From: Cristatella mucedo
Lineage: Eukaryota; Bryozoa; Phylactolaemata; Cristatellidae
Assembly (NCBI GenBank): GCA_009760855.2
Contig: WPIO01000313.1
Span: forward strand, 36,383-100,382
DNA length: 64,000 nt
Direction of reading: 5' to 3'
In this document: piece after piece, positions 1 through 64,000 of the stretch
Position numbering within the stretch: the stretch's first letter is position 1
How the letters are laid out: each line of letters starts with the position of its first letter
The notes under the pieces: model-generated
The model's input: only the letters and a program-made list of their open reading frames with translations
Told to the model about the DNA's origin: nothing
The model's database searches: none
Position numbers and translations under genes: made by a program

Positions 1-30
1 CTGCCAGACTCCTGGAACGGCATGAAGTCG
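1..30 (+). CDS. LRR cassette exon copy 1 (3' end only)
   Basis: The window opens inside an array exon. Ten codons (LPDSWNGMKS) are followed at position 31 by the donor gtaagctcag found after the other copies. The rest lies left of the window. It differs from type A at the codon before GMKS (Asn instead of Lys), so it may be a separate subtype. The reading frame, with the donor after a complete codon, matches the full copies. Confidence 0.8.
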
Positions 31-124
31 GTAAGCTCAGAAGTAAAGTTGCAACGCCTACATTTAAAAAAATGTGTAGCCTAGGCAACGTCTAACTACC
101 ATAAAAAAGAATTGTTAAAGCACT

Positions 125-1820
125 GGTGCACTTTTTTAAAATGCCTATGTCTACGATCAACCGACTCCTTAACTCCTCCCAGATTAGCTATATCCCTAGC
201 AATTATCGTGAAGATCAAGCAGATTGCTTCTGTAGCATCTTTGTCGACAAGATAGACAAGAGCAGGGATTCCATCCCTAGGGTTGCAGCATAACATGCCT
301 ACTGGAATTATGTCATACAACTGCATGGAGCTCCTTAACATCAACGTTCAAGGATGCAATGAGTGGCAATATTCTAAAGTGGATATCCTTATCAAAGAAG
401 AGAAATAGGCCGGTAGACCCTATTCTTGCTCTCCTACTTCCGATATGCTATTATCCATCTTCTGGTTTTATGCATATTTGAAGCAATAAAGATGTCATTA
501 GCCTTTCTTCACATCCCAGCACTTCTCATAAAGGCTATAACCTGGCCACTACTCAAGAAAGCAACGATTGACTGAGAGAAGTTGGGCAACTTCTCAGTCT
601 CTCTTCTATAGCTAATATAAAAGAAGCTGGACTGATTCGTTGCAGACCAGCTGAACTCTTATAGTGGAATTAGAAACGTCGGTAGTAAGATTCAATATGG
701 TTTTAGAACTAATTAGTCAACGGAGTCAACATAACTTCTTGTGTGTTATGACGTTCTTAGTAATGCAGGCTTAAGCTTGTTCGGCTGAATTTTTAGGCTT
801 GTTTTGATACTATCGATATGCCAGTGCTCGTGTGTGGTGCGTCATGCCAGTTTATCACTGGCACTGCACTGCAATAGTCCAGTTATTATCTTAGTAGCCC
901 ACTCCAGGGAATAACCGTTGACGGAAAATGATCAACATGAGACCCTATTTCAAGTTGAGTTGCCTACGGGCTTTGTCCTCAGTTGTGTTCGTTTAACAGT
1001 TGAGATCTGACTGCTTGCCGATTTGATAGCCAGGCACAGTCTAGGCATTCACCACGTAGAGAACACTCACTGGCCCCAATGCTTTTACGCCTCCTAGTCC
1101 TTCAGCATGTAAAATATTCTCACCTTTCATGCTGCATGTATATATGACATCCACACATAAATGTAAGCAAATCTTTAGAAATTAGATGATTAAAGCAACG
1201 TACTCGTTATGGAAAAAACTGTGGAATGTCCAAATGGGTACGGTTATATGGTACAATTGGCTCTGGTCTTTTATATGTATTTTTGAATCTAAGGCTTCCC
1301 ATTTCAAATGGACCGTTTATTGAACGACCTCGTAAGCTCCACCGTCAAGCCTGCATACCTTCAGGTAAATAATATCGTTAAATTCCGGCTTCTTTAGTCT
1401 GGGATACTACATTTATATTGGGAATTTGTGTGCAGCTTCCTGTCTCGACATCCGAAATTCACTGTTCGTTTGCCAGCATTTGCTACACGGTTTCTTTTTC
1501 TTTAGCCCCAGCCTACCTATCAGATTTGCTTCCCCACGAGGCTAAGCATGCTACTACCCACCCTTCTAAATCTGGTAGTTTACCTACACCTCAAATGAAT
1601 GTCTAGTCATTTGGAGACTTGCCATTAGTTCGCATGGTCCTAAAGCCTATACAGACTTCGGCCTATCGTCATGCCATATCCTGACTTTAAAAAGATCTAT
1701 TAATCCCACCACTTAGTGGGTCCGTGTGATTTTCCTTTAGTGTGCTTAACTGCGAGGACACCTTTATTGCTGCCATTAGCCACAGTATCATGGTGACCCT
1801 GTATGTGTCCCCTTTAAGTA
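125..1820 (+). mobile_element. LINE-A remnant in unit 1 (CR1/L2-type non-LTR retrotransposon)
   Basis: Scattered, frameshifted reading frames follow the order of a CR1/L2-type ORF2. A linker containing DQADCF..FVDKID lies near 200-260, and a reverse transcriptase start with PLLKKATID near 550-575. A decayed palm block lies near 1020-1070, where the active-site motif is lost. The C-terminal stretch APAYLSDLLPHEAKH lies near 1506-1550 and is followed by a 3' UTR ending around 1820. No frame is open for more than about 100 codons, so this is a fossil. The endonuclease region is absent (5' truncated). Confidence 0.8.
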
Positions 1821-2229
1821 GATTGTGCTTGCAGTCATGGAGATTCTAGTAACACTTCCGTCATGCTTCCTTTTCAGGGAATGTAAATTACCTGGAAAGT
1901 TGTCCTTGGATGCTGCATAAATGTATTATTATAGCTTATGTTTGAAACGTATGAATGCTGTAGCCTATTTAGCTGTGTGCACTCAGATGCTGCATCGGTG
2001 TAGTTGAAATCATGTTTAGTTTACATCGCAAATAATATTTTGGTACAGCTACAAATGATCGCACATCGTTTGAACCTAAAATGACGGTTAAAGCAGCTTC
2101 ACAAACAGCTGGTGGTCATTAGCTGCAGAACTGTTTAGAACAATTCCAAACGACACTTCATCTGTAATGATACTTAGCATTTCGCTTTATCTAAAACTTA
2201 ATGCTTTAAATAGCATTAGTTTTTTAAAG

Positions 2230-3790
2230 CTGGTAACTTTAATCATATTTTCTATTGAAAGGTGTGTCGACTCAGAGTACCTCAGTCGACAAGCTAATTA
2301 CTTGTCAGTCTTGTTATCGATGCTTCCGAAGATACAAGAGTTGTCTTCAGATCGGCCTACAAAGTTCGCACGTAGTTCATACCAAATTAAAAATAGAAGG
2401 TGCTGTTCGGTAACTACACTATTGAATGCTCACATAGATGTGCTTGGTGGAATGCGATTATTCAAAGGCTGACGACTGCACCTTCTAAGAAAGATTATAT
2501 CCTCAGCAAATTTGAAGCTTCTACTTTCGGTGGACACTGTGGCAACTATGCTTTAGCCTTCTCATTTTGTCAAAACTTTGTCGACTGTGTTGGAAACACG
2601 GTCGAGTTCAGGTTAGATAAAAAGAGTGATGCAGAGGGACTTGATAGGGAGGAGATAAAAAAGGTGATGAATACACTTTTTGGTACTTAAACAATTGAGG
2701 ATAACATCTGTCCGTCAGATGACGCACTGGCTTGGCTTATTCCATCCGGTTCATGTAGGGCTCAAGTGTCATCCAGCAACCAAGTCACCCATGAAATCTC
2801 TCAACGGTCGATCCACCTTCCGTTGCTGTTCTCCTTTAGTACTCCACATCTGGGAAAAGTGTTTCAGCTCCATGGCGAAACATTTCGCTTTTCGGCTGAC
2901 GATATGCAACTGTATTTGTCATTAAAACCGTTGGAACCAGCTGCAGCAACTGATAAACTGAATACTTGCCTTGCCGTAGTTCGATCCAGGATGTTGGCTA
3001 ATAATATCACACTGAGCACTAATTAAACTGGAGGGCTACTCACAGGGTACCAGAAGCATGTGGCAGGACTGCAAGGCTTATCTCTTCTAATAGGTAATAC
3101 TGTTGTGCGACCATCATTGTTTGCTCGGAGTTGGGGTGCCGTCTTTAGCCTACGTTTGGAAAGCTTCGTTAGGAAGACTGCTTCCAGAGCTAATAATGAC
3201 ATCGATCTCTATTTAGGATCAGGAACTGTCGTCCACTGTGTCCTGAACAATATTTTGCTAGCGCCATAGTACTCTCTTATCTACATTTTTGTAAATCCCT
3301 TTAGGCTTGGCTACCTCGAAAAGCCACTAGGCCATTGTAGCTAGCTATGAATAGTGCTACAAGGCTAGTTCGGAAATCCCAGAGATTTTTCTACTTCGTT
3401 AAGAAAGCTTCGATGGCTGCCTATCGATCAACGGATGCAGAGGAGCATTGTCAACTGTGACAGTTACGTTAAGGCTTTAGAGATGAGTGGCACTGATTGT
3501 CAACATTAGCTTGCTGCAGTGTTGTATCTGGCACAAATGCTGCAACATTGTATCTTGTTCTTACTTAAAAGTTTCCGACAAAAGGAACCAAGCAGCTTCC
3601 TAGCTTCGTGTCACCGAATTTCGTCAACTTAGGTCACCTCTTCAAAAGAATATGTCCTCAGGCTTTTCTGCATACCACATTCTTCGGGTACCAGTAATTT
3701 ACATTGATACAAGCAGCGAATCCATGTGCATCCTTGAGTAAACCTACGAGGCACCTCAAACAGTGAAGTCGTTGACTGATATCACAACTT
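2230..3790 (+). mobile_element. LINE-B remnant in unit 1 (CR1/L2-type)
   Basis: A second, different LINE remnant on the same strand. The endonuclease-RT linker ending KKDYILSKFEAS lies near 2490-2520. It is followed by a decayed block with SSSNQVTHEIS (from the GVPQGS motif region) near 2766 and by the catalytic region FSADDMQLYLSLK near 2890-2930, where FADD has become SADD. An RT thumb-like tail runs to about 3790. Stops and shifts interrupt every part. Its right half matches unit 3 and unit 6 and differs from units 2, 4, 5 and 7. Confidence 0.8.
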
Positions 3791-4210
3791 TTCGAGGCTA
3801 TCTGACATTCAAGACGAAACTTGTGTTAGATGTGTTCACTGTATTTACTTCCGGTAGTTTTTACGTTCACTATCTATGTATGCTATATACGTATTGCTGT
3901 CTCAAATTAGTTTTTGTTGGGCTTCATGCTTACTTTAGCAGCTGTAAACTTTTGCATAATTTGTACGACTCTGGAAGTCTTCATTTGTGCCTCACGTCAA
4001 GCGAACATAAATAAAGTGCTACGTTCACGGTGCGGATGATGTTCGACAGATGTTTTACTAGTGCTGTTTATAATGCCGATTATTGTACGACTTCTATGTG
4101 CTGTGTCTGCTACCTATTCATAATACGTTTTTGCTGTTAACTTCCCTTATAGCAATTTTATAAGGCTTGCAAGAGTGCAAACCAGGTATACTTTCCATTT
4201 CTGTTTCTAG

Positions 4211-4351
4211 CTTACGCACCTCGATATCAGCGGGAACAAGAAGCTAACCACTTTACCTTCTTCGATATGCCAGCTTCAAGCTCTGACAATGCTGGAGGCT
4301 CAGTCTTGTGGCCTAACTAAACTGCCAGACTCCTGGAAAGGCATGAAGTCG
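4211..4351 (+). CDS. LRR cassette exon copy 2, type A
   Basis: A 141-bp exon, phase 0 at both ends, preceded by ccatttctgtttctag and followed by gtaagctcag. It encodes 47 residues with two LRRs of the LxxLxLxxN..LP type. The first starts LTHLDISGNKKLTTLP (24 residues) and the second LTMLEAQSCGLTKLP (23 residues), ending GMKS. Joining such exons end to end continues the LRR period without a break, which supports the exon borders. The sequence is identical to copies 4 and 7. It should form part of the ligand- or partner-binding solenoid of the ROCO protein encoded downstream. Whether it is always included or an alternative cassette cannot be told from DNA. Confidence 0.87.
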
Positions 4352-4439
4352 GTAAGCTCAGAAGTAGAGTTGCAACGCCTACATTAAAAAAAATGTGTAG
4401 CCTAGGCAACGTCTAACTACCATAACAAAGAATTGTTAA

Positions 4440-6050
4440 AGCACTGGTGCACTTTTTTAAAATGCCTATGTCTACGATCAACCGACTCCTTAACTCCTCC
4501 CAGATTAGCTATATCCCTAGCAATTATCGTGAAGATCAAGCAGATTGCTTCTGTAGCATCTTTGTCGACAAGATAGACAAGAGCAGGGATTCCATCCCTA
4601 GGGTTGCAGCATAACATGCCTACTGGAATTATGTCCTACAACTGCATGGAGCTCCTTAACATCTACGTTCAAGGAAGCAATGAGTGGCAATATTCTAAAG
4701 TGGATATCCTTATCAAAGAAGAGAAATAGTCCAGTAGACCCTATTCTTGCTCTCCTGCTTCCGATATGCTATTATCCATCTTCTGGTTCCATGCATTTTT
4801 AAAGCAATAAAGATGTCATTAGCCTCTCTTCAAATCCCACTACCTCTCAGAAAGGCTATAACCTGGCCACTACTCAAGAAAGCAACGATTGACTGAGAGA
4901 AGTTGGGCAACTTCTCAGTCTCTCTTCCATAGCTAATATAAAAGAAGCTGGAATGATTCGTTGCAGACCAGCTGAACTCTTATAGTGGAATTAGAAACGT
5001 CGGTAGTAAGATTCAATATGGTTTTAGAACTAATTAGTCCACGGAGTCAACATAACTTCTTGTGTATTATGACGTTCTTAGTAATGCAGGCTTAAGCTTG
5101 TTCGGCTGCATTTTTATGCTTGTTTTGATACTATCGATATGCCAGTGCTCGTGTGTGGTGCGTCTTGCCGGTTTATCACTGGCACTGCACTGCAATAGTC
5201 CAGTTATTATCTCAGTAGCCCACTCCAGAGAATAACCGTTGACGGACAATGATCAACATGGGACCCTATTTCAAGTTGAGGTACCTACGGGCTTTGTCCT
5301 CAGTTGTGTTCGTTTAACAGTTTAGACTGACCGCTTGCCGATTTGATAGCCAGGCACAGTCTAGGCATTCACCACGTAGAGAACACTCACTGGCCCCAAT
5401 CCTTTTTATGCCTGCTAGTCCTTCAGCATGTAAAATATTCTCACATTTCATGCTGCATGTATATATGACAACACACATAAATGTAAGCAAATCTTTATGA
5501 ATTAGATGATTAAAGCAACGTACTCGTTATGGAAAAAACTGTGGAATGTCCAAATGGGTACGGTTATATGGTACAATTGGCTCTGGTCTTTTATATGTAT
5601 TTTTGAATCTAAGGCTTCCCATTTCCAATGGACCGTTTATTGAACGACCTCATAAGCTCCACCGTCAAGCCTGCATACCTTCAGCTAAATAATATCGTTA
5701 AATTCCGGCTTCTTTAGTCTGGGATACTACATATATATTGGTAATTTGTGTGCAGCTTCCTGTCTCGACATCCGAAATTCGCTGTTTGTTTGCCAGCATT
5801 TGCAACACGGTTTCTTTTGCTTTAGTCCCAGCCTACCTATCAGATTTGCTTCCCCGCGAGGCTAAGCATGCTACTACCCACCCTTCTAAATCCGGTGGTT
5901 TAGTGACTTCAAAAGGATGTTTAATAAGCTTCTATTTATGCCACCACTTAGTGGGTCCATGTGATTTTCCTTTTGTGTGCTTAACTGTGAGGACACTGTT
6001 ATTGCTGCCATTAGCCACAGTATCATGGTGACCATGTATGTGTCACCTCT
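4440..6050 (+). mobile_element. LINE-A remnant in unit 2
   Basis: Same fossil as in unit 1, very close in sequence, but with a deletion of about 90 bp just after the C-terminal RT stretch (near 5903). This brings the motif GGLVTSKGCLISF into frame and makes a 97-codon spurious ORF. Unit 7 shares the same deletion, which marks units 2 and 7 as sister copies of this half. Confidence 0.8.
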
Positions 6051-6464
6051 AAGTAAATTGTGCTTGCAGTCATGGAGATTCTAGTAACAGTTCCGTCAAG
6101 CTTCCTTTTCAGGGAATGTAAATTACCTGGAAAGTTGTCCTTGGATGCTGAATAAATATATTATTATAGCTCATATTTGAAACTTATGAATGCTGTAGCC
6201 TATTTAGCTGTGTGCACTCAGATGCTGCATCGGTGTAGTTGAAATCATGTTTAGTTTACATCGCAAATAATATTTTGGTACAGCTACAAATGATTGCACA
6301 TCGTTTGAACCTAAAATGACGGTTAAAGCAGCTTCACAAACAGCTGGTGGTCATTAGCTGCAGAACTGTTTAGAACAATTCCAAACGACACTTCATCTGT
6401 AATGATACTCAGTATTTCGCTTTATCTAAAACTTAACTCTTTAAATAGCATTAGTTATTTAAAG

Positions 6465-8015
6465 CCGGTAACTTCAATCATATTTTCTATTGAAAGGTTT
6501 GTCGACTCAGAGTACCTCAGTCGACAAGCTAATTACTTGTCAGTCTTGTTATCGATGCTTCCGAAGATACAAGAGTTGTCTTCAGATCGGCCTACAAAGC
6601 GTAGTTCATACCAAATTAAAAATAGAAGGTGCTGTTCGGTAACTACACTATTGAATGCTCACATAGATGTGCTTGGTGGAATGCGATTATTCAAAGGCTG
6701 ACGACTGCACCTTCTAAGAAAGATTATATCCTCAGCAAATTTGAAGCTTCTACTTTCGGTGGACACTGTGGCAACTATGCTTTAGCCTTCTCATTTTGTC
6801 AAAACTTTGTCGACTGTGTTGGAAACACGGTCGAGTTCAGGTTAGATATAACGAGTGATGCAGAGGGACTTGATAGGGAGGAGATAAAAAAGGTGATGAA
6901 TACACTTTTTGGTACTTAAACAATTGAGGATAACATCTGTCCGTCAGATGAAGCACTGGCTTGGCTTATTCCATCCGGTTCATGTAGGGCTCAAGTGTCA
7001 TCCAGCAACCAAGTCACCCATGAAATCTCTCAACGGTCGATCCACCTTCCGTTGCTGTTCTCCTTTAGTACTCCACATCTGGGAAAAATGTTTTAGCTCC
7101 ATAGCGTATCATTTCGCTTTTCGGCTGACGATATGCAACTGTATTTGTCATTAAAACCGTTGGAACCAGCTGCAGCAACTGATAAACTGAATACTTGCCT
7201 TGCCGTAGTTCGATCCTGGATGTTGGCTAATAATATCACACTGAGCACTAATTAAACTGGAGGGCTACTCACAGGGTACCAGAAGCATGTGGCAGAACTG
7301 CAAAGCTTAGCTCTTCTAATAGGTGATACTGTTGTGCGACCATCATTGTTTGCTCTGAGTTAAGTGGCCGCCTTTTGCCTACATTTGGAAAGCTTTTTTA
7401 GGAAGACTGCTTCCAGAGCTAATAATCACGTCGATCTCTATTTAGGATTGTGAACTGTCGTCCACTGTGTTCTGAAAAATATTTAGCAAGCTCTATAGTA
7501 CTGTCTTATCTACATTATTGTAAATCGCTTTAGGCTTGGCTACCTCGAAAAGCCACTAGGCCATTGTACCTAGCTATGAATAGTGCTACAAGGCTAGTTC
7601 GGAAATCCCAGAAATTTTTCTACTTCGTTAAGAAAGCTTCGATGGCTGCCTAACGATCAATGGATTCAGAGGAGCATTGTCAACTGTGACAGTTAAATTA
7701 AGGCTTTAGAGATGACTGATTCTGATTGCCAATATTAGCTTGCTGCAGTGTTGTATTTGCACAAATGCTGCAACATTGTATCTTGTTCTTACTTAAAAGT
7801 TTCCGACAAAAGGAACCAAGCAGCTTCCTAGCTTCGTGTCACTGAATTTCGTCAACTTAGGTTACCTCTCTAAAAGAATATGTCGTCAGGCTGTTCTGCA
7901 TGCTGCCTTCTTCGGGGACCAGTAATTTACATTGATACAAGCAGCGAATCCATGTGCATCCTTGAGTAAACTTACGAGGCACCTCAAACAGTGAAGTCGT
8001 TGACTGATATCACAA
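6465..8015 (+). mobile_element. LINE-B remnant in unit 2
   Basis: Same fossil as LINE-B of unit 1 up to the SADD region (near 7118-7155). To the right it belongs to the second sequence class: LALLIGDTVVRPS near 7310-7345 and RGYMTLKTKLMLDV near 8023-8065, against LSLLIGNTVVRPS and RGYLTFKTKLVLDV in unit 1. Units 4, 5 and 7 carry the same class. Confidence 0.8.
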
Positions 8016-8439
8016 CTTTTCGAGGCTATATGACATTAAAGACGAAACTTATGTTAGATGTGTTCACTTTATAGGCTTCCGGTAGTTTTTATGTTCGCTA
8101 TCTATGCATGCTATATACGTATTGCTGTCTCAAATTAGTTTTTTGTTGGTCTTTATGCTTATTTCAGCAGCTGTGAACTGTTGCATAATTTGAACAACTC
8201 TGGAAGTCTTCATTTGTGCAACGTGTAAAGCGAACATTAATAAAGTGCTACGTTCACGTTGCGGATTATGTTCAACAGATGTTTTACTAGTGCTGTTTAT
8301 AATGCCGATTATAGTGTGACTGCTATGTGCTGTGTCTGCTACCTATTTACAATACGTTTTTTGCTGTTAACTTCCCTGATGGCAATTTTATGAGGCTTGC
8401 AAGAGTGTAAACGAGGTTTAATTTTAATTTTTTTTTTAG

Positions 8440-8580
8440 CTCGTGCTGCTAGAAATCAGTGGAAACGAGGGGCTAACCACTTTACCTTCCTCGATATACC
8501 AGCTTCAAGCTCTGAAAAGGCTGATGGCTCGTTCTTGTGGCCTAACTGAACTGCGGGACTCCTGGGACGGCATGAAGTCG
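8440..8580 (+). CDS. LRR cassette exon copy 3, type B variant
   Basis: A 141-bp phase-0 exon behind a long T-rich tract ending tttttttttag and before gtaagctcag. The two LRRs begin LVLLEISGNEGLTTLP and LKRLMARSCGLTELR. Compared with type A, the changes fall largely on the variable x positions of LxxLxL, while the leucine frame is kept. It differs from copies 5 and 6 by one codon: ggg (Gly) where they have gag (Glu) at codon 11. Note LR in place of the usual LP at codons 38-39 in type B. Confidence 0.86.
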
Positions 8581-8669
8581 GTAAGCTCAGAAGTAAAATT
8601 GCCAAGCTTAGATTTAAAATAGAAGTTTAGCCTAGGCCACGTCTACCTAATATAAAAAATAATTGTTGA

Positions 8670-10390
8670 AGCACTGGTGCACTTTTCTAAAATTCCGACG
8701 TCTACGGCCAACAATCACCTTAAACCCTCTGAGGTTACCTATTTACCTAGTGATCCTTGTGATGATCATGATCAGAGCTTCTGTATCATCTTTGTCAACA
8801 AGATATAAAAGATCATATTCCAGCCCTAAGGTGGCAGCTTAACATACCAATTGGTACCATATCTTTCAACTGCATCCAGTTCCACAGTATCTACGTTCAA
8901 GGAAGCAATGGGTGGCAATATTCTAAAGTGGATATCCCAATCAAAGAAAGAGAAATAGTCCAGTAGGCCCTATTCTTGCTCTCCTGTTTCTGACATGCTA
9001 TTGTCTTCTGGTTCTATGCAAATGGTACACAATAAAGAGTCATTAGCCTTTTTTCAAGTCCCAGCACCTTTCAAAAAGGCATTATTTAGGCTACTACTCA
9101 TTAAAGCAACTATTGACCATGAGAACTTGAGCAACTTCTCTGTTTCTCTTCTACAGCTCCTATAAAGAAAGCTGGACTGATTCGTGGCAGACCAGCTGAA
9201 CTCTTATATTGGAATTGCTCACGTAGCGAGTAAGATTCAATCTGGTTATAGAACTAATCAGTCCACGGAGTCAACATAACTTCAGGTGTATTGTGTATGA
9301 CCTTCTTAGGTATGGAGGCTTAAGCTTGTTTGGCTCGAGCTCTCGGCCGGTCTTGACACAATCAATCAGCCAGCCCATCGTGAGTGCGGTCCATCTTGCA
9401 TGCTCATCACTGGCACTGCACTGCAATGGTCGAGTTTCTATCTCAGTAGCCGACTCCAGAAAATAATTGTTTACGGACAAAGATCACTCTCGGACCTTTT
9501 TTCAAGTAGAGGTGTCTCACGGCTCTGTGCTTAGTTGTGTTCGTTTAACAGTTTAGACTGACCACTTGCCAATGTGATAGCCAGGCACAATCTAGGCTTT
9601 CACCACGTATAGAACACTCACTGGCCCCTTTGCTTTTACGCCACCTAGTCCTTCAGTGTGTAAAATATTCTCACCTTTCATGCTGCATGTATATATGAAA
9701 TCCATTCATGAATGTAAGCAAATCTTTATAAATTAGATGATTAAAGCAACTTACTCGTAATGGAAAAAAAAACTGTGGAATTTCCAAAATGGGTACGGTT
9801 ATATTGTACAATCGGCTCTGGTCTTTTATATGTATTATTGAATCTAAGGCTTCCCATTCCAAATGGACCGTTTATTGAACGACCACATGAGTTCTACTGT
9901 CAAGCCTGCATGCCTTCAGCTAAATAATATCATTAAATTCCGGCTTCTTCAGTCTGGAATAATACATTTATATTGGGAATTTTTTGTGCGGCTTCCTGTC
10001 TCGACCTCCGAATTTCACTGTTCGTTTGCCAGCATTTGCAACCAGGTTCCTTTTTCTTTAGCCCCAGCCTACCTATCAGGTTTGCTTCCCCACGAGGCTA
10101 AGCATGCTACTACCCACCCTTCTAAATCTGGTGGGTTACCTACACCTCCAATGAATGTCTAATCCTTTGGATACCTTGTCATTAGTTCGCATGGTTCTAA
10201 AGCCTGAACAGACTTTGGCCAATCGTCATGACGGATCCTGACATTAAAGGATGTTTAAAAGTATATAACTATCCCACCACTTAGTGGGTCCATGTGATTT
10301 CCCTTTTGTGTGCCTAACTGCGAGGACAATTTATTGCTGCCATTAGCCACTGTAGCATGGTGACCCTGTATGTGTCACCTCAAACTAGGT
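8670..10390 (+). mobile_element. LINE-A remnant in unit 3
   Basis: Belongs to the third left-half class, shared with units 5 and 6: RLPVSTSEFHCSFASICNQV near 9988-10047 and APAYLSGLLPHEAKH near 10064-10106. The RT start block with FKKALFRLLLIKATIDHEN, near 9073-9120, is better preserved than in units 1 and 2. An extra base near 8947 (agaaagagaaa against agaagagaaa) and a missing base near 9027 break the 104-codon frame that units 5 and 6 keep. Confidence 0.8.
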
Positions 10391-10794
10391 TGTGCTTGTA
10401 GTCATGGAGCATTCTAGTAACAGTTTCGTCCTGCTCTCTTTTAAGGAAATTTAAGTTACTTAGTTGTCTTAAGATGCTTCGTAAATGTATTATCATTGCT
10501 TATATATAAAACTTATGAATGCTGAAGCCTATTGAGGTGTGTACACTCTGATGCTGCACGGTGTATCTGGAATCATGTCTAGTTCATATTGAAAATAATA
10601 TTTTTGATATGGCTAAAATGATTACACATTGTTGGAACCTAAAATGACGGTTAAAGCAGCTTCGCAAACAGCTGGTGTTTCTTAGCTGCAGAACTGTTTA
10701 GAACAATTCCAAACAAGACTTCACCTGTAATGATACTTAGCATTTCGCTTTATCTAAAACTTAATGCTTTAAATAGCATTAGTTTTTTAAAGCT

Positions 10795-12360
10795 GGTAAC
10801 TTTAATCATATTTTCTATTGAAAGGTTTGTCGACTCAGAGTACCTCAGTCGACAAGCTAATTACTTGTCAGTCTTTTTTATCGATGCTTCCAAAGATACA
10901 AGAATTGTCTTCAGATCAGCGTACGAAGTTCGCATGTAGTTCATACCAAATTAAAAATACAAGGAGCTGTTCGGTAACTACGCTATTAACTGCTCACATA
11001 TATGAGCTTGGTGGAATGCGATTATTCAAAGGCTGATGACTGCACCCTCTAAGAAAGATTATATCCTCAGCAAACTTGACGCTTCTACTTTCGGTGGACA
11101 CTGGTAACTATTCTTTAGCCTTCTCATTCGGTCAATAATTCTTGGACTTTGTTGGAAACACGGTCGAGTTCAGGTTAGATAAAAGAGTGATGCAGAGGAT
11201 CTTGATAGGGAGAAGATAAAAAAAAGTGACTAATACACTTTTTTGGTACTTAAACAGTTGCGGACAACATCTGTCCGTCAGATGAAGAACTGGCTTGGTT
11301 TATTCCATCCGGTTCATGTAGGGCTCAAGTGTCATCCAGCAACCAAGTCACCTGTGGAATCCCTCAACGGTCCATCCTCGTTCCGTTGTTGTTCTCCTTA
11401 AGTACTCTAAATCTGAGAAAAGTGTTTCAGCTCCATGGCGAAACATTTCGCTTTTCGGCTGACGATATGCAACTGTATTTGTCATTAAAACCGTTGGAAC
11501 CAGCTGCAGCAACTGATAAACTGAAATACTTGCCTTGCCGTAGTTCGATCCAGGATGTTGGCTAATAATATCACACTGAGCACTAATTAAACTGGAGGGC
11601 TACTCACAGGGTACCAGAAGCATGTGGCAGGACTGCAAGGCTTATCTCTTCTAATAGGTAATACTGTTGTGCGACCATCATTGTTTGCTCGGAGTTGGGG
11701 TGCCGTCTTTAGCCTACGTTTGGAAAGCTTCGTTAGGAAGACTGCTTCCAGAGCTAATAATGACATCGATCTCTATTTAGGATCAGGAACTGTCGTCCAC
11801 TGTGTCCTGAACAATATTTTGCTAGCGCCATAGTACTCTCTTATCTACATTTTTGTAAATCCCTTTAGGCTTGGCTACCTCGAAAAGCCACTAGGCCATT
11901 GTAGCTAGCTATGAATAGTGCTACAAGGCTAGTTCGGAAATCCCAGAGATTTTTCTACTTCGTTAAGAAAGCTTCGATGGCTGCCTATCGATCAACGGAT
12001 GCAGAGGAGCATTGTCAACTGTGACAGTTACGTTAAGGCTTTAGAGATGAGTGGCACTGATTGTCAACATTAGCTTGCTGCAGTGTTGTATCTGGCACAA
12101 ATGCTGCAACATTGTATCTTGTTCTTACTTAAAAGTTTCCGACAAAAGGAACCAAGCAGCTTCCTAGCTTCGTGTCACCGAATTTCGTCAACTTAGGTCA
12201 CCTCTTCAAAAGAATATGTCCTCAGGCTTTTCTGCATACCACATTCTTCGGGGTACCAGTAATTTACATTGATACAAGCAGCGAATCCATGTGTATCCTT
12301 GAGTAAACCTACGAGGCACCTCAAACAGTGAAGTCGTTGACTGATATCACAACTTTTCGA
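10795..12360 (+). mobile_element. LINE-B remnant in unit 3 (chimeric)
   Basis: The left part (to about 11430) matches units 5 and 6, for example SSSNQVTCGIPQRSILVPLL, closer to the standard GVPQGSILGPLL motif than the SSSNQVTHEIS form of units 1 and 2. From the SADD region on, it matches unit 1 and unit 6 (LSLLIGNTVVRPS near 11640-11680). The switch between classes lies within the conserved stretch of about 100 bp near 11440-11530. Confidence 0.82.
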
Positions 12361-12775
12361 GGCTATCTGACATTCAAGACAAAACTTGTGTTAGATGTGT
12401 TCACTGTATTTACTTCCGGTAGTTTTTACGTTCACTATCTATGTATGCTATATACGTATTGCTGTCTCAAATTAGTTTTTGTTGGGCTTCATGCTTACTT
12501 TAGCAGCTGTAAACTTTTGCATAATTTGTACGACTCTGGAAGTCTTCATTTGTGCCTCACGTCAAGCGAACATAAATAAAGTGCTACGTTCACGGTGCGG
12601 ATGATGTTCGACAGATGTTTTACTAGTGCTGTTTATAATGCCGATTATTGTACGACTTCTATGTGCTGTGTCTGCTACCTATTCATAATACGTTTTTGCT
12701 GTTAACTTCCCTTATAGCAATTTTATAAGGCTTGCAAGAGTGCAAACCAGGTATACTTTCCATTTCTGTTTCTAG

Positions 12776-12916
12776 CTTACGCACCTCGATATCAGCGGGA
12801 ACAAGAAGCTAACCACTTTACCTTCTTCGATATGCCAGCTTCAAGCTCTGACAATGCTGGAGGCTCAGTCTTGTGGCCTAACTAAACTGCCAGACTCCTG
12901 GAAAGGCATGAAGTCG
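12776..12916 (+). CDS. LRR cassette exon copy 4, type A
   Basis: Identical in all 141 bases to copies 2 and 7, with the same acceptor context (ctgtttctag) and the same donor. Identity of the coding part over three copies spread across 22 kb points to recent duplication or gene conversion. The frame is open and phase 0 on both sides. Confidence 0.87.
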
Positions 12917-13004
12917 GTAAGCTCAGAAGTAGAGTTGCAACGCCTACATTAAAAAAAAATGTGTAGCCTAGGCAACGTCTAACTACCATAAAAAGAATTG
13001 TTAA

Positions 13005-14710
13005 AGCACTGGTGCACTTTTTTAAAATGCCTATGTCTACGATCAACCGACTCCTTAACTCCTCCCAGATTAGCTATATCCCTAGCAATTATCGTGAAGA
13101 TCAAGCAGATTGCTTCTGTAGCATCTTTGTCGACAAGATAGACAAGAGCAGGGATTCCATCCCTAGGGTTGCAGCATAACATGCCTACTGGAATTATGTC
13201 TATACAACTGCATGGAGCTCCTTAACATCAACGTTCAAGGATGCAATGAGTGGCAATATTCTAAAGTGGATATCCTTATCAAAGAAGAGAAATAGGCCGG
13301 TAGACCCTATTCTTGCTCTCCTACTTCCGATATGCTATTATCCATCTTCTGGTTTTATGCATTTTTGAAGCAATAAAGATGTCATTAGCCTTTCTTCACA
13401 TCCCAGCACTTCTCATAAAGGCTATAACCTGGCCACTACTCAAGAAAGCAACGATTGACTGAGAGAAGTTGGGCAACTTCTCAGTCTCTCTTCTATAGCT
13501 AATATAAAAGAAGCTGGACTGATTCGTTGCAGACCAGCTGAACTCTTATAGTGGAATTAGAAACGTCGGTAGTAAGATTCAATATGGTTTTAGAACTAAT
13601 TAGTCAACGGAGTCAACATAACTTCTTGTGTGTTATGACGTTCTTAGTAATGCAGGCTTAAGCTTGTTCGGCTGAATTTTTAGGCTCGTTTTGATACTAT
13701 CGATATGCCAGTGCTCGTGTGTGGTGCGTCATGCCAGTTTATCACTGGCACTGCACTGCAATAGTCCAGTTATTATCTTAGTAGCCCACTCCAGGGAATA
13801 ACCGTTGACGGAAAATGATCAACATGGGACCCTATTTCAAGTTGAGTTGCCTACGGGCTTTGTCCTCAGTTGTGTTCGTTTAACAGTTGAGATCTGACTG
13901 CTTGCCGATTTGATAGCCAGGCACAGTCTAGGCATTCACCACGTAGAGAACACTCACTGGCCCCAATGCTTTTACGCCTCCTAGTCCTTCAGCATGTAAA
14001 ATATTCTCACCTTTCATGGTGCATGTATATATGACATCCACACATAAATGTAAGCAAATCTTTAGAAATTAGATGATTAAAGCAACGTACTCGTTATGGA
14101 AAAAACTGTGGAATGTCCAAATGGGTACGGTTATATGGTACAATTGGCTCTGGTCTTTTATATGTATTTTTGAATCTAAGGCTTCCCATTTCAAATGGAC
14201 CGTTTATTGAACGACCTCGTAAGCTCCACCGTCAAGCCTGCATACCTTCAGGTAAATAATATCGTTAAATTCCGGCTTCTTTAGTCTGGGATACTACATT
14301 TATATTGGGAATTTGTGTGCAGCTTCCTGTCTCGACATCCGAAATTCACTGTTCGTTTGCCAGCATTTGCTACACGGTTTCTTTTTCTTTAGCCCCAGCC
14401 TACCTATCAGATTTGCTTCCCCACGAGGCTAAGCATGCTACTACCCACCCTTCTAAATCTGGTAGTTTACCTACACCTCAAATGAATGTCTAGTCATTTG
14501 GAGACTTGCCATTAGTTCGCATGGTCCTAAAGCCTATACAGACTTCGGCCTATCGTCATGCCATATCCTGACTTTAAAAAGATCTATTAATCCCACCACT
14601 TAGTGGGTCCGTGTGATTTTCCTTTAGTGTGCTTAACTGCGAGGACACCTTTATTGCTGCCATTAGCCACAGTATCATGGTGACCCTGTATGTGTCCCCT
14701 TTAAGTAGAT
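13005..14710 (+). mobile_element. LINE-A remnant in unit 4
   Basis: Nearly identical to LINE-A of unit 1, about 12887 bp apart. The 62-codon stretch ending SGSLPTPQMNV at 14305-14493 is the same as at 1418-1606. It lacks the deletion seen in units 2 and 7. Confidence 0.8.
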
Positions 14711-15119
14711 TGTGCTTGCAGTCATGGAGATTCTAGTAACACTTCCGTCATGCTTCCTTTTCAGGGAATGTAAATTACCTGGAAAGTTGTCCTTGGATGC
14801 TGCATAAATGTATTATTATAGCTTATGTTTGAAACGTATGAATGCTGTAGCTTATTTAGCTGTGTGCACTCAGATGCTGTATCGGTGTAGTTGAAATCAT
14901 GTTTAGTTTACATCGCAAATAATATTTTGGTACAGCTACAAATGATCGCACATCGTTTGAACCTAAAATGACGGTTAAAGCAGCTTCACAAACAGCTGGT
15001 GGTCATTAGCTGCAGAACTGTTTAGAACAATTCCAAACGACACTTCATCTGTAATGATACTCAGTATTTCGCTTTATCTAAAACTTAACTCTTTAAATAG
15101 CATTAGTTATTTCAAGCCG

Positions 15120-16685
15120 GTAACTTTAATCATATTTTCTATTGAAAGGTTTGTCGACTCAGAGTACCTCAGTCGACAAGCTAACTACTTGTCAGTCTTG
15201 TTATCGATGCTTCCGAAGATACAAGAGTGGTCTTCAGATCGGCCTACAAACTTCGCACGTAGTTCATACCAAATTAAAAATAGAATGTGCTGTCCGGTAA
15301 CTACACTATTGAATGCTCACATAGATGTGCTTGGTGGAATGCGATTATTCAAAGGCTTACGACTGCACCTTCTAAAAAAGATTATATCCTCAGCAAATTT
15401 GACGCTTCTTCTTTCGGTGGACACTGTGGCAACTATGCTTTAGCCTTCTCATTTTGTCAAAAATTTGTCGACTGTGTTGGAGACACGATCGAGTTCAGGT
15501 TAGATATAACGAGTGATGCAGAGGGACTTGATAGGGAGGAGATAAAAAAGGTGATGAATACACTTTTCGGTACTTAAACAATTGAGGATAACATCTGTCC
15601 GTCAGATGACGCACTGGCTTGGCTTATTCCATCCGGTTCATGTAGGGCTCAAGTGTCATCCAGCAACCAAGTCACCCATGAAATCTCTCAACGGTCGATC
15701 CACCTTCCGTTGCTGTTCTCCTTTAGTACTCCACATCTGGGAAAAATGTTTCAGCTCCATAGCGTAACATTTCGGTTTTCGGCTGACGATATGCAACTGT
15801 ATTTGTCATTAAAACCGTTGGAACCAGCTGCAGCAACTGATAAACTGAATACTTGCCTTGCCGTCGTTCGATCCTGGATGTTGGCTAATAATATCACACT
15901 GAGCACTAATTAAACTGGAGGGCTACTCACAGGGTACCAGAAGCATGTGGCAGAACTGCAAAGCTTAGCTCTTCTAATAGGTGATACTGTTGTGCGACCA
16001 TCATTGTTTGCTCTGAGTTAAGTGGCCGCCTTTTGCCTACATTTGGAAAGCTTTTTTAGGAAGACTGCTTCCAGAGCTAATAATAACATCGGTCTCTATT
16101 TAGGATCAGGAACTGTCGTCCACTGTGTCCTGAAAAATATTTAGCTAGCTCTATAGTACTGTCTTATCTACATTATTGTAAATCGCTTTAGGCTTGGCTA
16201 CCTCGAAAAGCCACTAGGCCATTGTACCTAGCTATGAATAGTGCTACAAGGCTAGTTCGGAAATCCCAGAGATTTTTCTACTTCGTTAAGAAAGCTTCGA
16301 TGGCTGCCTAACGATCAATGGATTCAGAGGAGCATTGTCAACTGTGACAGTTAGATTAAGGCTTTAGAGATGACTGACTCTGATTGCCAATATTAGCTTG
16401 CTGCAGTGTTGTATTTGCACAAATGCTGCAACATTGTATCTTGTTCTTACTTAAAAGTTTCCGACAAAAGGAACCAAGCAGCCTCCTAGCTTCGTGTCAC
16501 TGAGTTTCGTCAACTTAGGTCACCTCTCTAAAAGAATATGTCGTCATGCTGTTCTGCATGCTGCCTTCTTCGGGGACCAGTAATTTACATTGATACAAGC
16601 AGCGATCCATGTGTATCCTTGAGTAAACCTACGAGGCACCTCAAACAGTGAAGTCGTTGACTGATATCACAACTTTTCGAGGCTA
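15120..16685 (+). mobile_element. LINE-B remnant in unit 4
   Basis: The left part is of the unit 2/7 kind (NSLNSIS rather than NALNSIS just upstream), so the class changes between the LINE-A and LINE-B parts of this unit. The right part is of the LALLIGDTVV class and is nearly identical to unit 5. Its catalytic region reads FRFSADDMQLYLSLK near 15774-15815. Confidence 0.8.
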
Positions 16686-17095
16686 TATGACATTAAAGAC
16701 GAAACTTATGTTAGATGTGTTCACTTTATTGGCTTCCGGTAGTTTTTATGTTCGCTATCTATGCATGCTATATACGTATTGCTGTCTCAAATTAGTTTGT
16801 TGTTGGTCTTTATGCTTATTTCAGCAGCTGTGAACTGTTGCATAATTTGAACAACTCTGGAAGTCTTCATTTGTGCAACGTGTAAAGCGAACATTATTAA
16901 AGTGCTACGTTCACGTTGCGGATTATGTTCAACAGATGTTTTACTAGTGCTGTTTATAATGCCGATTATAGTGTGACTGCTATGTGCTGTGTCTGCTACC
17001 TATTTACAATACGTTTTTGCTGTTAACTTCCCTGATGGCAATTTTATGAGGCTTGCAAGAGTGTAAACGAGGTTTAATTTTAATTTTTTTTTTAG

Positions 17096-17236
17096 CTCGT
17101 GCTGCTAGAAATCAGTGGAAACGAGGAGCTAACCACTTTACCTTCCTCGATATACCAGCTTCAAGCTCTGAAAAGGCTGATGGCTCGTTCTTGTGGCCTA
17201 ACTGAACTGCGGGACTCCTGGGACGGCATGAAGTCG
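17096..17236 (+). CDS. LRR cassette exon copy 5, type B
   Basis: A 141-bp phase-0 exon with acceptor tttttttttag and donor gtaagctcag. It is identical to copy 6 and differs from copy 3 at one codon. LRR starts: LVLLEISGNEELTTLP and LKRLMARSCGLTELR. A tyrosine stands where type A has cysteine (codon 20). Confidence 0.87.
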
Positions 17237-17324
17237 GTAAGCTCAGAAGTAAAATTGCCAAGCTTAGATTTAAAATAGAAGTTTAGCCTAGGCCACGTCT
17301 ACCTAATATAAAAAATAATTGTTG

Positions 17325-19040
17325 AAGCACTGGTGCACTTTTCTAAAATTCCGACGTCTACGGCCAACAATCACCTTAAACCCTCTGAGGTTACCTATTT
17401 ACCTAGTGATCCTTGTGATGATCATGATCAGAGCTTCTGTATCATCTTTGTCAACAAGATATAAAAGATCATATTCCAGCCCTAAGGTGGCAGCTTAACA
17501 TACCAATTGGTACCATATCTTTCAACTGCATCCAGTTCCACAGTATCTACGTTCAAGGAAGCAATGGGTGGCAATATTCTAAAGTGGATATCCCAATCAA
17601 AGAAGAGAAATAGTCCAGTAGGCCCTATTCTTGCTCTCCTGTTTCTGACATGCTATTGTCTTCTGGTTCTATGCAAATGGTACACAATAAAGATGTCATT
17701 AGCCTTTTTTCAAGTCCCAGCACCTTTCAAAAAGGCATTATTTAGGCTACTACTCATTAAAGCAACTATTGACCATGAGAACTTGAGCAACTTCTCTGTT
17801 TCTCTTCTACAGCTCCTATAAAGAAAGCTGGACTGATTCGTGGCAGACCAGCTGAACTCTTATATTGGAATTGCTCACGTAGCGAGTAAGATTCAATCTG
17901 GTTATAGAACTAATCAGTCCACGGAGTCAACATAACTTCAGGTGTATTGTGTATGACCTTCTTAGGTATGGAGGCTTAAGCTTGTTTGGCTCGAGCTCTC
18001 GGCCGGTCTTGACACAATCAATCAGCCAGCCCATCGTGAGTGCGGTCCATCTTGCATGCTCATCACTGGCACTGCACTGCAATGGTCGAGTTTCTATCTC
18101 AGTAGCCGACTCCAGAAAATAATTGTTTACGGACAAAGATCACTCTCGGACCTTTTTTCAAGTAGAGGTGTCTCACGGCTCTGTGCTTAGTTGTGTTCGT
18201 TTAACAGTTTAGACTGACCACTTGCCAATGTGATAGCCAGGCACAATCTAGGCTTTCACCACGTATAGAACACTCACTGGCCCCTTTGCTTTTACGCCAC
18301 CTAGTCCTTCAGTGTGTAAAATATTCTCACCTTTCATGCTGCATGTATATATGAAATCCATTCATGAATGTAAGCAAATCTTTATAAATTAGATGATTAA
18401 AGCAACTTACTCGTAATGGAAAAAACTGTGGAATTTCCAAATGGGTACGGTTATATTGTACAATCGGCTCTGGTCTTTTATATGTGTTATTGAATCTAAG
18501 GCTTCGCATTCCAAATGGACCGTTTATTGAACGACCACATGAGTTCCACTGTCAAGCCTGCATGCCTTCAGCTAAATAATATCATTAAATTCCGGCTTCT
18601 TCAGTCTGGAATAATACATTTATATTGGGAATTTTTGTGCGGCTTCCTGTCTCGACCTCCGAATTTCACTGTTCGTTTGCCAGCATTTGCAACCAGGTTC
18701 CTTTTTCTTTAGCCCCAGCCTACCTATCAGGTTTGCTTCCCCACGAGGCTAAGCATGCTACTACCCACCCTTCTAAATCTGGTGGGTTACCTACACCTCC
18801 AATGAATGTCTAATCCTTTGGAGACCTTGTCATTAGTTCGCATGGTTCTAAAGCCTGAACAGACTTTGGCCAATCGTCATGACGGATCCTGACATTAAAG
18901 GATGTTTAAAAGTATATAACTATCCCACCACTTAGTGGGTCCATGTGATTTTCCTTTTGTGTGCCTAACTGCGAGGACAATTTATTGCTGCCATTAGCCA
19001 CTGTAGCATGGTGACCCTGTATGTGTCACCTCAAACTAGG
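17325..19040 (+). mobile_element. LINE-A remnant in unit 5
   Basis: Third-class left half. An ORF of 104 codons at 17507-17821 preserves the RT start region of the element (ILKWISQSKKRNSPVGPILA, then FKKALFRLLLIKATIDHEN). The identical ORF recurs at 21838-22152. The C-terminal part is at 18625-18813. Confidence 0.8.
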
Positions 19041-19449
19041 TTGTGCTTGTAGTCATGGAGCATTCTAGTAACAGTTTCGTCCTGCTCTCTTTTAAGGAAA
19101 TTTAAGTTACTTAGTTGTCTTAAGATGCTTCGTAAATGTATTATCATTGCTTATATATAAAAACTTATGAATGCTGAAGCCTATTGAGGTGTGTACACTC
19201 TGATGCTGCACGGTGTATCTGGAATCATGTCTAGTTCATATTGAAAATAATATTTTTGATATGGCTAAAAATGATTACACATTGTTGGAACCTAAAATGA
19301 CGGTTAAAGCAGCTTCGCAAACAGCTGGTGTTTCTTAGCTGCAGAACTGTTTAGAACAATTCCAAACAAGACTTCACCTGTAATGATACTTAGCATTTCG
19401 CTTTATCTAAAACTTAATGCTTTAAATAGCATTAGTTTTTTAAAGCTGG

Positions 19450-21015
19450 TAACTTTAATCATATTTTCTATTGAAAGGTTTGTCGACTCAGAGTACCTCA
19501 GTCGACAAGCTAATTACTTGTCAGTCTTTTTATCGATGCTTCCAAAGATACAAGAATTGTCTTCAGATCAGCGTACGAAGTTCGCATGTAGTTCATACCA
19601 AATTAAAAATACAAGGAGCTGTTCGGTAACTACGCTATTAACTGCTCACATATATGAGCTTGGTGGAATGCGATTATTCAAAGGCTGATGACTGCACCCT
19701 CTAAGAAAGATTATATCCTCAGCAAACTTGACGCTTCTACTTTCGGTGGACACTGGTAACTATTCTTTAGCCTTCTCATTCGGTCAATAATTCTTGGACT
19801 TTGTTGGAAACACGGTCGAGTTCAGGTTAGATAAAAAGAGTGATGCAGAGGATCTTGATAGGGAGAAGATAAAAAAAAAGTGACTAATACACTTTTTGGT
19901 ACTTAAACAGTTGCGGACAACATCTGTCCGTCAGATGAAGAACTGGCTTGGTTTATTCCATCCGGTTCATGTAGGGCTCAAGTGTCATCCAGCAACCAAG
20001 TCACCTGTGGAATCCCTCAACGGTCCATCCTCGTTCCGTTGTTGTTCTCCTTAAGTACTCTAAATCTGAGAAAAGTGTTTCAGCTCCATGGCGAAACATT
20101 TCGGTTTTCGGCTGACGATATGCAACTGTATTTGTCATTAAAACCGTTGGAACCAGCTGCAGCAACTGATAAACTGAATACTTGCCTTGCCGTCGTTCGA
20201 TCCTGGATGTTGGCTAATAATATCACACTGAGCACTAATTAAACTGGAGGGCTACTCACAGGGTACCAGAAGCATGTGGCAGAACTGCAAAGCTTAGCTC
20301 TTCTAATAGGTGATACTGTTGTGCGACCATCATTGTTTGCTCTGAGTTAAGTGGCCGCCTTTTGCCTACATTTGGAAAGCTTTTTTAGGAAGACTGCTTC
20401 CAGAGCTAATAATAACATCGGTCTCTATTTAGGATCAGGAACTGTCGTCCACTGTGTCCTGAAAAATATTTAGCTAGCTCTATAGTACTGTCTTATCTAC
20501 ATTATTGTAAATCGCTTTAGGCTTGGCTACCTCGAAAAGCCACTAGGCCATTGTACCTAGCTATGAATAGTGCTACAAGGCTAGTTCGGAAATCCCAGAG
20601 ATTTTTCTACTTCGTTAAGAAAGCTTCGATGGCTGCCTAACGATCAATGGATTCAGAGGAGCATTGTCAACTGTGACAGTTAGATTAAGGCTTTAGAGAT
20701 GACTGACTCTGATTGCCAATATTAGCTTGCTGCAGTGTTGTATTTGCACAAATGCTGCAACATTGTATCTTGTTCTTACTTAAAAGTTTCCGACAAAAGG
20801 AACCAAGCAGCCTCCTAGCTTCGTGTCACTGAGTTTCGTCAACTTAGGTCACCTCTCTAAAAGAATATGTCGTCATGCTGTTCTGCATGCTGCCTTCTTC
20901 GGGGACCAGTAATTTACATTGATACAAGCAGCGATCCATGTGTATCCTTGAGTAAACCTACGAGGCACCTCAAACAGTGAAGTCGTTGACTGATATCACA
21001 ACTTTTCGAGGCTAT
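19450..21015 (+). mobile_element. LINE-B remnant in unit 5 (chimeric)
   Basis: The left part is the SSSNQVTCGIPQRS class (19982 onward). The right part, from the SADD region near 20101, is the LALLIGDTVV class and is nearly identical to unit 4 through to the exon. It is the reciprocal combination to unit 3. Confidence 0.82.
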
Positions 21016-21426
21016 ATGACATTAAAGACGAAACTTATGTTAGATGTGTTCACTTTATTGGCTTCCGGTAGTTTTTATGTTCGCTATCTATGCATGCTAT
21101 ATACGTATTGCTGTCTCAAATTAGTTTGTTGTTGGTCTTTATGCTTATTTCAGCAGCTGTGAACTGTTGCATAATTTGAACAACTCTGGAAGTCTTCATT
21201 TGTGCAAACGTGTAAAGCGAACATTATTAAAGTGCTACGTTCACGTTGCGGATTATGTTCAACAGATGTTTTACTAGTGCTGTTTATAATGCCGATTATA
21301 GTGTGACTGCTATGTGCTGTGTCTGCTACCTATTTACAATACGTTTTTGCTGTTAACTTCCCTGATGGCAATTTTATGAGGCTTGCAAGAGTGTAAACGA
21401 GGTTTAATTTTAATTTTTTTTTTTAG

Positions 21427-21567
21427 CTCGTGCTGCTAGAAATCAGTGGAAACGAGGAGCTAACCACTTTACCTTCCTCGATATACCAGCTTCAAGCTCT
21501 GAAAAGGCTGATGGCTCGTTCTTGTGGCCTAACTGAACTGCGGGACTCCTGGGACGGCATGAAGTCG
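21427..21567 (+). CDS. LRR cassette exon copy 6, type B
   Basis: Identical to copy 5 in all 141 bases, with a slightly longer T tract before the acceptor (ttttttttttag). Open, phase 0 on both sides, same donor. Confidence 0.87.
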
Positions 21568-21654
21568 GTAAGCTCAGAAGTAAAATTGCCAAGCTTAGAT
21601 TTAAAATAGAAGTTTAGCCTAGGCCACGTCTACCTAATATAAAAAATAATTGTT

Positions 21655-22537
21655 GAAGCACTGGTGCACTTTTCTAAAATTCCGACGTCTACGGCCAACA
21701 ATCACCTTAAACCCTCTGAGGTTACCTATTTACCTAGTGATCCTTGTGATGATCATGATCAGAGCTTCTGTATCATCTTTGTCAACAAGATATAAAAGAT
21801 CATATTCCAGCCCTAAGGTGGCAGCTTAACATACCAATTGGTACCATATCTTTCAACTGCATCCAGTTCCACAGTATCTACGTTCAAGGAAGCAATGGGT
21901 GGCAATATTCTAAAGTGGATATCCCAATCAAAGAAGAGAAATAGTCCAGTAGGCCCTATTCTTGCTCTCCTGTTTCTGACATGCTATTGTCTTCTGGTTC
22001 TATGCAAATGGTACACAATAAAGATGTCATTAGCCTTTTTTCAAGTCCCAGCACCTTTCAAAAAGGCATTATTTAGGCTACTACTCATTAAAGCAACTAT
22101 TGACCATGAGAACTTGAGCAACTTCTCTGTTTCTCTTCTACAGCTCCTATAAAGAAAGCTGGACTGATTCGTGGCAGACCAGCTGAACTCTTATATTGGA
22201 ATTGCTCACGTAGCGAGTAAGATTCAATCTGGTTATAGAACTAATCAGTCCACGGAGTCAACATAACTTCGGGTGTATTATGTATGACCTTCTTAGGTAT
22301 GGAGGTTTAAGCTTGTTTGGCTTGAGCTTTCGGCCGGTCTTGACACAATCGATCTGCCAGCCCATCGTGAGTGCTGTCCATCTTGCATGTTCATCACTGG
22401 CACTGCACTGCAATGGTCGAGTTCCTATCTCAGTAGCCGATTCCAGAAAATAATTGTTTACGGACAAAGATCACTATCGGACCTTGTTTTAAGTAGAGGT
22501 GTCTCAGGGCTCTGTGCTTAGTTGTGTTCGTTTAACA
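21655..22537 (+). mobile_element. LINE-A remnant in unit 6, first segment
   Basis: Starts like LINE-A of unit 5, including the preserved 104-codon RT start at 21838-22152, then stops abruptly in the middle of the RT palm at about 22537. There the sequence jumps to a part that in other units lies about 1.1-1.2 kb further on. Confidence 0.8.
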
Positions 22538-22636
22538 CGTTTAGAACAATTCCAAACGACACTTCATCTGTAATGATACCTAGCATTTCGCTTTATCTAA
22601 AACTTTACTCATTAAATAGCATTAGTTATTTAAATA
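22537..22636 (+). repeat. Displaced 100-bp piece of the LINE-B 5' flank
   Basis: The stretch beginning cgtttagaacaattccaaac corresponds to the sequence just 5' of LINE-B in other units (for example 2135-2235). It ends in ttatttaaatataaaa and then returns to the 5' part of LINE-A. It therefore marks two junctions of a local rearrangement. Confidence 0.8.
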
Positions 22637-24110
22637 TAAAAATATTCTAAAGTGGATATCCTTATCAAAGAAGAGAAATAGTCAAGTAGACCCTATTCTT
22701 GCTCTCCTGCTTCCGATATGCTATTATCCATCTTCTGGTTCTATGCATATTTAAAGCGATAAAGATGTCATTAGCCTTTCTTCAAATCCCAGCACCTCTC
22801 AGAAAGGCTATAACCTGGCCACTACTCAAGAAAGCAACGATTGACTGAGAGAAGTTGGGCAACTTCTCAGTCTCTCTTCTATAGCTAATATAAAAGAAGC
22901 TGGACTGATTCGTTGCAGACCAGCTGAACTCTGATAGTGGAATTAGTAACGTCGGTAGTAAGATTCAATCTGGTTATAGAACTAATCAGTCCACGGAGTC
23001 AACATAACTTCAGGTGTATTGTGTATGACCTTCTTAGGTATGGAGGCTTAAGCTTGTTTGGCTCGAGCTCTCGGCCGGTCTTGACACAATCAATCAGCCA
23101 GCCCATCGTGAGTGCGGTCCATCTTGCATGCTCATCACTGGCACTGCACTGCAATGGTCGAGTTTCTATCTCAGTAGCCGACTCCAGAAAATAATTGTTT
23201 ACGGACAAAGATCACTCTCGGACCTTTTTTCAAGTAGAGGTGTCTCACGGCTCTGTGCTTAGTTGTGTTCGTTTAACAGTTTAGACTGACCACTTGCCAA
23301 TGTGATAGCCAGGCACAATCTAGGCTTTCACCACGTATAGAACACTCACTGGCCCCTTTGCTTTTACGCCACCTAGTCCTTCAGTGTGTAAAATATTCTC
23401 ACCTTTCATGCTGCATGTATATATGAAATCCATTCATGAATGTAAGCAAATCTTTATAAATTAGATGATTAAAGCAACTTACTCGTAATGGAAAAAACTG
23501 TGGAATTTCCAAATGGGTACGGTTATATTGTACAATCGGCTCTGGTCTTTTATATGTGTTATTGAATCTAAGGCTTCGCATTCCAAATGGACCGTTTATT
23601 GAACGACCACATGAGTTCCACTGTCAAGCCTGCATGCCTTCAGCTAAATAATATCATTAAATTCCGGCTTCTTCAGTCTGGAATAATACATTTATATTGG
23701 GAATTTTTGTGCGGCTTCCTGTCTCGACCTCCGAATTTCACTGTTCGTTTGCCAGCATTTGCAACCAGGTTCCTTTTTTTTTTAGCCCCAGCCTACCTAT
23801 CAGGTTTGCTTCCCCACGAGGCTAAGCATGCTACTACCCACCCTTCTAAATCTGGTGGGTTACCTACACCTCCAATGAATGTCTAATCCTTTGGAGACCT
23901 TGTCATTAGTTCGCATGGTTCTAAAGCCTGAACAGACTTTGGCCAATCGTCATGACGGATCCTGACATTAAAGGATGTTTAAAAGTATATAACTATCCCA
24001 CCACTTAGTGGGTCCATGTGATTTTCCTTTTGTGTGCCTAACTGCGAGGACAATTTATTGCTGCCATTAGCCACTGTAGCATGGTGACCCTGTATGTGTC
24101 ACCTCAAACT
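22637..24110 (+). mobile_element. LINE-A remnant in unit 6, second and partly repeated segment
   Basis: Restarts at the RT start region (atattctaaagtggatatcc), giving a second copy of about 330 bp of LINE-A. The early part resembles the unit 1/2 class (KATID* form). From about 22970 it matches unit 5 with a constant offset of 5072 bp. The C-terminal part is at 23587-23886, with a longer T run near 23773. Confidence 0.78.
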
Positions 24111-24519
24111 AGGTTGTGCTTGTAGTCATGGAGCATTCTAGTAACAGTTTCGTCCTGCTCTCTTTTAAGGAAATTTAAGTTACTTAGTTGTCTTAAGATG
24201 CTTCGTAAATGTATTATCATTGCTTATATATAAAACTTATGAATGCTGAAGCCTATTGAGGTGTGTACACTCTGATGCTGCACGGTGTATCTGGAATCAT
24301 GTCTAGTTCATATTGAAAATAATATTTTTGATATGGCTAAAAATGATTACACATTGTTGGAACCTAAAATGACGGTTAAAGCAGCTTCGCAAACAGCTGG
24401 TGTTTCTTAGCTGCAGAACTGTTTAGAACAATTCCAAACAAGACTTCACCTGTAATGATACTTAGCATTTCGCTTTATCTAAAACTTAATGCTTTAAATA
24501 GCATTATTTATTTAAAGCT

Positions 24520-26085
24520 GGTAACTTTAATCATATTTTCTATTGAAAGGTTTGTCGACTCAGAGTACCTCAGTCGACAAGCTAATTACTTGTCAGTCTT
24601 TTTATCGATGCTTCCAAAGATACAAGAATTGTCTTCAGATCAGCGTACGAAGTTCGCATGTAGTTCATACCAAATTAAAAATACAAGGAGCTGTTCGGTA
24701 ACTACGCTATTAACTGCTCACATATATGAGCTTGGTGGAATGCGATTATTCAAAGGCTGATGACTGCACCCTCTAAGAAAGATTATATCCTCAGCAAACT
24801 TGACGCTTCTACTTTCGGTGGACACTGGTAACTATTCTTTAGCCTTCTCATTCGGTCAATAATTCTTGGACTTTGTTGGAAACACGGTCGAGTTCAGGTT
24901 AGATAAAAAGAGTGATGCAGAGGATCTTGATAGGGAGAAGATAAAAAAAAAGTGACTAATACACTTTTTGGTACTTAAACAGTTGCGGACAACATCTGTC
25001 CGTCAGATGAAGAACTGGCTTGGTTTATTCCATCCGGTTCATGTAGGGCTCAAGTGTCATCCAGCAACCAAGTCACCTGTGGAATCCCTCAACGGTCCAT
25101 CCTCGTTCCGTTGTTGTTCTCCTTAAGTACTCTAAATCTGAGAAAAGTGTTTCAGCTCCATGGCGAAACATTTCGCTTTTCGGCTGACGATATGCAACTG
25201 TATTTGTCATTAAAACCGTTGGAACCAGCTGCAGCAACTGATAAACTGAATACTTGCCTTGCCGTAGTTCGATCCAGGATGTTGGCTAATAATATCACAC
25301 TGAGCACTAATTAAACTGGAGGGCTACTCACAGGGTACCAGAAGCATGTGGCAGGACTGCAAGGCTTATCTCTTCTAATAGGTAATACTGTTGTGCGACC
25401 ATCATTGTTTGCTCGGAGTTGGGGTGCCGTCTTTAGCCTACGTTTGGAAAGCTTCGTTAGGAAGACTGCTTCCAGAGCTAATAATGACATCGATCTCTAT
25501 TTAGGATCAGGAACTGTCGTCCACTGTGTCCTGAACAATATTTTTGCTAGCGCCATAGTACTCTCTTATCTACATTTTTTTGTAAATCCCTTTAGGCTTG
25601 GCTACCTCGAAAAGCCACTAGGCCATTGTAGCTAGCTATGAATAGTGCTACAAGGCTAGTTCGGAAATCCCAGAGATTTTTCTACTTCGTTAAGAAAGCT
25701 TCGATGGCTGCCTATCGATCAACGGATGCAGAGGAGCATTGTCAACTGTGACAGTTACGTTAAGGCTTTAGAGATGAGTGGCACTGATTGTCAACATTAG
25801 CTTGCTGCAGTGTTGTATCTGGCACAAATGCTGCAACATTGTATCTTGTTCTTACTTAAAAGTTTCCGACAAAAGGAACCAAGCAGCTTCCTAGCTTCGT
25901 GTCACCGAATTTCGTCAACTTAGGTCACCTCTTCAAAAGAATATGTCCTCAGGCTTTTCTGCATACCACATTCTTCGGGTACCAGTAATTTACATTGATA
26001 CAAGCAGCGAATCCATGTGCATCCTTGAGTAAACCTACGAGGCACCTCAAACAGTGAAGTCGTTGACTGATATCACAACTTTTCG
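24520..26085 (+). mobile_element. LINE-B remnant in unit 6
   Basis: Left part as in units 3 and 5 (SSSNQVTCGIPQRS at 25054); right part of the LSLLIGNTVV class as in units 1 and 3 (25348 onward). One- and two-base additions in T runs (near 25542 and 25580) lengthen the ORF to 95 codons; these have no functional meaning. Confidence 0.8.
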
Positions 26086-26502
26086 AGGCTATCTGACATT
26101 CAAGACGAAACTTGTGTTAGATGTGTTCACTGTATTTACTTCCGGAAGTTTTTTACGTTCACTATCTATGTATGCTATATACGTATTGCTGTCTCAAATT
26201 AGTTTTTGTTGGGCTTCATGCTTACTTTAGCAGCTGTAAACTTTTGCATAATTTGTACGACTCTGGAAGTCTTCATTTGTGCCTCACGTCAAGCGAACAT
26301 AAATAAAGTGCTACGTTCACGGTGCGGATGATGTTCGACAGATGTTTTACTAGTGCTGTTTATAATGCCGATTATTGTACGACTTCTATGTGCTGTGTCT
26401 GCTACCTATTCATAATACGTTTTTGCTGTTAACTTCCCTTATAGCAATTTTATAAGGCTTGCAAGAGTGCAAACCAGGTATACTTTCCATTTCTGTTTCT
26501 AG

Positions 26503-26643
26503 CTTACGCACCTCGATATCAGCGGGAACAAGAAGCTAACCACTTTACCTTCTTCGATATGCCAGCTTCAAGCTCTGACAATGCTGGAGGCTCAGTCTTG
26601 TGGCCTAACTAAACTGCCAGACTCCTGGAAAGGCATGAAGTCG
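26503..26643 (+). CDS. LRR cassette exon copy 7, type A
   Basis: Identical to copies 2 and 4, with acceptor ctgtttctag and donor gtaagctcag. It is followed by a left half like that of unit 2, so exon type A is followed by the unit 1 or unit 2 class of LINE-A, never by the unit 3 class. Confidence 0.87.
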
Positions 26644-26729
26644 GTAAGCTCAGAAGTAGAGTTGCAACGCCTACATTAAAAAAAATGTGTAGCCTAGGCA
26701 ACGTCTAACTACCATAACAAAGAATTGTT

Positions 26730-28345
26730 AAAGCACTGGTGCACTTTTTTAAAATGCCTATGTCTACGATCAACCGACTCCTTAACTCCTCCCAGATTAG
26801 CTATATCCCTAGCAATTATCGTGAAGATCAAGCAGATTGCTTCTGTAGCATCTTTGTCGACAAGATAGACAAGAGCAGGGATTCCATCCCTAGGGTTGCA
26901 GCATAACATGCCTACTGGAATTATGTCCTACAACTGCATGGAGCTCCTTAACATCTACGTTCAAGGAAGCAATGAGTGGCAATATTCTAAAGTGGATATC
27001 CTTATCAAAGAAGAGAAATAGTCCAGTAGACCCTATTCTTGCTCTCCTGCTTCCGATATGCTATTATCCATCTTCTGGTTCCATGCATTTTTTAAAGCAA
27101 TAAAGATGTCATTAGCCTCTCTTCAAATCCCACTACCTCTCAGAAAGGCTATAACCTGGCCACTACTCAAGAAAGCAACGATTGACTGAGAGAAGTTGGG
27201 CAACTTCTCAGTCTCTCTTCCATAGCTAATATAAAAGAAGCTGGAATGATTCGTTGCAGACCAGCTGAACTCTTATAGTGGAATTAGAAACGTCGGTAGT
27301 AAGATTCAATATGGTTTTAGAACTAATTAGTCCACGGAGTCAACATAACTTCTTGTGTATTATGACGTTCTTAGTAATGCAGGCTTAAGCTTGTTCGGCT
27401 GCATTTTTATGCTTGTTTTGATACTATCGATATGCCAGTGCTCGTGTGTGGTGCGTCTTGCCGGTTTATCACTGGCACTGCACTGCAATAGTCCAGTTAT
27501 TATCTCAGTAGCCCACTCCAGAGAATAACCGTTAACGGACAATGATCAACATGGGACCCTATTTCAAGTTGAGGTACCTACGGGCTTTGTCCTCAGTTGT
27601 GTTCGTTTAACAGTTTAGACTGACCGCTTGCCGATTTGATAGCCAGGCACAGTCTAGGCATTCACCACGTAGAGAACACTCACTGGCCCCAATCCTTTTA
27701 TGCCTGCTAGTCCTTCAGCATGTAAAATATTCTCACATTTCATGCTGCATGTATATATGACAACACACATAAATGTAAGCAAATCTTTATGAATTAGATG
27801 ATTAAAGCAACGTACTCGTTATGGAAAAAACTGTGGAATGTCCAAATGGGTACGGTTATATGGTACAATTGGCTCTGGTCTTTTATATGTATTTTTTGAA
27901 TCTAAGGCTTCCCATTTCCAATGGACCGTTTATTGAACGACCTCATAAGCTCCACCGTCAAGCCTGCATACCTTCAGCTAAATAATATCGTTAAATTCCG
28001 GCTTCTTTAGTCTGGGATACTACATATATATTGGGAATTTGTGTGCAGCTTCCTGTCTCGACATCCGAAATTCGCTGTTTGTTTGCCAGCATTTGCAACA
28101 CGGTTTCTTTTGCTTTAGTCCCAGCCTACCTATCAGATTTGCTTCCCCGCGAGGCTAAGCATGCTACTACCCACCCTTCTAAATCCGGTGGTTTAGTGAC
28201 TTCAAAAGGATGTTTAATAAGCTTCTATTTATGCCACCACTTAGTGGGTCCATGTGATTTTCCTTTTGTGTGCTTAACTGTGAGGACACTGTTATTGCTG
28301 CCATTAGCCACAGTATCATGGTGACCATGTATGTGTCACCTCTAA
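26730..28345 (+). mobile_element. LINE-A remnant in unit 7
   Basis: Matches LINE-A of unit 2 at a constant offset of about 22293 bp, including the shared deletion and a 97-codon ORF at 28031-28324 that differs by one residue from 5738-6031. Confidence 0.8.
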
Positions 28346-28749
28346 GTAAATTGTGCTTGCAATCGTGGAGATTCTAGTAACAGTTCCGTCAAGCTTCCTT
28401 TTCAGGGAATGTAAATTACCTGGAAAGTTGTCCTTGGATGCTGAATAAATATATTATTATAGCTCATATTTGAAACTTATGAATGCTGTAGCCTATTTAG
28501 CTGTGTGCACTCAGATGCTGCATCGGTGTAGTTGAAATCATGTTTAGTTTACATCGCAAATAATATTTTGGTACAGCTACAAATGATTGCACATCGTTTG
28601 AACCTAAAATGACGGTTAAAGCAGCTTCACAAACAGCTGGTGGTCATTAGCTGCAGAACTGTTTAGAACAATTCCAAACGACACTTCATCTGTAATGATA
28701 CTCAGTATTTCGCTTTATCTAAAACTTAACTCTTTAAATAGCATTAGTT

Positions 28750-30310
28750 ATTTAAAGCCGGTAACTTCAATCATATTTTCTATTGAAAGGTTTGTCGACT
28801 CAGAGTACCTCAGTCGACAAGCTAATTACTTGTCAGTCTTTTGATCGATGCTTCCGAAGATACAAGAGTTGTCTTCAGATCGGCCTACAAAGTTCGCACC
28901 TAGTTCATACCAAATTAAAAATAGAAGGTGCTGTTCGGTAACTACACTATTGAATGCTCACATAGATGTGCTTGGTGGAATGCGATTATTCAAAGGCTGA
29001 CCACTGCACCTTCTAAGAAAGATTATATCCTCAGCAAATTTTACGCTTCTACTTTCGGTGGACACTGTGGCAACTATGCTTTAGCCTTCTCATTTTGTCA
29101 AAACTTTGTCGACTGTGTTGGAAACACGGTCGAGTTCAGGTTAGATAAAAAGAGTGATGCAGAGGGACTTGATAGGGAGGAGATAAAAAAGATGATGAAT
29201 ACACTTTTTGGTACTTAAACAATTGAGGATAACATCTGTCCGTCAGATGACGCACTGGCTTGGCTTATTCCATCCGGTTCATGTAGGGCTCAAGTGTCAT
29301 CCAGCAACCAAGTCACCCATGAAATCTCTCAACGGTCAATCCACCTTCCGTTGCTGTTCTCCTTTAGTACTCCACATCTGGGAAAAAATGTTTCAGCTCC
29401 ATTGCGTAACATTTCGCTTTTCGGCTGACGATATGCAACTGTATTTGTCATTAAAACCGTTGGAACCAGCTGCAGCAACTGATAAACTGAATACTTGCCT
29501 TGCCGTAGTTCGATCCAGGATGTTGGCTAATAATATCACACTGAGCACTAATTAAACTGGAGGGCTACTCACAGGGTACCAGAAGCATGTGACAGAACTG
29601 CAAAGCTTAGCTCTTCTAATAGGTGATACTGTTGTGCGACCATCATTGTTTGCTCTGAGTTAAGTGGCCGCCTTTTGCCTATATTTGGAAAGCTTTTTTA
29701 GGAAGACTGCTTCCAGAGCTAATAATCACGTCGATCTCTATTTAGGATTATGAACTGTCGTCCACTATGTCCTGAAAAATATTTAGCTAGCTTTATAGTA
29801 CTGTCTTATCTACATTATTGTAAATCGCTTTAGGCTTGGCTACCTCGAAAAGCCACTAGGCCATTGTACCTAGCTATGAATAGTGCTACAAAGCTAGTTC
29901 GGAAATCCCAGAAATTTTTCTACTTCGTTAAGAAAGCTTCGCTGGCTGCCTAACGATCAATGGATTCAGAGGAGCATAGTCAACTGTGACAGTTAGATTA
30001 AGGCTTTAGAGATGACTGACTCTGATTGTCAATATTAGCTTGCTGCAGTGTTGTATTTGCACAAATGCTGCAACATTGTATCTGGTTCTTACTTAAAAGT
30101 TTCCGACAAAAGAAACCAAGCAGCTTCCTAGCTTCGTGTCACTGAATTTCGTCAACTTAGGTCACCTCTGTAAAAGAATATGTCGTCAGGCTGTTCTGCA
30201 TGCTGCCTTCTTCGGGGACCAGTAATTTACATTGATACAAGCAGCGAATCCATGTGCATCCTTGAGTAAACTTACGAGGCACCTCAAACAGTGAAGTCGT
30301 TGACTGATAT
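28750..30310 (+). mobile_element. LINE-B remnant in unit 7
   Basis: Close to unit 2 throughout, with scattered private substitutions increasing to the right (for example ttatgaactg near 29748 and ttttgatgg near 30440). One inserted A near 29387 joins two frames into a 115-codon ORF at 29208-29555. This copy seems slightly older or less homogenised than units 4 and 5. Confidence 0.8.
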
Positions 30311-30738
30311 CACAACTTTTTGAGGCTATATGACATTAAAGACGAAACTTATGTTAAATGTGTTCTCTTTATTGGCTTCCGGTAGTTTTTATGTTCGCTA
30401 TCTATGCATGCTATATACGTATTGCTGTCTCAAATTAGTTTTTTGATGGTCTTTATGCTTATTTCAGCAGCTTTGAACTGTTGCATAATTTGAACAACTC
30501 TGGAAGTCTTCATTTGTGCAACGTGTAAAGCGAACATTGATAAAGTGCTACGTTCACGTTGCGGATTATGTTCAACAGATGTTTTACTAGTGCTGTTTAT
30601 AATGGCGATTATAGTGCGACTGCTATGTGCTGTGTCTGCTACCTATTTACAATACGTTTTTGCTGTTAACTTCTCTGATGGCAATTTTACGAGGCTTGCA
30701 AGAGTGTAAACGAGGTTTATTTTTAATTTTTTTTTTAG

Positions 30739-30879
30739 CTCGTGCTGCTAGAAATCAGTGGAAACGAGGAGCTAACCACTTTACCTTCTTCGATATGCCA
30801 GCTTCAAGCTTTGAAAACGCTGGAGGCTCGTTCTTGTGGCCTAACTGAACTGCCAGACTCCTGGGACGGCATGAAGTCG
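30739..30879 (+). CDS. LRR cassette exon copy 8, type C
   Basis: A 141-bp phase-0 exon with acceptor attttttttttag and the common donor. It reads LVLLEISGNEELTTLP then LKTLEARSCGLTELP. It shares its first half with type B and keeps the LP and cysteine of type A. It differs from B at four residues (codons 20, 27, 29, 39) with two synonymous changes. Type C could be the ancestral form from which B and A diverged, or a recombinant; I cannot decide which. Confidence 0.86.
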
Positions 30880-30964
30880 GTAAGCTCAGAAGTAAAATTG
30901 CCAAGCCTAGATTTAAAGAAAAAGTTCAGCCTAGGCCACATCTACCACATCTAAAAAACAATCG

Positions 30965-31690
30965 TTGAAGCACTGGTGCACTTTTCTAAGATCCTGATGT
31001 CCATGATCAACCATCACTTTTACCCCGCCCAGGTTACCTATTTATCTAGTGATCCTTGTGATGATCAAGCTAATTGGTCATGTAGCTTCTCCATCAACAA
31101 GATAAACAAGATCAGGGATTCCATCTCAAGGGTGGCAGCTTAACATGCCCACTGGAATCATATCCAACAACTGCATGCGACTCTTCAGTATCTACGTTCA
31201 AGCAAGCTATGAGTGGCATCATTCTGAAGTGGATATCCCAATCAAAAAAGAGAAAAAGTCCGATACACCCTCCTCTGGCTCTCCTGCTTCTGAGACGCTA
31301 TTATCTTCTGGTTCTATGCACATTTAATGCAATAAATATGTCATTAGCCATACTTCAAATCCCAGCACCTTTCAAAAAGGCTATATTCAGGCCACTACTC
31401 AAGAAAGGAATGCTTGACCAAGAGAACTTGAGCGATTTCTCAGTCTCTCTTCTACAGTTCCTATAAAAGAAGCTGGACTGATTTTTGGAAGACCAGCTGA
31501 ACTCATATATGAACTGATTGTGTAGCTAGTAAGATTAAATCTGGTTATAGAACTAATCAGTCCACGGATTCAACATGAATTCGGGTGTGTACCTTAAAAT
31601 GCAGGCTTGAACTTGTTTCTTTTAAGCTTTCAGCTGATTTTAATACTGTCAATCAGCCAGTCCTTCTTGAGTGAGGCCCATCGTTCCTGT
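30965..31690 (+). mobile_element. LINE-A remnant in unit 8 (truncated by deletion)
   Basis: A more diverged copy of LINE-A with linker and RT start (FKKAIFRPLLKKGMLDQENL near 31370-31430). After tcatcactgcca near 31692 it passes straight into a LINE-B linker sequence (ttatcgatgcttctgaag). The RT palm and C-terminal half of LINE-A and the intervening spacer are missing, a deletion of about 1.4 kb relative to the other units. Confidence 0.78.
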
Positions 31691-33190
31691 TCATCACTGC
31701 CATTATCGATGCTTCTGAAGTTACAAGGGTTGCCTGTATGTCGGCCTATTAAGTTGGCCTGTTGTGGATACCAAATTAGAAATGGAAGGAGCTGTTAGGT
31801 AACTACTGCATTAAGTGCTGACATTAATCTGCTTGGTGGAATGCGATTATTCAAAGGCTGATAATTGCATCTTTTAGCAGAGATCATATGCTCAGCAAAT
31901 TTGCAGCTTTTACTTTTAATTTACTCTATGGCAACTATGTTCTAGTCTTCTCCTCTTGTCGAAAATGTGTCGACTTTGTTGCAAACGCAGTCGATTTCAG
32001 TTAAGGTAATGGGAGTGATGCAGAGGGACCTAATAGATAGGAGATAAAAAAGGTGATGAATACACTTTTTGCTACTAGAACGATTGAAAATAACATCCGT
32101 CTGACAGATGAGGCACTAGCATGGTTTAATCTATCTGTGTCGTGTAGGGCTCAAGTGTCATCCACCAGCCAAGTCACCTGTTGAGTTCCTCAACGGTCTA
32201 TCCTCCTTGCGTTGCTGTTCTACTTTTATACTCAAACTCTGGGAAAAGTGTTTCAGGCCCTTGGCGTAGCCATTCGCTATTAGGCTGACGATATGCAACT
32301 GTATTTGTCATTCAAACCGCTGGAACCAGCTGCAGCAACTGATAAACTAAATACTCGCCTTGCCCACATTCGTTCCTATATGTCGGCTAATGTTGTTAAT
32401 CTGAGCGATAATATAATTGAAGTGCTACTCATACGGCACCCGAAGCACGTCGCTGGATTACACGGCTTTTCTCTTCTAATACGTGATACTGTTGTGCAAC
32501 CATCATCGTGTGCTCGGCATTGGGGGGGGGGCTGTCCTTCGCCTACATTTGGAAAGCTTCGTTAAGAAGACTGCTTCCAGAGCTATTAATAATGTCGATC
32601 CCAATTTAAGACAAGGAACTGTCGTCTGTAGTGTCTTGAAAAATATTCAGCTAGCTCTATAGTACTGTCTTATCTAGATTATTGTGAACACATTTAGGTT
32701 AGGCTACCTGGAAAAGCCACTAGGCCAGTGCAGCTAGCTATGAATAGGGCTACAAGGCGAGTTCCGTAAATCCGAGAGGTTCCTCTCTTTCTTTAAGAAA
32801 GCTTCGGTGGCTGCCGGTTGATCGATGGATGCAGAGGAACGCTGTCCACCACGACAGTTAGGTTAAGGCTTTAGAGATGACTGGCACGGGTTGTCGAGGG
32901 TAGCTTGCTGCAGTGTTGTATGTGGCACAACTTCCTGCAACGTTGTATCTAGTTCTTACGTCAAAGTTTCCTACAAAAATAATAGAGCAGCTTCTTAGCT
33001 TCGTGTCACCGAATTTTTTCGAATTTGATCACCTCTTCAAAAGAATATGTCCTTAGCCTTTTCTGCATACTCCCTTCTTAAAGGACCAGTAATTGACATT
33101 GATACAAACCACGATTCAATTTGCGTTCTTGACTAAACCTAAGAGGCACCTAAAACTGTGAACTTGTTGACTGATATCACAACTTTTCGA
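31690..33190 (+). mobile_element. LINE-B remnant in unit 8 (diverged)
   Basis: Same element as in other units but clearly more diverged. The 90-codon frame at 32293-32565 reads QLYLSFKPLEPAAATDKLN and keeps a longer continuous RT stretch, with LLIRHPKHVAGLHGFSLLIR, than the other units. It looks closer to the original element. A run of nine G (near 32522) interrupts it. Confidence 0.78.
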
Positions 33191-33604
33191 GGCTTATGAT
33201 ATTCAAGACGAAACGTATGTAAGATATGTTCACTTTATAGACTTCCGGTAGTTTTTATATTGACTATATATGTATACTATATACGTATTGCTATCTCCAA
33301 TTAGTTTTTGTTGCTCTTAATGCTTATTTCAGCATCTGTGAGCTGTATCATGTTTCGAACGGCTCTAAAAGTCTTCATTTCTTCCACGTGTAAAGGGAAC
33401 ATAAATAAAGTGTTATGTTCATGCTGCAGATTGTGTTCAACAGATATTTTACTAGTGCTGTTGATATTGCCGATTATAGTATGACTTCAATGTGCTGTGT
33501 CTGCTACCTATTTAGAATATGTCATTGCGGTTAACTTCTCTTACGGCACATTTATGAGGCTTGCAAGAGAGTAAACCATGTTTATTTTCCATTTATATTT
33601 CTAG

Positions 33605-33949
33605 CTTGAGCTGCTCATTAATAATAATAATAGTAATAATATTACTGCACTTGATAAAGCGCCCTCAGAGAACTTAATCTCTTTCTAGGTGCTTTACATT
33701 TGCTGCAAAGGGAAATGCAATTGAACGATAACTAAAATCACTCTTGAAAAACAAACAAAATGAATAATATGGTTAGGGGTGGCATGCACAGGGTCAGCAT
33801 GCAAATGTGGTTAGTGGCAGCATATCAGCGGAAACGAGAAGCTAACCACTTTACCCTCCGTGATATGCCAGCTTCAAGCTCTGAAAACGCTGGTGGCTCG
33901 TTTTTGTGGCCTAACTGAACTGCCAGACTGCCGGGACGGCATGAAGTCG
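33605..33949 (+). pseudogene. LRR cassette exon copy 9, split by a LINE tail insertion
   Basis: The acceptor (ctag at 33601-33604) and the first four codons are followed by an insertion of about 206 bp (about 33617-33822). The exon then resumes with ISGNEKLTTLP, LKTLVARFCGLTELPD and GMKS, before gtaagctctg. Reading through the insert meets a TAG near 33688, so the original exon is broken. An AG at 33819-33820 at the edge of the insert would, if used, give a 129-bp exon that is still phase 0. It lacks a good pyrimidine tract, so I regard rescue as possible but unproven. Trp before GMKS has also been lost (CRDGMKS). Confidence 0.8.
33617..33822 (-). mobile_element. LINE-A 3' end (minus strand) inserted in LRR exon copy 9
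   Basis: Begins with an (ATT)-type run, then the block gataaagcgccctcagagaa and the 3' UTR of LINE-A read from its tail. The last part (atgcaaatgtggttagtggc) is the complement of the 3' UTR seen at 63613-63660. Related tails lie at 56230-56415 and 62238-62510. It is a short 5'-truncated copy; no clear target duplication is visible. Confidence 0.8.
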
Positions 33950-34049
33950 GTAAGCTCTGAAGGGAAATTGCAATGCATGGATTTGAAAAATGGTCGATGT
34001 AGGCCAGGTGTACCTACTATGAAAGACATTGTTGAACCACAAGCTCACC

Positions 34050-34180
34050 GTTCGAAAGTGATGACGTCTTCGATCAACCATCACCTTAACCCCTCCCTGG
34101 TTAGCTAATTACCTAGTGATATTTGGGACGATCAAGCTGATCGCTTCGGTAGCTTATTAGTCAGCAAGATAGACAAGAAC
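34050..34180 (+). mobile_element. LINE-A 5' fragment after array exon copy 9
   Basis: The linker of LINE-A follows the ninth donor at the same distance as in other units (INHHLNPSLVS near 34072-34104, then DDQADRFGSL and SKIDKN near 34127-34170). The sequence then stops at an inserted LINE-C tail near 34180. The array therefore had at least one more unit, now destroyed. Confidence 0.7.
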
Positions 34181-34184
34181 TCTC

Positions 34185-34460
34185 CTTTGTAACACCCACG
34201 TGGTCTTTTACTTTGTGGAGTTATAGATAGAGATACATTACAAAGTAACTCGGCCACTGCGGCTGACTGTCAATATGGCTGCACGGCAATTTTTCAAGTC
34301 CAAGAGGATTAGGAACATGTCTTCTTTGCTGAAAGAGCTAGGGTGGATGCTGTTCGAGCAATGGATACATAGGAAAGTTCTTAAGCTGTCCCACAAGATC
34401 CGCCATTGTTGGGCTTCTTCAAGCTCAGCTGAACTGCTGCACCAGTTTCAGCCTTAAGTA
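34185..34460 (+). mobile_element. LINE-C fragments (tail and RT C-terminus)
   Basis: Positions 34185-34250 resemble the 3' end of a third LINE family (cacccacgtggtctttt...tttgtggagttatag...gatacattac). Positions 34275-34457 encode a C-terminal RT stretch with SLLKELGWMLFEQWIHRKVL and ELLHQFQP, related to 47208-47591 on the other strand. Both are short decayed pieces. Confidence 0.65.
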
Positions 34461-34464
34461 TCAG

Positions 34465-36840
34465 CACACATAAGCATATAAAAGACGAATCATAGGAACC
34501 CACTAAATGCTGTAATAAATAGATGCGTTTTTAATTTAGTTTTAAATTAGGACAAGTCAGGGGATATCGTGATTGAAGTCGCAAGTGATTTTCAGGATTT
34601 GGGACCATACGAACTAAAGGCATGGTCTCCAGAGGATTAGAGATTTTTACGAGGAGTATACAGTTCGATTCCGAAAAGCTGGTGATATGATGCTTAGGCT
34701 GGTGGGGAAGTAGATCTGATAGGTAGGCTGGAGCCTAAGAATGAAGGGACCTAAAACTGTGTGACCAAACCTTGAAGTCGTACATCGCTTGACCGGGAGT
34801 CAGTGCCTGTCGGCGAGAAGTAGTGTGATGTAGCAACTGCCATGCTGACGACAGACAAGCCTAGCTGCAGAGTTTTGCACCAGCTGTAAGTGTAGTTCGA
34901 TTGCACGAGGGCTGGTACCGCTTCTTTCCTCAACAGCTGGTGAGACCATCCCTGAGAGGGGCCTGTGCACAGCTGTGGTCGGCTTCTAATGAGTCGTTGA
35001 CACAGGCCGATACACACATGGTGGATTCATTATCGGGGTCGGCGAAGGGACAGCCAGGGTCGAGGAGGAGAGTGGAGTGAGAGTAGGGGCCGAAGGGAGC
35101 AGTGCGCTCTTCGGTTCCGCGGGTGGTAATAAACTGTCGGTGTTGGGCATCAGCTGGCTCTCTGCTGTGCGAACAAACGCGTAAAGTAAAACGTATGTGC
35201 GCGATTGCACCTGCCTGTAGGGCCTACTAGCAGTGAGTTGCAGAATTCAAGATAGGATGTCAAAAAAGCATCGACCAATTTTGACGTGGTATTCCAGTCT
35301 ACACAAGCGCGAATTTTAGCAATGTTATGTTGCCGAAAGGTGGCAGATTTGACTGTGGAGCTGATGTGGTCGTCCAATGAAATGTCACTTTGGAACACAA
35401 CCCATAGATTTCGTGGAGATTTAATCAGAGATATACTGGTAGAGCCGATTGTGATCGTCTGCCATTCCAATTTCTGAATCATGCTTGGTTTGCCCATAAC
35501 AAGTAAGTTGGTTGTATCATCATTCAAATAGGGAAAATTTGCTGCCATCCAAGTGCGGATGTCGTCAATACTTGTGACAAGGTATTGCTAGAATTTCACG
35601 TGCTGGAGGGTTTTTAATGATCACACCAAAAGTACAACTGAGTGTCATCCCCGTAAAAGTGAAAGCCTAGATTGTGCTTGGCAATCACAATTGCAAGAGG
35701 GGGAGTATAGGCCAATAAAAAAGCTTCATCAAACATTTAGCCTTGAGGTATTCCATATATAAGGGTTATTCGGGTGACCTTTTTGATTTACATCAACACT
35801 CTGGAGTCTTCCACTGAGATAAGACGTGAACCATGCCAGTGATGCCCAGGGGAGATGATAGGAACACAAGAAGGACTTGGTGATCCATACATCAAAAGCT
35901 GCCGGGAGATTAAGCAAAACAAGCATGGAGTGTCTGCATTCATAAGTAGGTCGTTGTGCAGTCGAATTAGTGCTGATTCTGTGCAGTGATTTAAGTGTGC
36001 AGTTGTTTACCTCTTAAACCAGAGTGGAACTTACTAGCAAGGTTTGATGTTTTCTACATATGAGTTCAGCATGTCTGCCATGACTTGTTCCTGTGCCTTT
36101 GATAGTACAACTACTCTTCTGCTGCCGACTGTGGCTCAACCTTTTCAGCGGTCCTGAGCTGCTACTTCCAGGCTACTCACTAACTCAACTGCTCCCCTGA
36201 CTCTGCTATGCTTCTCTCTTTCTCTTTGTTGCATGAGACGAAGTCTGTTGGCTACCGAATGCACACCGAAAGCCACTTAGGCTGTGAGTGCACTATACAA
36301 AACTCTCCTGCATAGCACCCACTTGGTCTTTATGACTTTGTGGAGTTAGAGAAGGAGATACAGTACATTACATGGTAGAACGGAAACTGTGGTGGAATTT
36401 CTTAAGTTCTCATGGTTTAACGTTGCTCTCTTGAGTTGCCTGACTACAGCCTTTTTGAAAAGTGGTGGGGCATGACCTGGGGCTAATGTCATTTATGATG
36501 TTAGTTTTGCATGACAGGAGCAGATCAATGCATCGTAGAAGTAGGACAATAGGAACATGTCCCAAAGGACTAGTTGTCTTCTTTGATTGGGATATGAACT
36601 TCAGAACGAGGGCAATAGTGACCTGCTTCACTGTAGGCATTGAGTAGCTGCAAGGGATTGAGGGAAAGACTTCCAGGGAGGTGCTGCCATCGTAAGGATG
36701 GACTTTCTTATCTTGCCTCTCTTCTTGACCAAGAAGCTAGAGAAGCGATCTGCCAGATCATCACACGGATCATTAGGTAATGAGCTAACCTGGGAGCATG
36801 ACCAGAGATGGTTGATCGTCGATACCAGCATTTTTGGATT
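34465..36840 (-). mobile_element. LINE-A copy on the minus strand, near complete for RT, with nested insertion
   Basis: Read right to left it has the linker (PNDPCDDLADRFSSFLVKK, 36831-36628) and the RT start (KFISQSKKTTSPLGH then STTFQKGCSQ-type residues, 36640-36410). The palm (VLLNLPAAFDVW and WFTSYLSGRLQSV) lies at 35926-35729 and the catalytic block NLGFHFYGDDTQL near 35690-35640. The C-terminal part with DDHISSTVKSATFRQHNIAK is at 35548-35150, and the 3' UTR runs to about 34465. The family's usual YADD is YGDD here. Frames are broken. A plus-strand LINE-C tail sits inside at about 36095-36385. Confidence 0.75.
36095..36385 (+). mobile_element. LINE-C 3' end nested in the minus-strand LINE-A
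   Basis: The stretch from ctgctgccgactgtggctc, through a 3' UTR with cacccacttggtctttatga, to a tail gatacagtacattacat. It matches pieces at 54640-54720, 59780-59960 and 61640-61830, and the complement at 46905-47200. It is a 5'-truncated insertion. Confidence 0.65.
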
Positions 36841-36844
36841 GTTT

Positions 36845-37420
36845 ATCTGTGATTCGACAATTTTTTTTTTAGAAACTAGACTTGGCCTTTGCTAGAATCG
36901 ATAGATACGATCTGCATTAGTCCACGTATGCCTGTCTTACCTCTGGTTTAGCCTTACTAAAAGAAGCAGTGTCTCTATCATTGCATGCAACTTAAAGCTA
37001 ATAGATTAATGGGCCTGCAATCATATGTGATTAAGGTTTTACTGAAATTATAATAAGTCCCTTTTATTTATCGAGCAATTTTATGATTAAACCATCAGCC
37101 AATCAGCTGTGTCTCAACTTTACTCTTACGTGCCTACAGCTAGCTCACTGTAGACACCACTATCAAGGGGTTAGCGCCTTGTCGCCATTGGCCTTGACCA
37201 TGCCTCATTTGTTGCCTGCATCGATCTCTTCGGCTCTCGTTCATCAATTTAGAATTTTAAATTGAGAGTTCAGCTGGCCTGCCATAACTTTTCGCATATC
37301 TTTGATAGGGCTCGTAAATGCAAGATCGGGTGGTGGTCGCTAAAATTGTATTCGTCTACTGTTGTTTTCTTAATTAGTGGCCCGACAACAGCCTTTTAAT
37401 AAGGTGATGAGGCATTACCT
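36845..37420. other. Intron sequence with no recognised feature
   Basis: AT-rich intron with a run of nine or ten T near 36860. Short ORFs here have no recognisable content. I see no LRR exon, RNA gene or transposon signature. Confidence 0.5.
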
Positions 37421-37424
37421 GAGG

Positions 37425-38130
37425 TCGATGTAATGTAAAGTAATGCATCTCCTTCTGTAATTACATGAACTCACAAAGACTACGTGGATGCTCTGCAGTA
37501 AATTGTTCTATCGCTCCCCTAAAGACTGTCTGTCCATCTGTCGGAATAATTCGGTAGCCAACTGACTCCATCTCATGCAACAGAGAAAGTGAGAATCATA
37601 GCTGAGTCAGGAGAAAGTTGAGGTAGTGAGTATCATTACAGTTTTCGCTCAGGACAGCTAGAAAGGTTATGCCATAGTCGACAGTAAGTGAGTAGTTGTC
37701 GCTGCTTAAGAATTGTGGAGGTGAGCTCCACAGTCTAGGACCTGCAGACCAAATGCTTCTGTTGCCAACGGTTTTTAAGCTGTGGAATGGAACAGCTATT
37801 TTAATGTCCGTACAGGACCTGAGGGCACGAGCAGGCTGAAACCTAAGCAGCAGTGTAGCTAACTATGAAGAAGCCAAGGAAAGGCGGGTCTTTTTCGTTG
37901 ATCAACCGGCAGCCAACCGAGCTTATTCAGCAAAGAAGACACATTGTAAAACCTCAAGAGTTTGTTAAGTAGCCTTGCAGCCACATTCATGACAAGCTGC
38001 AGTGACTTAGTGGTTTTTTGATAGCCCACCCAGAAGGAAAGTACAGTATTCTAGCCAAGACAGAATAAAGGAGCTTGTTAAATCTCTGCAAGCCACTGTG
38101 GGAGACAGTTACTAATCTTAGATTGGGATC
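37425..38130 (-). mobile_element. LINE-C fragment, minus strand (RT C-terminus and 3' UTR)
   Basis: Parallel to 46905-47730: the same order of tail (complement of the cacccacttggtct block near 37440-37490), 3' UTR and RT C-terminal region with complementary phrases such as ttgatcaaccggcagccaacc and agcaaagaagacac. More decayed than the 47-kb copy, with no long frame left. Confidence 0.7.
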
Positions 38131-38134
38131 AGTG

Positions 38135-38450
38135 GCATTAGATATTCTGGGATCAAGCCATGGTTAGTGGGACTCTTGAATAGGCACTCCATACAACGAT
38201 GACTTCGGCTTTACGAATTGCTACTCTAGCATCTACTGAGGTTGGCCATTATCTCCTGTCGGCCAGCACATCCAGGTTCGCTTTGTCACGTGCATGCTTA
38301 AATTTCCCGAGTCCTTAAAAATATTCTGAGTCTGATTGCCATACTGTAATATTAATCACAAAATGTTCTTTGATGGCTGCCAAGCACCATATAACATCGC
38401 TGATGCATCGAACAAGGTATTGTGCATGAAAGCCTTTCTTCAGGCGATAC
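38135..38450. other. Intron sequence upstream of the 108-bp LRR exon
   Basis: No transposon or RNA gene recognised. The only functional signal is the pyrimidine tract tttgctcctcttcttag leading into the exon at 38468. Confidence 0.5.
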
Positions 38451-38467
38451 TTTGCTCCTCTTCTTAG

Positions 38468-38575
38468 TTGGAAAAGCTGAATATTAGAAACAACCACCTC
38501 AAGGCTTACCCGGAGGTTACTTTGCATTGGAAGAATCTTAAATATTTGGACCTTTCGAATAATTTACATTTAAAG
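38468..38575 (+). CDS. LRR exon of 36 codons, penultimate known exon of the ROCO gene
   Basis: A 108-bp exon, phase 0 at both ends, with acceptor ctcctcttcttag and a full-consensus donor gtaagt. It encodes LEKLNIRNNHLKAYPE (first LRR, 23 residues) and LKYLDLSNNLHLK (start of a second). Joined to the terminal exon at 51200 the second LRR continues into KEMGYRNMISELPK and then LIKLDLENNP, and joined to an array exon before it the leucine period is kept. It does not belong to the array type and is single-copy here. It most likely forms the fixed part of the LRR domain next to the Roc domain. Confidence 0.85.
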
Positions 38576-38699
38576 GTAAGTGTGAAACGGTACGTGTATG
38601 CCTTTAGGAAAGGAGTAATCGAGAGTAGGTATCTCACATGGAACCACGAATGCTTAGAGGCTTAAGCTTGGTGATCAATCGCATATAACTAGACGAATT

Positions 38700-39077
38700 T
38701 GCTCGTTTTCTTGCTCTCTGATTGGTTAGTTCTAGTAACCTCCGTCAGAGTCTAGAGGACAAGTATGATGCTTGCGTCTGTCTTAATCAACCAAGAAGTG
38801 ACACCATCTCGAGATTGAGCTTAATTTTTCACGAGATCTCACTGCCTGAGGACGCTCTTTGCTGAGTAATAGTAGAACGTTGCACCATGCTGCCACGTAA
38901 TAGAAAGATGTCATCGTTCTGTGTGACTGAAGGACCGACTTTCTCCTTATAATTAGTGGAGAAGATTTCTAGCACCAAGCCGCTAAGACCATTTCCACGT
39001 AGTGCTTTTACCTCTAGGCATCCAGGGGATGACACTTAATTTGCTTCAGAATAAGAGTAGCCAAAGATATTTGTCTC
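38700..39077 (+). repeat. Left part of a duplicated segment, cut by the LTR element
   Basis: Blocks such as agtctagag-acaagtatgatg (38750-38775), tctaggcatccagg (39011-39025) and agtagccaaagatatttgtctcg (39055-39078) recur in order at 43590-43790. The continuation after the LTR element (43275-43345, ctcaatgttttcaga-ggctctagcc) recurs at 43823-43900. The two copies are thus paralogous, and the LTR element interrupted the left one. Confidence 0.75.
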
Positions 39078-39346
39078 GCACAGCACGCTAGCCGACGAGG
39101 AACACCACCAGTTTATTTCCTCCACACACTCAGCCGGCGGAAGCGCTACCGCCCGCCACAGACGTTCGCCAGCTTCTCTCGTCTGTGGTACCGGAACGCT
39201 ATGCTCTCATTCGTTGGCGCCGTTGCCAACGCCTAGCTGTGCTCCGTTTGGCTAGCCGGTCGTCGGGAGGGCCACCCAGCCTAGTACTGGCAGATAACAA
39301 CATTTAGGTACTGTCACGGACTGCGGTATACATAAACAAAACCACA
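39078..39346 (-). repeat. LTR (3' LTR of the minus-strand element)
   Basis: About 269 bp. On the plus strand it starts near gcacagcacgctagccgacg and ends aacaaaaccaca. It aligns end to end with 42998-43266, with roughly two dozen differences by eye, so the insertion is not very recent. The minus-strand ends TGTGG...ACA fit LTR termini. Confidence 0.85.
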
Positions 39347-39600
39347 TGCCCGCCTGATCTGGAGATCAATCTACGGTGCATTCTCCACTTTTTGCCAACA
39401 AGAAGGCTAAACAGTAAGCACGTAGTCCTCATAGTGTACCGGTGGTCTCAGGCCATATCTTTTTTGGCCGTAGCTGTCTGCTGGGCTCGTCGGCTCTGGC
39501 CGTATTACCAGCAGGGCCGGCATCGGAGTGTTCGTCAAGGAGTTCGTTGACGTTCAGTACTGGTCTAATTTCCGCTAAGTGGCGGCGGATTCCATCAATT

Positions 39601-40485
39601 TCAATGCCAATTCCTTCCGCCGGGGCAGTAACTGTCCCCTGAGGCCACTGAGTGGTGCAACGGGCTCCGGGGGGGGGGGGGGTTTACAAAAACCCGCTGA
39701 CCCTGAATCAAATCATTTCCGTCAGAGCTCTCTGTGCGAGGCTCGAGAGCCATCGGAGGTTTCCATTCGTACGAGAAAAGCTGACGGCAAGGCGATGAGC
39801 CGGCGTTCAATCCAGCGGTGGCAGAGAGATTGTACCAGTACACCATCATCATTATGTCCCGCCCACTCCGGGCTGCCATTTCTTTTATCGTTCGGTGGTT
39901 TCGCTCTACTATACCGTTTCCAGAGGAGTGGTAAGCACAGCGGTTCATTGCCTGTATCCCCCAACTATCGAAAAGCTGGCGAATAGCGTTCGATCGGAAA
40001 GTGGCGGAATCGTCCATTAAGAGCTGCCACGGCGGGCCCCTTTCTCTGAATATTTCATCCAAGTGTCGGACCACCGAGGTCTTGCTCTCGTCGGGTATAC
40101 ACGGCCAGATGTCAAACCTGCTGGGGCCGCTATCGACAAGTGTCAGATATTTGACCTCGTTGAAGAAAGTAACATCAATAGCCAGGCGGCGCCAGTGGGA
40201 ATCTATGTCCAAATGTCCATGGCTCCAAGACACTGGGGCTGGGTCCACAGACCGGCAACGCATGCACGATTTAACAACGCGTTCTGCTTTCTCTGCGTTA
40301 CTGATATGCCGGGGAAGCAGAGTCTGGCCAGGTGCAACGTAGGTCAACCCTAGGTGATGCAAATCGTGGAACGCTCGCAGGTCTACTTCTTGAGCTAGAG
40401 TAGCAGCTGCGAGAATCGAGATTTGCTTATGCCACGGCTGCAGTACTCGCGTTAAGTGGTCTGCTTTGTTGTCGGCCGAACGCAC
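39601..40485 (-). CDS. Integrase region of the gypsy-type element
   Basis: An open frame of 294 codons. The N-terminal zinc-binding set is H40, H44, C74 and C77 (FHDLHH and CMRC). The catalytic core has D104 (LAIDVT), D158 (LLMDDSATF) and E194 (GIVERNHRTIKEM), with exactly 35 residues between the last two: the D,D(35)E pattern of retroviral and gypsy integrases. The tail runs into a proline-rich stretch made by a run of twelve G on the plus strand (about 39669-39681), where the frame is probably disturbed. This is the best preserved part of the element. It would insert the DNA copy into the host genome. It is separated by a break from the RNase H frame. Confidence 0.85.
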   Translation of the reverse strand: MRSADNKADHLTRVLQPWHKQISILAAATLAQEVDLRAFHDLHHLGLTYVAPGQTLLPRHISNAEKAERVVKSCMRCRSVDPAPVSWSHGHLDIDSHWRRLAIDVTFFNEVKYLTLVDSGPSRFDIWPCIPDESKTSVVRHLDEIFRERGPPWQLLMDDSATFRSNAIRQLFDSWGIQAMNRCAYHSSGNGIVERNHRTIKEMAARSGRDIMMMVYWYNLSATAGLNAGSSPCRQLFSYEWKPPMALEPRTESSDGNDLIQGQRVFVNPPPPRSPLHHSVASGDSYCPGGRNWH

Positions 40486-40488
40486 CAG

Positions 40489-40920
40489 CTATATTCTCAC
40501 CCGAAGGTCGTACTCCTTAATTACGTCGCGTACTATTGCTGTCCGCCGTCGAGCCAATGCCTCGCCTGGACCTCGGGTACGGATAGGCTTATCGCCTACG
40601 ACAATCGATCGAAGCCACGAGTGCACAGTGGTCGAGTCAGTAAACAATTCGATCTCTCGCAGGCCCCAGGCCAGGGCTAAATTTAGGCCCTTTATGACAG
40701 CCTCTAGTTCGGCCAGATTTATATGCACTACGTCATCTGGCTTTCTAAGCCAAGAGGCATCCTCGACTGTCTGCCCTCCAATTCGCAAGCAGGCGCCTAT
40801 CGCTAAGCTGCTTGCGTCGCACCATACCTGTCCGCTGGGTGACGACGGCACACTCCATACTCTGGAAACTGGATCCTCTTTTATCACGCGTCGGCTGATC
40901 TCCTGTGCCATCCGAAGCAC
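40489..40920 (-). CDS. RNase H region of the gypsy-type element
   Basis: 143 codons with the RNase H acidic residues in order: D35 in VWCDAS, E71 in HINLAELEAV and D95 in ELFTDST. This activity removes the RNA strand during reverse transcription. It lies directly between RT and integrase and stops one codon from the integrase frame, so an original single pol frame has been broken here. Confidence 0.8.
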   Translation of the reverse strand: MLRMAQEISRRVIKEDPVSRVWSVPSSPSGQVWCDASSLAIGACLRIGGQTVEDASWLRKPDDVVHINLAELEAVIKGLNLALAWGLREIELFTDSTTVHSWLRSIVVGDKPIRTRGPGEALARRRTAIVRDVIKEYDLRVRI

Positions 40921-40990
40921 GTCCTCCGTGACCTCGGCATCCCAAGACAGGTAGGTCTTGTGTGGCTCTCTTTACGTAGCTGCAGGCTGG

Positions 40991-41320
40991 TCAAAGCCAT
41001 CCGGCAACGGGAAAATGGCCCGTTAATTGTCCACACCACGAGAAAAGCTGCCTGCAAGTCGGGCACTGAGGTAGCGATTCAACATCATTATCTCTGCCCC
41101 ACTTAAGCTTTCCATCATGGTCAGTGACGCGAAGCCCTAGTACGCGACCTCCGACCAACTTTTCCGGGGGCTTAGCTTCGAGCCCAAACTGTCGTAGATG
41201 AGAGATATCACGCTCATTCGTGACCATGTCATTGTTGATGATTATATCGTCTACGTATGAGTCAGTGCCTTCGCGAACCTGTGGGTCCATAGAAAGCACC
41301 TTATTTAACACGGCGGTCAT
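40991..41320 (-). CDS. Reverse transcriptase core fragment of the gypsy-type element
   Basis: 109 codons holding the catalytic box SYVDDIIIN (YVDD at about 41257-41246) and, downstream, LGLRVTDHDGKLKW. The fingers part lies in the next frame pieces to the right (41350-41535, broken) and ends at VRPVLDYRKLN in the frame 41537-42208. The region is split by at least two frameshifts. Confidence 0.8.
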   Translation of the reverse strand: MTAVLNKVLSMDPQVREGTDSYVDDIIINNDMVTNERDISHLRQFGLEAKPPEKLVGGRVLGLRVTDHDGKLKWGRDNDVESLPQCPTCRQLFSWCGQLTGHFPVAGWL

Positions 41321-41536
41321 TATCTTAGGCTCTACATTTAATCCGAAGCCTAGCCGCGTAAGGCAGTACCGCCTCCCCCTATATGCGATAACCTAGTATC
41401 TCCACAGGGAAGGGTCGACATGAAGCTGTAAATACGCTTTGCGAAGGTCGATAATGCTGATGTTACTTCCCATGCGGCGCCATGCTCGAAGTTTCTCGCT
41501 GCAAACGTCACCGTTGGCAGTGTGGCTGGAAACATA

Positions 41537-42208
41537 TTAGTTCAGCTTGCGGTAGTCTAAGACGGGCCGCACTTTGTCTTTATGACTCTGGAACACTGCC
41601 ATTAGTGGCACGAGGCCTTCACACTCCCCTTCGTAGGGCTTCAGCCAGCCGATTTGGATCCACTCTTGAATCTCATTGTCGTAGTCGGCCTGCAAGTCGG
41701 TGGGCACGCGGTAAGCCTCGACGCTGTTAACCAAGGTGGGTGAAGTCACGCCGTCGGCCCAATGCCACTTTACGACCCATTTTCCTTCATGGTACACCGC
41801 CGAAAAGTCTCTGTCGGAAACACTGACGTCGGTTGACAGTGCCCCGATTGCACTGTCCTGCCCTTTGAAGGTTACTACACCGCCTTCAGAGCCTATCACA
41901 ACGCCTCCCAGCTGTCGCATAGCATCCATGCCAAGTAGCATATCATACCCCGGTACGATCTCGGATACGAGGCAGTCAAACTCTATTGCTATGCCCTGCA
42001 CAGAGCATTTCATGCGGCACGCCGAACGGCAACGAGCGACTGCTCCGTTGAACGTAATTACTGGCTCGTTAACCGAATAAGACTGTGCCGAGGTGGCAGG
42101 CAGTACCGAAGATTCAGTCACAATCGACCGAGAGCAGCCGGTATTGAGGAGCGCCTTCATAATACGACCACCGTTGAGAACATTTATTGTTGGCAGTCGA
42201 GTTGACAA
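41537..42208 (-). CDS. Protease and start of reverse transcriptase of the gypsy-type element
   Basis: 223 codons. Residues about 18-30 contain the retropepsin-like motif ALLNTGCSRSIV, where the catalytic aspartate of D[ST]G is Asn (codon at about 42143-42145), so the protease should be inactive. A later LLGMDAMRQLGG matches the second conserved retropepsin block. From about residue 160 the frame enters RT (EIQEWIQIGWLKP, then KVRPVLDYRKLN). Confidence 0.8.
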   Translation of the reverse strand: MSTRLPTINVLNGGRIMKALLNTGCSRSIVTESSVLPATSAQSYSVNEPVITFNGAVARCRSACRMKCSVQGIAIEFDCLVSEIVPGYDMLLGMDAMRQLGGVVIGSEGGVVTFKGQDSAIGALSTDVSVSDRDFSAVYHEGKWVVKWHWADGVTSPTLVNSVEAYRVPTDLQADYDNEIQEWIQIGWLKPYEGECEGLVPLMAVFQSHKDKVRPVLDYRKLN

Positions 42209-42246
42209 GCAGGGGAATTTGCTGGCGCTATATCATGCACTTCCCC

Positions 42247-42965
42247 TTACTCGTTTTTTGGCTGTGCAATGGTGCGACGCTCCAGACATATTGCTGCTAG
42301 GTGCGAGTCATCGCCGCATACAAAACACAGCCTTCGCTGCCTTTGCGACGAACGGCAGTCGCGACTTATGTGCCCTTCCTTTTTGCTGAAGAAAAAAAAG
42401 CGCTTCTGTGGTGTCGGGCGAAAGCCTCAAGCTCCTAGTGCCTCAGCAGCGGCCGCGTAGCTCGGCTCCTGGCAACTCATAAGCGCTCGAGCCTTCTCAA
42501 CGACCTCAGACATCGCCATCTTGTCGAGGGCACACGCTGCGCGTAGCTGCTTTCGGATGTCCTCTGGAAGCCTGGTGACGAAAGCGCATTTTACCAAGTC
42601 ATCCTTCGCAGCCGCACTCACCAATCCGGCCAGCCGGGCTAAACTCGATGCGAATACGTCCACTGGTTCCACAGCTTGAAGCCGCAGTGTCGTGAGCTCT
42701 CTTTAAATTTATCCGCCGAAAATGCAGACAGAAGAGACTCTTTTACGATGGTACAGAATTTCTTCGCCTGTCCATCGATGCTTTGGTACACGGCGAACAC
42801 TCCGTCGGTTAGAAAAGGGGGCAGGAATTTGTGGTGGTCGGCAGAGCGACAATACCTTGAATCTCTGCCACCAGATCAAACTTTTCAACCCAGCCCGCAA
42901 ATTCTCCGCTGCCGTCGAATTGAGTGACGGTGTGGCTGAACTTTACGTTCTTTATTAATGACGAA
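42247..42965 (-). pseudogene. gag of the gypsy-type element, broken
   Basis: Reading the minus strand from about 42955, one frame gives FSHTVTQFDGSGEFAGWVEK, typical of gag N-termini. A frameshift near 42815 breaks it. The middle part (42672-42427) contains LPEDIRKQLRAACALDKM. An in-frame TGA at 42429-42427 follows. Beyond it the same frame continues through a degenerate first zinc knuckle to a perfect CCHC knuckle at 42327-42286 (CFVCGDDSHLAAIC, spacing C-X2-C-X4-H-X4-C) and ends at the stop at 42249-42247. Pol follows in another frame after about 40 bp. Confidence 0.78.
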
Positions 42966-42997
42966 ATAGCTTGTAGTCTGAATTATCGTTGTGAGTG

Positions 42998-43266
42998 GCA
43001 CAGCAAGCTAGCCGACGAAGAACACCACCAGTTTATTTCATTTGCACACTCAGCCGGCAGAAGCGCTACCGCCGGCCGCAGACGTTCGCCAGCTTCTCTC
43101 GTCTGCGGTACCGGAACGCTGCTCTCTCATTCGCTGGCGCCGTTGGCAACGCCTAGCTGCGCTCCGATTGGCTAGCCGGTGGTCGGGAGGGCCACCCAGC
43201 CTAGTACAGGCAGATAACAACATTTAGGTGGTGACACAGACTGCGGTATACATAAACAAAACCACA
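42998..43266 (-). repeat. LTR (5' LTR of the minus-strand element)
   Basis: Partner of 39078-39346. It may start a few bases earlier at tgtgag (42990), which would give TGT...ACA ends. No TATA box is obvious on the minus strand. Confidence 0.85.
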
Positions 43267-43479
43267 ATGACAGCTCAATGTTTTCAGATGGCTCTAGCCA
43301 AGTCTGCTGCAATATAAGTCCCCGAGCCTTCGTTCAGTGCAGCTACTAGTGAGTGCTGACATTTTGGATCATATTGTAACTTCTTTTAAAAAGTAAAATG
43401 TTTTGATTACTCCAAACATATCTTTATATCGATTCCATCCTGTCGCAAATTCTCACTTGCCCCAGGATGCAAATGTATG

Positions 43480-43960
43480 CTGCCGATCTCTGGCACTGCT
43501 GCCTAGAGGCATAAAGTTGATTAAGTGGTGGGCAGTCTTGCAAATCGGATAGTGCTGAATGGGCTGGTGTTCTGGTTCTAGTAAGTTTCATCAGAGTCTA
43601 GAGAGCAAGTATGAAGGTTGCATCACTACCTAAATCAATGCGGAAGTAACCCTTTGTTGAAACAGATCTTAATTCTCTGCTTCAAATCCGAAGCCCGTAC
43701 GACCTTTGCAAGTGATGTGTTTACCCCCAGGCATCCAGGTTATAGCAGTTAATATTCTTCAGGCTAATAGTAGCCATAGATGTTTGTCTCGAAGATGATT
43801 TAACGTGTGTCTTTACAGAATCTCAATTGAATGTTTTCAGACGGCTCTAGCCAAAGTTACTACTATAGACTCTATTGGGCCTGCATTCAGGAGCGCTACT
43901 TGTAAGTGCTAACATTTTTTGGTCAAGTAAAGTGATTATGTTGTAAGATCATCTAAAAAT
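43480..43960 (+). repeat. Second, uninterrupted copy of the duplicated intron segment
   Basis: Parallels 38650-39077 plus 43275-43345. It contains an exon-like stretch, tttacag at 43812-43818 and gtaagt at 43902-43907 (83 bp between), with one open frame (ECFQTALAK then IDSIGPAF). The length is not a multiple of three and the sister copy has a stop in that frame. I therefore treat it as intron, not exon. Confidence 0.65.
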
Positions 43961-43964
43961 GTAT

Positions 43965-44840
43965 TACTCTTTTGATGATCCCAACCTTGTCTTTGTGGGC
44001 TCTTTAAATCTGGTGTCAATTCTTTTTAATAATAGCAGCAGTAACAATTTTTATACTCACCTTAGAGAGCCTTATTCATTGTAGACACTTCTTATTGGCT
44101 AGAAATAGTGTGTACTAGCTGTGCTCTTAAATAGCATGCGAGATTGCAACATGCATAAGCAGGGCTAAGCATATTTACACAGGTATAGGAATCGAGCCAC
44201 CAACAGTGTTGTCCTCAAGTTTTGTAGTCGATAAGCCTATGTCAACTAGTTAGTCTGCATGTTTTGTAAGCATAATATGTTGCTGATGTATCTGTGGCCG
44301 CCTTATAACGTATCCTTAAGCGTAATGTCCGGTTTTTATATATGGAGCTATTTCCAATTAGCTTTCCAAAATTTAGCGTAAATGTACCCATTGTATTCTT
44401 ACAATATTGGAGCTAGTGTCTAATATCTGCTTCCCCTCATAGTTTGTATGTCGGTTTAGCTTAGAGTTTAATCGGAATAGTCCTTTTCATATTGGAACAA
44501 GGTGTGGTAGGTGAATAAAGTTGAGGCTGCTTTAACATACTGACATGCAAAGGTCAGAGCAGAACCGTGTGGATGGTTTTGCTAGCTGCATCTGCTTAGG
44601 TATTCCCATTCCTGCCTTCTTACTTATCAGAATATGGATGGATACCAAAAAGGCCTTTGAGATTGTAAATGAGCAAACATTGGTTTATTAGTTCAGGCTC
44701 GGTTTTTGCTTTTTAATTTGTTAAGACAGAATGCAACTGCTAGGTAAACTTTATCATGCTTCAATGTTCAGTTTGTTGGTGAGCACGATCTTTTGAGGCT
44801 TCCTAGTTCTTAGCGTCAAGTTGATGACCTTATGCGATAT
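43965..44840. other. Intron sequence without recognised genes
   Basis: AT-rich. A weak match to a LINE-A tail (ttaataatagcagcagtaac with a following gagagcc) lies near 44025-44090. I see nothing else. Confidence 0.45.
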
Positions 44841-44849
44841 CAGTATCAG

Positions 44850-45595
44850 GCTGTTTGTCAAGCAGAGTCTGCATAGAAGGTTATCAGCAAGACTCACTAC
44901 TGGGCCTCCTAACACATGTGACAGGCAGCCTGGTGGCAAGCCAAGCAGAAATGTGGTGGCTGCAGAATCTGTGGCTTCACCTGGTTACGTATGGAACTGT
45001 AGAACAGTACTTTCGGGAGGCCCTCCCCTTGCGTTACAAGACCTAGTTCTGCTCATCCTGGGATCATTCAGCAACGAGAAAAAAGGACCATGGATACATG
45101 CCTTGCTTTCTGCTTACAGCTAGTGAAAAACTCTGCAGCTAGGCTTGTCTGTCGTGAGCGTTGCCACGTCAAATCACTTCTCGCCGACCTGCACTGGCTA
45201 CAAGTCAAGCAACGTACGACTTCAAGGTTTTGTCGCCCACTTTTTGGTCTCTTCATTCTTATGGTCCAGCCTACCTATCAGATCTACTACCCCACTAGGC
45301 TAAGCTTTGTACCACCTGCTTTTCTGAATCTAACTTCTTACCTATACCTCATACAAACCACAAATTCTTTGGAGACGGTGTATTTAGTTCATATGCTCCG
45401 AAAGCCTGGAACTCACTTGCGAGTTCCGTCACGACATTCTGACTTGACCAGGATTAAAAAGAAATTAAAAACGCACATAGTCATGAGAGCATTTGGTGGG
45501 TCCCTGCGATTCTTACTTAATGTGCGTATGTTTTCTGACACTGTTGCATGTTGCTACTAACCACACTTGCATGCTGACCATGTGCATGTCACCCC
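44850..45595 (+). mobile_element. LINE-A-type fragment, plus strand (RT C-terminus and 3' UTR)
   Basis: A 156-codon frame at 45090-45560 holds LQLVKNSAARLVCRER, LLADLHWLQVKQRT, QPTYQIYYPTRLSF and the end KKKLKTHIVMRAFGG. This is the usual C-terminal order of CR1/L2 reverse transcriptases. The 3' UTR near 45545-45595 resembles that of the array LINE-A copies and 63600-63660. Confidence 0.75.
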
Positions 45596-45960
45596 TACCC
45601 GATGATTGATGGTATCAAAAGCTGCCGAAAGATCGAGCAAAGCAAGCAGAGACACTCTACCCATGTCTGCATTCCTAAGTAGATCGGTGTATACCCTAAG
45701 CAAAGTTGAGTGCTTAGATGCAGCAAGATGGCTTGTAAGTAAGTAAAATAAGCCATAAAACAAAGAGGGATATGACTTATATAAGAGTGGCCAGGTGGTT
45801 ACTGGCAATGACAAGTTAAACGAAATTGGGGTTTGGCAGCCATACTGCCTTGGCTGGCTGGACGAGGCATGGTGGAGTTGATGTATTTTGTAAGAAATAA
45901 ACATCATTTGGGAATGCAAGGACGTGGTGGGAGCACTCGGCATCTGATACTCTCTTCTCA
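45596..45960 (-). mobile_element. LINE RT palm fragment, minus strand
   Basis: The minus-strand frame contains LLRVYTDLLRNADMGRVSLL followed by ALLDLSAAFDTINHR, the well-known palm motif of CR1/L2 elements. It abuts the plus-strand LINE tail at 45595 head to head. Confidence 0.7.
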
Positions 45961-45964
45961 AGCA

Positions 45965-46900
45965 GGCTACATCAGTTTAACGGCACTTTTAAATGACGTG
46001 TCATTCTGGCAAAATGCCTAGCATTTCTCAATGTGTATAAAGCCACTGAGAAAGCCGATACTGCTTGCAGCAAGCTGTGCAAACATGAAGTGCATGGACA
46101 CTGCATACTGCAGCCGCAGGCAGTCTGGCAGTAAATGTCGGCTGGCAGCTTTACCGACTCCTCCCCAAGAAAACCTCTCGAAATTCCAGGTACAGGTATT
46201 TGGCAGTGAAGTAGTTGGCAGTAGTAGCATTTGGCTGGAACTAAAATCCAAAAAAGGAACAAGGTCTTGCCTCAATGTTTGGAAATTAAATTAAATCTTT
46301 TGCCTGAAAAGTCTTAGCAAGCAGCCGCCAGAGTGCTTGGTCGGCTTTGGGATGCTCCTCGAACTAGTGATCACTCAGCACGGGCATCTCGAAGGCGTCT
46401 GGCCTTGGCCTTGCCTCGGTGTGTGTGTGGCCGGAAAGTGGCCCCTCGGCTCGTCGATTTCTGCTAAGGGGCAATGCGCTTTAGGTTCAAAAGCCAGGTT
46501 TTTGGGTTCCGGTTTTGCAGCAGACGATCCCGTGATAAACTGATGCTTTAAGGAGAATGATAGACTCATCTTCTGTCACTAATGGAAGGAGCTTGTTAGA
46601 TCAGACGACTGCTAGTAGTTTTAGCTTGGACTGTGCCTTCCACAGACTTGCAAGCTCATTATCAGACGCATGTTCATGTGTGCTCAAGCTCCTATGTGTG
46701 GCTTATCGGCTTCCTTCTCGATGGTCAGCTTGCTAAGGTGCTTGTATCGGTGCTGTGTCGGCGCTATGCTATGTGGGTGTCTGCAGCTAGGGAAAGTATG
46801 GAGCTCGGTGTGTTGCTCTACATTGAGCTCCCAGCCAGGCCACTTAAAACTCGCGCCACTCGATTGGGCTTTCAGGCAGCTTGCTGAGTTAGGTTAAATG
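45965..46900. other. Intron with a G+C-rich patch, no recognised gene
   Basis: Positions 46320-46560 are much richer in G and C than the surroundings (ggccttggccttgcctcgg). Overlapping ORFs on both strands here have no recognisable motifs and no good splice context. It may be a foreign repeat; I could not classify it. Confidence 0.4.
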
Positions 46901-46904
46901 CAAG

Positions 46905-47760
46905 AAATCATTTTTAATGTAATGTAATGTACCTCCGTCTGAACTCCACAAAGCCATAGAGACTAAGTGGGTGTCACGCAGAAGGGTTTTGTATTGCTCT
47001 GTACAGCTGTACAATGTACTTTGTACAGCTATGCAATTGCTTTGTGCAGCTGTACAAATAATATTGTACAGCTCACTCACAACTTAAGCCACTTTTCTGT
47101 ATGCATTCGTTAGCCAACAGACTTCATCTCATGCAACAAAGAGAAAGTGGGAAGCATAGCAGAGTCAGGAGAGCAGTTAAAGTAGTGAGTTGCATGGAAT
47201 TAGCAGCTCAGGACCGCTGGAAAGGATGAGGCATCGTTGGCAGCAGGAGAGTAGTTGTCGTTGCATAAGAATTGTGGAAGCGAATTCCACAGTCTAGGAC
47301 CAGCAGAGATACAGTTTCTATCCCAACGGTCTTTAAGCAGAAAAATTGAACAGCTAATTTATTGTCCATACAGGAACTGAGGGTATGAAGAGGCTGAAGC
47401 TGGCACAGCAGTTCAGCTGGGTATGGAGGAGCCAAGCCGTGGCTGGCCTTGTGGGTCAGCATAATAACTTGGCTCTTTATCCGGTGATCAACCGGCAACC
47501 ATCCTAGCTCTTTTAGCAAAGACACGACACGTGACAATGACACGTGCTCAAACCTCTGGGACTTGAAAACAAGCCGTGCAGCTATTTTCATAGCCAGCTG
47601 CAGTGGCCTAGTGGCTTTCTTTGGTAGCCCAGCCAGAAGGGAAGTACAATAATCAACCCGAGACAGAATTACGGAACTAGTTAGATTTTTGGCAAGCCAC
47701 TGTGGAAGACAGCTCCTAATCTTCAGAGCACGTTCTTGGTTGGCTATGCAAGCAGGTGAG
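46905..47760 (-). mobile_element. LINE-C copy, minus strand (RT C-terminus, 3' UTR and tail)
   Basis: The frame at 47591-47208 holds KIAARLVFKSQRFEHV, SLLKELGWLPVDHRIKSQ and ELLCQLQPLHTL. The 3' UTR runs left through a block of short inverted pieces (tgtacagctgtaca near 46998-47070). It ends in an acattacatt-type tail at about 46910-46935, which defines the 3' end of this family. Confidence 0.78.
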
Positions 47761-47764
47761 AAGT

Positions 47765-48055
47765 TTTCTAGTTTTCAATCGATGCTATTCGGGCCCTTAA
47801 TCGTTACGTTGGGCTTATCGTCATTATTTTGAGATGTGTACCATCATGTACTGCTATTGTCTGCATTTATGGTAATAATATGGTGCTCATGCAGAGCTCT
47901 ACGAATTGCGGTTTTATGCTACTGACTTTAAAGACATTGGAAAAATTGCAAGCAAGAATGTCGAAAAACTTTAACATCGTGCAAGCAGGAATTTTTCAAA
48001 TCACCGGTTAGCCAGATATGTCAACTGCATGAAAACTCTAGCTTAAAATGGCATT
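47765..48055. other. Short intron stretch without features
   Basis: No transposon motif or exon seen between the LINE-C copy and the AG repeat. Confidence 0.4.
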
Positions 48056-48060
48056 GTATG

Positions 48061-48067
48061 AGAGACT

Positions 48068-48154
<87 letters not shown>

Positions 48155-48309
48155 ACAAACAGTCAAGCAGGCAGACTAACACAGAGAGAAAGAGAGGCGA
48201 GACGGAGAGATACAGAGACACACACACACACAGAGGGAGAGTGAGAGAGATATTTAGAAATAGAGAGAGAGAGAAATAGAGAGAGAGAGAGAGAGAGAGC
48301 GAGAGAAAT

Positions 48310-48347
<38 letters not shown>

Positions 48348-48370
48348 GCAGAGAGAAAGAGAGGGCGGGA
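48061..48370. repeat. (AG)n microsatellite, about 300 bp, imperfect
   Basis: A long purine run of AG repeats with short interruptions (gacaaacagtcaagcaggcag, ACAC and AAAT pieces). Its complement produces a spurious 137-codon ORF of serine and leucine. Pure purine tracts of this length can slow polymerases and are common in large introns. Confidence 0.95.
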
Positions 48371-48699
48371 GGGATACCGAGCTGAAGGGAGCAGGAGCTT
48401 TAGCTGCCCCATTCAGAAATCCAACAGCTGCCATAGTATACGTTCGTGAACATGGCTTGTAAATTTTAGCAAGTGAAAGATCGTTGTGCTAGGCAATTTT
48501 CCAAGATTGGAGGAGCTATCCTTCCGAGCCAGGTCAATGCCTATTCTACTAGTATTATAGTTTTTCCTGTTTGGAACGTTAAATTCCGAGGTTTCTGAGC
48601 ACAGTGGGTGAACCTATAACTACTGACTAGTGAGTAGGTTTTCTAGCTATTTAATTTAAACAATATTTTTCCATCTGTGTGTGGCTGTCATCAATACAT

Positions 48700-49250
48700 G
48701 CAGCAGAAATACATGGAGTTGGAATATTTCGTCGAGCTGCAGTGCTGAGAAGGATCAGCAAACGTACAGCTGAGAGCCATCTGCATAGAAGTGAAAACCT
48801 AGATTGTTTTTAGTGGCCACATCTACAATAAGGAAAGTTTAAGCTTTGAAACGAAGCACACCAAGCACAGAACCATTCGGTAGTCCAAATTCCAGTAATG
48901 ACAATACATTTTCATGTAGCCTTCAGAAAACTAAATCTCAGTCTTGGAACTATACAGATGCTGTATATAATGTACTAACCAAGTTTTTGTTGGTGACATC
49001 AGCAAACAGGCATAGTGTACACAGTTACATGCTCAATTAAAACGAATCATAAAGACCCACCAAGTTCTGCAATAAGCAGGTTCATTTTAAGCTTATTTTT
49101 AAATGTCGTCATGTCAACGGACATTGTGATGCGCGTCGGTGGTGACTTCGAGGCTTTGGGAGCATAAGAACTTTCTAGCACGGTCTGTGAAGGTTTTGAG
49201 GTTCATTTGAGGTATGGCTAAATGATTTAAGTCTGACCAACAGATTCTTT
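48700..49250 (-). mobile_element. LINE-A fragment, minus strand
   Basis: Complementary to the RT catalytic region (LGFHFYADGSQL-like block near 48770-48815), a gap, then the 3' part near 49040-49240, which parallels 34465-34640. No useful frame remains. Confidence 0.65.
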
Positions 49251-49254
49251 GGCA

Positions 49255-50235
49255 GATGGGGTAGAAATTTTGATATTTCTTATTGGCTCATCGAATGCAC
49301 TTTTTACGTTCACATCAATGGAGGCACTTACTGAGATACTGCGAAATGGTCCATAACTAAAGGTAATATTATGAGCAACCACTACTTGCAAGTAAAATAT
49401 TTTAAAGGCTAGCACAAGTGAAGGTACAGAGCACAGAAGTTACCCAAGAAGATCCCGAATGTTAAAAAATCTATGAACTATTTTTCATTTGTTGAAAATA
49501 GCCCTAATTTACGTGCAATATTATGATGCTGCAAGTCGGCAGGCTTTGTTAATATGCCTTTTTGAAAAATGAATTTTTTAATGTATACCCAACATTTGTG
49601 CGAACGTACGGCGTAATGGTCTGGCCGTGCCTTTTCCTTAGGTTTGACTCTCGAGTTTCTTAGCGACTGCTAGTTTTTTCTTAATTAATTGGCTGCTTTA
49701 TCGCCTTCATATAATTTCCTTACACTTCTAACCCGGCCCTGCCATGCCAATGGGGCCTTTACACACTCAGATTGCTTTAAAAGCACTTTGCGTCCATTAA
49801 GGTAGGGAGGGATCAAAGCACGGATGTAACGACCTCATCTATGCAAACATGAAAATTTAGATGTATATCAAAATCACCTGCATGCGAAAGAAAGTAAATT
49901 GTGTTACAGCACGAACCTAGAACTGCTCAGTTTGTTATCAAACTCTATAAATTATTTGACGAATGATCAGTGTTCACATATTAGCTAGTAGTCTCGTGGT
50001 CCGGTAGAAGTTAAATTATTATCACTCCAGAATATTGGAGCTCAAGAACTGTTGTGCGACAGAGAGCCCAAGTGATATCGACAATTCTGCTTGGAACCTG
50101 TTTATGATTGTGCGAGTTGGGGTAAGATAATCATTGCCCCATCCAAATGAATCATCTGAAGACTATGCCTCTGAGCATGATTTATCGTGTTACTCTTCCA
50201 TTATAATGGCAACCGCTTTAGAAGATTCAAAGCCT
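49255..50235. other. Intron sequence without recognised features
   Basis: No repeats of the families described here and no exon-like segment with both splice signals. One minus-strand ORF (49415-49227) has no recognisable motif. Confidence 0.45.
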
Positions 50236-50238
50236 TAC

Positions 50239-50284
<46 letters not shown>

Positions 50285-50291
50285 CACACAC

Positions 50292-50322
<31 letters not shown>
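50239..50322. repeat. (TA)n microsatellite
   Basis: Runs of tatata with a short acacaca interruption. The local 65-codon ORF of Tyr-Ile repeats is spurious. Confidence 0.95.
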
Positions 50323-50324
50323 GG

Positions 50325-51185
50325 CTTTTGAAGCTTCAGCACAGTATATGAGGCTTTTGAAAGGTTTCTTTGCTCTATCAAGCACATTCTAGAATCGCAA
50401 TAGGCGTACCGTGCATAGTTCCCGTTCGCCAATCATGCCCTTTACTTCCTTAATAGTTGCCACGACTTGAGATTGACGCTTATGTTTAATGTCATAACCC
50501 CCCTCATTTTTCCTCCCACTGTCGCCCCTGGTGCCTCTGGCTGCCTTTCCTACTTCTCACTAGCCGACTTAGTCATGGCCACCAGATCCTCATCAGCTAT
50601 ACGATGATCCATGCCATCGTAGATCATATCACTATATATTTGGAAAAAATGGATTGAGTGGCGCTCCGAAAGTCGAAGAGAGAATTGACGTGGGACGAAC
50701 AGATACTTCCGTCAAAAATATACCTTTAACATGAGTCTAAAGATAGATCATATTTTGAACTTCTTTTTATTTCAGTGTACCTCAATCCTCGAACTTATTA
50801 CCAACTAATGAGAAGATATCCCACTCGTTGATGAAATGCAAAGCAAAGTATTGCATACGGATCTACCCTTCTGAAAAATGCCCTTTATTAATCGTTAACT
50901 CACCTGCAGTTGTAATAAGCAACCTGATCGAACAGGTACCTGCCGTTGGCTTTATATTCCATTAACCTCATGATGGTTCTTGCAATAATTACAGTTCTAT
51001 TGAGGCTGAAGGCCATTTCTTTGGCGGAGCCTACTTCCAGTTATGCAGGAGGACATGTTTTTAATATACCTTAGCTCGAAAAATCTGCATTCCTTTCTTA
51101 ATGCTTCATAGTAGTGTGGATACACCATTGAGTCGTGCCATTGGTGAGCTGCCTCTCTCATCTTGGCTCATCCGTCAGTTGAGCT
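50325..51185. other. End of the last intron
   Basis: No transposon recognised. It ends in the pyrimidine tract ctctctttatttttag (51184-51199), a strong acceptor for the terminal exon. Confidence 0.5.
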
Positions 51186-51199
51186 CTCTTTATTTTTAG

Positions 51200-53167
51200 A
51201 AAGAAATGGGCTATAGAAATATGATAAGTGAACTGCCAAAGGTAGTCATGAGCACTTCGCTGATCAAGCTTGACTTGGAAAATAATCCAATGGTTTTCCC
51301 ACCTAGGGAAGTGTGTTACCAGGGAATGGAAGCTATTCGGAAGTACTTCCGAGATGGTGTTCAAGGAAAGGAATCACTTTGCACTGACACCATAAACATG
51401 CTTGGCAACACTGGTGCTGGAAAGACTAGCATCGCCCAGTCGTTGCGTTTGGGGCGACTCTCAGCTTGTGAAGTAGAAGACAGAACTCGTGTGATTGACC
51501 AGAACCCTCTGAAAATTGGAGATAGTTTCGTGATAGTGAACGACTTTGGAGGTCATGAAATTTATCATAAAGTGGTTCCAATATTTTTGCCTAATAACGG
51601 TCTTTGCATAATAGCATACAGCATGGTTGAAGATATTGAGGAGCAGAAGAATCAGGTAAAGAAGTGGCTTATGACAGTGTTTTCCAAGTCTACCGATATC
51701 CGGGTGATCATAGTTGGCACCCACTCCGATCTACTTGAAGCTGACCTTGTCAAAACCAGATTGAATGATATGGATAGTTATGCATCGAAACTTCAAGAGT
51801 CTGCTGTAGGACATCTTAATTCTAACATCAGTGCACTAGGAAGCAAGACTTGTCACCAAGCTTCCATCAACCTTAAGCAATCTTTAGCTATATTATCTTC
51901 TGCTGATGTTTCGTTCAGGTCACTGAGCTGCAAGGAGAATGACACTGAGCTGCAGGAAGAGGGTTTGCCTGAGCTGTTTTCATTAATTAGGGAAAAACTT
52001 AAGCCAACTGTGCAATATCCCGCATCTTGGTACAAGATAATGAAAGAGATTAAAGAGCATCGGTCAAGCGATCAGCCATATCTGCAATGGCAACAAGTCA
52101 AAGATGTGTATGGAAAGCACTTGGATCAGGAGCCTGACGACTCCACTCTGAAAGTTATCCTCCGTTCTCTTGTGGCTTCATCCCAGATTATATGGTTAGA
52201 GAGCTCCGAGTCTCTTAAAGACTGGATATTTCATCAACCTCAGCAGATTTTTGAAGATTTAAAGAAGATACTACATCACGACAATTGTGAAAGCATGCTA
52301 AATGATCTGGGCGAGGACTACTACAGGACAGAAAAAGAGGATTACGCTCGAGGGTTTCTCAATGAGAATTTCTTTGCTTTTTTGCTTGGAAATGGAGATC
52401 ATGTGCCTGCTGTTGCCAGTTTTATGCAGCATTTTCTCATGATCAACCTGGTTAATACGGGAAAATACATATTGACCAGTAATCTCACAGATGAACCACC
52501 GATCAAGTTGGAAAAATGGTTACAAGAATTGTCTCACAAGCCTACTGTTCGCGTACGCCTCACTTTCATTGAAAATATCATGCCGCTAGCGTTCTTTCCA
52601 ACTAACCTGGCATCAGTAATAAAATGGGTTTGCTCTGAGAAAGCCACGCCAGAGTTTTGGAAGGATGGAGTATTGTTTGTACTCAACCGTATACATGTTG
52701 TCATTAAGCGCATCAACGGCACCTTAGATGTAATTGCATTTTCCAAATCGACACAGGAGAATATCTGGAGTGTTGTTCAACCACTGCTGAGCTGCATCGG
52801 TAAGAATATTGCCGAGCATTGGAAAGGCGTCCCTCCTAAGTGCAGCATCATCTGCCCGAGATATGCAAACCACAAGCAGCTTTTGCGTGATGGCCGCGAC
52901 GTGCTTTTGGATGAACTGGCAAAAGAGGAGACATCACATGCTAAACCAAACTTTAATGCTACTTGGCACTGTATTGAATGCGAAGATGACATACCTGGAT
53001 TATGGATGTATCCACATAAACCAGGTACGGACAAACGCTTGTATCCCTCTTGGCATGGTTTGGGAGTGTTTAATGTTCTACTGGTGTTGAGACTGTCAAT
53101 AGAGCAAGATGAATTGGCTGGCGTTTGCCATGCAAGCATGTCTTCTCACGTCGGCATATTTCCGTGA
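51200..53167 (+). CDS. Terminal exon of an LRR-Roc-COR (ROCO family) GTPase
   Basis: Phase-0 exon opening with KEMGYRNMISELPK after a strong acceptor. 655 codons end at TGA 53165-53167. Counting from the Met at 51206, residues 1-35 finish the LRR domain (LIKLDLENNPM). About 60-265 form the Roc GTPase domain, with P-loop GNTGAGKT (67-74), switch II DFGG (113-116) and the base-specificity motif THSD (172-175). From about 270 (YPASWYKIMKEI) to about 560 is a COR domain, which mediates dimerisation in this family. The last 90 residues are Cys/His-rich (WHCIECEDD) and end without a kinase or other known domain. No membrane segment is seen, so it is probably cytosolic. Switch II has His after DFGG where many family members have Gln or Arg. 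It acts as a signalling switch; its partners are unknown. The upstream LRR exons provide its recognition part. Confidence 0.92.
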   Translation, partial: KEMGYRNMISELPKVVMSTSLIKLDLENNPMVFPPREVCYQGMEAIRKYFRDGVQGKESLCTDTINMLGNTGAGKTSIAQSLRLGRLSACEVEDRTRVIDQNPLKIGDSFVIVNDFGGHEIYHKVVPIFLPNNGLCIIAYSMVEDIEEQKNQVKKWLMTVFSKSTDIRVIIVGTHSDLLEADLVKTRLNDMDSYASKLQESAVGHLNSNISALGSKTCHQASINLKQSLAILSSADVSFRSLSCKENDTELQEEGLPELFSLIREKLKPTVQYPASWYKIMKEIKEHRSSDQPYLQWQQVKDVYGKHLDQEPDDSTLKVILRSLVASSQIIWLESSESLKDWIFHQPQQIFEDLKKILHHDNCESMLNDLGEDYYRTEKEDYARGFLNENFFAFLLGNGDHVPAVASFMQHFLMINLVNTGKYILTSNLTDEPPIKLEKWLQELSHKPTVRVRLTFIENIMPLAFFPTNLASVIKWVCSEKATPEFWKDGVLFVLNRIHVVIKRINGTLDVIAFSKSTQENIWSVVQPLLSCIGKNIAEHWKGVPPKCSIICPRYANHKQLLRDGRDVLLDELAKEETSHAKPNFNATWHCIECEDDIPGLWMYPHKPGTDKRLYPSWHGLGVFNVLLVLRLSIEQDELAGVCHASMSSHVGIFP

Positions 53168-53420
53168 ATAATGTTTTGATTAGTATTCAGCTAGTTGTTT
53201 GAACCTGTTGCTCACCGTGCTCTAGCTAAAGACTGTGAAAAGCTCCCATTTCTTGCTAGGCCAGACTCTAGCCATTTTCTGAACTTGTGTCATAGAAGGC
53301 TAAATAACTAACTAGAACTACAATTTTACGATTCGTGCTTCCACGAAACCTTTCGGTTGGCCTGGAACTCTAAAAATTACTCTGCTCATAGTCTTTATGG
53401 TAGCTGTTTTCTTTTTTGGA
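53168..53420 (+). repeat. 3' flank of the ROCO gene, partly duplicated downstream
   Basis: Phrases such as agctccca--tttcttgctagg-ccagactct (53242-53275), cacgaaacctttcggttggcc (53342-53362) and ctctaaaaattactctgctcata (53370-53392) recur in the same order at 54721-54862. No aataaa signal is obvious within about 370 bp of the stop, so the polyadenylation site is not placed. Confidence 0.65.
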
Positions 53421-53530
53421 TTGTATTTTATATATTGCATAGTATGTATTGCATTTTATATATTATATATTGTCTTGTATTATATATTTATGATATATAT
53501 TGTATATAGTAGTATTGTATATTGTTTTCT
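53410..53530. repeat. AT-rich low-complexity tract
   Basis: Imperfect repeats of tatatattg and tattgtatat. No gene content. Confidence 0.8.
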
Positions 53531-53775
53531 TTCCTTGAAAAGATTTCAATGAGTATTCAGGTCGATTGTAAGTGTGAAGCTGTAGCTCTTGGTGGCTACC
53601 GTCTAAGAACACGAATCGTATTGTTATTTTATTATGCTCAGCGAGAACCACAGCCGATCTGCGTTTGATGAGGGATCAGCAGGCGGTGGCGTCTCAGACA
53701 GAGAGTAAAGGGCTCGTGCATCGACCGTGCAGCATTGCTGCCAGCAGCTTCGCTACCGGCGGCAGCACTTGACTG

Positions 53776-53851
53776 CCCGCTCGGCAGGCTTCGAACCTGC
53801 CATTTGGGTCGCGAAGCACTGCCGTTGCTAGCAGTTTAGTCACTGTCGGGC
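53776..53851 (-). ncRNA. tRNA-like sequence, probably the head of a tRNA-derived SINE
   Basis: On the minus strand ggttcgaagcc (53797-53787) matches the RNA polymerase III B box and sits in a 6-bp stem with a 7-base loop, like a T arm. About 35 bp upstream, tgactaaactg (53842-53832) resembles an A box. Between them gcttcgcgaccc is typical of tRNA-derived SINE heads. The acceptor stem pairs over only about five bases, so a working tRNA is unlikely. Confidence 0.5.
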
Positions 53852-53983
53852 TGCTTACCTTCTGCCTTTGAGCTCAAGTCCGATGGCTCGAGCTTCCTTG
53901 CCACCGGCGACGAGGATCCGGCCAGTTCTAAGAACCACATCGAATCGATTGACAAATTACAATCATCAGCAGCGATTGAATAT

Positions 53984-54075
53984 TAATAATAAGTAACTAG
54001 ATATTTGTATAGCGCCCTACAAGCACCAGATCTATCTCCATGCACTTTACATATGCTGTAACAGGTGCATGTCAA
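53984..54075 (-). mobile_element. LINE-A-type 3' tail, minus strand
   Basis: ataataagtaa followed by atagcgccctacaag and atgcactttacatatgctg: the same order as at 33617-33720, but diverged. Confidence 0.55.
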
Positions 54076-54429
54076 AATACTGAGTGACACTGCATGCACT
54101 GTCTCGGTACGCATGAGCAGCAACTGAAGAAGGAAGTGGCTGGCGGTTCGAACTTGTTCGCTTGTGACACCGAAAGCCTATACACGTACTGCCAGCTAAA
54201 ATAATTAAGGCCAGCCTCATTCTGCACATTCAAGTTTGGAGCTAAAATTTGTGAGGTTTTCATTTGAGAGGGGATATCGTGGAGCGAAAGTGAATACTTA
54301 GCCAGATGCAACCTTGTCTGGGATGACAGACTGATTCGCAGCCGCTTAATTCAAGAGCTTCATTTGTGCATTATTGAAGGGTTAGGCTAAGGAAACTGGC
54401 GGTTGCAGTTGCTGCATAAAGAAATGTTC

Positions 54430-54720
54430 TAGCTACTTGCATAGATGTATTACAGCGACGACTATGTACCACAGCTTGTTATAGGAGCACTCCTAGCCTT
54501 TTCACAATGACCTGTTCCATTCCTCCGCTTAAAAACCATTGGCGACAGAAGCTTTAGCTCTGCAGGTCCTAGACCTTGGAACTCACTTCCACAATTCTTC
54601 CACAATTCGCAGTTCTTACGCAAAGAAAAATACTCTCTAGCTGCCGACTACGGCTCATCCTTTACAGCAGGCCTGAGCTGCTACTTCTGTTCTACTCACT
54701 ACCTCAACGGCTCGTGGATA
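54430..54720 (+). mobile_element. LINE-C 3' fragment, plus strand
   Basis: Contains the terminal coding stretch (LKNHWRQKL, then tgcaggtcctagaccttggaactc) and the 3' UTR block ctgccgactacggctcatcc, shared with 36115-36150. It runs directly into the duplicated gene flank at 54700-54880. Confidence 0.65.
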
Positions 54721-54890
54721 GCTCCCTAGTTTTTGCTAGGCCCGACTCTCACCGTTAAGCAGGCTCGGAATTATTTTCCTAGGGTGCTGGTGAACCTCTT
54801 GATTCATTTCTCTACGAAACCTCTTGGTTGGCCGGCAGTTCTATAAAATACTCTGCTCATATTGTCATATGCTGTAGGTGTTTTATTTTT
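54721..54890 (+). repeat. Second copy of the ROCO 3' flank sequence
   Basis: Matches 53242-53420 with many substitutions. Either a local duplication or a repeat family present in both places. Confidence 0.6.
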
Positions 54891-54932
54891 TGCTCGCTGT
54901 CGACCAAGTAACTAACAAGCTGTTGTTTCTTC

Positions 54933-55127
54933 CTATGCATCGCTATCGCTTGGTTCCTTTTTTTTGGAGTAGACAGGATGCTTTGTCGTGCTACTAGCGT
55001 TATAGTTTTCGTAGATTTGCTTCGAGCCTAAAGTAGCTACGGTGTCAATTGAAAACCTCTTGGTTTCCCACGCTTTTGCTGATGATGGTCCCAGATGGCA
55101 GAACTCACTTATTATGTCTTTAAGCAC
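54933..55127 (-). CDS. Unidentified minus-strand ORF of 64 codons
   Basis: Begins MLKDIISEFCHLGPSSAKAW and is polar and Lys/Ser-rich, without low-complexity bias. I do not recognise it. Part of its 3' half (complement of gcttggttcc...gctttgtcgtg, 54950-54990) recurs in the complement of 55418-55480, so a piece of this sequence is duplicated nearby. It may belong with the ORF at 55567-55920 to one unknown transposon. A chance frame cannot be excluded. Confidence 0.3.
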   Translation of the reverse strand: MLKDIISEFCHLGPSSAKAWETKRFSIDTVATLGSKQIYENYNASSTTKHPVYSKKKEPSDSDA

Positions 55128-55566
55128 TGCAGACTCTGTTCTACCTGCAGTCGCATTTAAAAATTCTTTTCCGTTTGTCCTTGCCTGCTATTTCCACGCG
55201 TTTTGAGCTTCGACACTACTTTAATCTGTTTTCTCACCACTCTGCGGCGTCCATGTAAAACGTTTTACTTTCTCCAATGAGTTGAATGTCTCTTCAAAAC
55301 TCAGCCGATTCGGAAAATGGAGAAGATAGTGAGCTGGTTAGGTGGATGGTCCCTCCTGACTGACCAGAACTGGTTGGCTATTTTAGGCTCCTCCCCGACG
55401 ATATAATGCATTGCCTCGGCTTGGTTCCATTTTTGTAGGATATCATAGATAGTCGGGTGCTTTGTCGTGGTACCAGCGTTCAGGAGCTATTACCCAATTT
55501 TTACTCAGTTAAAATTTGGTGTCTGTAAAAAGATGTAGTCCCAAAACACGCGTCTGAACCCCGCCT

Positions 55567-55920
55567 TCAAGGCAATGGGTGGCTCACTGTAAGTGTCGGC
55601 TTTAAGATCTGTCTGGTGACTAAGGAGCTGACAGTGTAGCCCACTGCTTTAGAAAACTCTGCATAGACCCTTGTAGGTAGCAGGTCTCTTCCTTCCGGGT
55701 GCTTCCATTCTATTTGGGCAGATGCCTTGCAGAGCTGCACAGCTACGGAGCTTTCACACCTAAACGCCTGTAGATCTTGGGAAGCAGCTTCGTCGTCATT
55801 ATGGTTGAGCAGGCTTAATAAGTAAAAAATTATTTTTTCGGGTATTGTTTTTGGAATTGGTGTATTAAATTTCATAGCTAAGGTAATTCCGTTTTGCAGA
55901 ATTTCTCGAGTATTCTCCAT
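55567..55920 (-). CDS. Unidentified minus-strand ORF of 117 codons
   Basis: An intact ATG-to-stop frame starting MENTREILQNGITLAMKFNT, with mixed composition (charged and hydrophobic residues, one possible helix IPEKIIFYLLSLLN). It is the longest unexplained frame in the right third of the window. I see no known motif, signal peptide or splice partner. It could be an exon of a minus-strand gene or a transposon-encoded fragment. Confidence 0.35.
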   Translation of the reverse strand: MENTREILQNGITLAMKFNTPIPKTIPEKIIFYLLSLLNHNDDEAASQDLQAFRCESSVAVQLCKASAQIEWKHPEGRDLLPTRVYAEFSKAVGYTVSSLVTRQILKPTLTVSHPLP

Positions 55921-56229
55921 AAGCTTGTTCTTTACTGCGACGATTCTTCACCCAAATGACTCCTGTAGAGATGCTGCATAACCTTTTGTTAATTGATCAT
56001 GGCCAGGGCAGTGTGTTGTTCACTTAAAGCTCGTGGAAATGCAAACATGGTCGGCCGATTCCACAGCTTCCTTAAAAATTGCCGCTTTATATCCTGAGCA
56101 GTGCTATCTTCTGCAACTGAAGCAGAGCTTTGCAGCTTGACTGGTATCTAGCTAATGGCAAGGTTACCACTTAACTCCAATACTGTCTGAGCTTCGCTTG
56201 CTCTTGATTAAGCATAAAATCGAATGCAT

Positions 56230-56415
56230 CTAATTAGAATTGTATATAGTGAGTCCACGTGATTCATCCTTTGTGTTCTTATTCATTTTGTTTGTTTTTC
56301 AAGCGTGATTTTAGTTATCATTCAATTGCATTTCCCTTTGCAGCCAATGTAAAGCACCTAGAAAGAGATTTAGTTCTCTGAGGGCGCTTTATCAAGTGCA
56401 TTATTATTATTATGC
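56230..56415 (+). mobile_element. LINE-A 3' end, plus strand
   Basis: From gtgagtccacgtgattcatcc through ttcaagcgtgattttagtta and cctagaaagagatttagttc to a (TTA) run. It is the mirror image of the insertion in LRR exon copy 9 and defines the 3' end of the family. Confidence 0.75.
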
Positions 56416-56539
56416 ATGCTGACACTGGACATGCTACTCTAACGACATCTGCATACTGAATTCGCGAACGTCACCTCTAAACATGTCATGTTTTTGGACA
56501 TTGAGCATGCTACCACTGAACATTCGTGATCATGCTTTA

Positions 56540-56615
56540 CTTACAGCTGCCTAGAAAGAGATTAGGTTCTCTGGGGGCCCAATACAATTTTATTGTAATA
56601 AATATTATCATTATT
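56540..56615 (+). mobile_element. Short LINE-A tail fragment, plus strand
   Basis: cctagaaagagattaggttc, tctgggggcc and a degenerate att run only. Confidence 0.55.
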
Positions 56616-56804
56616 AAAATCCTTTGATGTTAGTTATGGGCTTGTACGTATGTCCTCTTTTTCAGATATTTGAATTGTTTGCTCTTCATTTAAACTCCCA
56701 TGCATCCTCTCCAAAGCGCGTATCCACCTGTCAAGCTTAATTAACATATTAATTGAAATATTTTGGTAGTTGAACCTCACATCACATATCCCGATGGTCT
56801 AGAA

Positions 56805-57669
56805 CTGAGGTCGGCAAACTGCAGTCTGGAGGCCAGATTGGGCCTAGCTAGTACTCCAGTGAAGCCTAGCGGCCCCTAGTTAGTGATAGATCCTTATTGA
56901 TTTGTTGCGTTTTTCTTCCCGCTCACTATACACAGGTACTTTGACTTACGGATATCCCAACTAAAGAGTTTTCGAGGAACGAGCTGACTCTCAGCAGCTT
57001 TTTTCTTTGAGTTGAGAGATAACTGATAATTCGCTTGATTTTGCTTCGAGCGTTTTGCAGTATGATTGTAGCACTGCGACTTTGCTTTGTGCACACGTAA
57101 CGGCGGCAGGCCTTAGCCGTAATGGATTTGCGTCAGAGCGTGTTATCGCAGAGGTCGGCAAAATCCGGCTTTTATGCCGGTTAGGCCCTAGCTAGCACTC
57201 CAGTCCGACCTAACGCCAACCTAGTTATTTATAGTTGGATCCGACCTTATAAATGATAATAATAAGAATAATGCATTTGATATAGCTCCCGGGAGAAAAC
57301 TCAATCTCTTTCTAGGCAATTTACATTGCTGCATAAGAAGCACGATCGAATGGTTAGTAATGGAATGGTCATAGTTGTATTCCTTCATTGCTGCTGGTTG
57401 CAGTTTATACTGTAGCCCATGTTTATTTTTTGAAGTGATATTAGGCGCCTGTATGAACAGAAGTGCATGGCCGGGTTGAGGGGATAAATGTCTACCCGTA
57501 TAATTGCCGAGGGCTTCTGTGCTTCAGTTGTGGCTTTCGTTTGCTCGTTCGTCTGGCCATGCCCACTCCGACGGCGAGGCTGGTAAAGTGGGCGCGGTTT
57601 CTTCTGGCCTATTGTGCCTTATTGACCTCCTGAAATAACCTAGTCATCCTATACCTTTGCCGACCTCTG
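56805..57669. mobile_element. hAT-like non-autonomous DNA transposon
   Basis: The left end ctgaggtcggcaaact and the right end ...ctttgccgacctctg are inverted repeats of about 14 bp, like the CAGRGGTCGGCAA ends of hAT elements. Eight flanking bases on each side (gtctagaa and ttccagaa) agree at six positions, as expected for an old hAT 8-bp duplication. A second left-end sequence of about 90 bp starts inside at 57149 (cagaggtcggcaaaatccgg), so a partial duplication or a nested copy is present. A LINE-A tail lies within. There is no transposase. Confidence 0.7.
57245..57350 (-). mobile_element. LINE-A-type tail nested in the hAT-like element
   Basis: gataataataagaataatgc followed by ctcaatctctttctaggcaa and tttacattgctgc, in the same orientation as at 33617. 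Confidence 0.6.
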
Positions 57670-57679
57670 TTCCAGAACT

Positions 57680-58230
57680 AGCTTCTGGCAACACACTCTA
57701 CATGGAATAAACTGACATCAGACTCATACAGGTTGCAGTAACCGACAGTTGATTAGTTTCCGTGTGCTTATGCGATTTATTGCATGTTACTAGGCAGATT
57801 CCTACTAACCGATATTAAAAAGTGTCATAGTTTTTACTGTAGGGCACAGGCTTAGGCATGGTACTTGTTTGCTGTTGCAATCTCAATACCATATATGTAA
57901 CTAACTCTTAGACATATACTCTCTTGCAATGTGTTCTAAATTGTCTGAGCAGAGGTTGAGGTCACTTGGGGTTGCTATGCAAATGTATTAGAGTATCACT
58001 GTTTAATTCACCCTTTTTTATATGGCATTACAATCTTGTCAGCTTTAGGTTCGAAACCCTCGATCTGGGTTTGGAAGAAGGGTAAAAGTGAACGAACTTT
58101 TACAAAAGGCTTGCTGTTGTTAATTTAGAGATTACAATATTGATTATATATTTCTCCTTTCTTAAATTTCTGCTTTTACCAGTCACTTTGTATTATTTAG
58201 CTCTGGCAATAGTACTACGGACCTGGCCAA
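57680..58230. other. AT-rich stretch without recognised features
   Basis: No repeat family or exon seen until the acceptor-like ttggtgtttttgcag at 58232-58246. Confidence 0.45.
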
Positions 58231-58246
58231 TTTGGTGTTTTTGCAG

Positions 58247-58474
58247 CAGGTTTTCTATCTACTTCAGCGTTTATCCTACGACGTGATATTCGCTTTTTTG
58301 AGCTTACCTTTGTTTCTGATTGGCGTTCCTGTAGCTTTCTGTGTTGTATCACCTTACCGTATTTGTGAGCTAGCCCTTGAGTCAGAATCCTATTGGATAT
58401 TTGATAGTTTTATCTTTAAGGCCCTTACTCCAAAGAGGAGATTGAGATCGCCAACGGCTACCTCAATCGATTAG
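58247..58474 (+). CDS. Candidate coding exon with a membrane-like segment (unidentified)
   Basis: A good acceptor (tttggtgtttttgcag) is followed by one open frame of 75 residues. The other two frames contain stops. It holds a strongly hydrophobic stretch (VIFAFLSLPLFLIGVPVAF) and a basic tail (TPKRRLRSP). The frame closes with TAG at 58472-58474, exactly where a consensus-like donor gtaagc begins. If real it would be a last coding exon, perhaps with an intron in the 3' UTR. I cannot assign a family and find no partner exon upstream. Confidence 0.35.
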   Translation, partial: QVFYLLQRLSYDVIFAFLSLPLFLIGVPVAFCVVSPYRICELALESESYWIFDSFIFKALTPKRRLRSPTATSID

Positions 58475-58479
58475 GTAAG

Positions 58480-59755
58480 CGAATAGTTTGAATGGATTCA
58501 TACCAGTTCATTGTTAGCCGTACTCAGCTCAGCGATTTGCAGCCTTGGCTGTAAAGAATGCTATAATTTTCCAAATATCAAAACATTGTTTAGGATTTAG
58601 AGTTTTTGCCTTTAAATTTCGAGGCGCTTCTACCGATTGTTGTCGGTGCAACTTGAATACGATAGTGCCGGGGCACCTCCGAATGCTTAGGTTGGCTTAA
58701 CTGAACGGCGTGTCTTTTCGAGAAAATATGTGAGCGCTGGCCTCAAACTTACATCTTGCCTTCCAAAGCATCTGCTGCGACATCCTGTTCGTCTTATCTT
58801 CGACGTTTCACCCAAGGCGCCAATCCCATACCATGCTTGTTGCATCTAAGATTCTAGGTCGAGTGCTCCTAAACTTAAGCTTCTATCACTCATTGATGTC
58901 TAAGCAGGTCCTGGCTGGGTGAAATTGAGTATGCTCTTTCAGTTACTGTTCTGTCTGGCCCTTCGCAAGTACTCATTCGTTCTTGATCAGTCCCATGCAA
59001 ATTGACAGGCAGGTTATTACTGAAATTTCATTAACAGTATAACCGACAGCGATTTGTTTCTGCTTAGCTTACATTTCGTTGCCACAATCTTGTAGGTGCA
59101 ATGAAAATCAGGAAAGTGGTTCTCCAGGAAATTTTTTAGGCTGGGCTGTGGCCTAGAAGGTTGTATCTGTTCGGCAATGAATAATAATATAAGGGAACTT
59201 GGGTTACATGAGAAAAAGTACAAATGTGTTTGAAATCCTCCCAATGATCGCGATTCACTGTATCTCTATGACACGTAGGTTTTGTCCGCTTATGGGGCGT
59301 GCTTTTTGTGACGAAATCGAGGGGTGGAGCCCGTCTGCAATTGTAAAGCACCTGAATAGGGATGGGTTTCAAAAATAAATGCGATGCACGCGGTAGGGTT
59401 GGAATTTTTAAAAATAAGCATCGAGCTGCTGCCGTTTAAATGTGACAATGTGGAGAATGGCGTTCCTATTGTGCCCATCAAATATCAGGCTATTTCGCAT
59501 TCGGATTCTGCGCAGAGTGATGCACAACGGCCCAGTATCAGAGAGCAGCCTGATATTTTTTCTGCTTTACATCTGACGCTCTCCCACAAAGCGAGTTGTT
59601 GCTCGTTCATACTGAGCTTAACTCGGCACCTTGCTTGAGCCTCCTCGTAATTTCATGTCTCCTATAGACAGTACATTCTGTTACGGTGCTATGCTTAAAG
59701 ATCTTAGGCGACTGAAGCTTTTCTTAGCCGGACCAAGACTGCTACAATACCTTCC
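58480..59755. other. Sequence without supported features
   Basis: Overlapping short ORFs on both strands around 59290-59640 have no recognisable motifs. No clear transposon ends were seen. Confidence 0.4.
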
Positions 59756-59759
59756 ATAA

Positions 59760-59965
59760 TATTAGAGCAATGACGTCTACTCTCTTTCTGTCGACAGTGG
59801 CACATCCTTTCCGGCCGTCCTAAGCTGCCACTCATATGCTTTATACTTTACATTCCGCTACCCAACTGCCCCGCGACACAGCTGTGCCACTCACTTTCTC
59901 ATCGCAGCATCAGAAACAGTTTGCTGGAAATCGAATGTTCACTAGAAGCCACTAAGGTTTTGAGT
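59760..59965 (+). mobile_element. LINE-C 3' UTR fragment, plus strand
   Basis: tcctttccggccgtcctaag, a CTGCCACT-type block, ctctttctc-like stretch and agccactaaggttttgagtg parallel 36130-36295. Diverged. Confidence 0.55.
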
Positions 59966-59969
59966 GGAC

Positions 59970-61610
59970 AGTGCACTCTTCTTGGTAGTACTGCTTGACT
60001 TGGGCTGGCCGTCGAAGACTTAAGATAGACTTGAACGAACACTTGTTAGTGAGTGTTTTTGACCTTCTTGGTAAAGACCGAGTTGAGGCTGAAAAATATT
60101 ATCAATCGTTGTGGCCGTCGATGACGCTCCTTCTTTATTGCTTTATAAAGCATTGTACACTACTTGAGTGACGAAATCATCTACGTGTTCTGCTAGAATC
60201 CGTGTTTATAGAACACTACTAGCTTTTCATTTAAGGAATCGGATAATGATTCAGCACGTGGCAAAGGTGATCACGAATGTTTGTACTCACGTGGAGTTGC
60301 ATTGTGGGGGCCCTTTCCTAGATCTCTAGTAAAAGCAACTGGTCCAGGATCACTCTGTGGGTGTAACAAGTAGGAATGGACACTTTAGAAAAACTGACTG
60401 CTAAGTGAAGTGTTAACTGATATGTAGGTACTTAATCTGCCTCACTTGGTGTTTACCTTACGGGCATTACACCTACAGCAAATTTATCGTCTACCTAGGC
60501 CTGCATTTTGGTCATCCGAGAATTGCTCAACTTTTTCACTGTGTCCTCGATATTACAAAGACTGTCCGGTCTGAGACATTGGATCGCTTTTTAAATTTTA
60601 CATGTAAAACGTTAGCTCACTAAAAACACACAAGGAATTTCACGACATGCTGTTTGGGGAAAGCCTAATGAATTACGCTGGCTGGGATGTTGATGACGCC
60701 CTGATCTGTTAGCTGTGCACATGGGACAACTCACTTCGGGCTTCAATTCTTGCATACCACGCATAGTAACAATCTTAGTGGCTTTGCTGTTGTGTTTTGT
60801 GATTAATTTGGATTTAAGATGTTATTTTTCGATTGGGTTATCGTTTTAATTGGCCACAATCAGCTCTTCGTCAAAGACGATGCAACAGTCAGTTGCGATC
60901 TACTGACTTTCGTCTTGCGGTCTCATCTTAGTTATCGAATAGTTTCCAAAGTAGTTTCCAAAATAGTTTTCCAAATGACATTTCCAAAACTTTCAAATGT
61001 AATAGGCTTGTATTGACGACAGGAAACTTTGAAAATCACATTGACCACTCAAGCACAGATCTGATACCCTTATTTCTTGATTCCCTAGAGAAGTTTGACC
61101 TGCCTAACCTGTTAGGCATGGTACTTATATTGGTACCAGCATGTTCTCTTCGAGAGCAAGTTAGTAGCCAAAGAAGCTCATCTGCCACCATATAGAAGTG
61201 ACTGTTAAACAGCTTACCTTACTTTTGCTTAACTAAGTCATTGCATGTCACTTCCTGGCCAACGACTATCGTGGGCAGTTCCATTTTAAAGCTTCGATAT
61301 TCTACAAGTCTTGCAAAAGGCGACAAATGCATTTTCATTTCAGAGCGTCCTATGTGAGTGCTTCTTCAGTAGCTATTTCTTCTAGTGCGAATTTTCAATG
61401 TTTATAGTAGTGTATTTTGTATGCTTAAAGTTAACAAGCGTTTTATATTCTACAAGTTTGCTAGAGCACATTTGTGGTCAGTCGAAGCCGATATCTTCTT
61501 GCTGAGTTTTGAATTCGGTAAAAATATAAGCCGCGAGAGCTCAATTGTACTCTAGACTAGTAGTGACGACACTAGACCTGTTACCCGGAGATGTCGGGAT
61601 CGTTCGCATC
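59970..61610. other. Sequence without supported features
   Basis: AT-rich. A 60-codon plus-strand frame near 61013-61195 (containing DSLEKFDLPNLLGMVLILV) looks protein-like but has no splice support. I do not call it. Confidence 0.4.
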
Positions 61611-61619
61611 TGATGGCGA

Positions 61620-61830
61620 CATGCTTTGTCCGTCTGCACAATGTGGCACATTCTTTCCTGCAGTCCTGAGCTGTACTTACATGCTGCTCACTACCTCAAC
61701 TGCCCTACAGACTCGGGTATGCCTCTCACTTTCTCTTTCTTGCTTTTCAAGCATTTTATTGGCTACCTAATGTGCACAGAAAGACGCGAAGGCTTGCGGG
61801 GGCAATACAAAACCCTCTATCGTAGTGCTG
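61620..61830 (+). mobile_element. LINE-C 3' UTR fragment, plus strand
   Basis: ttcctgcagtcctgagctgt, tgctcactacctcaactgcc and ctctcactttctctttcttg match the 3' UTR blocks at 36145-36235. It ends near ggcaatacaaaaccctc. Confidence 0.6.
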
Positions 61831-62021
61831 CTAGACTTCGGGGGGCTAGATTTTGGCCAGATTTATCTGAGACAAGCTTGAGTGCAACGTTTGGCTACAC
61901 CTTCTAAATGAGAATGGTAAAATGTACTTTAAATGGTTTTCTATTGCCCTTGCTTTTACTTTTCTTTTGCTTAATGACCCACTGAATCTTATTTTATGGC
62001 AATCTATTTTCTACTTAATAG

Positions 62022-62096
62022 GTCGGGGTCCAGCATTTGAAGTGGAGTATATGGGTAAATACCTAAAGGACTATGAGCAAAGAAGAAATAGAATGA
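62022..62096 (+). CDS. Weak candidate exon, 25 codons (unidentified)
   Basis: Between ttctacttaatag and gtacgt there are 75 bp with an open frame reading RGPAFEVEYMGKYLKDYEQR. The composition is protein-like and rich in charged residues. Phase 1 on both sides if real. No neighbour exon was found and I do not recognise it. Confidence 0.25.
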
Positions 62097-62237
62097 GTAC
62101 GTCCATCATGGTGCTTCGCTGGGCTACGGCTCAGCCTTATATTTGAAGAATAGTTTAGCTCTGCTTAGTCAGAGTTGTAGCGCTAAGAGTAAACCAAATT
62201 AGCCGTTTTTATCATCTTATCCCGATTCCATTGCTAA

Positions 62238-62510
62238 TCATAATAATAATAATAATCACTTGATGAAATGCCCTAAGAAAAAATCAATCTGTTTCTAAGT
62301 GCTTTCTATTTGCTGCAGAGGAAACAAGATCGAATGGTGAGTAGTATCATACTTGTTAAACAACAAGAATAACATGGTCAGGAGTGACATACACAGGGTT
62401 ACCATGCAAGTTTGGTTAGTGGCAGCATGCAACAGTGTCAGCACTCATAAGCACATTATTACCTTTAGATTCAACCTTAATTGGCTTCAGTTGCTGGTGC
62501 ACGGCAGTCT
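62238..62510 (-). mobile_element. LINE-A 3' end, minus strand
   Basis: An (ATA) run, tgccctaagaaaaaatcaat, tgctttctatttgctgcag and a longer part of the 3' UTR (ggttagtggcagcatgcaac). It is the closest relative here of the insert in LRR exon copy 9. Confidence 0.72.
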
Positions 62511-62514
62511 CATT

Positions 62515-63125
62515 AACGCCGTAAACAGAAGAAGTCACATGTTTACATTTTGAGGGCATACAGCTGATTTGAGGAGCTATTGGAAATAATATTTAAATCA
62601 ACGGCAAGGAGAACGCGGCCATTCCTTAGTGCAAAGAAGGGAGACTGAAGCTTGGATTAGTCCAAAGTTTGGCCTCTCCTTGTGCCTCTTAGTTCCCTAC
62701 TAGCTACCCTGCTCACCTTTAAACATGGATTTTCACAGGTATATGAGAAGTTAGTCGTATTTCAAGTCGTTGCTGAAATCGAGTTGGTCAGTTCAGCTAG
62801 TTGGCTTACGAAGGCGTGGTTGGCGAAATCGAGTTGGCAGGGCGTTCATCCTTACAGAAATCGCTCTCTAAATGAGCCACAGAGGCAGCATTATTGATAC
62901 AAATGAGTCTAACCCATTGTAAATTATGTCTGCTATCTTATTGAATCAGCACGGAGGCAACGTGTCCTGTTCCAAAGTGACCTTTAGTTATACGACCGCA
63001 TAAGCTGCCTCATCCAGTCTGCTACGACCCAGCTGCATAGCAATGCTACAGTTCGAGCTTCATTAGACAGGGATACTACATCTAAGCTGGCCCAGACATT
63101 TCTGACATCCTGACTTGACTGCTGT
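62515..63125. other. Sequence without supported features
   Basis: Some phrases look LINE-like but no ordered motifs could be followed. Confidence 0.35.
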
Positions 63126-63129
63126 AACT

Positions 63130-63700
63130 CACTGCTTGCTTGTTTGCCAGACTGTTCAGTCAGGCACTTGTTGCTTGTGCGAAACTTTGCAGCTTGGCTA
63201 GTCTGTCGTGAGCGTGGCAGCTGCCACATCACTTCACTTCTTGCGTACCTGTGCTGACGTCCAATCAAGCAGAGCATCGACTTCAAGGCTCAGCCAGTCA
63301 CTTTTAGGTCCCTTCATTCCTTGGCTCTGGCCTACCTATCGGATATAATCATCACCAGGCTTGGCATTGTATCACCTGCTTTTCTGATTTGAATTGATTC
63401 GCTTCAACTGATACGATCCTTAATTGGTTAATAGAGAGCCGGGTCTTCACTTCGTTGGCTTCCAAAGCTTGTAACTCACTCCTAATAGGCACCTTGACAT
63501 CCCGCTACTCACGTAGTTTAAAAAGAAGCTAAAACCCATATATTTATCACAGCATTTAGTGGGTGCATGGGATTCGTCTATTGTGTGCTTATGTGTGCCG
63601 ACTCTGTGCATGCTGCCAGTAACCATTTGTGCATGCTGACCCCGTGCAAGTCACCTCGAACCTGAGTATGATTAATGCCACTGAGCCTGCTACTACTAAC
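63130..63700 (+). mobile_element. LINE-A-type fragment, plus strand (RT C-terminus and 3' UTR)
   Basis: gcgaaactttgcagcttggc to cagagcatcgacttcaaggc parallels 45130-45230 (the AARLVCRER region). It is followed by ggcctacctatcggatataa and the 3' UTR gtgcatgctgaccccgtgca (63628-63650). All frames are broken. Confidence 0.7.
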
Positions 63701-64000
63701 CATTCCGTCCTGCCACCTATATACGCCTCCTAAGCAGTGCAGTCGTCCCTCTCCACTTCTAGCTCCCACTCAGAAAGCAGCAATTTGTTGTGCATTTCTC
63801 GGGACTCAGTTGTTATTTTTCTGCGAAATTGCTTTCCAGCTCTTTCAAAAAAGAGTTTTGGTCAATCGCTTTAGGGATAGCAGTTTTTTCTTAACTTTGA
63901 GTCCAAATTTAAGATGCAGGTTATTGTAGCTCAATTAAGTGTGGACAGGAGTAAATAGGTTTTAACTAAGCTGCTAGTGGGGCTCCGTGTTCCATAAATA
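63701..64000. other. Right end of the window, nothing supported
   Basis: An ORF at 63675-63929 overlaps the LINE tail and lacks recognisable content. Confidence 0.35.

What the first reader, a model, noticed from the sequence alone, without database searches (positions are those of the whole stretch)
1..53167. Tandem LRR exon cassettes feeding a ROCO GTPase
Nine copies of a 141-bp exon, eight with intact splice sites and frame as far as visible (copy 1 only partly in the window), precede a fixed 108-bp LRR exon and a Roc-COR terminal exon. Every border is phase 0, and 47 residues equal one 24- plus one 23-residue LRR. Any subset or order of cassettes therefore gives a continuous solenoid in frame. 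This layout is suited either to a very long LRR domain (about 16 repeats from the array) or to cassette choice, as in other variable-exon genes. I know of no described ROCO gene built this way, but cannot search.
Basis: partly seen in the sequence, partly recalled or inferred. Interest (0 to 1): 0.9.

Follow-up and report, generated by a model that had tools for sequence, protein, structure and literature searches.

The report
Swappable receptor-tip exons in animal ROCO genes
A gene from what is likely a lophotrochozoan animal carries at least 17 copies of one two-repeat exon in front of a GTPase-switch exon, and the intact copies differ mostly at positions predicted to touch a target, so the gene likely serves as a pathogen sensor whose sensing tip is built from interchangeable parts.

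Summary
In detail: nine 141-bp LRR exons (eight intact), a 108-bp LRR exon and an open Roc-COR exon sit where stated. The whole contig has 17 copies, 14 intact, and the array runs off its 5' end. It is a family: 150 cassette matches (capped list) lie on 25 contigs, and at 13 of 14 loci with a long Roc frame nearby all listed cassettes are upstream on the same strand. Variation concentrates on LRR beta-strand 'x' positions, beyond intron divergence, while Roc-COR is constrained. New here: a mosaic. Array, fixed exon and intron match paralogue C256, but the Roc-COR exon matches C148, C150 and C49, so sensor arrays appear to have moved between GTPase exons. Mitochondrial code and gene order suggest a lophotrochozoan. 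I file this as a new, animal variant of that kind. Cassette choice by splicing is likely but unproven; there is no cDNA.

The parts
1..30 (+). cassette #9 of the contig array, 3' end; the rest is upstream at contig C237:36272-36382
   Evidence: 141 bp, intact in the contig
4211..4351 (+). cassette #10, 47 aa = LRR of 24 + LRR of 23
8440..8580 (+). cassette #11
12776..12916 (+). cassette #12, exon identical to #10 and #15
17096..17236 (+). cassette #13
21427..21567 (+). cassette #14, exon identical to #13
26503..26643 (+). cassette #15, exon identical to #10 and #12
30739..30879 (+). cassette #16, last intact copy
33809..33949 (+). cassette #17, first 13 nt and acceptor lost; the same broken copy lies in paralogue C256
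   Evidence: 1703 bp at 96.8%
38468..38575 (+). fixed 36-aa LRR exon, phase 0/0
   Evidence: a counterpart in C256 and C239
48218..51061 (.). interval inferred to hold the mosaic junction: collinear C256-like sequence ends at 48218; C148/C150/C49-like sequence is seen from about 51061, which is the limit of what was fetched from those loci
51200..53024 (+). Roc-COR exon (frame open to 53164); conserved donor-like site at 53024/53025

Best explanation
This is one member of an LRR-Roc-COR (ROCO) gene family, in what is likely a lophotrochozoan animal, whose leucine-rich sensing tip is predicted to be encoded by a tandem array of interchangeable 141-bp phase-0 exons and which likely acts as an intracellular immune receptor with a choice of cassettes. 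Shown: the exon array; its repetition at other loci upstream of Roc-COR frames; variation concentrated on the beta-strand face; purifying selection on Roc-COR; conversion-like tracts between cassettes; and, in this assembly, an array joined to the Roc-COR type of another paralogue group. Inferred: the exons are spliced together; alternative splicing picks a subset of cassettes, each adding exactly two repeats without breaking the frame; the variable concave face binds microbial or self ligands; binding is passed through the fixed LRR to the Roc GTPase switch. On this reading diversity is made in the germline by unit duplication, conversion and array exchange, and multiplied per cell or transcript by splicing.
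For: Forty of 48 cassettes read, from 7 loci, are intact 141-bp phase-0 exons; two more (C550, C239) are intact at 138 bp. At 13 of 14 loci with a tabulated Roc frame of at least 448 aa and a listed cassette within 80 kb, all such cassettes are upstream on the same strand. In C237, mean amino-acid entropy is 1.35 at the 10 strand 'x' sites against 0.26 elsewhere (p = 1.7e-5); C107 (p = 0.019) and C148 (p = 0.038) agree. In C237 the nonsynonymous p-distance at those sites is 0.316, against 0.090 and 0.159 for the flanking introns and 0.057 for the other codons; it exceeds the downstream intron in 80 and the upstream intron in 85 of 87 non-identical pairs. Roc-COR dN/dS is 0.23-0.69 over 15 pairs of 6 loci. 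Identity is 100% for about 1.6 kb around cassettes #10 and #12, falling to 88-97% on either side. Mosaic structure. Frameshifted cassettes that keep both splice sites persist beside an intact Roc-COR frame, which suggests they can be skipped. Roc-COR fold: LRRK1, LRRK2 and bacterial Roco lead the fold search. Brown-algal precedent for alternative splicing of such exons (PMC11378527).
Against: No transcript data. The 5' end of the gene was not found (the array runs off the contig) and the 3' end is uncertain. pN/pS at the strand sites is about 1 (1.03 in C237, 1.65 in C107, 0.81 in C148), not clearly above 1: in C237 the synonymous distance at these ten codons, 0.31, is as high as the nonsynonymous one. 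No signalling or death domain was found in the exons read, so 'immune' rests on the variation pattern and on analogy. Some family members look broken: the C49 Roc-COR frame opens only after an in-frame stop near the exon's start, and the C239 frame has 448 aa. The mosaic could be a misjoin.
Confidence: 0.6

Rival explanations
1. The array is spliced in full into one very long LRR domain; the copies are a fixed solenoid lengthened by tandem exon duplication, with no choice between cassettes.
For: All 14 intact copies are in frame and phase 0, and #9-#16 form an unbroken run of eight intact cassettes, that is 16 LRRs.
Against: #2 and #8 keep splice sites but end the frame, so full inclusion of the contig array gives no Roc-COR protein; identical cassettes (#10, #12, #15) would repeat the same surface.
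Confidence: 0.25
2. Decaying locus: the array is a recombination-prone relic and the gene is a pseudogene or silent.
For: 6 of 48 cassettes read are broken; 6 of 150 genome matches carry stops; the C49 Roc-COR frame has a stop near its start; no cDNA.
Against: Of 11 Roc-COR exons looked at, 9, this one included, have open frames of 612-712 aa; C49 is broken near its start and C239 was read only in part. dN/dS is below 1 in all 15 pairs of the 6 loci tested; 34 of 37 donors checked are GTAAG.
Confidence: 0.1
3. Assembly artefact: repeat collapse or misjoins made the copy number or the mosaic.
For: The contig is only 100 kb and ends inside the array; the intron between fixed exon and Roc-COR is rich in transposon sequence.
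Against: Units differ by up to about 20%, introns included; the same design recurs on many contigs, including the 13.6-Mb C550.
Confidence: 0.05

Closest known systems
Brown-algal LRR-ROCO genes (Ectocarpus, Saccharina; Zambounis 2012 as cited, Teng 2024 PMC11378527)
   Same: LRR-ROC-COR order; in-phase tandem LRR exons; variation on the concave LRR face; proposed immune receptors
   Different: There: 72-bp phase-2 exons with one LRR each, in brown algae, with splice variants reported. Here: 141-bp phase-0 exons with two LRRs (24+23), mostly about 4.3 kb apart in the window, in a likely lophotrochozoan animal, and a mosaic array/GTPase join
MFHAS1/MASL1-type and other animal ROCO proteins; LRRK1/2
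   Same: LRR followed by Roc-COR; nearest solved folds are LRRK1, LRRK2 and C. tepidum Roco. That MFHAS1 is the kinase-less LRR-Roc-COR type is recalled
   Different: No kinase in the exon read; LRRs on a cassette array; many paralogues
Dscam variable exons and lamprey VLR LRR modules (recalled, not tested)
   Same: Interchangeable modules that vary a recognition surface
   Different: Roc-COR GTPase protein here; no evidence for mutually exclusive choice or for DNA rearrangement

Membership tests
ROCO (LRR-Roc-COR) | Roc GTPase domain | tested here: met
   Pfam Roc 1e-10, 42.3 bits, cut-off 27; also listed for 8 of 8 members of alignment A1 at E <= 10, best 9.3e-14
ROCO (LRR-Roc-COR) | COR domain directly after Roc | tested here: met
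   By profile and fold: the A1 profile matches LRRK1 over query 9-477 and the model matches LRRK1, LRRK2 and C. tepidum LRR-Roc-COR. Pfam COR-A is weaker: 4 of 8 members at E <= 10, best 3.1e-5, not in the window's own sequence
ROCO (LRR-Roc-COR) | LRRs before Roc in the same transcript | tested here: inconclusive
   In-frame exons on the same strand with fitting phases; no cDNA
Brown-algal LRR-ROCO exon arrays | 72-bp phase-2 exon, one LRR each | tested here: not met
   141 bp, phase 0, two LRRs
Brown-algal LRR-ROCO exon arrays | Diversifying selection on concave sites | tested here: inconclusive
   Variation enriched and faster than introns, but pN/pS about 1; no site-model likelihood test run
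Brown-algal LRR-ROCO exon arrays | Alternative splicing of LRR exons | not testable with these tools
   no RNA data
Brown-algal LRR-ROCO exon arrays | Brown algal host | tested here: not met
   Mitochondrial COX1: TGA inside the frame and ATA=Met favoured; AGR at Ser sites and chiton/phoronid-like gene order judged from recall
NLR receptors | NACHT or NB-ARC domain | tested here: not met
   Roc instead; neither is listed for the Roc-COR exon; exons outside those read were not tested
Dscam-type mutually exclusive exons | Only one exon of the array per transcript | not testable with these tools
   no RNA data

The most novel reading that the evidence does not exclude
Animals of this lineage, independently of brown algae, turned ROCO GTPases into a combinatorial intracellular receptor system: splicing draws different LRR cassettes per cell or transcript, and whole cassette arrays are swapped between GTPase exons in the germline.
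Probability: 0.35. Interest if true: 0.92.

Novelty: new variant of a known kind. Interest (0 to 1): 0.74.

Why it matters
If cassettes are chosen, this would be an animal counterpart, on another exon design, of the system that raised the idea of adaptive-like immunity in brown algae. ROCO proteins are mostly studied through LRRK2 and Parkinson disease; a family in which the LRR tip diversifies while Roc-COR is kept under constraint argues that the job of animal LRR-Roc-COR proteins may include target sensing, and it gives many natural tip/GTPase pairs for testing that.

Tried and rejected
Downstream exon: looked for conserved coding blocks 3' of 53024 against C256, C148 and C150. The translated searches returned nothing, which I put down to a wrong option; they were rerun against C148 and C150 only, with the printout cut by my script. 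Similarity to C148 and C150 is long but mostly broken by stops, so no 3' exon is claimed. The two blocks shared with C256 that I translated are broken by stops in most frames and look non-coding.

Protein search in 5.8 billion sequences found only 2 relatives (33% and 31% identity); only the 7996 candidates sharing most words were scored, and animal genomes are probably thin in that set.

LTR element at 39604-42232 (-) considered as a clade marker: only gag-asp protease, RVT_3, rve and DUF7047 matched, so it does not prove an animal origin; the mitochondrial contig was used instead. A BEL/Pao label is dropped.

Assembly size as a clue to the species: only two moths matched (search listing only). 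I set them aside because I recall a different mitochondrial gene order in moths; that was not tested.

COX1 under code 13 scores 504.4 bits against 503.1 under code 5, so Gly or Ser for AGR is not settled by the score; Ser is preferred because AGR stands at sites I recall as invariant Ser (KVFSW, NNMSFW).

5' end of the gene: not found.
Full report
OBSERVATION. A self-search of the window with the 4211 exon finds nine copies; the next matches have E of 1 or more. Seven are complete 141-bp exons with AG/GT borders, phase 0 and no stop; the first is cut by the window's start; the last (33809) has lost its first 13 nt and the acceptor. The window is C237:36383-100382 of a 572-Mb assembly of 688 contigs. 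The 36 kb upstream were fetched: the contig holds 17 copies from 1615 to 70331, 14 of them intact. #2 is two bases too long and #8 one base too short, each with a stop inside the exon and both splice sites kept; #17 is the truncated copy. The array starts within 1.7 kb of the contig's end, so its true length and the gene's 5' exons are unknown.

DOMAINS. One cassette scores as LRR_1 above the Pfam cut-off; seven cassettes plus the fixed exon give LRR_8 at 1.2e-39. The exon at 51200 has Roc at 1e-10. Pfam COR-A is found in 4 of 8 related sequences (E <= 10, best 3.1e-5), not in the window's own; the profile of all eight matches LRRK1 over Roc and COR; and an AlphaFold2 model (mean pLDDT 71, pTM 0.70, under 50 in the first 61 residues) has LRRK1, LRRK2 and C. 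tepidum Roco as best folds. The frame is open to 53164. The end motif that the script looked for was found in 7 of 10 paralogous exons, and all 7 show CCAG|GTA at the same place, followed by divergence. I take 53024 as the likely exon end and do not call the exon terminal.

A GENE FAMILY. I tabulated the 20 Roc frames of 448 aa or more; the threshold was set after seeing the list and just admits C239. Fourteen have a listed cassette within 80 kb; in 13 every one of these lies upstream on the same strand; in one (C114) they lie downstream. Six have none in the list. I read 48 cassettes: 17 in C237, 5 in C256, 4 in the fetched part of C239, 2 in the first 8 kb of C263, and 20 single stretches from C107, C148, C150 and C550. 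Forty are intact at 141 bp, two intact at 138 bp (C550, C239), six broken: three in C237, one in C256, two in C239. Donors are GTAAG in 34 of 37 checked. C256 and C239 also have a counterpart of the fixed exon between array and Roc-COR, with an AG acceptor and a phase-0 Roc-COR acceptor.

VARIATION. In C237 the ten LxxLxLxx 'x' positions have mean entropy 1.35 bits against 0.26 at the other 37 (one-sided Mann-Whitney p = 1.7e-5, 11 distinct sequences of 14); C107 0.93 against 0.46 (p = 0.019, 11), C148 0.75 against 0.27 (p = 0.038, 7). In C237 the nonsynonymous p-distance at these sites averages 0.316 over 91 pairs, against 0.090 upstream (200 bp) and 0.159 downstream (300 bp) in the introns, and 0.057 at other codons. 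pN/pS at these sites is 1.03, 1.65 and 0.81 in C237, C107 and C148; in C237 the synonymous distance there (0.31) is as high as the nonsynonymous one. So the case for positive selection rests on the intron comparison, not on a ratio well above one (all). The Roc-COR exon shows dN/dS 0.23-0.69 in 15 pairs of 6 loci.

HOW IT DIVERSIFIES. Cassettes #10 and #12 are identical over about 1.6 kb around the exon while the flanks fall to 88-97%. #15 is like #12 upstream (100% to -1.8 kb, where #10 has 90%) and like #10 downstream (99-100% to +1.8 kb, where #12 falls to about 90%), a mosaic unit. #13 and #14 share an identical core too. Against this, #10 and #11 are most different at and just after the exon (82% and 77%) and 97-100% alike 1.4-1.8 kb upstream. 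This is what conversion or unequal exchange plus divergence centred on the exon would give. The broken #17 and its upstream 1.7 kb recur in C256 at 96.8%.

MOSAIC. C237 and C256 cassettes are up to 94% identical in protein (mean 75%), and their introns match in collinear blocks, mostly at about 80-89%, as far as window 48218, including the fixed exon. Yet the two Roc-COR exons are only 46% identical. The C237 Roc-COR exon is 75%, 77% and 69% identical to C148, C150 and C49, and its DNA matches them at 82-86% from about 51,061 on, which is as far left as I fetched those loci, while C237 cassettes are on average only 54% and 46% identical to those of C148 (7 read) and C150 (1 read). So an array with its fixed exon seems to have been joined to another group's GTPase exon. 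I place the junction between 48.2 and 51.1 kb from the C256 side; whether C237 or C256 is the recombinant is not settled, and a misassembly is not excluded.

WHICH ORGANISM. COX1 lies on the 21-kb contig C688. The frame needs TGA to be read through; ATA as Met is favoured (Pfam COX1 503.1 bits under code 5, 487.4 under code 9, 481.4 under code 4; code 13 gives 504.4). The order cox3-K-A-N-atp6-cox1-I-nd3-G and nd1-nd6-cob-S-nd4L-nd4-H-nd5-F, with T on the other strand (tRNAs by ARAGORN; genes other than cox1 named by my own reading of the frames), resembles from recall that of chitons and phoronids. A lophotrochozoan animal is likely; the species is unknown.

MECHANISM. Because every border is phase 0 and each cassette is two whole repeats, any subset keeps the frame. 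Frameshifted cassettes persist beside an intact Roc-COR, which fits skipping; but transcripts could also begin after #8. I therefore hold choice by splicing as likely, not shown.

KNOWN OR NEW. Teng et al. 2024 (PMC11378527; abstract, matched passages and section 14 read) describe brown-algal ROCO genes with 72-bp phase-2 exons of one LRR each, positively selected concave sites and splice variants, after Zambounis et al. 2012 (not held). The shared idea is clear; exon size, phase, repeat number and host differ, which suggests independent origin (not tested by a tree). Eight searches of the held library listed no animal case; I saw titles and abstract starts, and in five of them only part of the matching papers was listed. 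Subscription papers are mostly absent. Animal ROCO domains in other contexts are reported, e.g. in Aplysia Toll-like receptors (PMC9334734, passages read).

Noticed in passing
window 39604-42232 (-): LTR-retrotransposon remains (aspartyl protease, RNase H-like, integrase core, DUF7047) inside the intron between the fixed exon and Roc-COR; a related stretch lies upstream of Roc-COR in C256 (90% over 3.7 kb, opposite strand).
   Followed up: partly
C173/C215, C214/C292 and possibly C150/C274: Pairs of contigs with near-equal cassette spacing or equal Roc frames, probably haplotype copies; they would allow a test of cassette-number polymorphism.
   Followed up: no
C470, C491, C509, C193: Arrays with a very regular period of about 3.8 kb, alternating two cassette types.
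   Followed up: no
C688, about 11.0-15.0 kb: The mitochondrial contig (21 kb) carries repeats about 2.1 kb apart that include an nd3-like frame and trnG.
   Followed up: no
window 48024-48488: Long low-complexity tract with 8-bp spacing near the inferred mosaic junction.
   Followed up: no
C114:281423 (+) with cassettes at 292-325 kb (+): The one locus where cassettes follow the Roc frame; perhaps the array of the next gene.
   Followed up: no
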